From: Quercus robur
Lineage: Eukaryota; Streptophyta; Magnoliopsida; Fagales; Fagaceae
Direction: 5' to 3'
Length of the DNA stretch: 64,000 nucleotides
Assembly: GCF_932294415.1 (NCBI RefSeq)
Contig: NC_065543.1
Location: forward strand, 1,934,976 to 1,998,975
In this document: positions 1-64,000 of the stretch, one piece after another
Layout of the letters: every line of letters begins with the position of its first letter
Position numbering within the stretch: the first letter of the stretch is position 1
Translations under genes and position numbers: made by a program
The notes under the pieces: generated by a model
What the model was told of the DNA's origin: nothing
Database searches by the model: none
The model's input: only the letters and a program-made list of their open reading frames with translations

Positions 1-319
1 TCACCTAATCTATTGAAATTGGAAAAAAAAAACATTTGGTGACAAAATGTTTCGTCACTGAAAATAAGGTTTAGTGACGAAAATATTAGGTGACGAAAAG
101 CTTACGTCACCTATCATTTTTTATTGGTGACGAAAAAATTTCGTCACCAATCATTTTTTTATTGGTGACGAAACATTTTTGTCACCAATACATTCTATGA
201 CAGAGCTTAGGTGACGAATGTTGTTTTGCCACCATTTCGTCACCATATGTATTCGGTGACGAAATAAAGACATATTATGACGAAATGTTTCGTCACCATA
301 GTCCACTTTTGTTGTAGTA
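1..319. mobile_element. CACTA (En/Spm-like) transposon terminus with subterminal repeats
   Basis: The stretch is packed with short direct and inverted copies of a ggtgacgaaa / tttcgtcacc unit, the subterminal repeat pattern of plant CACTA elements. It stops at 307-319 with ttttgttgtagta, the complement of a CACTACAACAAAA-type terminal inverted repeat with a changed last base. The other end lies outside the window, so length and coding content are unknown. No transposase reading frame is visible here. Confidence 0.6.
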
Positions 320-499
320 TAAAACAAAATATACAAGCCCCAAAAAAATTAGCGCAATAACAAAACTTACCAATAGTAAAGTTAAAAATAATTAATCCTA
401 ATTAACAAATTTTACTCAAAACAAACAACTAGTCCTTTAAAAATTTTTAAACAAAATAATTATATCTTTACCTAGCAAAAAGCGCACGCATCAAAAACT

Positions 500-531
<32 letters not shown>

Positions 532-1178
532 ACTTAGATAAGAACCAGCAAAGCCAATGGTCAGAACCCCCCCCCCCCCCCCCCCCCCCCCCCCAACTTC
601 AAGTCCTTTCATCGTACCTGCATGAGTTTAATCTAGATTTGAATAATTAATCTAAGTAATTACTTAGCTAATTAACTTCAAGTCCTTTCTCCGCTCCTGC
701 ATGAGTTTAATCTAGATCTGAATAATTAATCTAAGTAACTACTTAGCTAATTAATTAGGTTAAACAAGTCTAGTTTGTAAGGGTCTAAACAAAACAAACA
801 ATTGGAAATTTCTATCACAACCCAAACCCTTCCCCTCCCTTTCAACTCCTAGGTGCTTAGGTGCCAATGGACCATCAATGTGTTATGCAATTGAAATATT
901 GGTTAAGTGTTCAAAGTATCAATTTTTTTTTTTACTAGCTTCGGTCTTTGATATATTATACTCTATTTTATAATTCCCTTTTAAAGTTAACAACTTTATG
1001 ATTTTTATTTTTTAAAATAAATAAATAAACAGTTAACAACTTTTTGTGTTAGGCTCGAACGTATGTTTTGCTAAACATGTGTTGGGCTTCACTCAATAAA
1101 GAGAAATTTGGGTCCATATGGATCTTTTTGTTAGACGCTGGCTTCATTTCTTTGTAACTATAAAGATTGTGACCCGCA
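320..1178. other. AT-rich intergenic DNA with homopolymer runs
   Basis: No gene is visible. The stretch contains an A run at about 509-530, an unusually long pure C run at 567-594, a two-copy tandem repeat (listed separately) and AT-rich sequence leading to the RLK-1 promoter. The C run is rare in such an AT-rich setting and may be partly an assembly or sequencing artefact. Confidence 0.6.
595..752. repeat. Two-copy tandem repeat, 79-bp unit
   Basis: Units 595-673 and 674-752 are about 90 percent identical, each starting aacttcaagtcctttc and ending acttagctaatt. The repeated text, and the sequence up to about 795, resembles in reverse orientation the first part of the LTR at 16208-17086 (shared ctagat..gaataattaatctaagtaa and tctagttt.taaggggtctaaac). 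This looks like a small fragment of the same LTR family that was duplicated in place. Confidence 0.7.
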
Positions 1179-1283
1179 TTGACTCTGTGATTGATCATTC
1201 GATAGAAGGAAATGTTGTTAGCCTATGTAAGAGGCTTGTCCTTTTTTCAAGATGCAAGGGACCACGCGCTTTCTCTTTTATAG
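1179..1283 (+). promoter_or_regulatory. Putative RLK-1 promoter: W-box and TATA-like element
   Basis: A TTGACT W-box core lies at 1179-1184 and a TTTTATAG TATA-like element at 1276-1283, about 140 bases before the start codon. The same layout occurs before RLK-5, which is the only reason to trust it. W-boxes are bound by WRKY factors in plant defence genes; a defence role here is inference. Confidence 0.4.
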
Positions 1284-1422
1284 CCAAGAATAAGTGTAAA
1301 GTGGTTCACATTTGGCCTTACTCCTTTGAGTACTGATTTCATAAGCAAAAGATTTTACAATCTAAGTTTCTTTTATTATTCTATCTAGTTCCTGTCATCT
1401 TATTTCGTACGTGTCAATACTC

Positions 1423-4400
1423 ATGCTGCTAAAATCTCAAACCCAAATGGTTCTTAATTCAAGAGCTCTTGTTTTGCTCCACATTCTTGTCTGGTCATTG
1501 CCAGATACACTTACCCTGAGTTCTGGTACCCTGAACGATATCTCTTGCTTGAAATCTATTAGAGATTCCTTAGAAGATCCTCTCAATCACATAGCCACTT
1601 CTTGGACCTTCAACAACCTCACAGAAGATTCTATCTGTGGATATGTTGGGGTCAGTTGTTGGTACATATCTGAGAGTAGGGTTCGAGGTGTGCAACTGGC
1701 CAACATGGGGCTCAAGGGCAAGTTCCCTAGGGGCCTTGTGGACTGCAGCGAACTTAGAATCTTAGACCTTTCAGGTAATGTAATTTCAGGATCAATCCCA
1801 CGTGATATCAATGAAATACTGCCGGCCGTAGAAGTGCTCAAACTCTCAAACAATAACTTGTCTGGAGAAATCCCATCGAGTATAGGTAATTGCTCTAATC
1901 TGGAGGTTCTCATACTCGACAACAACAGGCTAATGGGGCAAATACCTCAGCAACTCAACCAGCTCATCCGTCTAGAAATCTTTAGTGTTGCTAATAATTT
2001 GTTGTCAGGGCCAGTGCCAGACTTTGTTAACATCACTACAATCAAGCCTGAGAGCTATGTAAATAATAGTGGACTATGTGGAGGGCCTTTCGAATATTGC
2101 CGTAAAAAGCATAGATGGAGCTTTGAAATTTCTTTCAGGAGTGGGTTTGTAGTTGGTTTTGTGGTTTTTGCCTTTTCATATACAGCTTTTTTTACCTACT
2201 ATTTTAATCTTTGTGTGGGATCAAACAAGAGGAATAAGATAATGCCAACAAATACTACAGAATTGACAGTGACCGGGAAGAACATCGCTGAAAAAGTTGA
2301 TCAAGTTACCCAATTGATGAAGGTACTTTTTCTCACTCTATTAAAAGTGCTAGGGGCAAGTAAATATATAATAAGGGATAGTGCAAAGTCACATGCGATA
2401 TTGATTGTAAAGAAAAATCAGTTTTTTTGAAAAATTAGTTGAAATGATAGTTTCTTACAATGATTCGTGATTGGTGTATTGACTTGTTATGTGTTGTGGG
2501 TCAAATAACTGTTATATATACATGGCATTTAGTCTATTCCACGAATTTGTTGATATATATATATTTTTTTGAGAAGCAAAAAAAAAAAAAAAAAAAAAAA
2601 AATTATTGTTAGTGATAAATGAGATTATTTCTTTGAAGTAAAATTTCAAATGCTTAAAAATATTACTAAAGCAAAAATTAACTCATGACGCGTGAATAGA
2701 ACTAAAAATACATTACAAATATGTTCAATTTAAATTTAATATAAATGATAGGTGTGTTGTAAAATTGTATAGTATAAATGATAAAGTAGCTTTTGAGATG
2801 ATAAAATTGATTTTTTTTAGATACTGGATGTGAATGCTCTAAGTTACTTTGATCCTTCCATTGTTCATATTCAAATTTCCTAAACAGTGTGTATATCAAT
2901 TTGTGATATGGGTTTATACATATCATTTTAGTGCTAAAGTTAGTCTCCCCAAGGGAAGATTTCTATCTCTATCCCAGTTGGAACTTAGAACATTCCTTGC
3001 GTTTGCATGATCATTACTTTTTTGTCATTGATTTTTCAAAGATGTTGATTTTCTCTCAAAATACACAAGCGATGGAAAAGATGGTCTTATATTTAGTGCA
3101 GTGTCATCAATGAGCTGAAGCGTCTTGCTGTGTTTATAATGTTCTAAGAACACTTTGAAAACAGAAATCAGAAAATATTCTTCCAAATGATTTTATTCTT
3201 TTTCCAAAACCCAAAATACATTATTCACTTAAAATTTAGTTGATGAGCAATTTTAAATTCACTCCATAAAGTTTAAAGCGAATGCTTGTAGTATGTAAAA
3301 CCTTAAAATATTACTTTTAGTCCTTACTTAACTTAAAGTCACTGTTTTTAGTCTTTGTGGAGTGATGATGTGTTATTTTTTAGTTTAATCGTATTATTTA
3401 AGGGACTAGAAGTGATAACTTTAAACTTGGACTACTAAAATTGTTCATGTTCAAAATTTTAGAGACCAACAATGTATTTAAGTTATTTATTTATTTATAA
3501 TGCCAGTTTACAAAACAAGAAACTAATTTAGAGTATAGTTCAATAGAAGCCCAATTTCTGTTACTCTCACAATTTGTCAGTCGTAGGCAAGCAATATTGC
3601 CACCTAAAAAACAATATAAATGCTGTTAAATACTGTTGTAATTTTTTATTAGCACTAACCCAGAATGGCAAATGATTATTGATCCACAGATTTCTCAATT
3701 GGGCAGAAAAGTTACTAGAGTGAGCTTTGCAGAACTTAAAGAAGCAACAGGCAATTTCAACAGACACAATTAGATTGGGTTGGGAAAGATTGGGATAATG
3801 TACAAGGCAGTGCTTCCAAATGGTTATCCCCTTGCAGTTAAGAGGCTATACGAGTCTCAACCTTTTGAGAAACAATTCAAATCTGAGTTATCAGCTCTGG
3901 CTAGATTGAGACACAATAACATAATTCCCCTCTTGGGTTACTGTAGAGAAAGGAAGGAAATGCTTCTAGTATACCAATATATATCGAATGGTAACCTTTA
4001 TGGCTGGCTACATGCTGGGAAAAACAAAGATACGATCTTGGATTGGCCTTTGAGGATTAAAATCGCCATTGGGTTAGCGAGAGGCCTAGCATGCCTTCAC
4101 CATAATTGTCATTTCTCGGTAGTCCATCTCAGCTTGAGTTCGAATGCTATCTTACTTGATCAGAATTTTGAGGCCAAGATATCAAATTTTGGAGAGGCAA
4201 TAATATTGAAACCTGGAGGGCTAATGTTTGTGAAGTCAAGTGATGTCTATGATTTTGATGGCAGTGGGGTTAGGGAGTTGGATTTTTACAAAAAGGATGT
4301 CTATGATTTTGGCATTTTGCTTCTTGAGCTAATTACAGGAAAGCCACCCATTCAAATAAATAATTATTCGAACCGTTTGGATGGGTGTTACGTTGATTGG

Positions 4401-4682
4401 ATTACTTGTCTTTTGACTAGCCCTTCTTTAATGTGCAATTTCATTGATAAATCTCTTATTGGGTCAGGTTTTGATAATGAAATCTTTCAGTTGCTCAGAA
4501 TTGCCAGTGCCTGCATTAAGCCCTTATCTTGTCAAAGGCCCACAACCCTTGAATTGTACCATGCGATAAGCATCCTTGGAGAGAATTCTGGCCTCATAAA
4601 TAATGATACTGAGATATTGAGACAATCTGAAATTGCTACTACCAGTACTTCAAATGAAATTGTTGATGTTGAAAGTACATAG
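1423..4682 (+). CDS. RLK-1: LRR receptor-like pseudokinase (BIR1/At5g48380-like), one in-frame stop
   Basis: Two exons: 1423-2322 and 3690-4682, intron phase 0, donor gtactt, acceptor ccacag. I chose the ATG at 1423 because RLK-5 has the same start context; an ATG at 1447 is possible. Exon 1 gives a signal peptide (residues about 9-33), LRRNT with a cysteine pair, about five LRRs of the SGxIP type and a transmembrane segment near 241-265. Exon 2 gives a kinase fold: glycine loop GLGKIG, the beta3 lysine in LAVKRL, but HLS instead of HRD, NFG instead of DFG, and no APE segment before KKDVYDFG. By BIR1 analogy it would sit in the plasma membrane and bind partner receptors rather than phosphorylate. 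A TAG at 3771-3773 (residue 328) interrupts an otherwise open 630-codon frame, just before the glycine loop. Compared with RLK-5, about 12 juxtamembrane codons next to the donor are missing. The 1.37-kb intron carries an A run at 2578-2602 and a lone gatgtgaatgctctaag Harbinger-MITE-like end near 2828. It may be a young pseudogene. Confidence 0.75.
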
Positions 4683-5562
4683 AACTACTGAAGCATGACA
4701 GACAAAGTGGAGCATTAAGTCAGAATTCCTCCAGTCGAGGAGGTTGTTTGCTTCTTGTAATCTTTTGTTGTTCTCAGCATCTTTTTGTCACTTGTGGGAA
4801 AAGCCGTTTTTTTTTTTCGCATCTATAGGTTATGATTTTAGAGTGCATGGTCCGGATTGCACAATATTGATGTTCTTTTTTCTTTTGGGTTGTATGCTAT
4901 TGGCGGAAAAATTATATAGTTTTTATTTTTTTTAGAAAGATTATATTATATAGTTGCCATGAATAGGTTGTTGATACTGCAATGATACATCATGAGTGCA
5001 ATTATAACATTTAGACAGAAAATCCCCAACACATATCAGTCAAAAAGTAGAAGATATTCAGCCTCTCTTGCTCTGTTCTCTGAGTTCTCCCTCTTGCAAA
5101 GCCATTCCGCCGTAGATCGTCGTATATCGGTGACCAATGATGTCATTCCGCCCTTGCCAAAGTTCTGCCGGTAAGCTTTAAAATTTGAGTTGATTTTGGG
5201 GTTTGAGTTGTGATAAACAGACAAAATGAGGCAGAATATTAATTAAGAGAGAGAAAGCGATAGAGAACTACCGCCTACGATGGTGGTGGCGAAAATCGAT
5301 GAGGGCAGAGCGCTTAGCTTTCTGCCATGGCCTTGGGCGAGAGAGAGAGAATAGAGAGAATGTTCATTGGTCCAGTTCTATTTACGTTTAAACCCAAACA
5401 ACCAAGCCTGAATAGACATGAGCCAGCGACCCAACCAATTCACACTAAAGCCCAGATTGCAATGTAACCCAACTCAAGCCAAGCCCACAACAAAAATATA
5501 CCAACAACCTAACTCAAAAATAATTCTACTATCAGTCAAAATAATAATAATAATTAATATTA
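4683..5562. other. RLK-1 3' flank and AT-rich spacer
   Basis: No convincing gene. The first 250 bases are the RLK-1 3' UTR and flank. At 5050-5175 there is a CT-rich stretch followed by cgccg-type coding-looking sequence ending in a gtaagc donor-like site. At 5270-5350 a GC-richer, GA-repeat stretch reads on the minus strand like a 5' UTR but stops after a few codons. The sequence from 5363 is repetitive and AT-rich up to the Helitron. Confidence 0.5.
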
Positions 5563-6536
5563 TCTATATATATATAAAACCGAAGCCTTTGCTGGCACCA
5601 CAATTTTCCACGTCAGCATAATATTTAAAAAATAAAAAATAAATAAAAATTATAACTCCTCAAAACCCTAGCAACTTTACCCCTCTCTCAAGTTAAGAAA
5701 TATAAAGCCACGGTTTCTGCAAACTCTCTCTCTCCAGATGTAGGAAGCCCTAAAGCATTCAAGATTTACAATGCACGGTATAGATTTTAGCTTATAAAGT
5801 TCAGCTTTTGTAAGGTTAGTTTTGTTTATATATTAATTAATACATAGTACTTTGTTCACCATTGAATACTCATATAATCAATTTCCAATTCAGTGTTCAA
5901 TAATTAAACCAAAATTCTACCAAAATTCTAACTGCGCTATCGTAAAATGTTATTATTAGTATGAATTTTATGGAGTTGCGGTGTTCAAGAATTAAACCAA
6001 AATTCTTTTAAATTATCTATAATATTTTGTCATTTGAAAATTTTATCTCTTTGATTTTAGTATATTGTGTTTCTTAAGCTATAGAGAGATTTTCTTTAGT
6101 TTCTACAAACTCTCTCTCTCTCCAGATGTAGGAAGTCCTAAACGCACGGTATAGCATTCAAGATCTACAACTCACGGTATAGATTTTAGCTTATAAAGTT
6201 CAGCTTTTGTAAGGTTAGTTTGTTTATATATTTAGTCCTTATGTTTAGGTTTAGGTTTAGGTTTTAAGAGATTTATATATTACTACTATGTGGCTGAATT
6301 TCCCGTGACATCAGTTTTATATTTTTTTTTATTATTTTTTTTTAAATTTGTTTTATGAAAGGTTAGTTTGTTTACATCAGTTCTTTATCTCAAAGATAAG
6401 GCTTTTATTTCTACCTCAAGAACTATTTAGGTATGTATCCCTTGCAAGCACACATGAACTTAAATTGTCTTTTAATATATGCATGCTTTATTATTTTCTA
6501 ATAGTTTTCCCGTGCATCGCACGGGTTAGCGACTAG
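5563..6536 (+). mobile_element. Non-autonomous Helitron, 974 bp
   Basis: It starts with TC followed by TATATATATAAAACC and ends with the hairpin CCCGTGC-atc-GCACGGG, then ttagcga and CTAG. The insertion lies between a host A (5562) and T (6537), the Helitron target preference. No RepHel coding sequence is seen. Inside, a roughly 120-bp block (about 5715-5830) recurs at about 6105-6235 as an imperfect direct repeat. Confidence 0.85.
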
Positions 6537-7463
6537 TGTATATATAAAACTGAAACTTTGAAGTACCCACAATTTTCCACATCAGCATTAATTAATTAAA
6601 TATTTTAATTAATTAATATTATAATTACAAAATACAGTAATTATTCAGCATTATCTAAATATCATTCTTCCCCAACCAAATACACCAGATACTTTGTCAC
6701 GCTAAACTCTCCACCCCCATCACTTAAAACTCACCCTTTCCTTCCCCCAAAATCAAAACCCAAAACTCAATTCCTCCCACCGCCGTCGCCGCTACTGTTG
6801 TCGCCGTCGCCACCACGGATCACCACCACCACATTTTCCCTTTGCATCTCCATCGTCTGTTTCCTAATATCTACGTTCATAGTTTTTTTTTTTGGGGAGG
6901 GGGGGGGGGGTTGATTTGGAAAACCGGTTTTGCTGTTGATTCACCATCAATCTCCTCTTTCACAGGCAACTTCTTTTCTCTTTTTTCTCTCTTTGGAACA
7001 TTGGGCATTCAGGTTTTTCTCTCTCACTCTTTGGGTTTTCAGTTTTGGTAGATATTTGGATTCCAATTGGTTCTTAATTTTTCCACTCCTACATAGAATT
7101 TTGATTTTTAGGTTATTGAATGTTTTCGTAGATATTTAGATTCCAATTGGTTCTTAATTTTTCCACTCCTACTTAGAATTTTGATTTTAGGTTTTTGAAT
7201 TTCTTGATTTTAGCTAATCAGTGAATGTTCATAGCTAATAAGAATGCTTTTAAATTTTCTCAATCTTTGCAAGTACCTCAATGTTGGTAATTGTAAGGGA
7301 AAACTTCATATCCATTACCTACAAACTTCTGATTACTCATGCTTTCAGGTAATGCATTCACCTACATGCAGTTTTGAAATATTCCTTTCAAGTTATGCTT
7401 TCTGACAAGCGTTTAGGTCTTATGCATCTTAGAATATTAAAATTTTGGAAATTTTGGTAGGGT

Positions 7464-7542
7464 GCTCATGACTCAAGTAAAAAGGGGGCTAATTCCGAAG
7501 AAGCTGCAGATAACCAGTCCTTCCTTGCATCAGGGGGCCGCA
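7464..7542 (+). pseudogene. Possible captured exon, unidentified
   Basis: After an acceptor-like tggtag, one frame reads GAHDSSKKGANSEEAADN and on to a TGA at about 7545. It is serine-, lysine- and glutamate-rich like a protein linker. It lies in the Helitron upstream of the FHA-like island and could come from the same donor gene. I do not recognise the protein; this may be chance. Confidence 0.25.
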
Positions 7543-8457
7543 ATTGAATGATCCATCTTTATGATGTCAGTAGGTTTACTACGTTCCTCTGTTTTTTATT
7601 TTTATTTTGTTAATCTCTGCCCAGTCACTAGGGTTTCTGTACTTTTGTTTATCTCTGTGAGTTGTGGACTTCTTTCATTGTAATTTTGGATGGTTCTTCA
7701 TTTTGAACGAAACTTCCTGAATTTGCTGCAATCCTTGATGGGTATTGCTTAATGAAAAGTTGTCTGTCTCATATATGTGACTTCAACCTTTTTTTTTTTT
7801 TTTTTTTTTTTAATCTAAGTTTAATATCAAGGTTAGCAATCTGACACTGACCCAAAAAACAAATGAAATAAATATGACTCTAGGCTTACTTTGTCTTGAA
7901 GATTTTCTGTTTTTTTTTTCTTTTTTCTTTTTTTTCATATAGCGGGTAATTCATTTGTGTATTTTAAAGACATTTTAATGGGTAATATAATATTTTTGTC
8001 TTGGTTTGTTTCAAATTGTAATTTATAGGTCTTAATTTTATGTTTTTAGTTAGGCTGTAGCTGTTGCTTTGCAGATAGCTTTTGTTTGCAGCATATATTT
8101 TTTGAAATTCATGCATATATTTTTAGGACATGAACTTTCTACTAAGAAGACAAATGCTAGGTACATGGAACTTTTCTTCCTTCTAATTTCAATTGGGTAT
8201 TTGTTCTTGTGCTCCTTATTTTGAACTATGGTAGGGCAATTGATGTTTGTCTGGATTTTTGCTGCCTAGAATGTTACTTTTATGTGGATGAAATATCTTA
8301 AAGTGCATATTGGGTTTTTATTATTGGATATTTTGTTGCTCTTATTACTGCATGGCTGAATAGAGTCTTCCTTGATTGCATATACAAACATAGATGATTT
8401 TGAAAGAATTGGAAACGGCATTTATTTTTTGGCTTTGGAATATATTTTTGACTGCAG

Positions 8458-8541
8458 GGAAAATATCATATCTCAATTGGGAGAGGTTGAGGAAGAATAG
8501 GGTCAAAGTCGAAGTTCGACATGGAGATATTATCTCATTTG
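8458..8541 (+). pseudogene. Captured exon resembling an FHA domain
   Basis: An 84-base island between an acceptor (gactgcag) and a donor (gtaaga) reads, in one open frame, SYLNWERLRKN..VEVRHGDIISF. The T/SYLN followed by HGDIISF fits the second half of a forkhead-associated (phosphothreonine-binding) domain in plant proteins (NGTxLN ... HGDxI). The rest of the domain is not found beside it. It lies inside the 6537-10463 Helitron, so it is most likely a captured, non-functional gene piece. Identification is from recognised motif spacing only, with no search run. Confidence 0.45.
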
Positions 8542-9823
8542 GTAAGAATATCATTCCATATTTTTATATATGATAAATGTTACTGATGTGGTAGATATTT
8601 ACTATCTAATTTAAAAAAAAAAAAAAAATGCTTTGGGTGAGGTGGGTTAGGCTGATTTCAAGACTCAAACTTGGAACACATTGCTTGAGGCATACATAAC
8701 TTGACATCACAATGTCTTTTATTTTAATTTTCTCAATAATCTATAGGATTGGTCTTTGATTCTGTAGGCTCTTTGAACAAATTGAATTTGAGGAATTGTT
8801 ACCCTTAAAACATATATTCATATGCTTTCAAGTGATCATGTTTGACAACCTACATAGTTATTAACCTTTTTTTCTCCTTCAACTTATAACTTGCATTTGC
8901 GTTTGCATTTGTTTACAAAGAATTTCTTGTGTCTACACCGATGCCAGATGGTGTAGTTTTAATAAGAAAAGAAGGTATATTCTTGATTATGTGTTATTCA
9001 ATTTAATGGTATTTTGTTGTATATTTGCTTCTCATAGTGCTTATTAAAAGTGGCTGTATTGGATATTGCATGATAGTGGTAATGTTTTTTAGAGACTTTT
9101 AATTATTGATTTGTCCTTTTCAATGTTGGGCTTTTCTGGGTTTTGCATGTAATGCTTTTCTTAAAATTTTAGTTGATAATCTATTTGATTGATGAGGGGA
9201 AAAATTCAAACGCCTTGATTTGAATTATATGGAGTAGCAAGTATGGTTAAGCTATATATAGGTAAATCATTTCAAATTTTTGCAACATTCCTTGTATAAT
9301 GTTTTGAAGATAAAATGTTAAGGATAGTTTTTTCTTTAAAAAAATATTATGTAGAGGGTTGTAATTTAGTGCTGGAGTTTTTTAATCACATTTATGATGA
9401 GTATTTTTGCTATATGTTATGTATATTAAGCAAGTTTAGGGGTGATATTGTCAAATTTACATCTTGAGAACTTTGAAATCTTTGTGAACATGTAATTTTT
9501 TTTGTTCTGCCTCCTGTCCATGGTTGTGGCATGTTCTTTTTGATTTTAGGGTAAGGGTTCTATAGATTTCTTAGAGTAATGCAGGATGGAGGTTGTCTAA
9601 TCTTAGCTTTTGAGTAAAATTTGATGGCCAAAATTGCACCATATTTGTCACAAATAAAAGATATATGTTGCAACTAACAATGGCAAAATTGCTGATTAAT
9701 GTGCAATCATTAAAATGTTAAATTTTGGTTCAAAGGTTGATATCAACCTAATTTTTTGCATCTGTTACAATTTTAAGTGAATACATGTAAATTTGTTCAA
9801 ATGTTAATTTTTATGCCTTACAG

Positions 9824-9900
9824 GGCTTTGAGGAGTACTTAAATTTGATTTTGGATGATGATGGAAAAGTCAACATCAAGAGGAAGAGAAAAAAACTTTA
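9824..9900 (+). pseudogene. Captured exon resembling small nuclear ribonucleoprotein E (SmE)
   Basis: After a good acceptor (ttatgccttacag) the frame reads GFEEYLNLILDDDGKVNIKR and then a lysine-rich run. This parallels the Sm1-fold segment of eukaryotic SmE (GFDEYMNLVLDDAEEVN..), including the conserved GF-EY-N-L-LDD spacing. The rest of SmE (the N-terminal helix before it and the RILLKGDNITL segment after it) is not found. SmE is part of the spliceosomal Sm ring; this copy cannot make one. Its place inside a Helitron fits capture from a host SmE gene, exon plus flanking intron. Confidence 0.55.
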
Positions 9901-10463
9901 CGTGGATTCATTTTCTCATTTTCCTTTACTTCTAATCTCCCAAATGTGCATACTCTGAATGTGGTACATCTATTTTGTTATGGGTCAATTACATCAAAAA
10001 AAATGTAAAGGGTAGATTCTTCTTAAGAGATGCAACACAACAACCACCTCTCTCTCTCTTTCTCACAATAGTGGAAAGTGATGATTTCAGCAATTGTGTA
10101 AATTGACATTATATTTCCTTTTCAATCCCATTGAGGTCTAGCATCTTTGTTTATTGGCAATGTTAGAATTTAGATACATCTTGGATCAAGAATGATTAAT
10201 GTAATTATGAAAAATATTTTATTGAATGAGTATGGAATTAACTATATTTGTGTAATTAATTGTATTAGAGTGCACTAATATTAGTTATATATTTTCTAAA
10301 TATGATCTCAAGCTCTTGGTTATCACGATATCTCATTGGATGTGATAGATTTTATTGGTTTGGTATATAATTTATACCATGATCTTTATTTATTATTATT
10401 TTTTTTTTCATATTGGGGAAGTTATCAATAGCTTTCCCGTGCATCGCACGGGTTAGCGACTAG

Positions 10464-10914
10464 TAATAATAATAATAATTCTACTATATAAAATTCCCAA
10501 ACCCAAAATCTGAATTTCCTAACTAATAATAATAATAAAACCCCAACAACACATAAATAATTACAAAATTACTCCAAACCTCCTTGGCATCACATAAATA
10601 ATTAATTTTAGATATGTTTTCAAGCTTTTTTTTTTTTTTTTTGAGAAATAAACACACACAAACAAGGAAGAGGAAAATGGATTCTAAAAATATTTAAAAT
10701 ATACATAAAAATAAATATTAAGTAATTAATTAATAGCCGTACTCTAGATGTATACCCTAAGTTTTCAAGAAATGTTGTACTCACGTACTCGTACCCGACT
10801 CCATGCAACTTAGTAGATAATTTTGGCATTCCTAAGCTTTTTTCTATTGATGAAATGAAATGAATAGAAGTGTTGATGAGTAGGATAACATTTTGCAAAA
10901 CACCCGTAAATTCA
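10464..10914. other. AT-rich spacer
   Basis: No gene is seen. The stretch contains taa/aat trinucleotide runs directly after the Helitron, a T run at 10625-10642 and otherwise unremarkable AT-rich sequence. Confidence 0.5.
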
Positions 10915-11052
10915 GGGCTCGTTTGATAATGTTGTTCTAGTAACATTGTTTGTATTTTTGTAAATATGTGTGGGTCAAAAAGTGTGTAAAAATATGTGTA
11001 ATGTTGTTTAAACGCTGAAATTGTTATTTAAAATACACTACCAAACAACCCC
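10915..11052. mobile_element. MITE, 138 bp, TIR gggctcgtttg / ccaaacaacccc
   Basis: The ends are imperfect inverted repeats and are flanked by the 3-bp duplication tca (10912-10914 and 11053-11055). A related copy lies at 22632-22755 (shared tgttgtttaa and gtgag/ggtcaaaaagtgt internal text). Probably Harbinger-like given the 3-bp target site; the superfamily is not certain. Confidence 0.65.
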
Positions 11053-11287
11053 TCACTTTCTTCGATGACATGTCAATTGTCATGGAATTTCACAAAAAAA
11101 ATAACACCACAATTTTCTACCTCTAAAGAAACACACGTATTTTGGGTACACAAATTGTTGCCAATCTAAAATAATGGTAATAGAAAACGTGAACTCGATA
11201 AGAAAAAAAAATGTTACAAGTTGCAAGTTGAGTTACAGTAGACATCTCTATTAACTCTTAACGTTTAGGTTCTTAAGATATAGCTTA

Positions 11288-12081
11288 GAGCATCACCATT
11301 AGCTATTTCATAAAAAATGTCATTTTGACACACCAAAAGCCTACTTTATTATTTTATCACATCATTTTACAATATATAATTCATCAGATGTTTTATCATT
11401 CAATTATATACATTAAAATAATATTAACTACACATTAAAATAATATATTATCTCCTCCCCATTATCATCAACAATAGTAACAACATCAATGGCACAACCA
11501 CCGGCCACCAATATCCATTACCACAACAACACCGACAGCCACCACTGGCACAAACCTACATCCACCAACGCCCCCTTTAAAAAAAAATCAATCAACCAAC
11601 AAACGAGAGAATAAAACGCTGACCCAAACTCAACCAACGATCACTCTAAAATCCCAACCCAATCGACCCAAAACCTCAGCGGTGAGATCAGCGGCAAGGA
11701 CTGGCGAGATCGGTGGTGTGGACTGGAAAGTGAGGCAGTGAGATCGCGGTGAGGACTAGAGAGTGATCTTGAGCAAGGAGGAGAGGGAAGAGATAGAGAG
11801 TGATAGAGAGAGAAGAAATGAGATAGAGTCTGAGGGTGATAGATAGAGAAGACAGAGAGAGAGAGAGAGAGAGATATCTGTGGAAGAGGAGAGAGAAAAA
11901 CACAATAAAATAATAATGTTTAATTTTACAATTGTTTTCCGTATCGTCTCATATTTGAGACGGTACTATAGCAGTGTGCCAAAATATTTGGCATATGGCA
12001 CACCTCATGAGGCTTATATTTTGGGGTTTGGTGTGCCAAATGCCAAAAATTCGGCATATGGCACATCTGCTATGAATGCTC
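11288..12081. mobile_element. PIF/Harbinger-like non-autonomous element, 794 bp
   Basis: The ends GAGCATCACC.. and ..GAATGCTC are inverted, the subterminal regions both carry the ggcacac/gtgtgcc motif, and a TTA duplication flanks it (11285-11287, 12082-12084), as expected for PIF/Harbinger. The interior holds a CCA-rich tract, a GA microsatellite (about 11855-11877) and no transposase. The open frame on the minus strand over the GA tract is low-complexity sequence. Confidence 0.75.
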
Positions 12082-12467
12082 TTAGGTTTTTGGGTATTTG
12101 TGCTTTGTTTTAACGTGCTTGGTATTTGTGCTTTGTTTTGTAACCAGTTTGTTGGTGTATTTTTTTTTTTTTAATGTGTTTTGCAATAAACAAGGTTTGA
12201 AAAATGTTGACTTGATTTTGGTTTTACATCATTTTATTATTATAAGAAAAATGTTAACAGATATCCTAAAGACATTGGTTTAGGAACTATTTTTAGAAAC
12301 ATTTTTATGGGAAAATGATAAAAAAAAATTAATTTTTTGACAACTTTTTATATTTCTCATTAAAGTGGTTTTAAAACTTTCATAATATGGTTCATTAAGG
12401 CACTTGATAATATGACCCTTATTATAATTATTGCTAATTTTCTAAGTTATGCTTACCAATTACGGTT

Positions 12468-12640
12468 TGGCATTTGGTCCGATTTGGTCCATTTCAGTTT
12501 AATTTGATCCAATTCTATCAATTTCAGTCCATTCTAGTCTGTACCAAAAAAAAAAAAAAAAAAAAAAAAATCCATTCTAGTCCACTTAGCTCCATTCGAT
12601 ACACTTTTGTCTAATTTAGTCTACTTCGATGTACCTACTT
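12468..12640. repeat. Degenerate 'ggtcca' tract, copy 1
   Basis: A run of roughly 10-base units of the form ttggtccattt / tttcagtccat, broken by an A run at 12546-12570. Comparable tracts occur at 13493-13640, 43925-44400 and 53495-53705. This copy lacks the conserved right-hand flank (atgataagg.aaaatgca) of the others. Confidence 0.65.
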
Positions 12641-12642
12641 AA

Positions 12643-13036
12643 GAGCATTCACATTAGTCTATGTATGATAGAAAAAAGTGTAGAATTTACATAGTTTTGT
12701 TTAAAAATTACTCACATCAGTACATGTATATAATTGTGTAAATTTACAAGTTTGCTAAAGTAACCATGTAAATTGACACTAATTAACATTATTTATTCTG
12801 CATTTTGTTGTCTATTATTTCTTTATGTATCCCAATGATGAAAGAAGAGAGAGTATTGTGGTTATTGTGTGTAAAGAAAGAGAAACAATAAAAAAAAAAT
12901 TGATATTTTAATGAAATGTAATGTAAATTAAATAATCTGATGTGGGGTGTTTTGAAAAGTAAATACATAAAATAGAAAAAGTAGGTTTCTATGATAAAAT
13001 AGACAAGAACTTTTGCATGAGCTGATGTGAATGCTC
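12643..13036. mobile_element. Tourist-like (PIF/Harbinger) MITE, 394 bp
   Basis: Terminal inverted repeats GAGCATTCACATTAG and CTGATGTGAATGCTC are flanked by TAA at 12640-12642 and 13037-13039. No coding sequence. The same TIR core is seen at 11288-12081 and, as a lone right end, in the RLK-1 intron near 2828. Confidence 0.85.
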
Positions 13037-13406
13037 TAAGAATAGGAAATTAAAGAAAAGTTTAGGTTGAGAGTACTATTAATTATTCGAGTAATATCAA
13101 TTGTAACTATATGATAAGTTTTAATTATCATGATAATCTCCTTAAAAACATGAAAATTTTGAAACTTGAAAATTTTAGTTGTACCAAAAGAAATTAGGAA
13201 AATATAATGCAAACTAACAATAATTAAAAAAATATGTACCCCTTCAAAAAAGAATAATATCAATCAAAAACACCAAAAATTGTAAAAATAGAAAGAAATA
13301 AATTCCTTTTAGAAATTGTTTATTTTATAGGAAGAATAAATTATCTACAATAAAATTTAGAGAATAAATCACATATTATACCACATTTAAAAATAATTAT
13401 ATATTT

Positions 13407-13433
13407 CTACGCATTGCGTGGGTTAACGCTTAG
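13407..13433 (+). mobile_element. Degenerate Helitron 3' terminus
   Basis: The text ctacgca-ttgcgtgggttaacgcttag aligns base for base with the hairpin-plus-CTAG ends at 6536 and 10463, but with several changes. No matching left end was found upstream, so the element size is unknown. Confidence 0.5.
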
Positions 13434-13492
13434 TAATATCTAATAACTAAAGCGTTGCATTTATTTCTACTAGCTCCTGCTGAGTTACATTA

Positions 13493-13640
13493 ATGTAACA
13501 TTTCGGTTCATTTGGTCCATTTTGATCCACTTTGGTCCATTTCAGTCAAATTCGGTCAATTTTGGTCAACTTGGTCCATTCGTCCATTTTGGTCCAAATA
13601 TGATAAGGAGAAATACATAACAACATGTTATAGTCATGTA
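13493..13640. repeat. Degenerate 'ggtcca' tract, copy 2 (short)
   Basis: It starts gtaacatttcggttcattt and ends in ggtccaaatatgataaggagaaatacataacaacatgttatag. Both ends are shared with the copy at 53495, so this is a dispersed repeat family with defined ends. Confidence 0.65.
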
Positions 13641-13764
13641 ACGCCCTAGCCCTTAAAAAAATAAAGGCTATGGCATTATAATTGGAGTGAGGGTATTTTT
13701 GTAATCTCTTCCCCAAGATATTTCTAATAAGTGGCCCTTATTGCTCCAACACCTCCTAGTTTAC

Positions 13765-13905
13765 GAGCTTATTTGGATTGAGGGGGAAAAGAGTGTGAGT
13801 GGAGGAGAGTAGAGTAGAGTTATCTGAAAATAAGTTAATTTTGAACTAAATCTACTCTATTTCTACTATACTTCCCCTTCCTTCTCCTCAATCCAAACGG
13901 ACCAA
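13765..13905. mobile_element. MITE, about 140 bp, TIR tttggattgaggg / ctcaatccaaa
   Basis: The ends ttatttggattgaggggg and ctcctcaatccaaacgg are inverted copies. The same TIR is found on the exon insertion at 38275-38381. The target duplication here is not clear. The interior is GA/CT-rich and produces a spurious minus-strand open frame. Confidence 0.55.
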
Positions 13906-14893
13906 TACACTTTCTCTCCATCTCCATCTCCCTCTCTTTCTCATTTCCTTCTTCTTCTCTTCTTGTTTCCTCCACGACTCCACCCCTTGGTCGACCAATT
14001 GAAGGCCCCATTTTCTCACCACAACCTATTGTCATCACCAAAGCAAAATAAACCACACTAACACCACGCCAATTACCGGAGGCAGTGAGTATTCCCATAT
14101 ATTGCTGAAATGGAGGTGTTAAAGGTGAAATCTCTTCGACCCATTTTCCATTATTGTTTTGGTTATGGGCTAATACTTGTGTAAAGTGGATCTCTTGAGT
14201 GAGGGTGGTATTTAGAAATGGGTAGTTCATCTTGAGTTTGTTTTAAAATGAGTAATGCAAAGTTTGTTTCAATCTCAAAGATCCATTGCTATTGCCCTAA
14301 GGGGTATTGCACCTATCTCAATTCGGGCTGCTGACTGCATTGCACACTTAACACTGCATATTTGCACTGTAGCACTGCACAGCCAGCCGGCCCAAAGGCC
14401 CCACACACTATCACTGTAAAGACTACTCACTAAGTCAGCTGCTGTTACACTATACACGCATAGGCACACACTATCCCACCAACTGTACCGTCTCTTTTAC
14501 TTTTAATTTATCAATTATTATTATTATTATAAGTTATCACACCAATTAATAATTTGATGCATGTCATATCAACCTATTTGTACTAGTTATACTAATTTAT
14601 TGATAATTTGATGTATATGATATAAAGTGGTCAAAGCGTAAAAAAAGTTGTAATAATAAGGTTTTATTATTCTATATTTTAAATTAAATTATAATTTTTA
14701 ATTACAAATGTTGGAGGAACTCAAATAAAAAACTTAATTAGTAATTTTGCATCTTAAAAAGTAAGAAAAATAGATTTTAAATAAAAAATAAAAAATTCAA
14801 TAAATTATTTAATTAATATTTAAATATAAAAAATGATTCAGTTAAAATTTTCGCCTTAGGCCGTCAACAACCCCCAAATTGTTGAGCCGGCCC
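13906..14893. other. Repeat-derived spacer
   Basis: No gene. At 14270-14470 the sequence is GC-richer with cactgcac-type repeats, similar in style to 58020-58140 inside the hAT element at 57523. At 14877-14893 the text gagccggccctg is the complement of a CAGGGCCGGC-type hAT end without a recognisable partner. The remainder is AT-rich. Confidence 0.4.
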
Positions 14894-14976
14894 TGGTCTA
14901 GTTCACACATTTGCTTGGTCATTTTTAAGCACTCGGACAATTATTGGATAATATCATAGAAGTTTAGTTTAAATAA

Positions 14977-15020
<44 letters not shown>

Positions 15021-15417
15021 CTGAGAATTGTTTATTGATTTCGTTTTCAATGAGCTGAAGGGGCATTAACTTCGACTTACATACTCTGGACTTTCTTTCG
15101 ACTGCCAGTCTGCCATTCTTTACGGTTGCATGACTTGGTAAAATAGAATTAGCAATTTCTTTTTGTTTTTTTGATTTCTGACTCAGCAATTACGTTTTGT
15201 ACGTTCCTCCAAAAAACTTGGCTCAATCCTCCAAAAAGAAAATGCTCAAATTTCAGCCATTTCTTCCAAACCACTTTTTCGAGAATTAAAGAATTAACGC
15301 GTGTGATCAATTTTCCAGCTAGAAATTTCTTGAAAATGATTGTTTTGATATTTCTATATAACTAGTTAAGTACAATGTTTCTACCTCTGATTATTCTTAC
15401 AAAGCACTCACAAGCAA
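14894..15417 (+). other. RLK-2 upstream region with an orphan RLK 5' fragment
   Basis: At 14894-14935 the text resembles the signal-peptide coding part of this receptor family (ttcacacatttgcttggtca). The block to about 15150 also matches the upstream region of RLK-7 (57493-57522, then 59225-59300 and 61615-61660 across insertions), so RLK-2 and RLK-7 descend from one duplicated unit. An (AT)n microsatellite lies at 14983-15018. Confidence 0.5.
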
Positions 15418-16207
15418 ATGGCTCATAGTGCCAAACTCGTCAATCGTCCTAGCTCTACTTCACATATTTGCTTGGTCATTTCTGGACATTATTGACATTA
15501 TTGAAATGTTACGTACAATGTATAATTGTTGTATAATAATTTGATTAAAGAGTCACTAGAAGACCCTTACAACTACATCAAGTATTCATGGAATTTCAGC
15601 AACAACATAGAAGGTTTCATCTGTAAATTTGTTGGGCTCAAATGCTGGCACTCTGATGAAAGCAGGGTACTAAATATCCGGCTGTTGAACATGGGGCTAA
15701 GGGGCTAAAGGGCCACTTTCCTCCGGAAATCAGGAATTGCACATCATTGACGGGTCTGGACTTGTCAGGTAATGACCTTACAGGCACCATACCATCTGAC
15801 TTATCTATGCTGCTCAGGTACGTGAACACCCTTGATCTCTCATCCAACAATTTTGCTGGTGAAATCCCTAAGAGCATAGTGAATTGCACCTATCTAAGTG
15901 TCCTTCGACTTGACAACAACCAGCTAACGGGTTCTATCCCTCCAGAAATTAACCAGCTTCGGAGACTTTGCACGTTTGGTGTTGCTAACAATCTCTTATC
16001 AAGGCCGGTGCCTGTGTTTTCCGATCTTACCATTCCTGTAGAGAGTGATGCAATTATTCTGGGACATTGTACCATTCCTGCAGAGAGCTATGCAAATAAT
16101 TTGGGACTTTGTGGGGCTCTGTTGGAACCTTGCAAACCTTCTCCTAAGAAGTTTATTGTTCTATGCAAAGAAGGATTTGTGGTAGGCTGGATTGTCGCTA
16201 TGGTCAT

Positions 16208-16840
16208 TGTTTGTTCGTTTAGACCCCTTAAACTAGATTCTTTAACCAAATATATTAACCACATGATTACTTAGATTAATTATTCAGATCTAGGTTAAAC
16301 ACAAATATATCATAACACACGATACGATGACCCAAAAAATCCAATGAAATGAACCGTTTCAAGGTAAAAACCTGGAGAGGATTTAACTTAGCTATTCTCA
16401 AGGTAAACCAAATCCACTAGAAATTGAAATTTTTACAATCAGATTTAACCCTAAATCTATTACTATCTCTAATAGTAACTTACTGACATGACCACATGCA
16501 AGCTTCGAATCCATGGACTCCTCTTCTTGGATTTACACCAACCAAGCCGCCTTGCTTGTGACTTTGAGATCCCACTCAAAGGTTTCAGATCACCATCAAT
16601 AATGATCTTGATGCAGCATAGCAACTATGTTCTACCAAAGCTTGATTGTAGTTTTTGTTTCGGTAGATTCTTGTGTGGTTAGAAGGTACAAAGCCTCTCA
16701 GATTTCACAAAGAGTAACACACAAGATTCTTCTCCAAAAGTTTGCAAAATGTGGCTAGGGTTTCCCTTTTATATGTGGAGAAGTTTAGATGAAAACCTAA
16801 AAGTTTTCGCAGGCTTGGGCCTTTTAAAAAATCAGCAGAA

Positions 16841-16886
<46 letters not shown>

Positions 16887-17086
16887 GTTCTTGCGATTTT
16901 CGATCAATCGAGCCTAATTCTCAATCGGTCAAGTAAGGCCGAATCACACTCCCTTTTTCTGCACTTAGTTGGACTTGAATCTTGAAACACCCACTTTTAT
17001 GCATTGCCTAAAAACCTAGTCTAGACATGCTTTGTTCTTGGTTTGCCAACAATACAAATGTGATTCTAAATATTTAGAACCTAATA
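16208..17086. mobile_element. LTR fossil (family gamma), apparently solo, 879 bp
   Basis: Inserted in the transmembrane-coding part of RLK-2. It starts TGTTTGTTCG and is flanked by near-matching 5-bp duplications (16203-16207 and 17087-17091). It aligns over most of its length with the LTR at 62709-63484. No internal region is present, so this looks like a recombined solo LTR. The A run at about 16843-16884 lies inside it. The superfamily cannot be told from the LTR alone; the divergence from its partner suggests a moderately old insertion. Confidence 0.7.
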
Positions 17087-18720
17087 ATCATAGTGGTAGT
17101 TGTTATGTTTTGTAATAAACCAATATTGCTTGTGAAGAAGGCAATAACCAAGAACAACAATAAATTAATGAAAGCAGGAACCCGATGGTGTTCCATTGAT
17201 GAAAGAAGCAATAACGTGATGGTAATCTCTTAGAGCCTATTTGTTTCCATCTTCATGTTTCTTTTTGTCCAATACATGATTGCAATAGACTATTTTCAAA
17301 AGAAAAAATGACAAATATATTTGTCTCCTAATTACAATCCAAAACAATGTTAAAAATATCAAAGAAGCCCTCTTACACCGCCACATAGAAAGCTTTACTT
17401 GCATATTCGTGATCCTTTCTATTCAACATTAAATGATCATCCTTACTCTCTACTTCTTGCCCTTTGAAAAATTATGTTATGAGAGCCCCTCTCACATTTG
17501 GGTGCCATAGATATTTAGGGAAGAACCAAATACGAGAAGGGTGCCTCATGAGATGAGATTTTTTACTTGTTTAATACTTGCAAATAATGCTCCTCTCACA
17601 TGGGCATAGACCCTGCAAGAATGGGACGCATCTAAATGTGAGAGGTGTATTGTATGCAACTGTTATACAATATACCACCTCCATGAAATGATCTCCATTG
17701 AGATACTTTCTCCTCAGTTTGTCACGAGTAGACAGTTTGTACAACCACTTAAAAGAAACATCTGTGTCAAATTTTTTTATATAAATTTTGATTAGCACTA
17801 ATGCAAAAATGGCAAATGATTTAAGTCACAGATGGAGAGAATGGTTACTAGAATGAGCTTTATAGAAATTAGTGAGGCGACTGGCAATTTCAACACAAAC
17901 AATGTCATTGGAATGGGGAAGATTGGGATGATGTACAAGGCAGTGCTTCCAAATTGATGGCCTCTTGCAGTTAAGAGGTTAAATAATTGTCAATCTTATG
18001 AAACACAATTTCTATCTGAGCTATCAGTTATGGGTATACTGAGACACGATAACTTCGTTCCCCTCTTGGGATATTGCAGTGAATAGAACGAAAAACTTCT
18101 AGTGTACAAATATATATTGCATGGCAACCTTTATGATTGGCTACATGTAGGAGAAGGAGAACTCAAGGACAAGATCTTGGAATGGTCTTTGAGGACTAAA
18201 ATTGCAATTGGGATAGCAAGAGGCCTAGCATGGCTTCACCATAAGTATGATTTCTGAGTGGTCCATCTCAACTTAGGTTCAAACTCTATAAACTCTATCT
18301 TATTAGATATGAATTTTGAGCCCAAGATATCAAAATTTGGTGGGGCAAAAATATCAAGTTCTGGAGGGTTAATGTTCATGAATTCAACTGTCATTGACAC
18401 AAGTAATAGCTCTTTTGTAGACAGTGGGGTAAGGGAGTTGGGTTTTGTTAAAAAAGATGTCTATGACTTTGGAATTCTACTTCTTGAGCTAATTACAAGA
18501 AAGGAACCCATTGAAATTAACAGTTTTTCATATGGTTTTAATGGGAGTTTTTTGATTGGATAACTTACCTTTTGAGCAATTCATCTGGTCTTTATAGTGT
18601 TATTGATAATTCTTTGATTGGAAGAGGATTTGATGATGAAATCTTTGAGTTACTTAGAATTGCATATACCTGTCTTAACCCCTTCCCTAGTCAAAGGCCA
18701 ACAATGCTTGAATTGTACAA

Positions 18721-18918
18721 TACAATAAGTACTTTCGGGGAGAGAGATGGCATCACAAATGACTCTGAGATATTGATGCAACCTGAAATTGCTATTGCAA
18801 GTAGCTCAATTGAAACCAATACAATAAGTACTTTTGGGGAGCGATACGGCATCACAAATGACTATGAGATATTGATGCAATCTGAAATTGCTATTGCAAG
18901 CAGCTTAAATGAAATTGT
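18721..18918 (+). repeat. In-frame 99-bp tandem duplication in RLK-2 tail
   Basis: Units start at 18721 and 18820 (tacaataagtact), period 99 bases = 33 codons. Each unit codes a TISTFGER..GITND.EILMQ.EIAIASS segment, the C-terminal tail of the kinase domain. Other copies in the array have one unit. Confidence 0.85.
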
Positions 18919-18946
18919 TGAGGTAGAAATTGCACACACCAATTGA

Positions 18947-19748
18947 AGCATGACATACAAATTGTAGCTTTCACATTTCGAAATATATGTAACATATTTG
19001 CTGTCCCAAACGTTATTTGGGTTACATTTTCTTAATGTAATCTTTTTTCTGCCCTTCACTGTCTTTTTGTTATCTTTATCCCCTGATTTAAGAATAAAAA
19101 AAATAAGGATTCTAGAGGTTTTGGAGCCACTGCAGTGGGAAGGGGAAACCGGACATTTGTTGAGGTTACAAAGAGAGACTAGTTGTATAAATGTTTTTCA
19201 AGTAGACTATTGTAATTGGTTCTCCCAGTGAATTTTCTATGCAATTGGATACTGGAGTGGTTTTTCTTTGAAGGAATTCTTCATTGGTTTTCCATTTGCC
19301 AAAATGTTGTGCTTGGCTGTTGTTTATTGCTTTGTGCATTGGATACTACTTTTTTTTTTTTTTTTTTTTAAATTTATCTTCTTGTGTATGGAATTCCTAA
19401 TAAATTTGTGTGATATATCAATAAATCCACTATATTATTATTTGAGGTAAAAATAGAATTTTCCATTTGGTATTAAATAAGATTTTTTCAACATTATAAA
19501 TCACAAAAATGATTTGGACATAAAACCCCTTTTCAATAAACTAAACTCTGCCTACAAAGTTCTGTTGATTAAAAACTTCGAGGATAAATACGAATAGGAA
19601 CAAAAGAAAAACAATTGGTTGGGACATATCCTCCACCCAAATGCGCGAAACCAACAGATTATTGGACAAGCTCAGAGAAATTTCGTTTACATTCATTAAT
19701 TGGAAAAATTTTATAATCCTAAACTTTTCTGAAAAGTAAGTCAAGAGT
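18947..19748. other. RLK-2 3' flank
   Basis: The first 150 bases align with the 3' flanks of RLK-5 and RLK-6 (cagcatgrcatac..). There is a T run at 19350-19369. No separate gene is visible before the hAT element. Confidence 0.5.
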
Positions 19749-20892
19749 AGACATGGCAAAACGGGCGGGTCAGATCGGGTTTGAGTCGGGTCAATTGGGT
19801 TGCGGGTCAAAATGGATCATTTTAAGCGGGTTAAAAACAAGTTCAGGTCAATTGGATTGTGGGTCGGGTCGGGTTGACCCGTATTTTTCACATGGGCTTT
19901 TTTTTTTTTTTTTTTTAATAAAGAAAACATGTACTTGTCATTTGGAAAGTTATGCAACAAATTACTTGAATTAAAATGCATTACTTTGAATTCACCATTT
20001 ATATCAAGAATAATCTCAGTTAAACTTATTAATACTCATTCAATAATTTTAAAATTATACAAATTCTAACATTGCTATCTAAAACAAAATAACACAAAGA
20101 TAAGTAAAACAAATAAACAAGTTTTATTTCTACACAATATCAACATTCCAAAATATAAAACAAAATTACAAATGACTTATTGGATAACTCATTTGATAAA
20201 GAATAAAAACATATAAGAAATTTAAAATATTGAAAATTAATTTTATAATCTATTATCAATTATGGTTGGCACTCTATTTCAATTTGAGATATATATTAAA
20301 GTTTGATTGTTTACTTATTTATACATGGTCTCTTTTATGAATATCATATCATTGTTAAGCAACACACACTCTAGGAAATATCATAATTTATTTTGAAAAG
20401 CCGTTTATTTTGGACATAAATTGTTGAAAAATAGGTCTAAGCATTCATAATTTATGATAATTTGATACTTTGACTTCACTATTTTCACACTTATGAATGT
20501 TTCTCACACATCTACAATTTTAAATCTATGTTTTAACTCTACTGTAACCAGATTATCTTGGCATGTACTTTGTTATTTGATATCTAAAATTCTTTACTCA
20601 TTACAGAATACTCAACCATTCATCTTTCAATTAATTTGCACGCAATTATGTAAATGTATCAATTGTTTCCTTAAAACTCACAACAAACAATTAAACCAAT
20701 ATTTTCTTAATTTTACTATTTTTTTTACCAAAAAAAAAGTTTTAAAAAAATGGTTCGGGTTCGAGTCAGGTCAGGTTGATCCGCTAAAAACATAGGTCAG
20801 GTCACGGGTCAACCCGTTTTTGCTTTAGGTCAAAAACATTGAGTACGGGTTGAGTCGGGTCAAAAAATTCTGACTGGTTTTGCCATGTCTGG
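19749..20892. mobile_element. Non-autonomous hAT-like element, 1144 bp
   Basis: The ends agacatggcaaaac and gttttgccatgtct are inverted, and an 8-bp near-perfect duplication (tcaagagt at 19741-19748, ttaagagt at 20893-20900) flanks it. Both subterminal zones are filled with cgggt(c/t) and gggttgaccc motifs, as in known plant hAT elements. No transposase is seen; the interior is AT-rich. Confidence 0.75.
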
Positions 20893-20968
20893 TTAAGAGT
20901 AACTGTGTCTAAGTGTTCGTATGTGTCTAGAAAATTGGTGTGTGTCTTGTAAAAGCCAAGAATGTGTT

Positions 20969-21146
20969 TGGTATCAAATGATACCATGTCAACGGTATCA
21001 AAATTCAATAAATGTGAGACATATCAGCAAAAATAACTAGCCCACTAACAATTAAAAGACATGTATTAGTGGGTAGTTATTTTTTCGCATATATCTCTTG
21101 TTTATTGAATTTTGATATAGATGACATAGTATCATTTGATACAAAA
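20969..21146. mobile_element. Foldback MITE, near-perfect hairpin of about 80-bp arms
   Basis: Left arm 20969-21050 (tggtatcaaatgatacc... to actagcccacta) and right arm 21065-21146 (tagtgggtagttat... to tatcatttgatacaaaata) are inverted copies with few mismatches and a loop of about 15 bases. A transcript would fold into a long, miRNA-precursor-like stem. Confidence 0.75.
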
Positions 21147-22631
21147 TACTTTTTTCTGTAAAGGCCAAGTGTGCTAGGATAACTTTGCAGTGTGGAATTT
21201 GTGAGTCTAGTGGGCCACTCTAGGCTTTCCATAATTCAATGTGCTGTAATCGTGTGTAAGTAAAGATAATAGAATTTTTTTTGCCCTGCCACGTCTTCTG
21301 TTCAACAATTTGGTATAAGAGAGAGGTTTTCACTTTCCACTTTCTGGACAATACTAACCATCCTTTCCATTGCCTTCATTTGCAGACTTTGAATTTTTCT
21401 ACGTGCATTTTTTGACAGACAAAGTTTAACTACAAAATTTGTTATACCTTAAGATTTTAATCTTACTCAATGAAATAAATATTACTATATATTTTGAAAA
21501 TCTAACCATTGAATTGCATGTTCTTCATGCTCTTAATACACATGTCAAATTTTGTGTCAATCAAATATTATTTACTATATTATCTATAAGTTTACATTTT
21601 ATATGTAATTTTAAACTACAAAAACTTGCAATTTAAATAATTTATTGATGACATAGCTATTGATCTTTAATTTTCTAAAAATTTTGTAAGTTGGAGGATT
21701 TAAGAAGAATATGTAATCCAATAGTGGAATTATCAAACTTCATATCCAATAAAAAGATATTGAGTAAGGTTGTAGTCTTGGGCTACAACTAATTTTGTAG
21801 CTAAATTTTGTCATCTTTGACTAGTACTAGCCAACTAGGTCTTCCAAACTACTTTTTTGAAGATTCAAGTATTAATGAAACTAGTCCTTAACCCCAGGGG
21901 TGGCGGCACGTTGAGGCCAAGGTGGTCACAAGACCACCCTGACTTGAAAATTATAATATATATATATATATATATAAATTTATATTTGTCTATCCTTAAA
22001 AAAAAAAAAAAATTGTGACCACGCTCAAATTTATTTTTTTTATGTCCAATAAAAATAAACTTTGGTCCACTTAACAATATATTAGGGCCCTTCAAGCAAA
22101 AAGAAAAAGCCCAAAAAATTTTATTGAACTAAAATCTGAAAAAAAAAAATTATAATAATAGCAAGACCAAAAAGAACTCAAGGAAAAATGCCCAAGATCA
22201 ATCTGGACCTCACTCACTACTCAAGTAGATTTTTAAATCAACAAAAAATAATAATAATTAAATTTCTATAAACTAATTAACTAAATACCCAATCAAATTT
22301 TAAACCAAAAAAATTCCTAACCTAAAGGGAAATAAGAACCTCAGGTCCTCAGCAAAAGTGAATCAGCAACAGCTGCAACAGAAACACCTAGAGCAGTTGA
22401 CAATGACAGCAAGATCGGGAAATAAGAACCTCAGGCAACATCAAGGTTCTTCAATTCTCTATCTCATCTCTGCTATGAGCCTCTGACTAAGAGCGGTGCT
22501 CTCTCACTTTTTCTCTATCTCATAGTCTAACTTGTGACTATTTTTTGATAATGCAGTGTATTGACTTAGACTTAGATTTACTGACTATTTTTTTGTCTTT
22601 TGTAATCTCTCTTATTCTCTGCTCTAGCTTA
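21147..22631. other. Spacer with a dispersed AT-rich repeat
   Basis: No gene. The sequence 21440-21790 (tgaaaatctaaccattgaat.. to ..gaggattta.aagaa) matches 53815-54041, so both are copies of one dispersed repeat. At 21895 there is a ggggtggcggcacg motif followed by an (AT)n run at 21957-21974. CT-rich sequence follows at 22440-22620. Confidence 0.45.
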
Positions 22632-22755
22632 GCCTGTTTGGTAAGATATTTCTAATAACGTTGTTTAAGTATTGTGGAAATACGTGTGAGTTAAAAAGTG
22701 TTGTGGTGTTTAAACACTAAAAACTATTGTTTAGACAACAGTACCAAACACCCCC
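22632..22755. mobile_element. MITE, 124 bp, related to 10915-11052
   Basis: The ends gcctgtttggtaa and ttgtttagac..taccaaaca are inverted; flanking ctta duplications lie at 22628-22631 and 22756-22759. Internal text is shared with the copy at 10915. Confidence 0.65.
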
Positions 22756-22832
22756 CTTAGACTTACTAACTTAGGCTCTCCTTTAGTTCTTTTTGGCTAA
22801 ATTGGCTTTTCAGCTTTTGTGTAACTTTATGT

Positions 22833-25800
22833 TGTAGGGAAATAACATGAAATTCCCAAACCTGTGAGAAACAAAATGAAGAAAACACATGCCAAAGAAA
22901 AAATAATCACACACACAAGACAGTATTTATGTGGTTCGGCAATTTGCCTAGGTCCATTGAGTTGCAGGGATTTCACTATTATCAAGGAAAAATATAGAGT
23001 GTGGTAGTACCTTTTTTTCTCTCTCTCAAAAATGCATCAAGTAACCCTAATCACCAAAACAATGGTTTCTATATCCTGGGCACAGGACTCATAATGGGCC
23101 ACAACAAAACAGGCCCAAAAATTTTTCCATGAGCGCTACGGCTTGGGCCTATCAACCTAAGCCTCCGCTCCATGGACTAAATCTCAGAAAATCTCCCACT
23201 AAAAACCACACAACATCGTTTCGGGTTGGGTCAGGTCGTCATCCAGATCAAACATAACTAGGCTCCACAAAGTCCAACAAATCTCCTACTTGGAGACTAG
23301 TTCAATCACCAACATCAACCGTAATCCTCCAAAAACAATCCCTCATCCTTGCAACTCATCCTCCTGCCCTCAAGCTAGAAGATCAACTGAAGCTGCACAC
23401 AGCTTCAGCTTCTTAATAGTGACACCTTAGTCAATACATTTACCAGTTTCTTAGATCCACAAATCTTCTCAAGTATTACCAGCTTATCTTCAACAAGGTA
23501 ATAGATAAAGTGGTATTTTGTCTATATATGCTTCGACTTTGAATAAAAAGCCGAATTTTTAGCAAGAAAAATTGCACTCTAGCTATCACTGTGTAGAATG
23601 CCCATCTCCTGCTTCTTACCTAATTCATCTAAGAAGCCATGTAGCCAAATCATATCGTTTCCAACTTCAGTTGTTGTAACATACTCAGCTTCTGTATTAG
23701 ACAAAGTAACAAGCTTTTGTAGATTTGAAGCCTTGGATATAGCTGTACCACCCAGAGTAAATATAAACCCAGTAGTACTCTTTCTACTATCAATATCACC
23801 AGCAAAATCAACATCTACATAACCTTGTAGTTTCAAACCTGCACCTGTGAAGTAAAGACATGTATCTGATGAATCCCTTAGATATCTCAGAATCCACTTG
23901 ACTACCTCCCAATGTTGCTTTCCTGGCCTACTCATAAATCTGCTCACAACTCCTATTGCATGTGCAATGTTTGGCCTTGTACACACTATAGCATACATCA
24001 AGCTACCAATAGCTGAGGCATAGGGCACCTTGCTCATATGGTCCTTTTCTTCTACTATCTTTGGTGACTATTCTTTGCTTAGTTTGAAATGACTACCCAA
24101 AGGTGTGCTCACTGGTTTAGCTTCATTCATGTTGAACCTATTGAGAATTTTATTCACATATTCTAACTATAAAAGCTTCAATGTACCATTAGCCTTGTCT
24201 CTAACGATTCTCATACCAAGGATTTGCTTTGCAGCTCCCAAATCCTTCATTGCAAATTGTTTTGACAATTGCTTCTTTAGATCATTAATCTCCTTAATGC
24301 TAGACCCTATAATGAGCATATCATCCACACACAACAATATAAGGATGTAAGAATTGCCAAAGAACTTAGCATAGCAACAATGATTAGCCTCACATCTCTT
24401 AAACCCAATTCTATGCATAAAACTGTCAAATTTCTTGTACCATTGTCTTGGAGCTTGTTTTAGGCCATACAAGCTTTTTCTTAATTTGCAGACTAGATTC
24501 TCTTGTCCCTGAACAATGAACCCTTCTGGCTGAATCATGTAAATGTCTTCCTCCAAGTAACTATGAAGGAATGCTGTCTTCACATCTAACTACTTAAGAT
24601 ATAAATTTTCTACAGCCACCATTCCCAATACCAGTCTGATTGTTGACATCTTCACAACTAGAGAAAATATTTCTGAGTACTTAATGCCCTTCTTCTGTTG
24701 GAACCCTTTGACAACTAATTTGGCCTTGTAACGCTTGCTACCATTATGCCCAATCTTTATTCTCTATACCCACTTGTTGTGCAAAACCTTCTTTCCTACT
24801 GGCCATTCAGTCAATTCCCATGTCTGATTCCCTATCATCCTTCATGGCTAACTCCCACTTGCTTGAATTTTCATCCTGCAAGGTTTCATCATAACAATCT
24901 GGCTCATCACCATCAATCAATAGGAGATAATTTAGGGCAGGTGAATAATGTTGTGGAGGTCTAATGGTCCTCAAAGATTTATGGACTTCAGCTATAGGTG
25001 TACTTTGATCTACCTGTGAATCTACATTCTCCTTATCTTCTTCACCTCTTTTCTGGACAGTACTTTCAGTCAATATCATCTAAGTTGACAAACTCAGATT
25101 TCTATTGATCTATCTCTTTAACATTTGGCACTATAGTTAACCTGTTCTTGTACATAACCTGTTCATTAAATATCACATTTCTACTTCTAATAATTTTTCT
25201 GTTTTGTTCATCCCAAAACTGATAGCCAAATTTCTCATCACTATAGCAATGAAAAAACATATTTTAGACTTTGCATCAAGTTTACCATAAGCAACAAAAT
25301 CAATATGAACATAAGAGACACAAACAAAAACTTTTAAATGGGAAAACTTTACCTTTTTACCACTCCAAACCTCTTTAGGAAGTTTGAACTCCATGGGAAT
25401 TGCTGGTCCTCGATTTATCAGGTAAGCTACAGTACTAACAGCATCAGCCCGCAAAGTTTTTGGTAATCCAGCATGCAACCTCATACTCCTAGCACACTCA
25501 TTGAGAGTTCTATTCATGCGCTCAGCCACACCGTTCTATTGTGGTGTCCCAGGAATAGTCTTCTCCATCCTGATTCCATGTGCAGCACAATACTCACTGA
25601 ACCCTCCATCTATGTACTCTCCTCCATTGTTTGACCTCAAACATTTTAATTTTAGACCTATTTCTGTCTCAACTATAGCTTTTCACTTCTTAAAAGTCTC
25701 AAATACATCATATTTGTTTTTCAGAAAATAAACCCATACGTTTCTGCTTGAGTCATCAATGAAAGTGATGTAATATCTTGAACCCCCAAGGGATGCAATC

Positions 25801-26287
25801 GGAGAAGGCCCCCACAAATCAATATGTACTAACTCTAATTTTTTAGCCTTCGTTGTCTTGCCAGTTTTCAAGAAGCTCATTTTTTTCTACTTTTCTAAGA
25901 TGCATCTTTCACACATGTCAAAATCAGCGAACTTCAATTCTGGTAGTTTCCCTTTTGACAGCAACATCTTCATCCCTTTCTCACTCATGTGACTAAGTCT
26001 GTGATGTCATGGGCTTGTATCAGTACTTGCTTCAGCAACTGCAATTGTGTCTCTTGGACTTGAGGTCATATATAGAGTACCAGTCTTTTTTTCACGGGCT
26101 AATACTCTAACTCTCTTTGTAACCTTCCAAGTACCACCAATAAATAGTATTGTACACCCTTCATCATCAAGTTGTACAACAAAAATTAGATTCCTCCTCA
26201 AGTCGGGAATATGTCGAACCTTCTCTAGTAACCAAACAAACCCATTGGGCAACAATATCCGAACATCTCCTATACCCACAACAATTG
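22833..26287 (-). mobile_element. Ty1/copia retrotransposon fossil, 3' two-thirds
   Basis: An LTR of about 447 bp lies at 22833-23279 (TG..CA ends), next to a purine-rich tract on the minus strand. Reading on the minus strand from right to left there are a pre-integrase region (about 26287-26007), an integrase core (about 25880-25170), reverse transcriptase with the YGLKQAPRQW and LLCVDDML signatures (about 24800-24167) and RNase H ending near 23579 (STTGF.FTLGGTAISK..SNTEAEY). This order is Ty1/copia. The element is broken, with about ten breaks, and its gag end and other LTR are missing where another LTR abuts. It is an old, inactive copy. Confidence 0.85.
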
Positions 26288-27292
26288 TATTGACCCCTTG
26301 TGATTAAATTAATTGATTAATTATCCAAGTTTATTAATTAATAAAATTAACATGCAAAGCACGTGGTAGCACAAACAAATCACCAATTAAATAAAGTGCA
26401 GCGAAAATTAAATTGACATAGTGATTTGTTTACGAATAGGAAAAACCAACACGGCAAAAACCCCATCAGGTGATTTTCAGGTCATTACTCCCAAAATTCC
26501 ACTATTATCACAACAAGCGGTTACAAGTAAAGGAATCCTAGTACCTTATACCAACGTACAGTTGAACCCTTACCTCAGTACCTAATTGAACTTGTTTTGT
26601 AATGACAATTTCTCCTTTTGATGCATAGCTTCCAACTACATGACTAACCAATTGTGCGGATCCCAATACGTGACTTCAGTCACCAACTAGAGAAGGTTGT
26701 TGGCTGCAAAGTTCTTCAATTCATCTATACGATGAAGATCAAAAAGATGCTTGGTCATTAAACCCTACAGTGCACAAACACTGCAACTTCTTCAGAAGAG
26801 ATGAACTAGGGCAAAACTGTGTCTCCGGTCACAAATTGCTTGAACAAACTTTGCTCAACACTTGTGCAACTTGTGTCCTCTTTGACGGCCCTTAAAATAA
26901 TCATTTTATATGTCTAGGGTTAGGAGAAAAGAAGTCCCAAAGACACATTCACGAATTCCAAGAAAACAGATCAGAATTTTTAATTCTTTCTTAAACCTTG
27001 ACAGGTAGGAGGTGTCGAGCAGTTGTTAAGCAGGTGTCGAGCACACGGGTTGAACAACTTCTTAAATCTCGACACATGCTAGCTGTCGAGCTTTAATGAA
27101 CTTGCCCTTCTCAGCTTGTTTCTAGGACAGACTTGATGACTTCAACACTTGATCTTGAAACACAGTTTCCTAAAGTATTAAAAACACCTATATCTACCCT
27201 ATTACAAGTAAAGTGCATTTTGTCAAAGGATTAGTCAATTACATAAAATAGTGACATATATTCCTAACAAGTGAATCACATATGTCCTAACA
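26288..27292 (-). mobile_element. LTR fossil (family epsilon), about 1 kb, minus strand
   Basis: The right end reads ..tatgtcctaaca, the complement of TGTTAGGACATA. It aligns in reverse with the LTR at 56536-57492 (shared gtgaccggag, cactattatc, aaacaaatcac and taattaattaattt blocks). It lies between the copia fossil and the polygalacturonase duplication and lacks the last bases at its copia side, so it is nested or marks a rearrangement junction. It is different from the 22833-23279 LTR and is therefore not that element's other LTR. Confidence 0.65.
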
Positions 27293-28380
27293 TGTTGTTT
27301 AAATTTTAAACTATAATCTGTTTACTTAAGAAAAATCCTAAACATGTTCAAGAAGATTACACAATATAGATTCTTATAAATTTTATTTTCCATGGCCCCT
27401 TACTTTAACCATAGAAACTACTCATAAGTAATACCCATTATACAGCTAGGCCCATTATTATGGCATCCTAAACTTTTAGCCTACGTCAGTTTTGGGCCCA
27501 AATTAAACCACTTCTTTGCAACAAGAAAATATTTATTTCTTTTTAGTTTTGCTTAATAATACATCTTTCAAAATCAAAATAATAAAATAAAAAATAAATT
27601 AAAAACGGTGATGTTAGTCCAGGAAATCCATGCTCAGCAATAATAGTGAAAAACATAATGCTCACTTACAAGAATCAAGTAGCCAAAGCTTCATGTAATT
27701 ATGTATTTGTCACATCTTTTGGTATTGTCCAGCTCGCAATCAACTGCTTACAGAGCAAGGGAGTCAATTTTGTATTGGAGGCTATTTCAGTTTTGTAAAA
27801 GAAATGAAATTTTTTGATATTGGTTAATACCGATATACTATTTCAAAGTTAGCATTATATATGTGTGTGTGTACACGTATACATACACACACACACATTT
27901 ATACGTTTATAAACATATAATTTAAATCTACAATTTTATAAGACCAAATATTCACCTAAATACATTAATGCAATGTATTATCTCAAATAACATTTTTTTT
28001 TAATTATTTTATTGTTCCAGTACTTGAAACATCTATATCGATTGAAACACTCGTTAAAATTCCGGTATATGCAGGTGCAACCCAATATTTTATCCAATAC
28101 ATTTTAAAAAAGTATCACTATTGGTTTAACAGTTAGTACGATGTATATCTCTGATACTACTATCAATATGATATGTTATATAGGGGAGGGGAATACAAAA
28201 TCCGTATTTACAAAGGATTAAAAATGAATCTACATTCTTGTTCTTTCAATCCTGTGGCCAAAATGTATACTAGTTATTTTTTGTAGTATATTAATATTAT
28301 TGTAGTAGGTCATTGGATGATAACCTGATTGCTCAAGCCTGTGGCAGTGCTAGTCCATTGCACTCGTATTTCCTACCCAA
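27293..28380 (+). repeat. Segmental duplication, copy I (partner of 34553-37040)
   Basis: From tgttgtttaaatttta onward the sequence aligns at roughly 90-95 percent with 34553-37040. Copy I lacks about 170 bases around the last polygalacturonase intron/exon, the hAT MITE at 35268 and the LTR at 35650. It therefore shows the empty sites of both insertions (near 27830 and 28013). Confidence 0.85.
27618..27755 (+). pseudogene. Polygalacturonase (GH28) 3'-exon remnant, copy I
   Basis: It codes the C-terminal piece matching NPCSAI.MKNIMLTYKNQVAK in the copy at 34969-35190, down to the end of the exon. The exon start and its acceptor are lost in a deletion. Polygalacturonases hydrolyse homogalacturonan in cell walls; this fragment has none of the catalytic motifs. 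It exists only as part of the segmental duplication. Confidence 0.7.
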
Positions 28381-28392
28381 TCTACAATTTCA

Positions 28393-29745
28393 TGAAAACG
28401 AAGCATATTTAGTAATGTAATGAAAATAATTTAATCAAGGAATTCTATCTGGATTTTCCTTGGTGAGGAAAAGATCCAAATTGAATAGATTATGGTAAAG
28501 TGGTCCATCCGAATTCTATCTGGATTTTCCTTGGTGAGGAAAAAGCCCCACATTGAAGGGTGCATTGTTTTTATTATTTTTTTTAAAGCACTGCTTTTTT
28601 TTTTCTTTGCTTGGCCATGTTCATGGGTAATTATTGAGTACTTTTAGAATACCATAAATGTGTATTCTTCCCTTTCACATAAGAGTCGGTCTCACTAATT
28701 AAATATATGGTGGGACTCAAAATTCATATGGGAGGAGGGAGTACGTGTCTATAGTATGAGAAATTATACTATGTTTCGGTAATACCAACTTAGCATCTGT
28801 TTTGGTATTTCCTACCCAATAAATGAGTGACATTTGTTTCAAAAAACGACATCAGACTACTCCAATAAATTAATCACAATCTTCTATACTATCGCGAAGA
28901 TAAATTAATTATTTATTGAAGTAGTCTAATGTGGTTTTTTGAAACAAGTGTCACTCATTTATTGGGTAGGAAATACCAAAACAGATGCTGAGTTGGTATT
29001 ACCGAAATATGGTATACTTTCTCATACTATAGATGCGTACTCCCTCCTCCCACATGAATTTTGAGTCCCACCATATATTTAATTAGTGAGACCCACTCTT
29101 ATGTGAAAGGGAAGAGTACACATGTTTGGTATTTTGGGAGTACTCAATAATTACCCATGAACATGTCCAAGCAAAGAAAAAAACAAGGAGTGCTTTTTTG
29201 AAACAGGTGTCACTCATTTATTGGGTAGGAAATATCAAAACAGATGTCACTCTGATAAGGGCCTCAATTTTCAACATTATTTTCATTACGTGGTTTTTTG
29301 AAACAGGTGTCACTCATTTATTGGGTAGGAAATACCAAAACAGATGCTAAGTTGGTATTACCGAAACATGATATACTTTCTTGTACTATAGATGTGTAAT
29401 CCCTCTTCCCCTATGAATTTTGAATCTAACCATATATTTAATTAGTGAAATCCACTCTTATGTGAAAGGGAAGAGTACACATTTATGGTATTCTGGGAGT
29501 ATTCAATAATTACCCATGAACATGGCCAAGCAAAGAAAAAAAACAAGGAGTGCTTTAAAAAAAAATAATAACAACAATGCACCCTTCAATGTAAGGCTTT
29601 TTCCTCACCAAGGAAAATCCAAATAAAATTCGGATGGACCACTTTACCATAATCTATTCAATTTGGATCTTTTCCTCACCAAGGAAAATCCAGATAGAAT
29701 TCCTTGATTAAATTATTTTCATTACATTACTAAATATGCTTCGTT
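28393..29745. repeat. Long inverted duplication with about 480-bp left arm
   Basis: Left arm 28393-28872, loop about 28873-28908, right arm 28909-29745. The right arm repeats the left in reverse, through the aaggaaaatccagatagaattcc blocks to tgcttcgttttcat at the outer end. It is longer because a segment was duplicated inside it (direct copies of ttttttgaaac.ggtgtcactc at 28934, 29199, 29294 and 29871). The paralogous block at 37190-37350 has only the left-arm orientation, so the inversion arose after the segmental duplication. Confidence 0.85.
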
Positions 29746-30451
29746 TTCATGATATTACTAAATATGCTTCATGCGAGTTGTCATTGCAAAATGAAATCAT
29801 TAAATTAAACAATTCATCATACAAACACTCTGATAAGGACTTCAATTTTCAACATTATTTTCATTACGTGGTTTTTTGAAATAGGTGTCACTCATTTATT
29901 GGATAGGAAATACCAAAACAAATGCTGAGTTGGTATTGCCGAAACATGGTATGCTTTCTCTTATAGTACTCTGGAGTATTTTATAATTTTCCGTGTATTA
30001 AAAGAAAAAAAGTTAAGACTCTTAAAAGCACCTTTTAACACCCAAGAGTACAGAACCAGACGGGCCCTGCATCATCATAAATAGATAAATTGGAAAGGAA
30101 AAAGAACAAAAGAAATCAATTGTGACATCCTCCACCAAATTGTGAGTCCTTTCTCATTCCTCTGTGCGCTAATACAAGTTTCATTTCCTATGCTCTAGAG
30201 TTTCTACCAGAGTTGACAGTGCATGACTTGGAAATTAGACCCATCAACCACGTTATTTGTATACGGCAATTATTACTTACCTATTGTTGATAGATCATAT
30301 AGACTTTGGAAAATTGTATTTTTCAAATAGTATTTGATGGAGGTAGTATTTTCCAATTTAAAATTTTCTTAAAGATGAATTTGTTTCCATTTTTGAATTC
30401 TCTATTTAACCTACATGGCTTTCTACATCTAAGTTTTCATGACAAACACAT
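29746..30451 (+). other. RLK-3 upstream region
   Basis: 29746-29830 is the reverse of 37081-37190. A fourth direct copy of the ggtgtcactcattta block lies near 29880. From about 30160 the sequence aligns with the RLK-4 promoter (37510-37793; shared catgact.ggaaattagaccc). No other gene is seen. Confidence 0.6.
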
Positions 30452-30822
30452 ATGCTAATGGCTCATAGTGTGAGACTCGTCATAGCTCTACTTCACATAT
30501 TTGCATTGTCATTTCTAGACATTCTTAAAATAAGCAATGGCTTAGAGAGTGACATCTACTGCTTGAGGTCCATTAGAGATTCACTAGAAGACCCCCACAA
30601 CTACTTGAAAAATTCATGGAACTTCAACAACAATACCGCAGGTTTCATCTGTGAATTTGGTGGGGTTGAATGCTGGCACCCAAATGCTAATGAGGTCTTA
30701 AATATCCAACTCAGTCACATGATGCTCAAGGGCCAATTCCCTCGTGACATTAAGAATTGCACACATTTAATAGGGTTAGACCTCTCTGCTAATGAACTTT
30801 CAGGACCACTCCCATTTGTCTC

Positions 30823-31873
30823 TGTAAAGTTGTGATTTACAACTATGTTTTATGTTGGTTTTATTCCATGACAAAAAGTGTTGTAATTGCTTTAATTTAG
30901 TTCCTTGTATTTTGTGGGATTTTATTGTATTGGTTTTAGTATTAAGTTGGTGAAGACTCAAGCTTAATTGAAGAATCGGTGTATTTCGCGACTAGCTCGC
31001 GAGAAGGGCATGTGAGAAGCACATGACTGGAAGCTGAAGAGTCGTGCCAGGCTGTCAGTTTCACGAGTATCTTGCAGGTAAGGCCTTCTTGCGAGGTAGT
31101 CGTGAAACATTCTGCCTGGAGGATTTTTAAGTGTGACTTTCTTACCCTTCACCCATACTATATATACCATCATTACCCTTAGAAATTGTAAGAATGCCAT
31201 TCAGAGAGAAAAACCCTAGATAGGTTTTCTACAACATACACACCCATCTTTTTGAGAGAGAGCTACTCATCTTTAGTGAGAAATCATTCTAGCCTCTTCT
31301 CCTTCCCTCTCCTATTGTCATACCTTGAGAGGAGATTTGTACCCAAACACTTACCACACCTTTTTAGAGTGTTCAATGAGGTTTTGGTGTTGCTGGGAAG
31401 CATTGGAAGAAGCCAGGCTTTGGCAGATGCAATCGAGCGTATTGCAAGATCTGGAGAGCTAGACAAGACATGGTTCCGAGAAGTCTTGTTGGAGTAGGAG
31501 CTTGGAGGGCTTAGGTGAATCGGGTAGATTAGGTTTAGAGGGTCTCTTACTAACCCATGTATCCCAACTGATTGTCTAGTGGATCGATTATCGCTTGGAG
31601 GGTGACGGAAAGGATTTACGCCGAGTACTTCTGTTTCCTCTTCGATAACACATCGGCATGTTATCTTGTGTTTGCATCCTTCTTCCCTACTCTTTTAGCT
31701 TTCATATTTTTGCTATGTTATATTGTATATGGCTTAGAGTAGTTTGTTTGTTTATCTGCTCGCATTTACTGTATTCTGCACTTAGTATAAGTTAGAGTAA
31801 AATCTATCAAGCCATAATTTTTATTTAGGGGGTCTAAATAGCTTGTGTGTTTTAACACATTTTCGAGCATTCA
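30823..31873 (+). mobile_element. Solo LTR fossil (family alpha), 1051 bp
   Basis: TG..CA ends (TGTAAAGTTG .. GAGCATTCA) are flanked by a perfect 5-bp duplication, GTCTC (30818-30822 and 31874-31878). The RLK-4 paralogue shows the uninterrupted site. Two more copies, in reverse orientation, lie at 35650-36691 and 42183-43235. No internal region is present. The superfamily is not determinable from the LTR. It is younger than the RLK-3/RLK-4 duplication. Confidence 0.9.
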
Positions 31874-32649
31874 GTCTCAAAACTCAATAACTCCGAAAAC
31901 AAATTTTCTGGGGAAATCCCAAAGAGCTTTGTCAATTTTAGTTTTCTAAATGTTCTTAAACTTAACCATAATCGACTAAATCGTCAAATCCCTTCCCAAA
32001 TAAGCGGCCTCAATCGTTCGAAATGGTTCTAACAATTAGTTGTCATGATTGGTCCCTGTCTTTAACAAAACCGCTACTAAGTTTACAGCTAAGAGCTTTG
32101 CTAACAACAAGGAACTTTGTGGAGGGCCATTAGAACCCTGTCCAAAACGAATATGGAAATTCTTTTCATTCAAAAATGGGTTTCTAGTTGGTTATGTGCT
32201 TTTTGTATTCCACACTTAGTATAAGTTATAGTAAAATCTATCAAGCCGTAATTTTTCTTTAGGGGGTCTAAGCAGCTCGTGTGTTGTAACACATTTTCGA
32301 GCATTCAGTCTCAAAACTCAATAACTCCATAAACAAATTTTTTGGGGAAATCCCAAAGAGCTTTGTCAATTGTAGTTTTCTAAACGTTCTTAAACTTGAC
32401 CATAATCAACTAACTAGTCAAATCTCTCCCCAAATAAGCGACCTCAATCGTTCGAAGTTCTTCAATGTTGCTAACAATCAGTTGTCATGATTGTTCCCTG
32501 TCTTTAACAAAACCACTACTAAGTTTATAGCTAAGATCTTTGCTAACAAAAAGGAACTTTGCGTAGGGCCAATGGAACCCTATCCAAAACGAATATGGAA
32601 ATTCTTTTCATTCAAAAATGGGTTTCTAGTTGGTTATGTGTTTTTTGTA
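31771..32649 (+). repeat. 434-bp tandem duplication spanning an LTR edge and RLK-3 LRRs
   Basis: Unit 1 is 31771-32204 and unit 2 is 32205 to about 32649. Each unit contains the last 100 or so bases of the alpha LTR plus the RLK-3 sequence from the last LRRs to the membrane segment. The junction has a short ttttgtattc homology. Because the unit includes the LTR edge, the duplication happened after that insertion. Confidence 0.9.
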
Positions 32650-32704
32650 GGTTCAATAATGGTTTTTTTTTTTTTTTTTTTTTTGGGTCCAATTATATGG
32701 CTTT

Positions 32705-33415
32705 TGTAGAGACTAGAAAAATTGGCGGCCCAAGCCCACTTAGAATAGTGGCTAGGTCAATCCAATCGTGGCCCAAAACAATGAATTTGTAAGAGAGGGA
32801 AACAAACAACTAAAGGGGGGCTCCGCTCGAGGAGGCACAATAAGGAAGAAAAGATTTATCTTATTAAATGGATGAATCACTTTCTCAATACCAGTTGGCC
32901 CGAGGAGGCCACATTTACATAAAAAAATGTTACTGTTCACTCTCTTTTCTCTCTATGTTCTTCTCTATATCTTGGTACTTGTGTCTCTCCCTTTCTCTGT
33001 AAACCGCCTTTTTCTTATATACTCCTTCTCCCACATCTCAACCATCCATCCTTACCTAACATACCTTCTATCATGACACTTGTCTCTGTCGTTATCTGAA
33101 GAAGGTGGCGGAAGGAATCTGCATAGCTGTGACTTGCATTGTTCAGGTCATTTCCTCATCAATGTAGCTGATAAAGCTGTTGCCCACCATTAAATGTGGA
33201 GACAACAAGTTACTCTGAACTAGAAACTTCCCCTATGGTCACAGATTCTCTCTCTTCATACCTTTCTCTCCACCTGGAACATCTCAAAGTCCTATGATTC
33301 ATCCATTCCTCTCATTGGGCGTCCTTCATCCACGGGCCCGTGGCTCGTGGCCTGTGGTATCCCTACACCAATACTGCAACTCTTCAACTTCATCCTTAGT
33401 CCTTGAGCACCCACA
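32705..33415. mobile_element. Solo LTR fossil (family beta), 711 bp
   Basis: TG..CA ends (TGTAGAGACT .. CACCCACA) with a perfect 5-bp duplication, GCTTT (32700-32704 and 33416-33420). The uninterrupted site is visible in RLK-4 near 38690. It is similar in style (cggcccaagccca, gaggagg, catt.aatg.ggtgg text) to the LTR at 54042-54817 and may be of the same family. Confidence 0.85.
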
Positions 33416-33542
33416 GCTTTCATGATTAAGAAGAAAAGGATTGAGAAGATGGCAATGTCCAAGAGGAGGAGAACTAATAAAGAAGTTGATCAAGTTAATT
33501 ACTTGCCAACTAAAGGGCTCTTGCAAGAAGGGAGCAAAATGG

Positions 33543-34069
33543 TAATTTCCTTCAATCTATTAGAATTAAGAAACTTCTCTTTTATTTATTTAATTATTTT
33601 ATTTAGTTCAATAGTTACAAAAACCAAAGATTTGAACTCTAATTTTCCTAATAAAGGAGAGCATGCTATGCCACTAAAACTTCTTTTAATTCCTTGGTTT
33701 GAAATTTTTGGAAAAAAAAAAAAACCATTTTTTCCTTCAATCATAAAACTGCGTGAAGTTTTAAGTATAACTTCCAAGCCCTTGTGCTATTGTTATATAT
33801 ATAAATTGCTAATTATGTAACACTTAATCCCCTTGAGATTTAAGTATAAGACTTAACCCTAGATTTAAAGTGTATTACAAAACTCTTTGTGGTATTGTTT
33901 TATGTAAAAATAGTATGGACAAATATCATCACATGAGCAATTTACATTCTTGTTTTCCTAGATCTTTCAACTATTTACACAAAATAATAATATTTGAAGT
34001 TAATTTTACACTCAAAACTTTATAAAGTTTTGAGTTTTCACAAGAAAAATCACAGGGATTTTTGTGTAG
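33543..34069 (+). other. RLK-3 intron remnant running into duplicated polygalacturonase DNA
   Basis: 33543-33830 aligns with the first part of the RLK-4 intron (38813-39075). After about 33850 it no longer matches and leads into polygalacturonase sequence. The duplication breakpoint therefore lies here, and it explains the missing RLK-3 kinase exon. Confidence 0.55.
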
Positions 34070-35190
34070 CCTTTCCAATGTCACAATTCTCAACTCTACT
34101 ATGCTCTGGTGATGATTGCATCTTAGTTGGACCTGGTACCATTAATATGTAGATTGAGAATGTAGCATGTGGACCAAGCCATGGAATCAGGTAAAGAAAT
34201 TTTATTTATTTTTTGATCTATTGAATATTATGTAACTATAACAACAATATTATAGTGTGATGCCAAATTGGTCATGGGTGCAATTTGTTATTGTAGCATT
34301 GGGAGTTTAGGCAAAAACCAGCAAGAGACTAGTGTCCAAAACATGACAATTACAATAGTAAATTTTTCCGGTACTCAGAATTGGGTGAGGATTAAATCTT
34401 GGCCAAGGCCTAGCAATGGGTTTGCTAGGAGCATTATTTTCCAACATGTCAATATGGTGAATGTCCAAAATCCCATTATAATTGATCAAAATTATTGCCC
34501 CTCTAAAGATTGCCCTCATTAGGTACGATATTTTGAAGGATATTTATGCTAATGTTGTTTAAATTTTAAACTATAATCTGTTTGCTTATGAAAAATCCTA
34601 AACATGTTCAAGAAGATTACACAATATAGATTCTTATAAATTTTAGTTTCCATGGCCCCTTACTATAATCATAGAAACTACTCATAAGTAATACCCATTA
34701 TATAGCTAGGCCCATTATTATGGCATCCTAAACTTTTAGTCTACATAAGTTTTTGGCGCAAATTAAACCCCTTCTTTGCAACAAGAAAATCTTTAATTTT
34801 TTTAGTTTTTGCTTAATAATACATCTTTCAAAGTCAAAATAATAAAAGAAAACATAAATTAAAAACGGTGATGTTAGTTTTTTTAATTTTATAGGTTAGA
34901 GTTTGCATACTACTACCATTAATAAGTAGAAAATTGATGTGTGCAAATTTGTTTTCCCATTTTAATAGGCTTCTGGTGTAAAAATTAGTAATGTGACATA
35001 CCAAGACATTCATGGAAGTTCAGCGACAGGGGTGGCTGTGAATTTTAATTGTAGTCTGGGAAATCCATGCTCTGCAATAACAATGAAAAACATAATGCTC
35101 ACTTACAAGAATCAAGTAGCCAAAGCTTCATGTAATTATGCATCTGTCACATCTTCTGGTATTGTCCAGCCTGCAATCAATTGCTTATAG
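34070..35190 (+). pseudogene. Polygalacturonase (GH28) 3' half, copy II
   Basis: Three exons: about 34070-34191 (5' incomplete), 34297-34522 and 34969-35190, with GT/AG introns. The encoded pieces carry the GH28 signatures SGDDC (motif II, catalytic acid region), PSHGIS (motif III, normally GHGIS) and VRIKSW (motif IV), then DQNYC and the C-terminal cysteines, with a stop at the usual place. Motif I (NTD) and everything before it are absent. A TAG interrupts the first exon after GPGTINM and another closes the second exon at its donor. The family cleaves pectin in the cell wall; this copy is not functional. It was carried here with the RLK-4 promoter; copy I lies at 27618-27755. Confidence 0.75.
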
Positions 35191-35267
35191 AGCAAGGGAG
35201 TTAATTTTGTATTGGAGGCTGTTTCAATTTGGTAAAAGAAATGAAATTTTTTGATATTGGTTAATAC

Positions 35268-35459
35268 CATGGTTTTAAAAACCGAACCGAGAGTTGAACA
35301 ATTTTTTTCAAAATTCCCGGTTCAACCCAATTTTGACTGTTTTTTTTTGGTTTTTGACCGGTTTTCCCCGATTTTAGGGGTTTTTATCGGACCAGGCAGG
35401 CTCCTAGTTCCCAGTTGAACCAGTCAAACCGGCCAGTCCGGTCCGTTTTTAAAACATTA
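35268..35459. mobile_element. hAT-type MITE, 192 bp
   Basis: The ends catggttttaaaaaccg and cggtccgtttttaaaacatta are inverted. A perfect 8-bp duplication, GTTAATAC (35260-35267 and 35460-35467), flanks it. The same target sequence is single and uninterrupted at 27823-27830 in the paralogous copy. Confidence 0.9.
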
Positions 35460-35649
35460 GTTAATACTGATATACTATTTCAAAGTTAGCACTATATATA
35501 TGTGTGTGTGTGCGTGTGTGTGTGTACACATATTTATATGTTTATAAACATATAATTTAAATCTACAATTTTATAAGACCAAATATTCGCATAAATACAT
35601 TAATGCAATGTATTAGCTCAAATAACATTTTTTTTTTAATTATTTTATT

Positions 35650-36691
35650 TGAAAGTTCACTTGGTGTATAAAACACTAGTGAATGTTTAGACCCCCAATT
35701 TCAAAAATACTAACACAAGCTTATACTTAAACAATAGATGTGTGGAATGATAAGTACAAGCAATACCCAAATAAATAAACAACTCTAAACCACAATTAAT
35801 TACAACACAGCAACAATTAAAAGGCAAGAGTAAGGATTAGAAAGATGCAAATACAAAGATAACATCGGCACGTGTTATTGAAGAGGAAATCGAAGAACTT
35901 GGCAAAAAACCTTTCCGCCACCCTCCAAGTGGTAAAATGATCCACTAAAGAGTAAAGTTGGGATACAAGAATAACAATAGACCCTCCAAGCCTAATTTAC
36001 CCAATGCACCTAAGCCCTCCAACCTTCTTGCTCCAACAAAGTTAAGCCTGTGTCTTCTTTAGCTTTCCAGATCCTGCAATAAGCCCATTGCATCAACCAA
36101 ATGAATTGGTCCTCTCTGAACTGCTTCCCAAGTAGCAAATAATCTTCTCACTGATATGGGTATGATGAGGTAAGGATTTGGCTAAGTATCCTCTCAAGGG
36201 TATGTCAATGGAGAGGGTGAGAGTAGAGGAATTTAGAGAGTCAAATGTCTAAGATTGTGGATGAGTCAATCTTGTTTTTCTCTAGGGTTTCTCTCTTAAA
36301 ATTCTCTCTAGAAGCTCTCTACATTTCATGGGTATAAGGGTATATATAGTAGGGTATGTGATGGAATGTGAAAAAAAAACATTTTTTTGCATAACAAGGG
36401 GTTCTAGCAACTCACCTACGCGACTGGGACGAGTCGCGAGTTCCAATTGCGAAATAACTGACTGGTCAGATTGTCCTTTTTTGTCTTGTAGTGTTCCAAC
36501 TGTCGTGACCCTTCAACTCCTGTGTGCTTCACATGTGTGGCATTTTGGCGAGTCAACAATTGCGAGCCATTTGTGAGATCCAGTCACGAGAATGCTCTTG
36601 AATGCACACACACTTGAATTCTTCACACTCTTTAACACACACCCTTACATGATTCCCACCTAAATACAAGATATCTAATTGCTGAATTACA
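35650..36691 (-). mobile_element. Solo LTR fossil (family alpha), 1042 bp
   Basis: Reverse orientation relative to 30823-31873. A perfect 5-bp duplication, TTATT (35645-35649 and 36692-36696), flanks it. The empty site is visible near 28009-28014 in the paralogous block. It contains the gtgttattgaagaggaaatcg block common to all three copies. Confidence 0.9.
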
Positions 36692-36696
36692 TTATT

Positions 36697-37793
36697 GTTG
36701 CAGCTAAAACATCTATATCAATTGAAACACTCATCAAAACTCCGGTACATGCAGGTATAACCTAATATTTTATCCAATACATTTTAAAAAAGTATCTGTA
36801 TCGGTTTAACAGTGAGTATGATGTATACCTCTGGTACTACTATCAGTATGATATGTTATAAAGGGGAGGGGAATACAAAATCCGTATTTATAAAGGATAA
36901 AAAATGAATATACATTCTTGTCGTTTCAATCCTACGGTCAAAAAAGTATACTAGTTATTTTTTGAAGTATATTAATATTATTGTAGTAGGTCATTGGATG
37001 ATAAGCTGATTGCTCAAGCCTGTGGCAGTGCTAGTCCATTGGGCGTTCTTGGAGCTGCTTGACCTTGCAATTAGGATATAAGGTTGAAAATTGAAGCCTT
37101 TATCAGGGCGTTTGTATGACGAATTGTTTAATTTAATGATTTCATTTTGCAATGACAACTCGCATGAAGCATATTGAGTAATATCATCAAAACGAAGCAT
37201 ATTCAGTAATGTAATGAAAATAATTTAATCAAGGAATTCTATCTGGATTTTCCTTTGTGAGGAAAAAGCCCCACAACTCCCCCACATTGAAGGGTGCATT
37301 GTTATTATTTTTTTTTAAAGCACTGCTTGTTTCTTTTCTTTGCTTGGCCATGTCCATATGTGATGAAATGTGTGTATTAGGGTGATTTGTGTATGAGTGA
37401 GTGAGTCTCTCTCTTTACTGATTTGTATTAAAAGAGAAAAGTTAAGACTCTTAATAGCACCTTTTAACACCCAAGTGTAAAGAACCAGACGGGCTCTGTG
37501 CATTAATACAATTATTGGACAGGATAATACAAGTTTCGTTTCCTATGCTCTGGAGTTTCTACCAAAGTTGACGGTGCATGACTCGGAAATTAGACCCATC
37601 AACCACGTTATTTGTACACAGTAATTATTACTTACCTATTGTTGATAGATAGTATAGACTTTGGAAAATTGTATTTTTCAAATAGTATTCGATGGAGGTA
37701 GTATTTTCCAATTAAAAATTTCTTTAAAGATGAATTTGTTTCCATTTTTGAATTATCTGTTTAACCTACATGGCTTTCTACATCTAAGTTTTC
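36697..37793 (+). other. RLK-4 upstream region
   Basis: 36697-37040 continues the duplication. 37041-37200 is present in reverse at 29746-29830 and is deleted from the left arm of the RLK-3 inverted repeat. 37200-37370 matches that left arm. 37500-37793 is the promoter region shared with RLK-3. No additional gene is seen. Confidence 0.6.
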
Positions 37794-38274
37794 ATGACAA
37801 ACACTCATATGCTAATGGCTCATAGTGTGAGACTCGTCATAGCTCTACTTCACATATGTGCATTGTCATTTCTAAACATTCTTGAAATAAGCAATGGCTC
37901 AGAGAGTGACATCTACTGCTTGAGGTCCATTAAAGATTCAGTAGAAGGCCCCCGTAACTACTTGAAAAATTCGTGGAACATTAACAACAATACCGTAGGC
38001 TTCATCTGTGAATTTGTTGGGGTTGAATGCTGGCCCCCAGATGCTAATGAGGTCTTAAATTTCCAACTCAGTCACATGATGCTCTGGGGTCAATTCCCTC
38101 GTGACATTGAGAATTGCACACATTTAACAGGATTAGACCTCTCTGCTAATGAACTTTCAGGACCACTCCCATTTGACATAGGAGACTTGATCCCATTTGT
38201 CTCAAAACTCAACATCTCCGGAGACAAATTTTTTGGGGAAATCCCAAAGAGCTTTGTCAATTGCAATTTTCTAA

Positions 38275-38381
38275 TGGTTCGTTTGGATTGAAGGAGAGGG
38301 AGGCAAAATTATCTAATTTTGACCAACTCTACTCTACTCCCCTCCACTCCTCCTCCTTCCCCCCTCCATCCAAACAGGCCA
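38275..38381. mobile_element. 107-bp MITE inserted in an RLK-4 LRR exon
   Basis: The ends TGGTTCGTTTGGATTGA and TCCATCCAAACAGGCCA are inverted. A TAA duplication (38272-38274 and 38382-38384) flanks it, and RLK-3 has the intact text ttttctaaatgttc at the same place. It has the same TIR family as 13765-13905. Confidence 0.9.
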
Positions 38382-39597
38382 TAAATGTTCTCAAAGTTGA
38401 CTAGAACCAACTAACTGGTCAAATCCCTTCCCAAATAAGTGACCTCGATCGTTCGAAGTTCTTCAATGTTTCTAACAATCAGTTGTAAGGATTGGTCCCT
38501 GTCTTTAGCAAAACCACTACTAAATTTACAGCTGAGAGCTTTGCTAACAACAAGGAACTTTGTGGAGGGCCATTGGAACCCTGTCCAAAATGAATATGGA
38601 AATTCTTTTCATTTGAAAATGGGTTTCTAGTTGGTTATGTGTTTTCTGCAGGTTCAGTAATGGCTTTTTTTCTATCCAATTATATGGCTTTCATGATTAA
38701 GAAGAATAGGATTGAGAAGATGGCACTGTCCAAGAGGAGTAGAACTAATAAAGAAGTTGATCAAGTTAACTACTTGCCAACTAAAGGGCTCCTACAAGAA
38801 GGGAGGAAAACGGTACTTCCTCTCAATCGATTAGAATTAGGAAAATTCTCTTTATTTATTTATTAATTATTTTTTTAATTCAATAGTTCAAACGACCAAA
38901 AGATTTGAACTCTAATTTTCCTAATAAAGGAGAGCATGCTATGCCATTAAAACTTCTTTTAAGTTTTTGGTTTGGAATTTTTGGGGGGGTGGGGGGACCC
39001 TATTTTTTTTTCCTTAAATCATAAAACTGCGTGAAATTTTGAGTGTAACTTCCATGCTCTTGTGCTATTGTTATGTCTTTTATATATATATTATATATAT
39101 AATATATATATATATATATTGAATGAATAAATCAAACCATCATCGGTACCTAATCAAGTTTCAAAAGACAAAATTGAAGTGAAAATTTGTAAAACATTTT
39201 GGCGCATATGAAACAACCATTTTTACAGTGACCTTATTGTCAATTCTGCTAAAACGTGTCCAATACTACTGTGACATTGATAAGTCATTAGAAATTTCTG
39301 TGGATGTAGAATTCAGATGCTGGTCCAGCCAGTTTTCATTTCTTAATTTTTTCTCTATTGACTGAACTGAAACGAGTCTCCAACTCTCCATAGGAATTTT
39401 GATTTGTCAAAAAAGACTCTTAATCAATCATGTCATTGACAAAAAAGATATCCTAGTTCAATAGGAATTGTGATTTGTGAGAGGTGGGGTTCAAGAACTA
39501 GGCAGCAATTAATAGCTAAGGATTTCTGGCTAAATGCTGGGAGGAGTGTCACAGTCTCAGTCTCACATGCAAATACCGCTTTCATCAAATTAAATAT

Positions 39598-39799
39598 TTT
39601 GGACCAGATCATTTTCCACCGTGTAAGACACTTTGCCAGATATTTTCTGCCCTGTTTGCCACTTTTTCTTTTCCATATTCGTTGAACTTTGGACCATGAT
39701 AAATTTTCCACCGTGTTTAACACTCTCCAAGTCTTTTTTTTTTTTTTTTTTTGTGCTCTGTTTGTTACTTTGCTTTTTTGCCTTTTTCCACATTGAATG
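39598..39799. repeat. Imperfect direct repeat of about 100 bp in the RLK-4 intron
   Basis: 39598-39688 and 39689-39799 share ttttggacca.., tttccaccgtgt, ctctgtttg..act and ccatatt/cacatt in the same order. The second copy has a T run (39735-39752). Confidence 0.55.
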
Positions 39800-39943
39800 T
39801 ACCGACACCAACATCTAGCCCAATGTGTCACCAATGTATAGCTTGTATTTAATTGTAGCTATTTTTGCTATTATTGAATTAAGGTTCTGATTTGCCAAAA
39901 AAATAAAAACCTATTACTGGGGACAAATTCACTTGTATTGTCA

Positions 39944-40877
39944 TATGAGATGAGTTCAAATTACACCTGGTATAACTCTAAAGGATTACACCAAAAGGAT
40001 TACACCTTTTTTAAATCATTGGATTTAAGTAGATCCAACAGCCAAAAAAAGATTATCATTAATACTAATATTTGAATTGATCTCATTTATTATTCCTTAT
40101 ATAATACATTTTATACTTATTTCTAAACCAAAAAAAAATTATATGGTTGACTCTTTCTTTCTTCACTGCACGTCTCTCTCTCTTTCTCTCTGCACATTTT
40201 TTTCTCTATCTCCTCCAAGGCTCTTCCACCTCCACAGTCAAATCGCCAACAACCAAAAAAAAAAAAAAAGCCACAGATGGTGCAGATTCAACAAATGGTG
40301 TAGTACTCATTAATGGTAACGAGGCTAAACAAGAGTAGTGTAGAATAATAAAGGAACTTGTCTGCCTAAAAGCAATTGGTCATGGATGGAAATAGCGTCA
40401 ACATCACAGAGGAAGAGTGGATACGAATTCAACAGATGGAGCAATACTTGTTAATGTTTTGTCATTGGCATGGTAGTGCATTGAATTTTATCATTGGACA
40501 CACAGTATAAAATGTTTCTTAGCTTCAGTTATGAGCTTTTTTTACTCTCTTTTTTAGCATATTCTGAGGTCTTATCCTCAAAATATTTTGTGCCGTTGTA
40601 AATGTAGAAAAAATTGAAGTAATGATTATTACTGAGATTTATTTTTCTTTTCATTGTTCAAATTCAAAGAACTTAACATTAGCTTATAAAAAAACTATAT
40701 AATCACATCAAAGTAATTACAGTCTCCAACCTATTATAATTTTAAAAGTATGGTTAAATTCAATCTCCTTAGAATCAAAGAGAACCAAGGATGGTAATAC
40801 TTTCCAACTATAATTATCATCTACATGTCAAAGGACCAAAGACAAAAATGCAGTGGAGAACATGTACGGCAGGCTGT

Positions 40878-40914
<37 letters not shown>

Positions 40915-41170
40915 TTGTGCTGCCGGTGACCTGACATGGTTGTGGGGGTGGAAGAGCCATGGAGGAGAGAGAGAGAGAAAGAGTCAGCCGTACAAATCTT
41001 TTTGGGTTTAGAAATAAGTACAGAGCGTATTAAATAAGGAATAATAAATGAGATCAATTAAAATATTAGCATTAATAATAGTCTTTTTTTGACCATTGGA
41101 TCTACTTAAATCTAATGGTTTAAAAAAGGTGCAACTCTTTTAGAGTTACACTAGGTGTAACTTGAATCCA

Positions 41171-41177
<7 letters not shown>
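39944..41177. mobile_element. Long-TIR (foldback, Mutator-like) element in RLK-4 intron
   Basis: The outer about 230 bases at each side (39944-40185 and 40950-41177) are inverted copies (atgagatg..ttcaa.ttacacc at the ends; ctcatttattattcc and tttctaaacc inside). TIRs this long suggest a Mutator-like or foldback element. The interior (40190-40940) holds CT and A/T runs and no transposase. The target duplication is obscured by an (AT)n tract at the right end. Confidence 0.75.
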
Positions 41178-41206
<29 letters not shown>

Positions 41207-42182
41207 ATATATATAAATTGTTAATTATGTAACAAGTAATCCATTGTCAAAATGGTAATTGAAACAACCATCAATATAATGCAATTATACAGGCAATTAC
41301 AAGAAACATCGTGTTCAATTTTATTGAAATATCTGGTTAGTAATAACGCAAAATAGCAAATAATTTGATTCACAGATTTATAAGTTGGAGGGAATGGTTT
41401 CTAGAATGAACTTTATAGAATTCAGTGAGGCAACTAGCAATTTTAGCACAAACAATGCCATTGGATTAGGAAAGATAGGGATGATGTACAAGGCAGTGCT
41501 TCCAAATGGTTCACCCCTTGCAGTTAAGAGGTTATATGGTTGTCAATTGTTTGAGAAACAATTCATTTCAGAGCTATTGGCTCTTGGGACATTGAAACAC
41601 AATAACTTAGTTCCCATCTTGGGATTCTACAGAGAAAGGAAGGAGAAACTTCTAGTGTACAAATATATATCGAATAGTAATCTTTATTATTGGCTACGTG
41701 CAAGGGAGAGCATGGATAAGATCTTGGAATGGCCTCTGAGGAATAAAATTGCCATTGGGATAGCAAGAGGCTTAGCATGCCTTCACCATAAATGCAATTT
41801 CTGAGTAGTTTTTCTTAACTAGAATTCAAACTCTATCTTACTCAATATGAATTTTGAGCCAAAGATATCAAATTTTGGAGGGGCCAAAATTTTGAGTTAT
41901 GGAGGGCTAATGTTCATGGATTCAAATGACATTGATTCGAGAAATAGCTCTTTTGTAGACAGTGGGGTTTGGGAGTCGGGCTTTGTTAAAAATGATGTCT
42001 ATGACTATGGAGTTCTACTTCTTGAGCTAATTATAGGGAAGGAATCCGTTCATATCAATAATTATCCAAACAATTTGAATGAGAGTTTAGTTGACTGGAT
42101 TACTCATCTTTTGACAAGTTCTTCTGAAGACTACTATGTCATTGATAAATCTTTGATTGGTCGAGAATTTGATGGTGAAATC

Positions 42183-43235
42183 TGAAAGCTCAAAATTGTG
42201 TGAAAACACAAGAGCTTGTTTAGACCCCAATTTAAAAAAAAAAAAAAAAATAGATAGATTGTAATTACTCTAACTTATCTAAGTGCGGAAACAAGAGTAA
42301 ATGAAGAGAAATCAACTGAAACTACTCTAGTGCATAAATATGAACAACAAACAATAAAAGTAAAGCATAAAAGTAAGGGAAGAGAAATGCAAACACAAGA
42401 TAACACGGCAATGTGTTATCGAAGAGGAAATCGAAGAACTTGGCGAAAAACCTCTCCGCCGGCCTCCAAGTGGTAAATCGATCTACTAGGCAACAAATTG
42501 GGATACATGAATAGCAAGAGACCCTCCAAGCCTAATCTATCCAATGTACCTAAGCCTTCCAAGCTTCTACTCCAACAAGGCTTCTCAAAACCGTGTCTTG
42601 TCTAACTTTCAGGATCCCGCAATACACCCGATTGCATCTGCCAAGCCTTATCGGCTTCTTTTGGCAAATCCCCAAAGCTTCCCAAGCTCCAAAACACTCT
42701 TTCCACTCTGAATAGGTGTGGGTTGTGTTTGGGTACAAATCTCCTCTCAAGGTATAACAATGGGAGAGAGAAGGAAAAGAGACTAGAATGATTTCTCACT
42801 GAGGATGAGTAGCTCTCTCTCTCTAAAAGATGGGTGTGTATGTTGTAGAAAACCTATCTAGAGTTTTTCTCTCTGAATGGCCTGCTTACAATTTATGGGT
42901 AATGAGGGTATATATAGTATGGGTGAAGGGTAAGAAAGTCACACTTAAAAATCCTTCAGGCAGAATGTTTCGTGACTACCTCGCAGGAAGGCCTTACCCG
43001 CAAGACACTCTTTAGCCTGGCACAACTCTTCAGCTTTCAATCATGTGCTTCTCACATGGCTACTTCATGAGTTAGCTTCTCGCGAGCTTCTCATGAAATC
43101 CACCTAATCTTCAATTAAGTTTGAGTCTTCACCAACTTAATACTAAACCCAATACAATAAAATCCCACAAAATACAAGGAACAAAATTAAAGCAAATGCA
43201 ACACTTTTTGTCATGGAATAAATGACAACTTTACA
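42183..43235 (-). mobile_element. Solo LTR fossil (family alpha), 1053 bp, in RLK-4 kinase exon
   Basis: A perfect 5-bp duplication, AAATC (42178-42182 and 43236-43240), flanks TGAAAGCTC..CTTTACA. It is in reverse orientation relative to 30823-31873 and closely similar to it. It splits the C-lobe coding region, which resumes directly after the second AAATC. Confidence 0.9.
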
Positions 43236-43372
43236 AAATCTTTTAGTTCTTTATAATTGCATGTACTTGTCTTTAAGTCGTTTTCTGATCAACGGCTAAC
43301 AATGCTTGAATTGTACAATACAATAAGTACTTTCTAGATGAGATATGGAATCACAAATGACTCTGAGCTATT

Positions 43373-43857
43373 TTGGCTTCGTTTGGGAGTTCATAAGGGA
43401 ATGAAATGGAATGATCATAGGGGAATGGAAAGGAAAGGAAAGGAATGGAATGAAATGTATTTAAGCAAGAGAATTGAATGAAATTGAATGAAGTCACCTT
43501 GATTGGATGTTTTAGAAGAAATGAATGAAAATGAATGGAATATTACTATTAGACCCCTATTTTAAAATAAAGAGTTGAATATATAGGGGTATTTTGAGAG
43601 TTTTAGTAAAAAATTCATTAAACCTAATTCCATTTCCTCCCATTCCTCCCAATTTTGAGTGGAATGAAAATTGACTTAAGAGAATAGAGAGAAATAAGTG
43701 TTCCCTCCTATCCATTCCATTCCTTCCCACTTAAACTCCAAAACAAATGAATGAACTTTCCATTCCCTCCATTAAAACTCCCAAACAAGGAAAGGGAAGA
43801 ATATTCTAAAATTATTCTTTTCATTCCTTTCCATTCCCTCCTCCCAAATGAGGGCTT
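43373..43857. mobile_element. MITE of about 485 bp, TIR ggcttcgtttgggag
   Basis: The ends ggcttcgtttgggag and ctcccaaatgagggc are inverted. The interior consists of gaatgaaatgg-type text on the left and its complement (ccattccatt, cattccctcc) on the right, so most of the element can fold back. It sits in the last coding stretch of RLK-4. Its exact target duplication is not clear. Confidence 0.65.
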
Positions 43858-43924
43858 AGTAAATTTGAAATTGCTATTGCACGTACGTTAAATGAAATTG
43901 TTGAGGACATTACATAGATCATTT

Positions 43925-44400
43925 GAAGCGGCCAATTTGGTTCAATTCGGTCTACTTTGGTCTAATCAAGTATTCAGTTAAGTTTCCAAGGGTCTTGTAG
44001 CTAAATTGGCACTTCTCCACGCACGAAGCGCTTGGGGTCTAAGGAAGAAGGGATTTAAACTGCAGTTTTAGTAGCATATTGTCATTATTTCTATAAAAAA
44101 AATATTCAGTCCATTTCAGTCCATTTGGTCTACTTTTGTTCAATTCGGTCCAGGTTGGTCAATTTTGATCCATTTTGGTCCAGTTCGGTCAATTCAGTCC
44201 ACTTCCACCCATTTCAGTCCATTTGGTCCAATTTAATCCATTTCGGTACAGTTTGGTCTATATAGTCCACTTCAATCCAATTTGGTCTATTCGGTCCAAT
44301 TTGGCCCATTGCGGTTTATTTAGTCTAGTTTGGTCCAATTCGGTCATTTTGGTCCAATTATGATAAGGAAAAATGCAAAATAACATGTTATAGTCAACCC
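43925..44400. repeat. Degenerate 'ggtcca' tract, copy 3
   Basis: Dozens of roughly 9-11-base units (ttcggtcca, tttggtcta, ttcagtcca) at 43930-43975 and 44105-44360, split by an unrelated stretch, then the conserved flank ggtccaattatgataaggaaaaatgca..taacatgttatagtcaa. It lies between RLK-4 and the orphan kinase tail. Confidence 0.7.
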
Positions 44401-44479
44401 TTAAATAATTGTACTCATCCAATAAAATAAAATAAAAAACTGCAATACTTATATGTATTTGCTTAGTATTAGTCAAAAC

Positions 44480-44699
44480 TAATATAATTGGCCGAGGATT
44501 TGATGGTGAAATCTTTCAATTTCTTAGAATTGCATGTACCTGTCTTTAGCCCCTTCCCAGGTCAAAGGCCAACAATGCTTGAATTATATAATACAATTAG
44601 TAGTTTGGGAGAGAGATATGGCGTCATAAATGACACTGAGATGTTGAGGCAATCTGAAATTGCTACTCCAAGTATCTCAAATGACATTGTTGAGGTATA
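44480..44699 (+). pseudogene. Orphan C-terminal kinase tail (RLK-4b)
   Basis: It encodes, across two frames, GRGFDGEIFQFLRIACTCL and then QRPTMLELYNTISSLGERYG..DIVEV, the last helices and tail of the family. It starts just after the ggtcca repeat, with nothing of the same copy before it. Its 3' flank (44700-45680) is paralogous to that of RLK-6 (50942-51037, then 53408-55600). It is therefore the end of a separate, deleted gene copy rather than part of RLK-4. Confidence 0.7.
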
Positions 44700-44939
44700 A
44701 ATTACATAGACCAACTTAAGTATGAGATACAAAGTGTAACTATTGCCTTGAGAAAGTTATGTAACGTATCTGCAGCGGTCCGGACGTTGTTAATTTGGGC
44801 TACGTTTGCTTGTTGTGATCTCTTTCTGTCATTTGTCTTAAAGGTAATTCAAGTGCTGGATGCATATCAAGTCACATAGTATCTACTCTCCTTGTGCTCT
44901 TTTTGCCTCAGTAAAAAGGAAAGAAAATGGTTGTATTGA

Positions 44940-44984
<45 letters not shown>

Positions 44985-46643
44985 TATATATATATCAAAG
45001 CATGGACCATGTACTTAGAAGAAAAAAAATTCTATATGAATATTTGTTCTCTGGTTTTTGGTAAATACAAATTTTCTGTTTTGCTCTTTATATTTTACTA
45101 ATCACAACTTGCAATGCATTTATTTGATTTTTCTTACAAATAACCAAAGTTTAAAATGAAAAAATAAACTATATGACAAATTGTAATTGGTAGAAAATAA
45201 AGTAGAATACAAAAAAATGAAACCAAAGATTTGTATTCGTTACTTGGCATGTACCCATTTAGACTTTAGAATAATTGTTCAAATTGCCAAAATAGATTTT
45301 TTTTTTCTTTGTTGAATCAGATGCATCTTGAGATTATGTTGGTAGACTACTTGTATAACTGCTTATTGGCAACAGTCAGCCATCATTTCTGATAAAGAGT
45401 TACCTCTCAATCTGTATTTGTTCGTTTGCATGGGCCACTGTTAAATCATTCTAAATCTATAACCATTGACCAAAAGATTTGAAAAAATTACATTACTTTG
45501 GTCTATGAGATCATGATTAACCCAACTATTGGTGATCATTGATGCAGGCAAGCAAACAATTTTAATAATTCTAAATGTTAAACCATACCAAGCTTTCTAC
45601 CCAGTTGAGGATCAGGATGTGTTTTTATTTGATTAAGAAGCGTGCTGCTATAGTAATTATTGGAAACTAATTTTTAAATTTTGTAACTACATAAAAATTA
45701 TAAATAAGTAATTTTTACTCAAATCTTATTTCATACTAATATCAATTAAAGTATTAATAGCATAAAAATTAAAAGTTCATATTTCAACCCAATAAAGTTC
45801 CACCCAAATTCTATATATATATATAATCAAAGAAAGATAAAATGAAATGATATTTTTTTTTTTTTTTTTTTTTGGGAAAAATGGTTGGGGACATTACAGT
45901 TTCAACTTTCAATGAATAATTTATCTACATAACCGTAAAAAACTTTTAATTACTCAATTATATATTTAAAATTCAAATATATATATGTTGAATAAAATTT
46001 ACATTGTTAAATGAATTTGTAATAAAACGGGCCAACCTATCTTAAAATGGCACAAATCATATAGTGGATAAAATGTAATTAACCTAGTCTTTTAATTATT
46101 GTATGTGTGTATGCTTGTACTATTTGCTTCAACAAAGGAAAACTTTTCAATACAATATTAAGATTATTTACTGGAACGTTATTGGTTTCATAGATCGCTT
46201 CCTCCAACTTTGGGAATTTTTCAAGTCCAAATTTGGTATTTCCGAAAGATAATATACTTTCTCCTTGTATCAGCGAAAAACAAACTTGAAATCAGAGATA
46301 AATGCGGTCAGGACTGGCAATGAGTATTCCAAGAAAACTAGGGGCCATTGAATTAAATAAACCGCTGAGATGAGAAGAATTGCTCCACGTGCAAAGGATC
46401 TAATCCCAAAAGATGCTCCAAGAGTTTACATGTTACACATGTAAAGTTACAAAAATTATAATACGGTTGGTAGAAAAAAAATACCACTATTTGGTCACAA
46501 TTGTTCGTAAATACGGTAGGTAGAAAAAATAAATAAATAAATAAAATGGTAGTAATGTGAAGTTTTATCTCGAGTCATAAAGATATAAACGGTAGCTTGG
46601 CTCAACAAACGTACCAACTGTTACGTGGAAAAACATAACAACT
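44700..46643. other. Intergenic block duplicated downstream of RLK-6
   Basis: No gene. 45530-45690 (gcaggcaagcaaacaattttaat..) matches 55455-55600, marking duplicated 3' flanks. A (CT)n/(CA)n/(AT)n compound microsatellite lies at 44943-44995 and a T run at 45852-45873. 45680-46640 is AT-rich, with nothing else recognised. Confidence 0.55.
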
Positions 46644-46760
46644 TTGACTCTGTAGTTGACCCCCTGCTTTTTACCTACCACATTTTCCTGGCCGAAAGAA
46701 AAGAGGCGTGTCCTTCTTTGGAAATGTATGGAACCATCCTATTTCTGTTCTCTTTTTATA
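46644..46760 (+). promoter_or_regulatory. Putative RLK-5 promoter: paired W-boxes and TATA-like element
   Basis: TTGACT (46644-46649) and TTGACC (46656-46661) are two W-box cores 12 bases apart, followed by a TTTTATA (46754-46760) about 220 bases before the ATG. The RLK-1 promoter keeps the first W-box (tgactctg) and the TATA-like site. Paired W-boxes are common in WRKY-controlled defence genes; regulation here is inferred. Confidence 0.4.
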
Positions 46761-46979
46761 GCTAAGATTGAGAGGACTCTTTCAAACTAAACGGATCGTT
46801 TGATTCGTTGAGAGCTGATTACCCACACTTTAATTCCTGTTATCATCCAAATGAGTACGTTGTTTTTTGGATTGATGCTTAATGCTTCTACAACCAAAAG
46901 ATGTTACAATTTAATTTCTTTTTTGGTATAATTATTATTCCATCTAATTCCTTTCATCTTATTTCTTCGTGTCAATACT

Positions 46980-48992
46980 CATGCTGCTAAACTATCAATC
47001 GCAAATGGTTTTAGTTTTACTCTCCATTCTTGTCTGATCAGATTGATATCTCTTGGGACTTGGAAGACCCACTCAATTTCTTAACCTCTTCTTGGACTCT
47101 CGGCTACTGGAATCCTTAAGCAACTCACTCAGTTCATTTGGCTAAGAATTCGAATCTTTACTTCTTTAGTGTTCGACTTTGTCATTATGTCTGTGCCTGA
47201 GAGCGATGTAAATAAAAGTGGACTTTGTGGAGGGCCATCGGATTCATGCAAAAATCATAGATGGGCTTTCGAAGTTTCTTTCAAAAGTGGGTTTCTAGTT
47301 GGTTTTGTGGTTTTTGTTATATCATATACAGTTTTTTTTACGCACTATTTTAATCTTTGGGTGGGATCAAAGAAGAGAAGTAAGAAGATGCGAACAAGCA
47401 CAACAGTGTTGACAGCGAGCAGGAAGAAGAAGGGTAAAGAAATTGATCAAGTTACCCAATTGCCAATCCTTGGCTTCGATCAAGAAAAAAACGGAGAGGT
47501 ACTTTTTCTCATTACTAAAATTTTTTCTCCTACATTTTCTACTTACCATGTTTTCATTTTACTTTTCTTATAGAATAACTGAAGTTTAAATTAGAAAAAT
47601 GAAGGAAACCCATACGTATTAAGTTGAAAATGTAGGAGAAAATTTAAAAAAAAAAAAAAAAAAAAACTATTAATTCATTATTCAAAAGAAAGAAATATGA
47701 TAATTTAGAATATAATATATTTTTGGTTCTAAATTTCTAACACTACTTTAGAGTTTAGACCATTGTATATGGTATTAATATAATATATATAGCTAAAAGA
47801 ATCTACTCACTCATTTTTTATTCAGACACTCCAAAGACGAATTTCAGGCTTCACCACTGCGTATATATATATATATATATGAACTCTATATTGAGTACGA
47901 AGAACACTAAAAATAAGAAAATAAATTTTACACCCTTATGATGTCATGCATCCCTTACTAGTGATGAGTAAAAAGATCTTGACAGATTATTTTTATCCAC
48001 AGATTTTCAAGTTGGAGAGAATGGTTACCAAAATGAGCCTTACAGAACTTCACGAGGCAACTGGCAATTTTAACACAAGCAATATCATTGGATTGGGAAA
48101 GTTCGGAATGATGTACAAGGGAATGCTTCCAAATGGTCGGCCCCATGCGATTAAGAGGTTACATGATTCCCAATCTTTTGAGAGACAATTTGTCTCTGAG
48201 CTTTTGGCTCTAGGTATATTGAAACACAATAACATAGTTCCCCTATTAGGATACTGTAGAGAAAGGAAGGAAAAGCTTTTGGTGTATAGATATATATCGA
48301 ATGGTAACCTTTATGATTGGCTACATGCAGCGAAACGTAGGACTAAGATCTTGGAATGGCCTTTGAGGATTAAAATTGCCATTGGAATAGCAAGAGGCCT
48401 AGCATGGCTTCACCATGATTGCAATTTCCGTGTGGTCCATCTCAACTTGAGTTCAAACTCTATCTTACTTGATCATAATTTTGAGCCTAAAATATCGAAT
48501 TTTGGTGAGTCAATAATATCGAATTTTGGAGGGGAAATGTTCAAGAACCTAAGAGGCAATAGCATTTTTATAGGTAGTGATGTTTGGGAGTTGGGTTATG
48601 TAAAAAAGGATGTCTATGACTTTGGAATTTTGCTTCTGGAGCTAATTATAGGGAAGGAATCCATTGAAATTAATAATTTTGCCAACAATTCCAATGGGAG
48701 TTTGGTTGACTGGATTGCTCATCTTTTCACTAGCTCTTCTAATCTCTACAATGTGATTGATGAATCTTTGATTGGCCGAGGATTTGAAGATGAAATCTTT
48801 GAGTTACTTAGAATTGCATATACTTGTCTTAATCTCTTTCCTAGTCAAAGGCCAACAATGCTTGAACTATACCATACAATTCATATTTTTGGGGAGAGAG
48901 ATCGCCTCACAAGTAACTTTGAGATATTGAGGCAGTCTAAAATTGCCACTGCAAGTACCTCTGGTGAAATCGTAGAGGTTGAAATTACATAG
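46980..48992 (+). CDS. RLK-5: membrane-anchored pseudokinase lacking the LRR ectodomain
   Basis: The ancestral start (ATG 46980) reads a signal peptide that hits a stop after 19 codons, and the LRRNT and LRRs are almost wholly deleted. From ATG 47187 everything is open: exon 1 47187-47498 (post-LRR cysteine stretch GLCGGPSDSC, transmembrane segment, basic juxtamembrane KKRSKKMR), intron phase 0 (gtactt..ccacag), exon 2 48003-48992, 433 residues in total. The kinase part has GLGKFG, LAIKRL-like HAIKRL with the beta3 lysine, HLNLSSNSILL in place of HRD, ISNFGES in place of DFG, and YVKKDVYDFG with the APE/P+1 segment missing. It should be catalytically dead but folded. There is no frame break in about 430 codons while all neighbours are broken, which suggests constraint or a recent origin. 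Without a signal peptide, membrane insertion would rely on the transmembrane helix. The annotated start is uncertain. Confidence 0.7.
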
Positions 48993-49961
48993 GCAAATTA
49001 CAGCATGGCATCCTAAGTCTGAAACAGATTTGGATTTATGTTTGTTTTCTATAATAATCTTTTATTGTCCTTTACTGGTTTTTTATTTTCTATTTTGGGG
49101 TAATCTGTGACTTTAAAAAAATGAGGAAATAAAGTTATATTCTCTCTATACATTATAACTAAGACATTAGTTATGTTAAGAAAGATTGTATAATATTTTA
49201 AGATTACAACAATGAGTCCAAATTTTCTGTCTCATTCTTCCTGTTCCACTCTATCCTCCACAAATAAAAATATGCTACATGTCCATTTACTTAATAAAAT
49301 GCTAAATTTATGTCTTATTATTTCAATTACCTAAAATAAATAAACATTAAAAAATCTCATCATATTCCCACAGCCCCATCCCCACCTTTGCCGGCAGCCA
49401 AGTGATATGAGTTAAGAGATAATTTTAATCTCTTCTAAAGGATAATAACGTGTCAGAGTAATTCTTTTATTACGTTCTATGTTGAATCCATTTGCTTCAT
49501 CCCTAGCCTAAAACGGTCTTAACTAGTACTTTGGGTTCGAAACTGTCCAACCACGATCTCCGTGACTCACCTGCAAAGATCATCACGTAATCTCACAAAC
49601 CATTAATTGCAACCATCTGCAATAACCTTGACACAAATCAGTACAACCAAACAACACAATGGGTTGCCACCGTATAGAGGCCATATATTTTTGCTCCAGT
49701 TGCCATCTTCTTCATGGGTTTGGGAGGGACAAAAGTGGAAGAGTGACGAGTTTCGTTGGAGGTTGTAGGCTTGGTGGCGGCGATTGGCTGTGACAGTAGT
49801 GGCTGCCGGCAAAGGTGGTGGTGGGGTGGTGGGAATATGATGGTTTTTTTGGGTAATTGAAATAATTAGGCATAAATAATTATAAGAAACATCTATTTGT
49901 TCAATTTTGTTGAAATATATCGTTAATAATAACACAAAATGGCAAATAATTTGATTCACAG
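48993..49961. other. RLK-5/RLK-6 spacer
   Basis: The first about 100 bases are the RLK-5 3' flank. A foldback element (listed separately) takes up 49296-49880, and 49881-49961 aligns with the end of the RLK-4 intron. RLK-6 therefore keeps its intron end but has no exon 1 here. Confidence 0.55.
49296..49880. mobile_element. Foldback element with about 100-bp inverted arms
   Basis: Left arm 49296-49408 and right arm 49797-49880 are inverted copies with some small indels (tatttcaattacc, catcatattccca, ccacctttgccggcagcc and complements). The roughly 390-bp centre has no recognised coding sequence. The class is not determined. Confidence 0.6.
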
Positions 49962-50941
49962 ATATATAAGTTGGAGGAAATGGTTCCAAGGATGAACTTT
50001 ACAAAATTCAGTGAGGCAACTAGCAATTTCAGCACAAACAATTCCATTGAGTTGGGAAAGATCGGGAGGATGTACAAGGCAGTGCTTCCAAATGGTTCAC
50101 CCTTCCAGTTAAGAGGTTATATGGTTGTCAATCATTTGAGAAGCAGTTCATTTCAGAGTTATTGGCTCTTGGTACATTGAAATACAATAACTTAGTTCCC
50201 ATCTTGGGATTTTGCAGAGAAAGGAAGGAAAAACTTCTAGTGTACAAATATATATCGAATTGTAATCTTTATGATTGGCTATATGCAGGGGAGAGCATGG
50301 ATAAGATCTTGGATTGGCCTTTGAGGATTAAAATTGCAATTGGGATAGCAAGAGGCTTACCATGGCTTCACCATATGTGTAATTTCAAAGTTGTCAAGCT
50401 CTATCTTACTTGATATGAATTTTGAGCCAAAGATATCAAATTTTGGAGGCACAAAAATTCCGAGTAATGGAGATAACGTTCATGAATTCAACTGACATTG
50501 ATTCGAGCAATATCACTTTCGTAGACAGTGGGGTTTGGGAGTTAGGTTTTGTTAAAAGGGATGTCTCTGACTTTGGAGTTTTGCTTATTGAGCTAATTAT
50601 AGGGAAGGAATCTATTCAAATCAATAATTATCCAAACAATTTGAATGAGAGTTTGGTTGATTGGATTACTCATCTTTTGACAAGTTTTTCTGATGTCTAC
50701 AGTGTCGTTGATAAATCTTTGATTGGCTGAGGATTTGATGGTGAAATCTTTTAGTTCTTAGAATTGCATTTACTTGTCTAAAGCCCTTTCTAGGTTAGAG
50801 GCCAACAATGCGTGAATTGTATAATACAATAAGTATTTTTGGGAAGAGATATAGCATCACAAATGACTCTAAGATATTGAGTCAATATGAAATTGCTATT
50901 GCAAATACGTTATATGAAATTGCTGAGGTAGAAATTACGTG
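49962..50941 (+). pseudogene. RLK-6: broken pseudokinase exon
   Basis: It starts after the acceptor gattcacag and aligns with the RLK-4 kinase exon throughout. A one-base loss after LPNGSP shifts the frame near 50103. The frame is regained around 50162. The HxD region is shortened (CNFKVVKL then a stop near 50413). NFG remains but in a shifted frame, and GFVKRDVSDFG (no APE) is open to a stop at 50728-50730. The tail (50731-50941) has further breaks. No ectodomain exon is found upstream, so this is an exon-2-only copy. Its 3' flank is paralogous to that of the orphan tail at 44480-44699. Confidence 0.75.
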
Positions 50942-51037
50942 ATCAATTGAAGCATGGCATACAAGTGTAGAATTAAGTAGGGAAAAATTTGTATATAGAT
51001 TTATTTTTGGATTATGTTTGCTTGTTATAATATATAT

Positions 51038-53407
51038 TGTAGACACTCAATTTTGCACCCATAATTTAATCAAAGAAGATGGATAGAATGACCATTCATA
51101 TACCCAAAATTCATGATTGCATTACATGCATTAGTTCATTCATTGCATATCATAAAAATGATCATGAGGTTTTAATGGTCGCGACGGTATGCCCAATTTT
51201 CAAATCAGACCGTTGGATTGCAAGATATCACATGGTTAAGTTTGCACGGTTTGCATGCATTTTGTTTAGGTAAAACCAACCATGCATGATTAATTTAAAT
51301 TAATTTTGATTGGCTAGACAATTAAAATTAATTAAATAATTTGTGATTAGTTGATAGTTAGTGCCAAAAATAGGCTTACTTGCATGGGAATAAAAGAGGA
51401 TAATTAGATAACTACAAAATTGTGGATAATCAAGACTGTTTGGACTATTTATCTACAAGATAATCATTGCTGAAAAGACCTGAATCATTAGAAAAGGGGT
51501 TTAATTTTTAGAATATGGATTAAAAACGCATCTAAGTGCAAGTCTCGGCTCAAAAAACCTCAAAAAAGGAGTCCAAAGTGGACCAAAACTTAAACACGGG
51601 ACCGGCACCTAAAAGGGCCATTTGGCACTTTTGGAGTGCCGACTAGCAGTTTTCAAGTGCCAATTGGCACAAATGTGGGCCCCGGCCTGAGGGCACTTGG
51701 ATTGAGATAAAACACATCCTTTTCGATTTTTAAGAGATAAGGACGCGTTCCAGTTTGTATTCTAATCATTTAGCTAATTTTTCAAACATCTCAGCCTTTA
51801 TAAATAGAGGCTACATCTCAAAATTCAGCACAGTTTTTCACATTCTTTGATCCCCCCTATTTTTGGCTCTTTTCTTCTTTTCTTTTCCCTCTTACGTTAA
51901 AGACGTTCTAGAAGCTCTGGCCTTAGGGATTTCTTTTCTGTAAGCAAAATATTTTAGGTTTCAAAGAGAATTGAATAAATTTCTTTGAACCTAAAATATT
52001 CCTTCACTAAAAAGAGCACGCTCATGCAAGAGGTAGTTATTATTTTCTTCTTCTATTCCTTTTCATTAGTTCTTCTTGATGATGCATGAAATAGCTTTAG
52101 GATGCTTTTATTATTTTTGATTTCTGATGTTGTTGCCACATGTTGTTAAATTTTCTTTAAAACATGTTCTTAGTATATTTTTGTTTTTATGATTTCTCTT
52201 TTGAGTCTCAAAAATTTGCAAATTAAAAATAAATAAATAAAATTGATCTGAAATTTTCAGATATGATTTTTTAACATACAAAAACAGATCTATATTTTCC
52301 TTCAATACAGATCTAATTTTTTTTTTGCACATCAAAACAAATCTGTATTTTCCTTAAATACAGATCTGATGTTTTTTACACATCAAAACTGATCTGTATT
52401 TTCATTAAATACAGATATGATCTTGTTGAGAAAATTTTCTTTGTACAAAAATAGCAGATTTTTGGAATTTAAAAGAAAAAGTTAAAAATTGAGATGGTTT
52501 TTGTTTGATGCATGTAACATAGATTTATTTTCATGAGTGTAGTTCCTCTTCTAAAAAAAAAAAAAAAAAAAAAAAAAGATCTGATTTTTTCTCTACAAAT
52601 CTAGATTTTCTTATTCACAAAACAGATCTGATTTTTCTTAATAAAATTCACCATTTTTAGATTTGTTCCAAAACAAATCTGATATTTTTTAGTAAAAACC
52701 TAGTTCTTTTTATTTAAATTAAAACAAATTTGACATTTTTTACAAAAATCTTGTTCCTTTCTTTACATAAAAACAGATCTGATTTTCCTTACAAATCTAA
52801 TTTTTTATTTACACAAAAATTGATCTAAGTTTTCTTTACAAATCTAAAAAATTTTTAATTTACAAAGTAGATCTGAATTTTTCTAAAAAATTGGATACAT
52901 TCATAAGATAGATTTATGTGACTTAGTTTTGGTTAAGTGTGTCATGTATGTTCAACATATCATTTATATCATGCAAAAATGGTATATTAGTCATTAGAGT
53001 CTAGAAGACTAGACTCTGTCTAGGCGGAATGGGTGCCTAAGACCTTCCCATTTCGTAACCTAGCCTCTGAACTTAGATCTTTTGGATATACCTATGCTTT
53101 GTCTTTCTTTTTAATTTTGGTAGATTGTAACTAGGACCAAAAGTTTTGTATTCTTTTGCATAGGTTGTAACTAGGACTCAAAGCCTTGTAAGGTTTAATT
53201 TACCAAAATTGTACTTTTCTTTATTCAATCAATGATAGTCGAAGTATTCTGAGCATGTAATTTGTATTTATTTTTTTCTTATTTTTTTGTATAAAAAATA
53301 AGTGGCGACTCCACAACACTTACCCAAAAAGAGAGGTGCCCTTAAAAGCATCCAAATCTCTTTTTTAAGAGCACCTTAGGTTTTGTGGTCTCACACACAC
53401 ACACACA
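51038..53407 (+). mobile_element. Long LTR fossil (family delta), apparently solo, 2370 bp
   Basis: It starts TGTAGACACTCAATTTTGCACCC and ends in a CA repeat, with TATAT on each side (51033-51037 and 53408-53412), though AT-rich flanks make this duplication weak. Near the right end it has an aagtggcgactccac motif typical of large plant Gypsy LTRs. It contains a repeated (a)acagatctgattttt motif at 52225-52880. It is homologous to 59521-61440 on the other strand. Family assignment as Gypsy is inference. No internal coding region is seen. Confidence 0.65.
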
Positions 53408-53494
53408 TATATATTTGTCCTTTTGTCCTTATTGTCTTTGAAAACATAAATAGAAATAGTTGTATTGGATTTATTTATCTATATGATATCTAAA

Positions 53495-54890
53495 AGTTGA
53501 AGTGTAACATTTCAATCTATTTTAATCCATTTCTTTCCAGTTCGTTTTACTTCGGTCCAATTTGGTCCATTACGGTACATTTCGAAACCACTTTAGATCA
53601 GTTTGGTCTAGTTTGGTTCATTCAGTCCATTTCGACCCATTCGGTCTTATTTGGTCCGTTTTGGTCCATTTTAGTCCTATTTAGTTATTTCGGTCCAATT
53701 ATGATAAGGCAAAATGCATAGTAACATGTTATAATCAACACTGAACAAAGTTTCTCCTTAAACTAGTTTGGAGAAAAGCTCTTCAAGCTTCCATATATCT
53801 CTTTTTTGAATGTGAAATTTGAAAATCTAATAGTTAAATTTCATGTTCCTAATCATGCATATCAAATTTCATTCAACTTTATTTATGTTTCTATCAATAA
53901 ATTTCATTCCATATGTTCTAAACATTTGTTTGATGACAACACAATTGATCTTTGATCTTCTTGAAATTTTGCAAGCATGAAGGATATAATAAGAACATGC
54001 AATTCAATGGTTAAATTTTTAAAATTCACACTCAATATAAATGTAGGGTCTCGATTTACAGTCCAAGCCCAAAATGTATGGGATGTTGGCCCAATGAGCC
54101 CAATACAATAAATTTGTAGAGAGTGAGTTAAAGAACTAGGCTCTAATGAATTGAACAACGGATAGATTTAATTTGAACAACTGTCAAACACAAATAAGTT
54201 ATTTGATCTTAATATATTTTCAGTCCAAGGAGATCCCCTTTGTATAAATCAATCACAAATGGATACCAACATCATTTAGATTGTTACAGTCTTTTCTCCC
54301 TTTTTTTCTCGATCCCCTTTCATGAAGAGTCTTTCGCATTATATATCCTCTTTTAGACTATCTTCATCTTACACCTGTTGATCATCTGAGCCATTACTTG
54401 AGTACCTGTCCCATCAGACACCCTCTTTGGTTTTCTGTGAGTTGTGGTAGCCAAGGTAGCACTGTTTAGAGGTCTTCCCCACATAAATGCAGCTAGAAAG
54501 TAGCTGTAGTGCATTTAATGCGGTGGTGATAGCTTTCCCTTAGATATTTTTAGGTTTCCCTCATTCTCGTATGTTCATGAGGAATGTCCTTATCATTGGA
54601 GCTTCTTGAAGGATCACTCTAATTGCTGGAGTACATACTTTGAACTATATTCATCATATCCGAGGAGGAGTTCCTTCTCGGACAATCTTTCATTTGTTCC
54701 CTACTTATGAGACTTTAACTGGGAACATTTAACAACTATTCGCTCCTCCTCGGACCTATCAATGTCCTTGGACAAAGCCCAATGCCCAATATAGGATCTT
54801 GGGCCCTCACCCCTACAATAAATATATATGAGGAGTTTGGAGAGAAAAACTTGTATGTATTTGCTAAGTATTATAAATAGTTTGTTCTAG
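53495..54890. repeat. Degenerate 'ggtcca' repeat element, copy 4 (longest)
   Basis: It starts gtgtaacatttc, has the ggtcca tract at 53510-53700, then the conserved flank ggtccaattatgataaggcaaaatgca..taacatgttata, an AT-rich body shared with 21440-21790, and ends around ttgtatgtatttgctaagtatta (also at 44450-44472). A solo LTR (54042-54817) is nested inside. This copy best shows the full extent of the family. Confidence 0.6.
54042..54817. mobile_element. Solo LTR fossil (family beta-like), 776 bp
   Basis: TGTAGGGTCTCG..CACCCCTACA with a perfect 5-bp duplication, ATAAA (54037-54041 and 54818-54822). Text such as gcccaatgagcccaatac and gaggaggag resembles the 32705-33415 LTR. No internal region. 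It is nested in the ggtcca repeat element. Confidence 0.9.
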
Positions 54891-55267
54891 ATTCTCAATG
54901 TACAATGAATGAAAATGATTTTTTTTTTTAAAAGATAAATGAAATAATTTTCTTGGCATAAAATACACTTGAGCTAAAGAATGAAAATATGAGCAGTTTC
55001 AACTTGCTAGATTGTGAAAAACATATTAATTTTCTAAACCTCCAATATTAATGGATCAATTGAAAAGATGAGCAATTTTCAAAGTGACATTGACTTACCA
55101 ACTTCTAAACTGTCCATTAAAAATATGAGTAGCTTCAACTTAGTAGGTACTTTAATTATTCAAGTAAAATGACTTTTACTAATTGAGTTAATTGGATCAA
55201 GGCAATAATCCAAAATTAAAATGTTTAAATAAGATTATTATTTTTTCCTCTCTTTTGGTCCACTAAA

Positions 55268-55390
55268 AACCTTTTTTTCTTTTTCTTTTTCTTTTTTTTG
55301 ATAATTTAATAGGTGGGGGAGAGAGGATTTGAACTTTGGATATTTTCATTGAAAACACTGAGATGTGTCAACTAGTTATAACCATTGACC
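55268..55390 (-). mobile_element. Possible tRNA-derived SINE
   Basis: On the minus strand: ataactagttgacacatctc (A-box-like), then agttcaaatcctc (B-box-like, consensus ggttcranncc) and an A-rich tail (aaaaaaaagaaaaag). The layout fits a plant SINE. A target duplication was not found. Confidence 0.4.
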
Positions 55391-55789
55391 ATATGATTTG
55401 AAAAATTACGTTACTCTGGTTTAGGAGGACATAAGAACCCTACTACAGTTGATTTGCAGGCAAGCAAACAATTTTAATAATTCTAAATGTTAAACTTAAA
55501 CCATACTAAGCTTTCTAACCTGTTGAGGATCAGATTAAGTGTTTATTTGATTAAGAAGCATATGCTGTTGTAGTAATTAATGGAAATTAATTTTCTTGGT
55601 TGACTGTTGTCTGGTTGATTCCAACTGAATTGATCAATGGGTTAAATTAGCAAACATGATTTTGTGATTATTTAAACCAGTTGACCCATTTTTCAAGCAA
55701 TCTTTTTTATTTTATTTTATATTATATTATTTTTTTCAAATACATGCAATAGAATTTCAACTTATATATGAAACCCACTTTGAGATTAA

Positions 55790-55915
55790 TATTGCTTTTT
55801 ATCATTAGGCAAAAACACAAATTGGTTTTTAATGTAGGTGGGATTTGAACCCCATATATTTTATTCAACAAAAAAGAGACTTAGTTAGTTTAGCTAAGCT
55901 TGTTATTGCATCATT
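55790..55915 (-). mobile_element. Possible second tRNA-derived SINE
   Basis: On the minus strand: aagcttagctaaactaact, then ggggttcaaatcccacc, a good RNA polymerase III B-box. No clear tail boundary. It is in the same orientation as the neighbour at 55268. Confidence 0.4.
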
Positions 55916-56495
55916 ATCATTATTGTAAGGCCAGTCCTAAATTCTCTAAATATAGGAAAATGACCATCCTAGTTTAAAATGGATCTATTTCTTGATTTAG
56001 AAGAAACCATAGTTGGTGCTCATGCTCTTAAATTCCTCATAGTTCTATATTAAAATGTATAGTATATTCATTCTTCATACTTTCACATGGACATTTTGCA
56101 TTTATGGTGATGATATGCCATAACTAAAAACAAGAAAAATTATGATCCAAGACATTTGAATTTTTTTTTTTTTTTTGGTTCTTTTATGGTGATGATATCA
56201 TTAGCAAACTATAGATTAAGTAAACTAAGAATTTATATATAATTATTTAACCTTTATTTATTAGTATATTAATATTTGTTCTCTAATTTGTATTAAGAGT
56301 AAGGTAAAGACAATATATATAATCTTATTTATTTATTTTTCTACATGTGAAAAAATAAGGGTAATTTGTAACCAAATTGATCTGGCCTGCTTGTATCTGC
56401 TTAAGATAACTCGTTTATAATATGAACCCAAAATGACTTATAATCTGATTAACTTGACCTAAAACCAACCCAACTCGACTTGTTTGCTAGGTCTA

Positions 56496-57522
56496 CCAAA
56501 CTTATCATAGCTCTACTTCACATATATGATATATGTGTTAGGGACATATTTGACGTAAATTGGCTTATCCTTTGATCTAGAATGGTTTAAGACTTCAAGA
56601 AACATGTTGTTCAAGTCAAATGTTAAATTCATGCAAATCTGTTTAAGAAACAAATGAAGAAGTGTTGTTCATTAGAACTCGACAAAAGTCTTGACAGAAG
56701 CTATATCTATCGAGATTTAACGTTGAAGCTCGACAGAAGCTCAACATAAGTTGTATCTATCGAGAATTACAAAATCAGACTTTTTAGATCTGATTACACG
56801 CATATCAATATGTATTTGTGTAGGTTTTCTTTTCTCACAACTCTAGGCATATATAAGGATTATTTTAAAGGCTATCACAAGGTGTATGCACAAGGAATAG
56901 AGAAATACCTACATGCATTGTGTGACCGGAGATAGAAATTACTCTAGCTCATCATTCTCTCTGTAGAAGCTACTGCGTCTTTGCGCCAAGAGTTTTGTGA
57001 CCAAGGAGTTTCCTGATCTTCATTATTGATGAACTGAAAAACTTTACAGCTAACATCTTCTTGAAGTTGGTGGGTTAGTCACGTACTAGGATTCGTGCAT
57101 CATTGGTTAGTCATGTATTGGGATTCGTGCATTGAAATGAGAGATTGCTGCTACAATACAAGTCCAACTAGGTATTGCAAAAAGGGTTCAACTGTAAGTT
57201 GGTATTTTGGGATAAGCCAAAGGGTTTGGTAAGATTTTTTATACTTGTAACCGCTTGTAATTGATAATAGTGGATTCTTAGGAGTGGTGACCTTAAATTC
57301 ACCCGGTGGAGTTTTACCTCGGTGGTTTTCCCCATTCGTAAACAAATCACCTATGTCAAATTTATTTTTCGCTACATTTAGTATAATTGGTGATTTGTTT
57401 ATGCTACCATGCTATTACATGCAATTTGACTAATTAATTAACTTGGGTAATTAATTAATTTGTAAAGGGATCAATACATTTTTGCCCTATCAATATTCTT
57501 GGTCATTTTTGAGCACTCATAC
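56496..57522 (+). pseudogene. Orphan receptor 5' fragment split by an LTR
   Basis: 56496-56525 (aaacttatcatagctctacttcacatat) and 57493-57522 (cttggtcatttttgagcactcat) together correspond to the signal-peptide coding stretch of the RLK family, interrupted by the LTR at 56536-57492. The fragment ends at the hAT element at 57523. The same kind of fragment sits upstream of RLK-2 at 14894-14935. It is far too short to be functional. Confidence 0.5.
56536..57492 (+). mobile_element. Solo LTR fossil (family epsilon), 957 bp
   Basis: TGTTAGGGACATA..TTGCCCTATCA, flanked by a 5-bp duplication matching in four of five bases (56531-56535 and 57493-57497). It aligns in reverse with 26288-27292. It contains direct ctcgacaga/tctatcgaga repeats (56680-56775). 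No internal region. Probably copia-type, but this cannot be proved from the LTR. Confidence 0.75.
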
Positions 57523-59165
57523 CAGTGGTAGAGTCAGTAATTTATCTTTGGAGCGCCGTATAAATTTTTTTTTTTTTTGGTGTGTATGAAATGTAAAATA
57601 GTAATGTACAATACTTTTGAATTACCAGCTTCATTTTTTTTTTTTAAGAATGAGTCAATAGTCTTAAAACTTGCCCATGACCTAAATTTATAAAATAAAT
57701 TATCACTCATGAAATAAATGACTGAGATTTAAAATATATATATATATATATATATACAGACTAAAAAAATACTAATAGTCTAAAAATTGCTAAATAAAAG
57801 ACAAACAATCATTCAAATGTAAAAGCATAAAATGAATATAATAAACAAGAATTAAATACGTGTGTATATACTCCTTATAATATATTGATTATTATAATAA
57901 TAAAGAATATAAAAAAGAAAGTAAAAAAAAGTAAAAAAAATCAAAACAAAAGCAACTGCAAATATCTTGAATTGAAAGAGTTAAAAACAATGGGCATGGG
58001 TTAGCCGGTCTCACTCTCAGCAAGGGGCATAGTCATAGATAGGGTAGAGCACTGCACACTGCACAGACTTAGTCAAGGATGAGGGGCCCACCATGGTACA
58101 GCTGCTTCACAAATTGAGGGGCCCACAACGCTGAGTCACTGACAATGACAATGAAAAATTAAGTCACTCTTTCTTGTCTAATTTGAACACATGTACTCTA
58201 CACTACTAAGTAACGTTTACTTTTAAACAAAGAGAGGAAAAGGAAGCAACTGAAATCTCAAAATATATATATATATATATATATATATTAGTTTTGGCAA
58301 AATGGAAAGAATTCATGAAGGAGATATCCAGCAATGTCCTTTTCTTTGAATACTTTGAGAACCATTTTGAATGACATAAAAAGTCTTGTGTCATTACCAA
58401 AACCAATTGGAAGTTACTTCCCAATAAGGATGCTGCAAGCTCTAGCAAACCAGAAATTGTTAGGTCTAGATTTAAAGCTAGGATATTGGAACATACCAAA
58501 AGTAGCCACAAACCAGGTCTGGATCTAATAATTAGTACGACTCCGAATTGAGGGTTCCATCTTCTTGAGGGATCTCAGGGAGGGATGTACTGCAAGATCT
58601 AATGTTGGTGGATGAATCACTTCTTCTAAACTTCCTATTCATCATTCTGGATAAAAGTCTAAGACAAACAATTACAGCCTAGTAATATATATATATATAT
58701 ATATATATATAATAAAAAATTGAAAAGAAAAGAAGGCAAAGGTAGACTCAGTGGTGAGAAGAAGGCAAATTGGCAAAGAAGAAGGCAAAGAACTGAAATA
58801 GTGGCGGCACATCAACAAAGGCCAGACCCCAATGGAGAGAGAGAGAGAGAGAGAGAGTCACCTGTGTGAGAAACACTATTTGAGAGACTTGGTGGTGCGG
58901 CACATCAACAAAGATTTTGACTTTTCAATTTTTCTACTGTTGTGTACAAGTAAACCCTAGAGGTGTTGGGATGAAAATTAGAAAATTTTCCCTTTTTATT
59001 TGTTGAGGTAATTGTTAAAATACCTATTTGTTGAGGTAACTGACACATATTTGTGGATTATATTTTATTTAATGAAAATTATGTTTATTTTTAGACTTTC
59101 TTAAATTTTTCAAAAATATTTTGGCAAGGCCAAGGCCCCCTCATCCTCAAGTGGCTCCTCCACTC
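57523..59165. mobile_element. hAT-like non-autonomous element, 1643 bp
   Basis: The ends cagtggtagagtca and ggctcctccactc are imperfect inverted repeats of the CAGTGGMGGAGCC type. The 8-bp duplication ACTCATAC/ACTCATGC (57515-57522 and 59166-59173) matches in seven of eight. The interior has (AT)n tracts (57738-57757, 58265-58288, 58685-58710), a (GA)n tract (58832-58856) and no transposase. The minus-strand open frame at 58206-58511 is not protein-like. Confidence 0.7.
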
Positions 59166-59520
59166 ACTCATGCAATTAATGTACAAGTTAAATTTACATG
59201 TAAATATATTTTTGAGCATTATTTACTTACTTTTTTTTTTTTAATGGGATATGAGCATTGTTTATTGACTTCGATTTTAGTGCATTGAAGTTACTATTAA
59301 TTTGTGTTGGGATTTATTAACGTGTGCTCGTAGGGCATACATTAATAAACTATTTTAGAAAACTTTTTATGGAAAAACGAAAAAAGTAATAAACTGTTTT
59401 GATAACTTTTTCAATTTCCTATAAAAATTTCTTAAAATGGATGGTTAATGTGTGCCATAACCGGACCCACGTTTTGAAGGGGCCATACTTGACTTTGATG
59501 TCTAGAGAGGTGCTATGTCC
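59166..59520 (+). other. RLK-7 upstream remnant between insertions
   Basis: 59225-59300 (gagcattgtttattgacttcgattt..) matches the RLK-2 upstream block near 15022. 59300-59515 (cataaccggaccc and others) is unplaced. No gene. Confidence 0.45.
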
Positions 59521-61440
59521 TATGAGAGACCACGCCCCCGACCTGTTTTTATATGATGTTGGGCCAAACCCATCTGAATGGGTGGAGTTATGTTATTGCC
59601 TCTCAAAATGGAAATTCGACTAGTTATATTTTTTCCCTTTAAATTAAGGGTTTTACAATGGAGTCTCCACTTATTTAATTATTGGAAAAATAAGAAAACC
59701 ATAATTGAAAAATTCTTCATTTTATTAATTTGAAATTGAATTTACATTGATCATAGGAAAATTACATGGCTTTGGTCCTAGATACAATCTAAGATAAAGT
59801 ACATGGCTTTATTTCCTAGTTACAATCTAAAAATTGAAAATTACATGGATAAGTATTTGATCTACTAACCCTTGATCTAAACTCGGAGGCTATGTTACAA
59901 GGTGGGAAGGTGTTAGGCACCCACCTTACCCGGTGAAACCGGTCTTCTAGATTATGATGACCAATATTTATATCACATCATCCAATATGTCAATCAATTT
60001 ACATGTTGAACTTAATGTGTGTGCATGTGATAAACCCTAATTCAATTTATTAAGCATGACATTTGGATTGAAAAATAAACTCTAGTGAAGGTGTGTGGAT
60101 AGTGATAACCTAGATTCAAGGATTTGAAAGAATTACTAAACAAACATGTTTTTCATATTTTTGATTTGGATTTAAGATTAAATCTAGTGATATGCATGAA
60201 TATGTGATGAACAACTAAGAACATGTGAAGAACATATAAAAACAATTAAGAACATTCAAACATATTCAAGGGAATTATCATGCTTTAATCTTAAATTCTT
60301 ATCATGGCAATATAAACAAACAGTTAGGGAAGGGGATCATATCTTCATGCAAGATCCCTTTAATGGAGGAGGGGACTCTTGATGGAGGTCCTAAGGGTGG
60401 AGGAAAAAAGAGTTAGGAGAGGGAGAGTGAGTCTCACTTAATATCTTGAGTCTCAGGAAGACCAAGATATGACAAGATTACTCAATTTCACTAGAACTCA
60501 AGAGAAGAGAAGAGAGGGGGATTTTTTGTCTCCTAGAATGAAGGAAAATGGAGATTTATATAGTAGTGGTGAAGGAAATATGAATGGAAGGCCATTTAAT
60601 GAGGGATGACAAGAATCATGAACTTGGACCTCATTTTAGCCTTTGGGGAAATCTGGTGCATTAAATGTGGAGATTGATGAGAGTGAAGAGCAAGCAAAGT
60701 TCGGTTTTCCCGTAGCTACTGTAACAGCTTTTAGAGCCAACTTTGAAAAATCATATCTGTCTTAATTCTTATCGGAATTATCTCATTCTTATACTCAAAT
60801 TGAAGCCCCGGATGTCTAGTTTCTGGGAAAATTAACCTAATTCATAGACTCAAAATATTCTGAGAGATATTGATGAAATGGTGAGCAGAGGTCATTTGTT
60901 AGAAAATGGTTTCAGCACAATTAATATTAATAGGTCCCCAAATTAGCTTCCAATTAACATTAAATGGCTCCAATCACTCCCATTTCAGACATAATTGGTT
61001 CTAAATTTACTCTAATTAAAATATAATTGCACAAATTACTCATTGAATAATTAATGTTTAACTATCTAGTTAATTAGATGTATACAACCCTACCATAAAA
61101 TGTAGTCCTAACCAATCAAATTATGACATATCATCGATCTCAAATTGATTATACTTATAACCAATTGAAATCAAGTGTTCATAACCACATATAGTCGGAC
61201 TCAATTTGTGATAGTGCATCTCAGCCATTAAAACTTGATTTGATGATAACTTTCAATCTAATTGTCCGATTAGGGCTCGTGACCAGTCGATTTGATCGTT
61301 ACAACATCAAGATCGTTTTGGTGAAATGAGATTAAGGATTTAATGACCAGAATCAAGATGCATATTTTCAATGCGAAATTACCCTTTTACCCTCCCCTCC
61401 ATGTGAGGTTAAATATGGGTTGCAAAATAGGGTGTCAACA
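59521..61440 (-). mobile_element. Long LTR fossil (family delta), apparently solo, about 1920 bp
   Basis: The right end is the complement of TGTTGACACCCTATTTTGCA, as at 51038. Shared blocks include ggtgcctaa.accttccca, tagcctc.gagttagatc and gtgg.gactcca. A 5-bp near-duplication (tgtcc at 59516-59520, cgtcc at 61441-61445) flanks it. It lies exactly at the end of a small MITE. No internal region. Confidence 0.65.
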
Positions 61441-61588
61441 CGTCCACAATATTTTTACAACATTTTCACAACAAATCATAGGTGGTTAGTTGTTATTGGT
61501 TCAAATTTGAACCTAACACTAGGATTACTTTTTTGCCCCAATAATAACAACCTACCATTTAAGATTTGTTGTAAAAATATTGTGGACA
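61441..61588. mobile_element. MITE, about 148 bp, TIR gtccacaatatttttacaac
   Basis: Left end cgtccacaatatttttacaac and right end gttgtaaaaatattgtggaca are near-perfect 20-base inverted repeats. The delta LTR begins at its left edge. No coding sequence. Confidence 0.8.
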
Positions 61589-61924
61589 TATCATTTCTCT
61601 TGATGTCCATACTTAGGAGTTTCAACTTTCGTTCTTTACGGTGCATGACTTGGAAAACACACTCATGGGTATGCGCATTTTACTTAGTTTAGTGGTCCTA
61701 TGAACAGTGCCGTAGGACCCAAAAAACAAACAAAAGCAGCTGAAACTGGTATGAAAGGCATGCATTGTAGCCGTGGTGTAAACGCAGACGCAGACATGGG
61801 ACAGATAAGCGCAATCCAAATGCTCACGAAGTCTTCTGCAAATGATTTTTTTTGCATTTCTCTATAACTAGTTATATATAAGGCTTTCTCCATCTGATTT
61901 TTCTTATTAAACACTCAAACGCAA
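61589..61924 (+). promoter_or_regulatory. RLK-7 upstream region
   Basis: 61615-61660 (aactttcgttctttacgg.tgcatgacttgg) matches the RLK-2 upstream region near 15105-15140, so this is the ancestral promoter side. A gtcctatgaacagtgccgtaggacc palindrome-like stretch lies at 61696-61720. No clear TATA box beyond tatatataag at 61872-61882. Confidence 0.35.
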
Positions 61925-64000
61925 ATGGTTCATAGTATCAAACTCATCACAGCTCTACTTTACATATTTGCATGGTCATTCCTGGATATTATTGAAATAA
62001 GCAATAGGCACCATCCCTACTAATATATTTAAATTCCTCCTGTCTCTAACATTCCTTGATCTCTCCTCCAACAACTTTACCGGCGAAATCCCCGAACAGC
62101 ATAATGAATTGCATTTCCCTAAATTCCCTTCTACTTGACAACAACTAGCTAACGGGACTTATTCCTCTAGAAATTGACCAATTTCGGATACTCCACGTGT
62201 TTAGTGTTGCTAACATTCACTTGTTAGGGCTAGTGCCTATATTTTCTTAGCTTACATTTCCTGCAGAAAGCTTTGCAAATAATAGAGGACTTTGCGAGGC
62301 ACCATTGGAACCTTGCATGCCTTCTCCTAAGAAGTTTACTGTTCTATTCAAAGAAGGGATTTGTGGTAGGCTAGATTGTTGCTATGATCTTGTTGGTAGT
62401 TGTAATGTCACATAATATGCTACGATTGCTTATGAAGAAGGAAACAACCAAGAAGAAGAAGAAAATAATGAAAGTAGAGATTGGAGGAACTCGATGGTGT
62501 TTCATTGATGAAAGAAGCAAGAGTATGATGGTAATCTCTTAGAGCCTGTTTTGTTTCTATTTTCATGTTTTTGTTTTCCAATACATGATTGCAAAAGACT
62601 ACTTGCAAAAGATAAAACAACATAAATATTTGTCTCTTAAGAAAAGATATTACTTGTTGGGTAGACTCATTGAGTGGTTAATACAACATATAAAGACATA
62701 CTTAACTCTGTTTGTTTGTTTATACTCCATAAAACAGATTATTTAAAAAAACACAACAATATGATTTGACTCAAGAAAACCAATAAAACTAATAGTTTCA
62801 AGGTAAAAACTTGGAGATGATTTGACTTAACCATCCTCAAGGTAAAACAAATCCACTATAGAGAATTGAAGTTTTTACAATTAGATTTATCCCTAAATCT
62901 ATTGCTATCTCCAATAGTAACATATTGACACGATCACATGTAAGTTCTGAATCCACAAACTCTTTCTCTCTTGGATTTGCGCACCCACATTTGTGACTTT
63001 GAGATCCCACTCAAAGGTTTCAAATCACAACTTGTTGATCTTTGCAGCAACTAGATTCCTCCAGCAGTTGATTGTAGATCTCGTTTTGGTAGATGCTTGT
63101 ACAATTAGAAGGTACAAAACCTCTCAGATCTCACAAGAGTTACTCACAAGTCTTCCAAGAGTCTTCAAAATGTAGCTAGGGTTTTCCTTTTATACATAGG
63201 ACTGTTGGACTGAAACCTTAAACATTTTTGCGGGCTTGGGCCTGTTTAAAAATCTACAGAAATTCTTTTTCTCCGATTTTCGATTGATCGAACTTCACCA
63301 TTCAATCGGTTGAGCTTCATAGAAAGTTAATATTTTTTCTTGCAACCTGTACATTCTTAAGTCTTGACCTAAACTACTTTAAGCAATGTCTAACACCTAT
63401 CCTAGACATGTTTTTGTTCTCGGTTTGCCAACACATACAAATTGAAATTCTAAACATTTAATCCTAAATCTTTAAAACCTAACAAACTCAAAACTCAAAA
63501 GGACTCCTCATTCTTCTCATAATTTTTAAATTAATGTGAGACTTCACTCACACATGTATACAACATAAGCATAGACCCCGCACATAATGGGATCCATTTG
63601 TATGTGAGAGGTGTATTGTATTCAACTGTTATACAATATACCACTTCCATGAAATAATTTCCAATGATCAAGATACTTTCTCCTTAATTTGTCATGAGCA
63701 GGCACTTCATACAACCACTTAAAAGAAACATCTATGTTAAATTTTGCTATTATTATGATTAGTACTAATGCAAAATGACAAATGATTTTGATCCATAGAT
63801 TTCTCAGATGTAGAGAATGGTTACTAAAATGAGCTTTACAAAAATTAGTGAGGTGACTGGCAATTTCAACACAAACATTGTCATTGGATTGGGAAAGATT
63901 GGGATGATGTACAAGGCAGTGCTTCCAAATTGCTGGCCTCTTGCAGTTAAGAGGTTACATAATTGTCAATCTTATGAGAAACAATTTCTATCTAAGCTAT
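61925..64000 (+). pseudogene. RLK-7: broken receptor-like pseudokinase, runs off the window
   Basis: The start MVHSIKLITALLYIFAWSF (61925) is followed by a stop after about 30 codons. LRRNT and the first LRRs are deleted; the remaining LRRs (62035-62300) have several stops and frame changes. The post-LRR EPCMPSPKK stretch and membrane segment follow. The intron carries an LTR (62709-63484). The kinase exon starts at 63799 with a stop four codons in, then reads MVTKMSFTKISEVTGNFNTN, GLGKIGMMYK and LAVKRLHN to the window end. RLK-2 is its closest relative by promoter and intron text. It is not functional as a full receptor. Confidence 0.75.
62709..63484. mobile_element. Solo LTR fossil (family gamma), 776 bp, in RLK-7 intron
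   Basis: TGTTTGTTTG..CCTAACA with a perfect 5-bp duplication, AACTC (62704-62708 and 63485-63489). It aligns with 16208-17086 in the same orientation. The two sit at different places in paralogous genes (intron versus membrane-coding exon), so they are independent insertions. No internal region. Confidence 0.85.

Follow-up and report, generated by a model that had tools for sequence, protein, structure and literature searches.

The best described receptors of the kind reported here are the BIR proteins, of which BIR1 has been placed in LRR-RLK subgroup Xa-1 and BIR2, BIR3 and BIR4 in Xa-2 (PMC5380761). Ectodomains suffice for BIR1-BAK1 binding, and a W71A substitution both abolishes this binding and phenocopies bir1-1 (PMC5717402), while BIRs have been described as occupying the SERK surface that a ligand-bound receptor requires (PMC10317173). 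The status of the BIR1 kinase is disputed, since it is active according to one account (PMC9267208), while another refers to BIRs as having pseudokinase domains (PMC10317173). For BIR2, the 4l68 structure is that of a pseudokinase (PMC4718504), whose ATP site is reported to be occluded and whose glycine loop is blocked (PMC4718504). The question that these proteins raise is how much enzyme a receptor kinase can lose and yet still regulate.

The window, i.e. the whole 64 kb stretch of Quercus robur DNA analysed here, is a slice of a longer receptor array at C39:1.84-2.56 Mb of the same genome, and the receptor family extends past it at both ends (Table 1). We tallied 42 exon-2 (kinase) pieces, 40 in the array and two at 40.03-40.04 Mb, leaving aside three C-terminal bits (window 43256-43370 and 44469-44706, and C39:1877595-1877729). 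No relatives were found in the public collections viral_contigs and genome_contigs, nor was a paper on a kinase-dead BIR1 array among the best results listed for searches of open PMC text; the oak LRR-RLK subgroups given with the top expansion rates are XIIa and XIIb (PMC6086335).

Table 1. Receptor pieces of the window and, for RLK-5, the codons of its kinase motifs (window positions).
Feature	Position	Strand	Content
RLK-1 exon 1	1423..2322	+	Signal peptide, LRRNT cap, 5-LRR ectodomain with BAK1-contact Trp, TM, juxtamembrane; frame open
RLK-1 exon 2	3690..4682	+	Pseudokinase; HLS, NFG, no APE segment
RLK-2 exon 1	15407..16196	+	Broken; 4 frameshifts, 1 inserted stop (by alignment)
RLK-2 exon 2	17829..18814	+	Pseudokinase; HLN, KFG, no APE segment; 3 stops, 1 frameshift
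RLK-3	30443..32682	+	Exon-1 (LRR) pieces only; second half duplicated
RLK-4 exon 1	37809..38776	+	Broken; stops and frameshifts
RLK-4 exon 2	41376..42182	+	Pseudokinase; FLN then stop, NFG, no APE segment; 2 stops
C-terminal kinase piece, probably RLK-4	43256..43370	+	Past the insertion; 1 frameshift, 1 stop
Another C-terminal kinase piece	44469..44706	+	1 frameshift, 1 stop
RLK-5 exon 1 relic	46892..47498	+	LRRs deleted
RLK-5 exon 2	48003..48992	+	Pseudokinase; frame open throughout
RLK-5 beta3 Lys	48153..48155	+	Codon
RLK-5 HLN	48438..48446	+	Codons
RLK-5 NFG	48498..48506	+	Codons
RLK-5 APE-deletion junction	48602/48603	+	
RLK-6 exon 2	49962..50939	+	Exon 2 alone; catalytic loop deleted, NFG; 4 frameshifts, 2 stops
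RLK-7 exon-1 piece	62007..62371	+	Broken
RLK-7 exon 2 start	63799..64000	+	Runs beyond the window, to about C39:1999762; HLN, NFG, no APE segment; 2 stops, 1 frameshift

None of the seven window copies is a complete intact receptor. RLK-1 has a single defect, a TAG at 3771-3773 right before the glycine loop, and is otherwise complete; its exon 1 protein is 96% identical to that of an open exon at C39:2012739-2013638. The exon-1 pieces of RLK-3, for which no kinase exon was found in the window, are interrupted by an insertion at about 30860-31874, and exon 2 of RLK-4 is interrupted at about 42182-43222 by the same element. The exon 1 relic of RLK-5 has an open TM and juxtamembrane frame from an ATG at 47187, and a near-identical copy at C39:2396 kb has its exon 1 truncated likewise; RLK-5 would survive at most as a membrane-anchored pseudokinase without ectodomain. 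Over the whole tally, open exon-2 pieces of at least 300 aa number 16 of the 42, the other 26 being broken or partial. Such decay, together with the element shared by RLK-3 and RLK-4, is what would be expected of a relic array, in which the copies are essentially pseudogenes and a dN/dS of less than 1 reflects the past usefulness of the proteins, a scenario to which we return below.

The five kinase exons of RLK-1, -2, -4, -5 and -6 were read by frameshift-aware translation. An earlier note on this DNA had claimed that their DFG motif is altered, as is their catalytic loop (altered or unreadable in RLK-4 and -6), while the glycine loop and, where readable, the beta3 Lys are kept. Both alterations were borne out, the loop reading HLS in RLK-1, HLN in RLK-2 and RLK-5 and FLN followed by a stop in RLK-4 and being deleted in RLK-6, and DFG reading KFG in RLK-2 and NFG in the others; the beta3 Lys, and also the alphaC Glu, are retained in all five. 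The glycine loop is retained in RLK-1, -2, -4 and -5, but in RLK-6 its first Gly has become Glu. The note's alignment of GYVKKDVYDFG with GYVAPEY...KGDVYSFG is correct when judged against two BIR1-like genes that this genome also carries, relative to which LGYV[APEYxRTLVATP]KGDVYSFG has become LGYV-KKDVYDFG by the in-frame loss of 12 codons. This deletion, which removes APE and the P+1 segment, is common to all 41 exon-2 pieces spanning the site and is therefore not a chance event. The Glu of V[RW]E, which does not vary, was considered as a remnant of the APE Glu and rejected; a basal copy at C39:2552 kb (NGEFGD-VELV-KKDVYSFG) and the BIR1-like genes place this Glu before the deletion, and APE is thus truly gone. 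Elsewhere in the domain, R165 is Leu in 39/39 readable pieces, D184 is absent in 40/40 and D166 is replaced in 35/39, with Asp in the other four, while K168 and N171 are non-canonical in the array and equally so in BIR1-like and BIR2-like genes. By loss of catalytic and metal-binding motifs (D184, R165, D166 and the APE segment, over the 42-piece tally), these domains are pseudokinases. Fold-bearing residues are conserved, namely the beta3 Lys, alphaC Glu, HRD His, DFG Phe, alphaF Asp and alphaH-I Arg, and the RLK-5 kinase matches Pfam kinase models above cut-off; an AlphaFold model of RLK-5 exon 2 built with window-only alignment rows was unusable (mean pLDDT 34.3, pTM 0.23).

In a tree with BIR2-like genes as outgroup (K2236 and K2051, of fewer than 180 codons, were left out), the dead-kinase copies form a single clade with 100/100 support, whose sister is the pair of BIR1-like genes with HRN, DFG and APE (joint support 100/100), located outside the array at C1:53080547 and C38:47530593. 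We take these two genes to be BIR1-like partly from the kinase motifs of AtBIR1. Both also have Thr at position 103, which is part of the basis for the label, the BIRs other than BIR1 having Gln there (PMC5717402). In this one genome, the deeply kinase-dead and tandemly expanded clade of the earlier note is thus supported, and a search inside it for nested copies with DFG and APE found none, the two genes that keep them being its sister. The joint loss of HRD, DFG and APE is not supported in the form proposed: D166 is already Asn in four of four outgroup genes (HRN, HRN, HQN and HQN) and was lost earlier, which limits the stem losses to R165, D184 and APE/P+1. The tree shows R165 and D184 to have been replaced, and 12 codons with APE/P+1 deleted, on the reconstructed stem of the clade, and its predicted ancestor to have already had D166, K168 and N171 replaced, like BIR1-like and BIR2-like genes. 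That these losses preceded amplification is true of the kinase exons as they now stand; kinase and ectodomain exons differ in history, and the losses may or may not predate the ectodomain expansion.

Codon models of the kinase (10 array and two BIR1-like genes, i.e. 12 of 20 genes; 327 codons, at most 35 optimiser steps) gave a dN/dS of 0.37 within the clade, 0.35 on its stem and 0.12 on the BIR1-like branches. Fixing the clade at 1 costs 105 log units (2dlnL 210), by which neutrality is rejected. Purifying selection acts on this dead kinase, with a constraint that is relaxed, since its dN/dS is three times that of BIR1-like genes. The dN/dS near 1 everywhere that the earlier note named as refuting its reading was not seen in this genome. 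For the five window kinase exons alone, dN/dS is 0.43 with neutrality again rejected (2dlnL 60.5) and RLK-5 lowest (0.34); two internal branches of this window-only tree are inseparable from 1, one of them very short with an estimate of 12. These values seem difficult to reconcile with the relic scenario, because all within-clade branches are younger than the shared loss. Also at odds with it are the open kinase exons in close copies of RLK-1 (2022 kb) and RLK-5 (2396 kb), and the complete receptors found elsewhere in the array, with four splice-consistent gene models and two more probable ones, and we regard a relic array as improbable.

The four models are complete ORFs obtained via homologous GT-AG sites, 1836 (621 aa), 2012 (626), 2176 (632) and 2483 (625), the model at 2012 kb requiring a 9.3 kb intron with transposon-like other reading frames; for 1866 and 2041, the splice-junction script gave no homologous junction. 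Exon 1 was sought for 12 of the 16 open copies (2431, 2557, 2498 and 40043 were left out) and is open in six; in 2090 it is broken, RLK-5 and 2396 have it truncated and 2513 lacks its start, with none found within 2.7 kb upstream of 2316 and 2552. Across ectodomain groups, kinase exons are closer at synonymous sites than the ectodomains attached to them, and gene conversion or unequal exchange has probably swapped or homogenised each of the two exons independently of the other. One might tentatively go further and imagine a repertoire of inhibitory receptors, in which a single conversion-uniform dead kinase exon would be the shared tail for diversifying LRR heads, each restraining a different SERK-dependent complex, a plant counterpart of the clustered inhibitory receptor families of animals.

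The open exon-1 genes align over their full length with the BIR1-like genes and have short, 5-LRR ectodomains with BIR-type caps. The 2176 kb gene has an ectodomain that aligns whole-length, in a single stretch, with those of BIR2 (6fg7) and BIR3 (6fg8, 6g3w); larger LRR receptors outrank these via several separate matches. Trp71, through which BIR1 contacts BAK1 (position from PMC5717402), is retained in both BIR1-like genes and in 15 of 16 array ectodomain pieces, from 264 kb around the window plus three further genes, the exception being 2513. The remaining BAK1 contacts are drifting, which speaks against binding of this kind: H72 is retained in only four of the 16, and T128 and an aromatic residue at 150 are present in some lineages and absent in RLK-1/1866/2012. 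Ectodomains evolve faster than the kinase (0.55 against 0.37 in the clade, and 0.21 on BIR1-like exon-1 branches). For the mature LRRs of seven genes, M2a improves on M1a (2dlnL 16.0, and 26.9 in the 2176/2483/2513 group), a signal computed with code written by us, in which M0 supplied the branch lengths for scaling, that is open to inflation by exchange between copies and by the small number of genes; the RLK-1/1866/2012 group has no diversifying signal (2dlnL 3.2), and the gain in the kinase is 0.

A diversifying ectodomain on a kinase that shows no such signal could also be expected of receptors or co-receptors for non-self or peptide ligands that are not brakes at all, with an active partner (SERK, SOBIR1) signalling and the pseudokinase as scaffold, and Trp71 would equally permit SERK recruitment. 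With only five LRRs, the BIR layout that has been tied to SERK sequestration (PMC10317173, PMC5717402), and with negative regulators as the closest characterised relatives, this seems to us fairly unlikely. The earlier note had proposed decoys or brakes, which is plausible, the brake appearing the better of the two because the BAK1-contact Trp is kept. There is precedent for a pseudokinase, ZED1, as bait for an injected effector (PMC7158045), and an inert kinase that keeps its fold residues without catalysis could imitate BAK1/BIK1-type kinases in this way. Here, however, the substrate-docking APE/P+1 surface is deleted and fast evolution lies in the ectodomain rather than the kinase, and effector decoys are accordingly very improbable. 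As a whole, the array is probably best explained as a tandem one with birth-and-death turnover, whose members are LRR receptors that descend from BIR1, do without catalysis and brake SERK/BAK1 signalling via the ectodomain, the window copies being decaying members. Like BIR1, BIR2 and BIR3, such proteins would bind SERK/BAK1 co-receptors through an ectodomain that keeps the Trp71 contact and withhold them from ligand receptors; the pseudokinase may provide a non-catalytic partner surface, and diversifying selection would tune the ectodomain.

What makes the locus valuable is a natural series within one genome, from BIR1-like genes with HRN, DFG and APE to a clade without R165, D184 and APE/P+1 that is still purified by selection. 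With it one can test directly whether the ectodomain is by itself enough for brake function and what an inert domain contributes, and it bears on the reasons that a plant may have for amplifying and diversifying its brakes. It also shows that, within a tandem cluster, a single gene may have kinase and ectodomain exons of different age.

Among known systems, BIR1 is the nearest: the array kinases group with BIR1-like genes apart from the BIR2-like outgroup, i.e. in the BIR1 clade of subgroup Xa, as a sister clade with a 5-LRR ectodomain, a coding region split ahead of the kinase, N166, non-canonical K168/N171 and Trp71. The BIR1-like genes differ in retaining R165, DFG and APE/P+1, in their lower dN/dS (0.12 against 0.37) and in lying outside the array. 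With BIR2, BIR3 and BIR4, the family has in common the receptor pseudokinase, a short ectodomain and N166, and its top solved-kinase match is 4l68, but BIR2 keeps the DFG Asp (DSG) and APE, whereas the array keeps the glycine loop and has neither D184 nor APE; in the tree, the further losses of the two types fall on separate branches. RLK-5 as it stands resembles ARLPK1/ARLPK2 in layout only, in that it would be an ectodomain-less membrane-anchored pseudokinase, the ARLPKs being described as having the DFG Asp without the beta3 Lys (PMC4848489) and RLK-5 being the reverse. Finally, the OAK cluster of Arabidopsis likewise consists of receptor kinases in tandem, is hypervariable and has undergone gene conversion, and some of its copies are truncated. 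In the published account, however, its identical tract begins at the gene start and reaches the first kinase bases, and its key catalytic residues are present, and were mutated (PMC3136440), whereas across the ectodomain groups of the array described here it is the kinase exon that varies less.

All receptor-kinase pieces in the window lie on the plus strand, and frameshift-tolerant protein-to-DNA alignment revealed five kinase exons (RLK-1, -2, -4, -5 and -6) and the beginning of that of RLK-7, together with LRR exons or relics in RLK-1, -2, -3, -4, -5 and -7. This translation agrees with the motifs described in an earlier note: the catalytic loop reads HLN, HLS or worse, DFG has become NFG or KFG, the beta3 Lys is kept and GYV is joined directly to KKDVY. 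The gene structure comprises two exons, with an intron ahead of the kinase, and no copy among the seven is both complete and intact. In RLK-5 the kinase exon is open and the LRRs are deleted; an ATG at 47187 would yield a 433-residue protein (TM, juxtamembrane and pseudokinase), and a copy at C39:2396 kb displays an identical truncation and a 99% identical kinase. RLK-1 carries a nonsense codon, and the others are broken by stops, frameshifts, missing exons or insertions.

Exons and nonsense codon of RLK-1 (window positions)
Feature	Position	Strand	Remark
RLK-1 exon 1	1423-2322	+	two-exon layout example
RLK-1 exon 2	3690-4682	+	two-exon layout example
RLK-1 nonsense codon TAG	3771-3773	+	translation

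Codon 143 of exon 2 is a stop in four copies from two lineages, at window 18255 and 41802 (TGA in both) and at C39 2030 and 2390 kb; CGA may have mutated to TGA repeatedly, or the broken copies may have exchanged sequence. The C-tail of RLK-2 contains a 98-base tandem duplication (91%) at 18718-18914, and a repeated C-tail is also found in the gene at C39 2041-2045 kb. RLK-3 exon 1 and RLK-4 exon 2 are broken by copies of one element of ~1 kb (at 30860-31874 and 42182-43222, respectively), 81% identical and in opposite orientation, to which pieces at 35769-36229 are related. A local duplication (27292-30818 and 34552-38175, matching pieces 88-95% identical) takes in the first exons of RLK-3 and RLK-4 and the regions upstream of them. 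A long near-palindrome at 28386-29963 resembles a foldback element: the segment 28585-29196 aligns to its reverse complement over 615 columns at 90%. There are additional copies in inverted and direct orientation, also at 37078-37357, and a smaller near-palindrome lies at 20958-21155. Copia-like polyprotein fragments, recognized by eye from reading frames, occupy the minus strand between RLK-2 and RLK-3 (23579-25535).

A search of the 786 Mb genome with RLK-5 exon 2, the counts of which are lower bounds, placed the window (C39:1934976-1998975) within an array spanning ~1.84-2.56 Mb, and detected at least two dispersed copies (40.03-40.04 Mb) and at least two single, BIR1-like genes on C1 and C38 (44% identity to the query). 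The kinase exons of RLK-4, -5, -6 and -7 (window ~41300-64000) match a collinear set of close counterparts at C39:2390-2417 kb, ~415 kb off, which suggests a large segmental duplication. In total, 42 exon-2 pieces (six from the window) were read, alongside both single genes and a pair of BIR2-like genes, and 16 of the 42 have an open frame of at least 300 residues. Exon 1, looked for in 12 of these 16, was open in six (1836, 1866, 2012, 2041, 2176 and 2483, named by kb position on C39), and homologous GT-AG joins give a protein of 621-632 residues in four of them (1836, 2012, 2176 and 2483), while 1866 and 2041 probably encode complete receptors too. The closest open-frame relative of RLK-1 is the 2012 kb gene (exon 1 protein 96% identical), whose model requires a 9.3 kb intron with transposon-like reading frames inside, while the 1866 kb gene is a relative of RLK-5 (kinase 82%) that still has LRRs.

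The earlier note had proposed that HRD, DFG and APE were lost together before amplification, and this holds for part of the motifs. In a 44-row nucleotide tree with the BIR2-like genes as outgroup, the array clade is monophyletic (100/100), with the single genes as sister (100/100), and no copy with DFG or APE is nested inside it in this genome. Three losses map to the stem of the clade and are common to its basal copies (2.50-2.56 Mb) and the dispersed pair: R165 became Leu in 39/39 readable pieces, D184 was replaced in 40/40 (N in 35, S in two, T in two and K in one) and a single 12-codon deletion removed APE and the P+1 region in 41/41 spanning pieces. The catalytic Asp, however, was gone earlier. 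Since the motifs are HRN, DFG and GYVAPEY in both single genes and HQN, DFG and GYVAPEY in both BIR2-like genes, it was replaced, along with K168 and N171, before the array clade arose. Four basal dead copies (C39 2498, 2527, 2552 and 2557 kb) read HLD, an Asp166 that was probably regained, in kinases lacking the DFG Asp and APE. Elsewhere in exon 2, K72 (38/39), E91 (37/39), the HRD His (37/39), the DFG Phe (40/40), the alphaF Asp (39/41) and R280 (36/37) are kept, the residues being numbered by analogy to PKA. What remains in the dead kinase would be the set that holds the kinase fold together, and the preservation of the rest of the fold is predicted from sequence conservation.

Whether these losses preceded amplification cannot be read from kinase exons alone, because the two exons have different histories. 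The eight array genes with a usable exon 1 form three ectodomain groups in the tree (1836/2041, 1866/2012/RLK-1 and 2176/2483/2513). Between groups (21 pairs), dS is 0.75-1.55 in exon 1 versus 0.37-0.63 in exon 2, and synonymous third positions are more diverged in exon 1 in 19/21 pairs (p<0.05, uncorrected and from non-independent pairs), the exceptions being 1866-2176 (p 0.19) and RLK-1-2176 (p 0.08). The two BIR1-like genes, taken as a control, gave 1.28 and 1.19 (p 0.68), and 13/16 array-to-BIR1-like pairs show no exon difference. The reversal seen within groups speaks against simple homogenisation of exon 2: in 2176-2483 and 2176-2513, exon 1 has a dS of 0.14-0.15 and exon 2 one of 0.37 (p 0.006-0.009), and 1866-2012 leans the same way (p 0.07). 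Window copies, broken ones included, are mixed, exon 1 being more diverged in 1-2, 1-4, 1-7, 2-4 and 4-7 and rather less in 1-5. These differing patterns point to separate exchange or homogenisation of kinase and ectodomain exons. Judging from the kinase dS between basal copies and the main copies compared (0.87-1.28), the dead kinase is at least as old as the basal-copy split.

Codon models of the kinase (10 array and two BIR1-like genes, 327 codons, one genome) put dN/dS at 0.12 for the BIR1-like branches, 0.35 for the stem and 0.37 for the dead clade. The value near 1 that the earlier note had named as refuting its reading is thus not what is seen in this genome, and fixing the clade at 1 costs 105 log units. 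For the five window kinase exons alone, dN/dS is 0.43 (neutrality rejected, 2dlnL 60.5) and lowest in RLK-5 (0.34); all terminal branches are below 1 (LRT 4.2-18.0), but two internal branches cannot be distinguished from 1, and one of these is very short, with an estimate of 12. Selection therefore kept the dead kinase after the loss, more loosely than in BIR1-like genes. The ectodomain evolves faster than the kinase, its dN/dS being 0.55 in the clade and 0.21 on BIR1-like branches. In its mature LRR part, M2a improved on M1a in a seven-gene set (2dlnL 16.0), in the set of six whose exon 1 is complete (9.7) and in 2176/2483/2513 (26.9; mean dN/dS 1.47, which does not differ from 1), with no significant gain for RLK-1/1866/2012 (3.2) and none in the kinase exon. 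Since these site tests ran on our own code and on small sets of genes, in which copies may have exchanged sequence, they are only suggestive of diversifying selection.

How might such receptors work? Arabidopsis BIR1 binds BAK1 through its ectodomain, with Trp71 as an essential residue; mutating this Trp phenocopies bir1-1, and BIR1 is displaced by flagellin-bound FLS2 (PMC5717402). A review has BIRs occupying the SERK surface required by ligand-bound receptors (PMC10317173), a mode that would not require catalysis. The array receptors may be ectodomain-based brakes on SERK-type co-receptors, the main rival being that they are ligand-sensing receptors. Trp71 is present in 15/16 array ectodomain pieces covering it (264 kb around the window and three further genes), and neighbouring BAK1 contacts vary; the gene at 2513 kb naturally carries Leu in its place. 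The brake is favoured because its mechanism needs no catalysis and Trp71 is kept. RLK-5 cannot act by this route since its ectodomain is absent.

Predicted pseudokinases make up roughly one in five receptor kinases of Arabidopsis (PMC4718504), and sources differ on the activity of BIR1 itself, an active kinase in PMC9267208 while BIRs are treated as pseudokinases in PMC10317173. Our search of open PMC text found no description of an APE/P+1-deleted dead line on the BIR1 side. Kinase-dead BIR receptors are already a known kind, since the pseudokinase BIR2 has DSG and an occluded ATP site and does not bind nucleotide (PMC4718504), and in SlBIR3 the Arg and Asp of VIb are missing (PMC5618615). 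What would be new is that a BIR1-side line also died, dropped its APE/P+1 segment and multiplied to at least 42 pieces.
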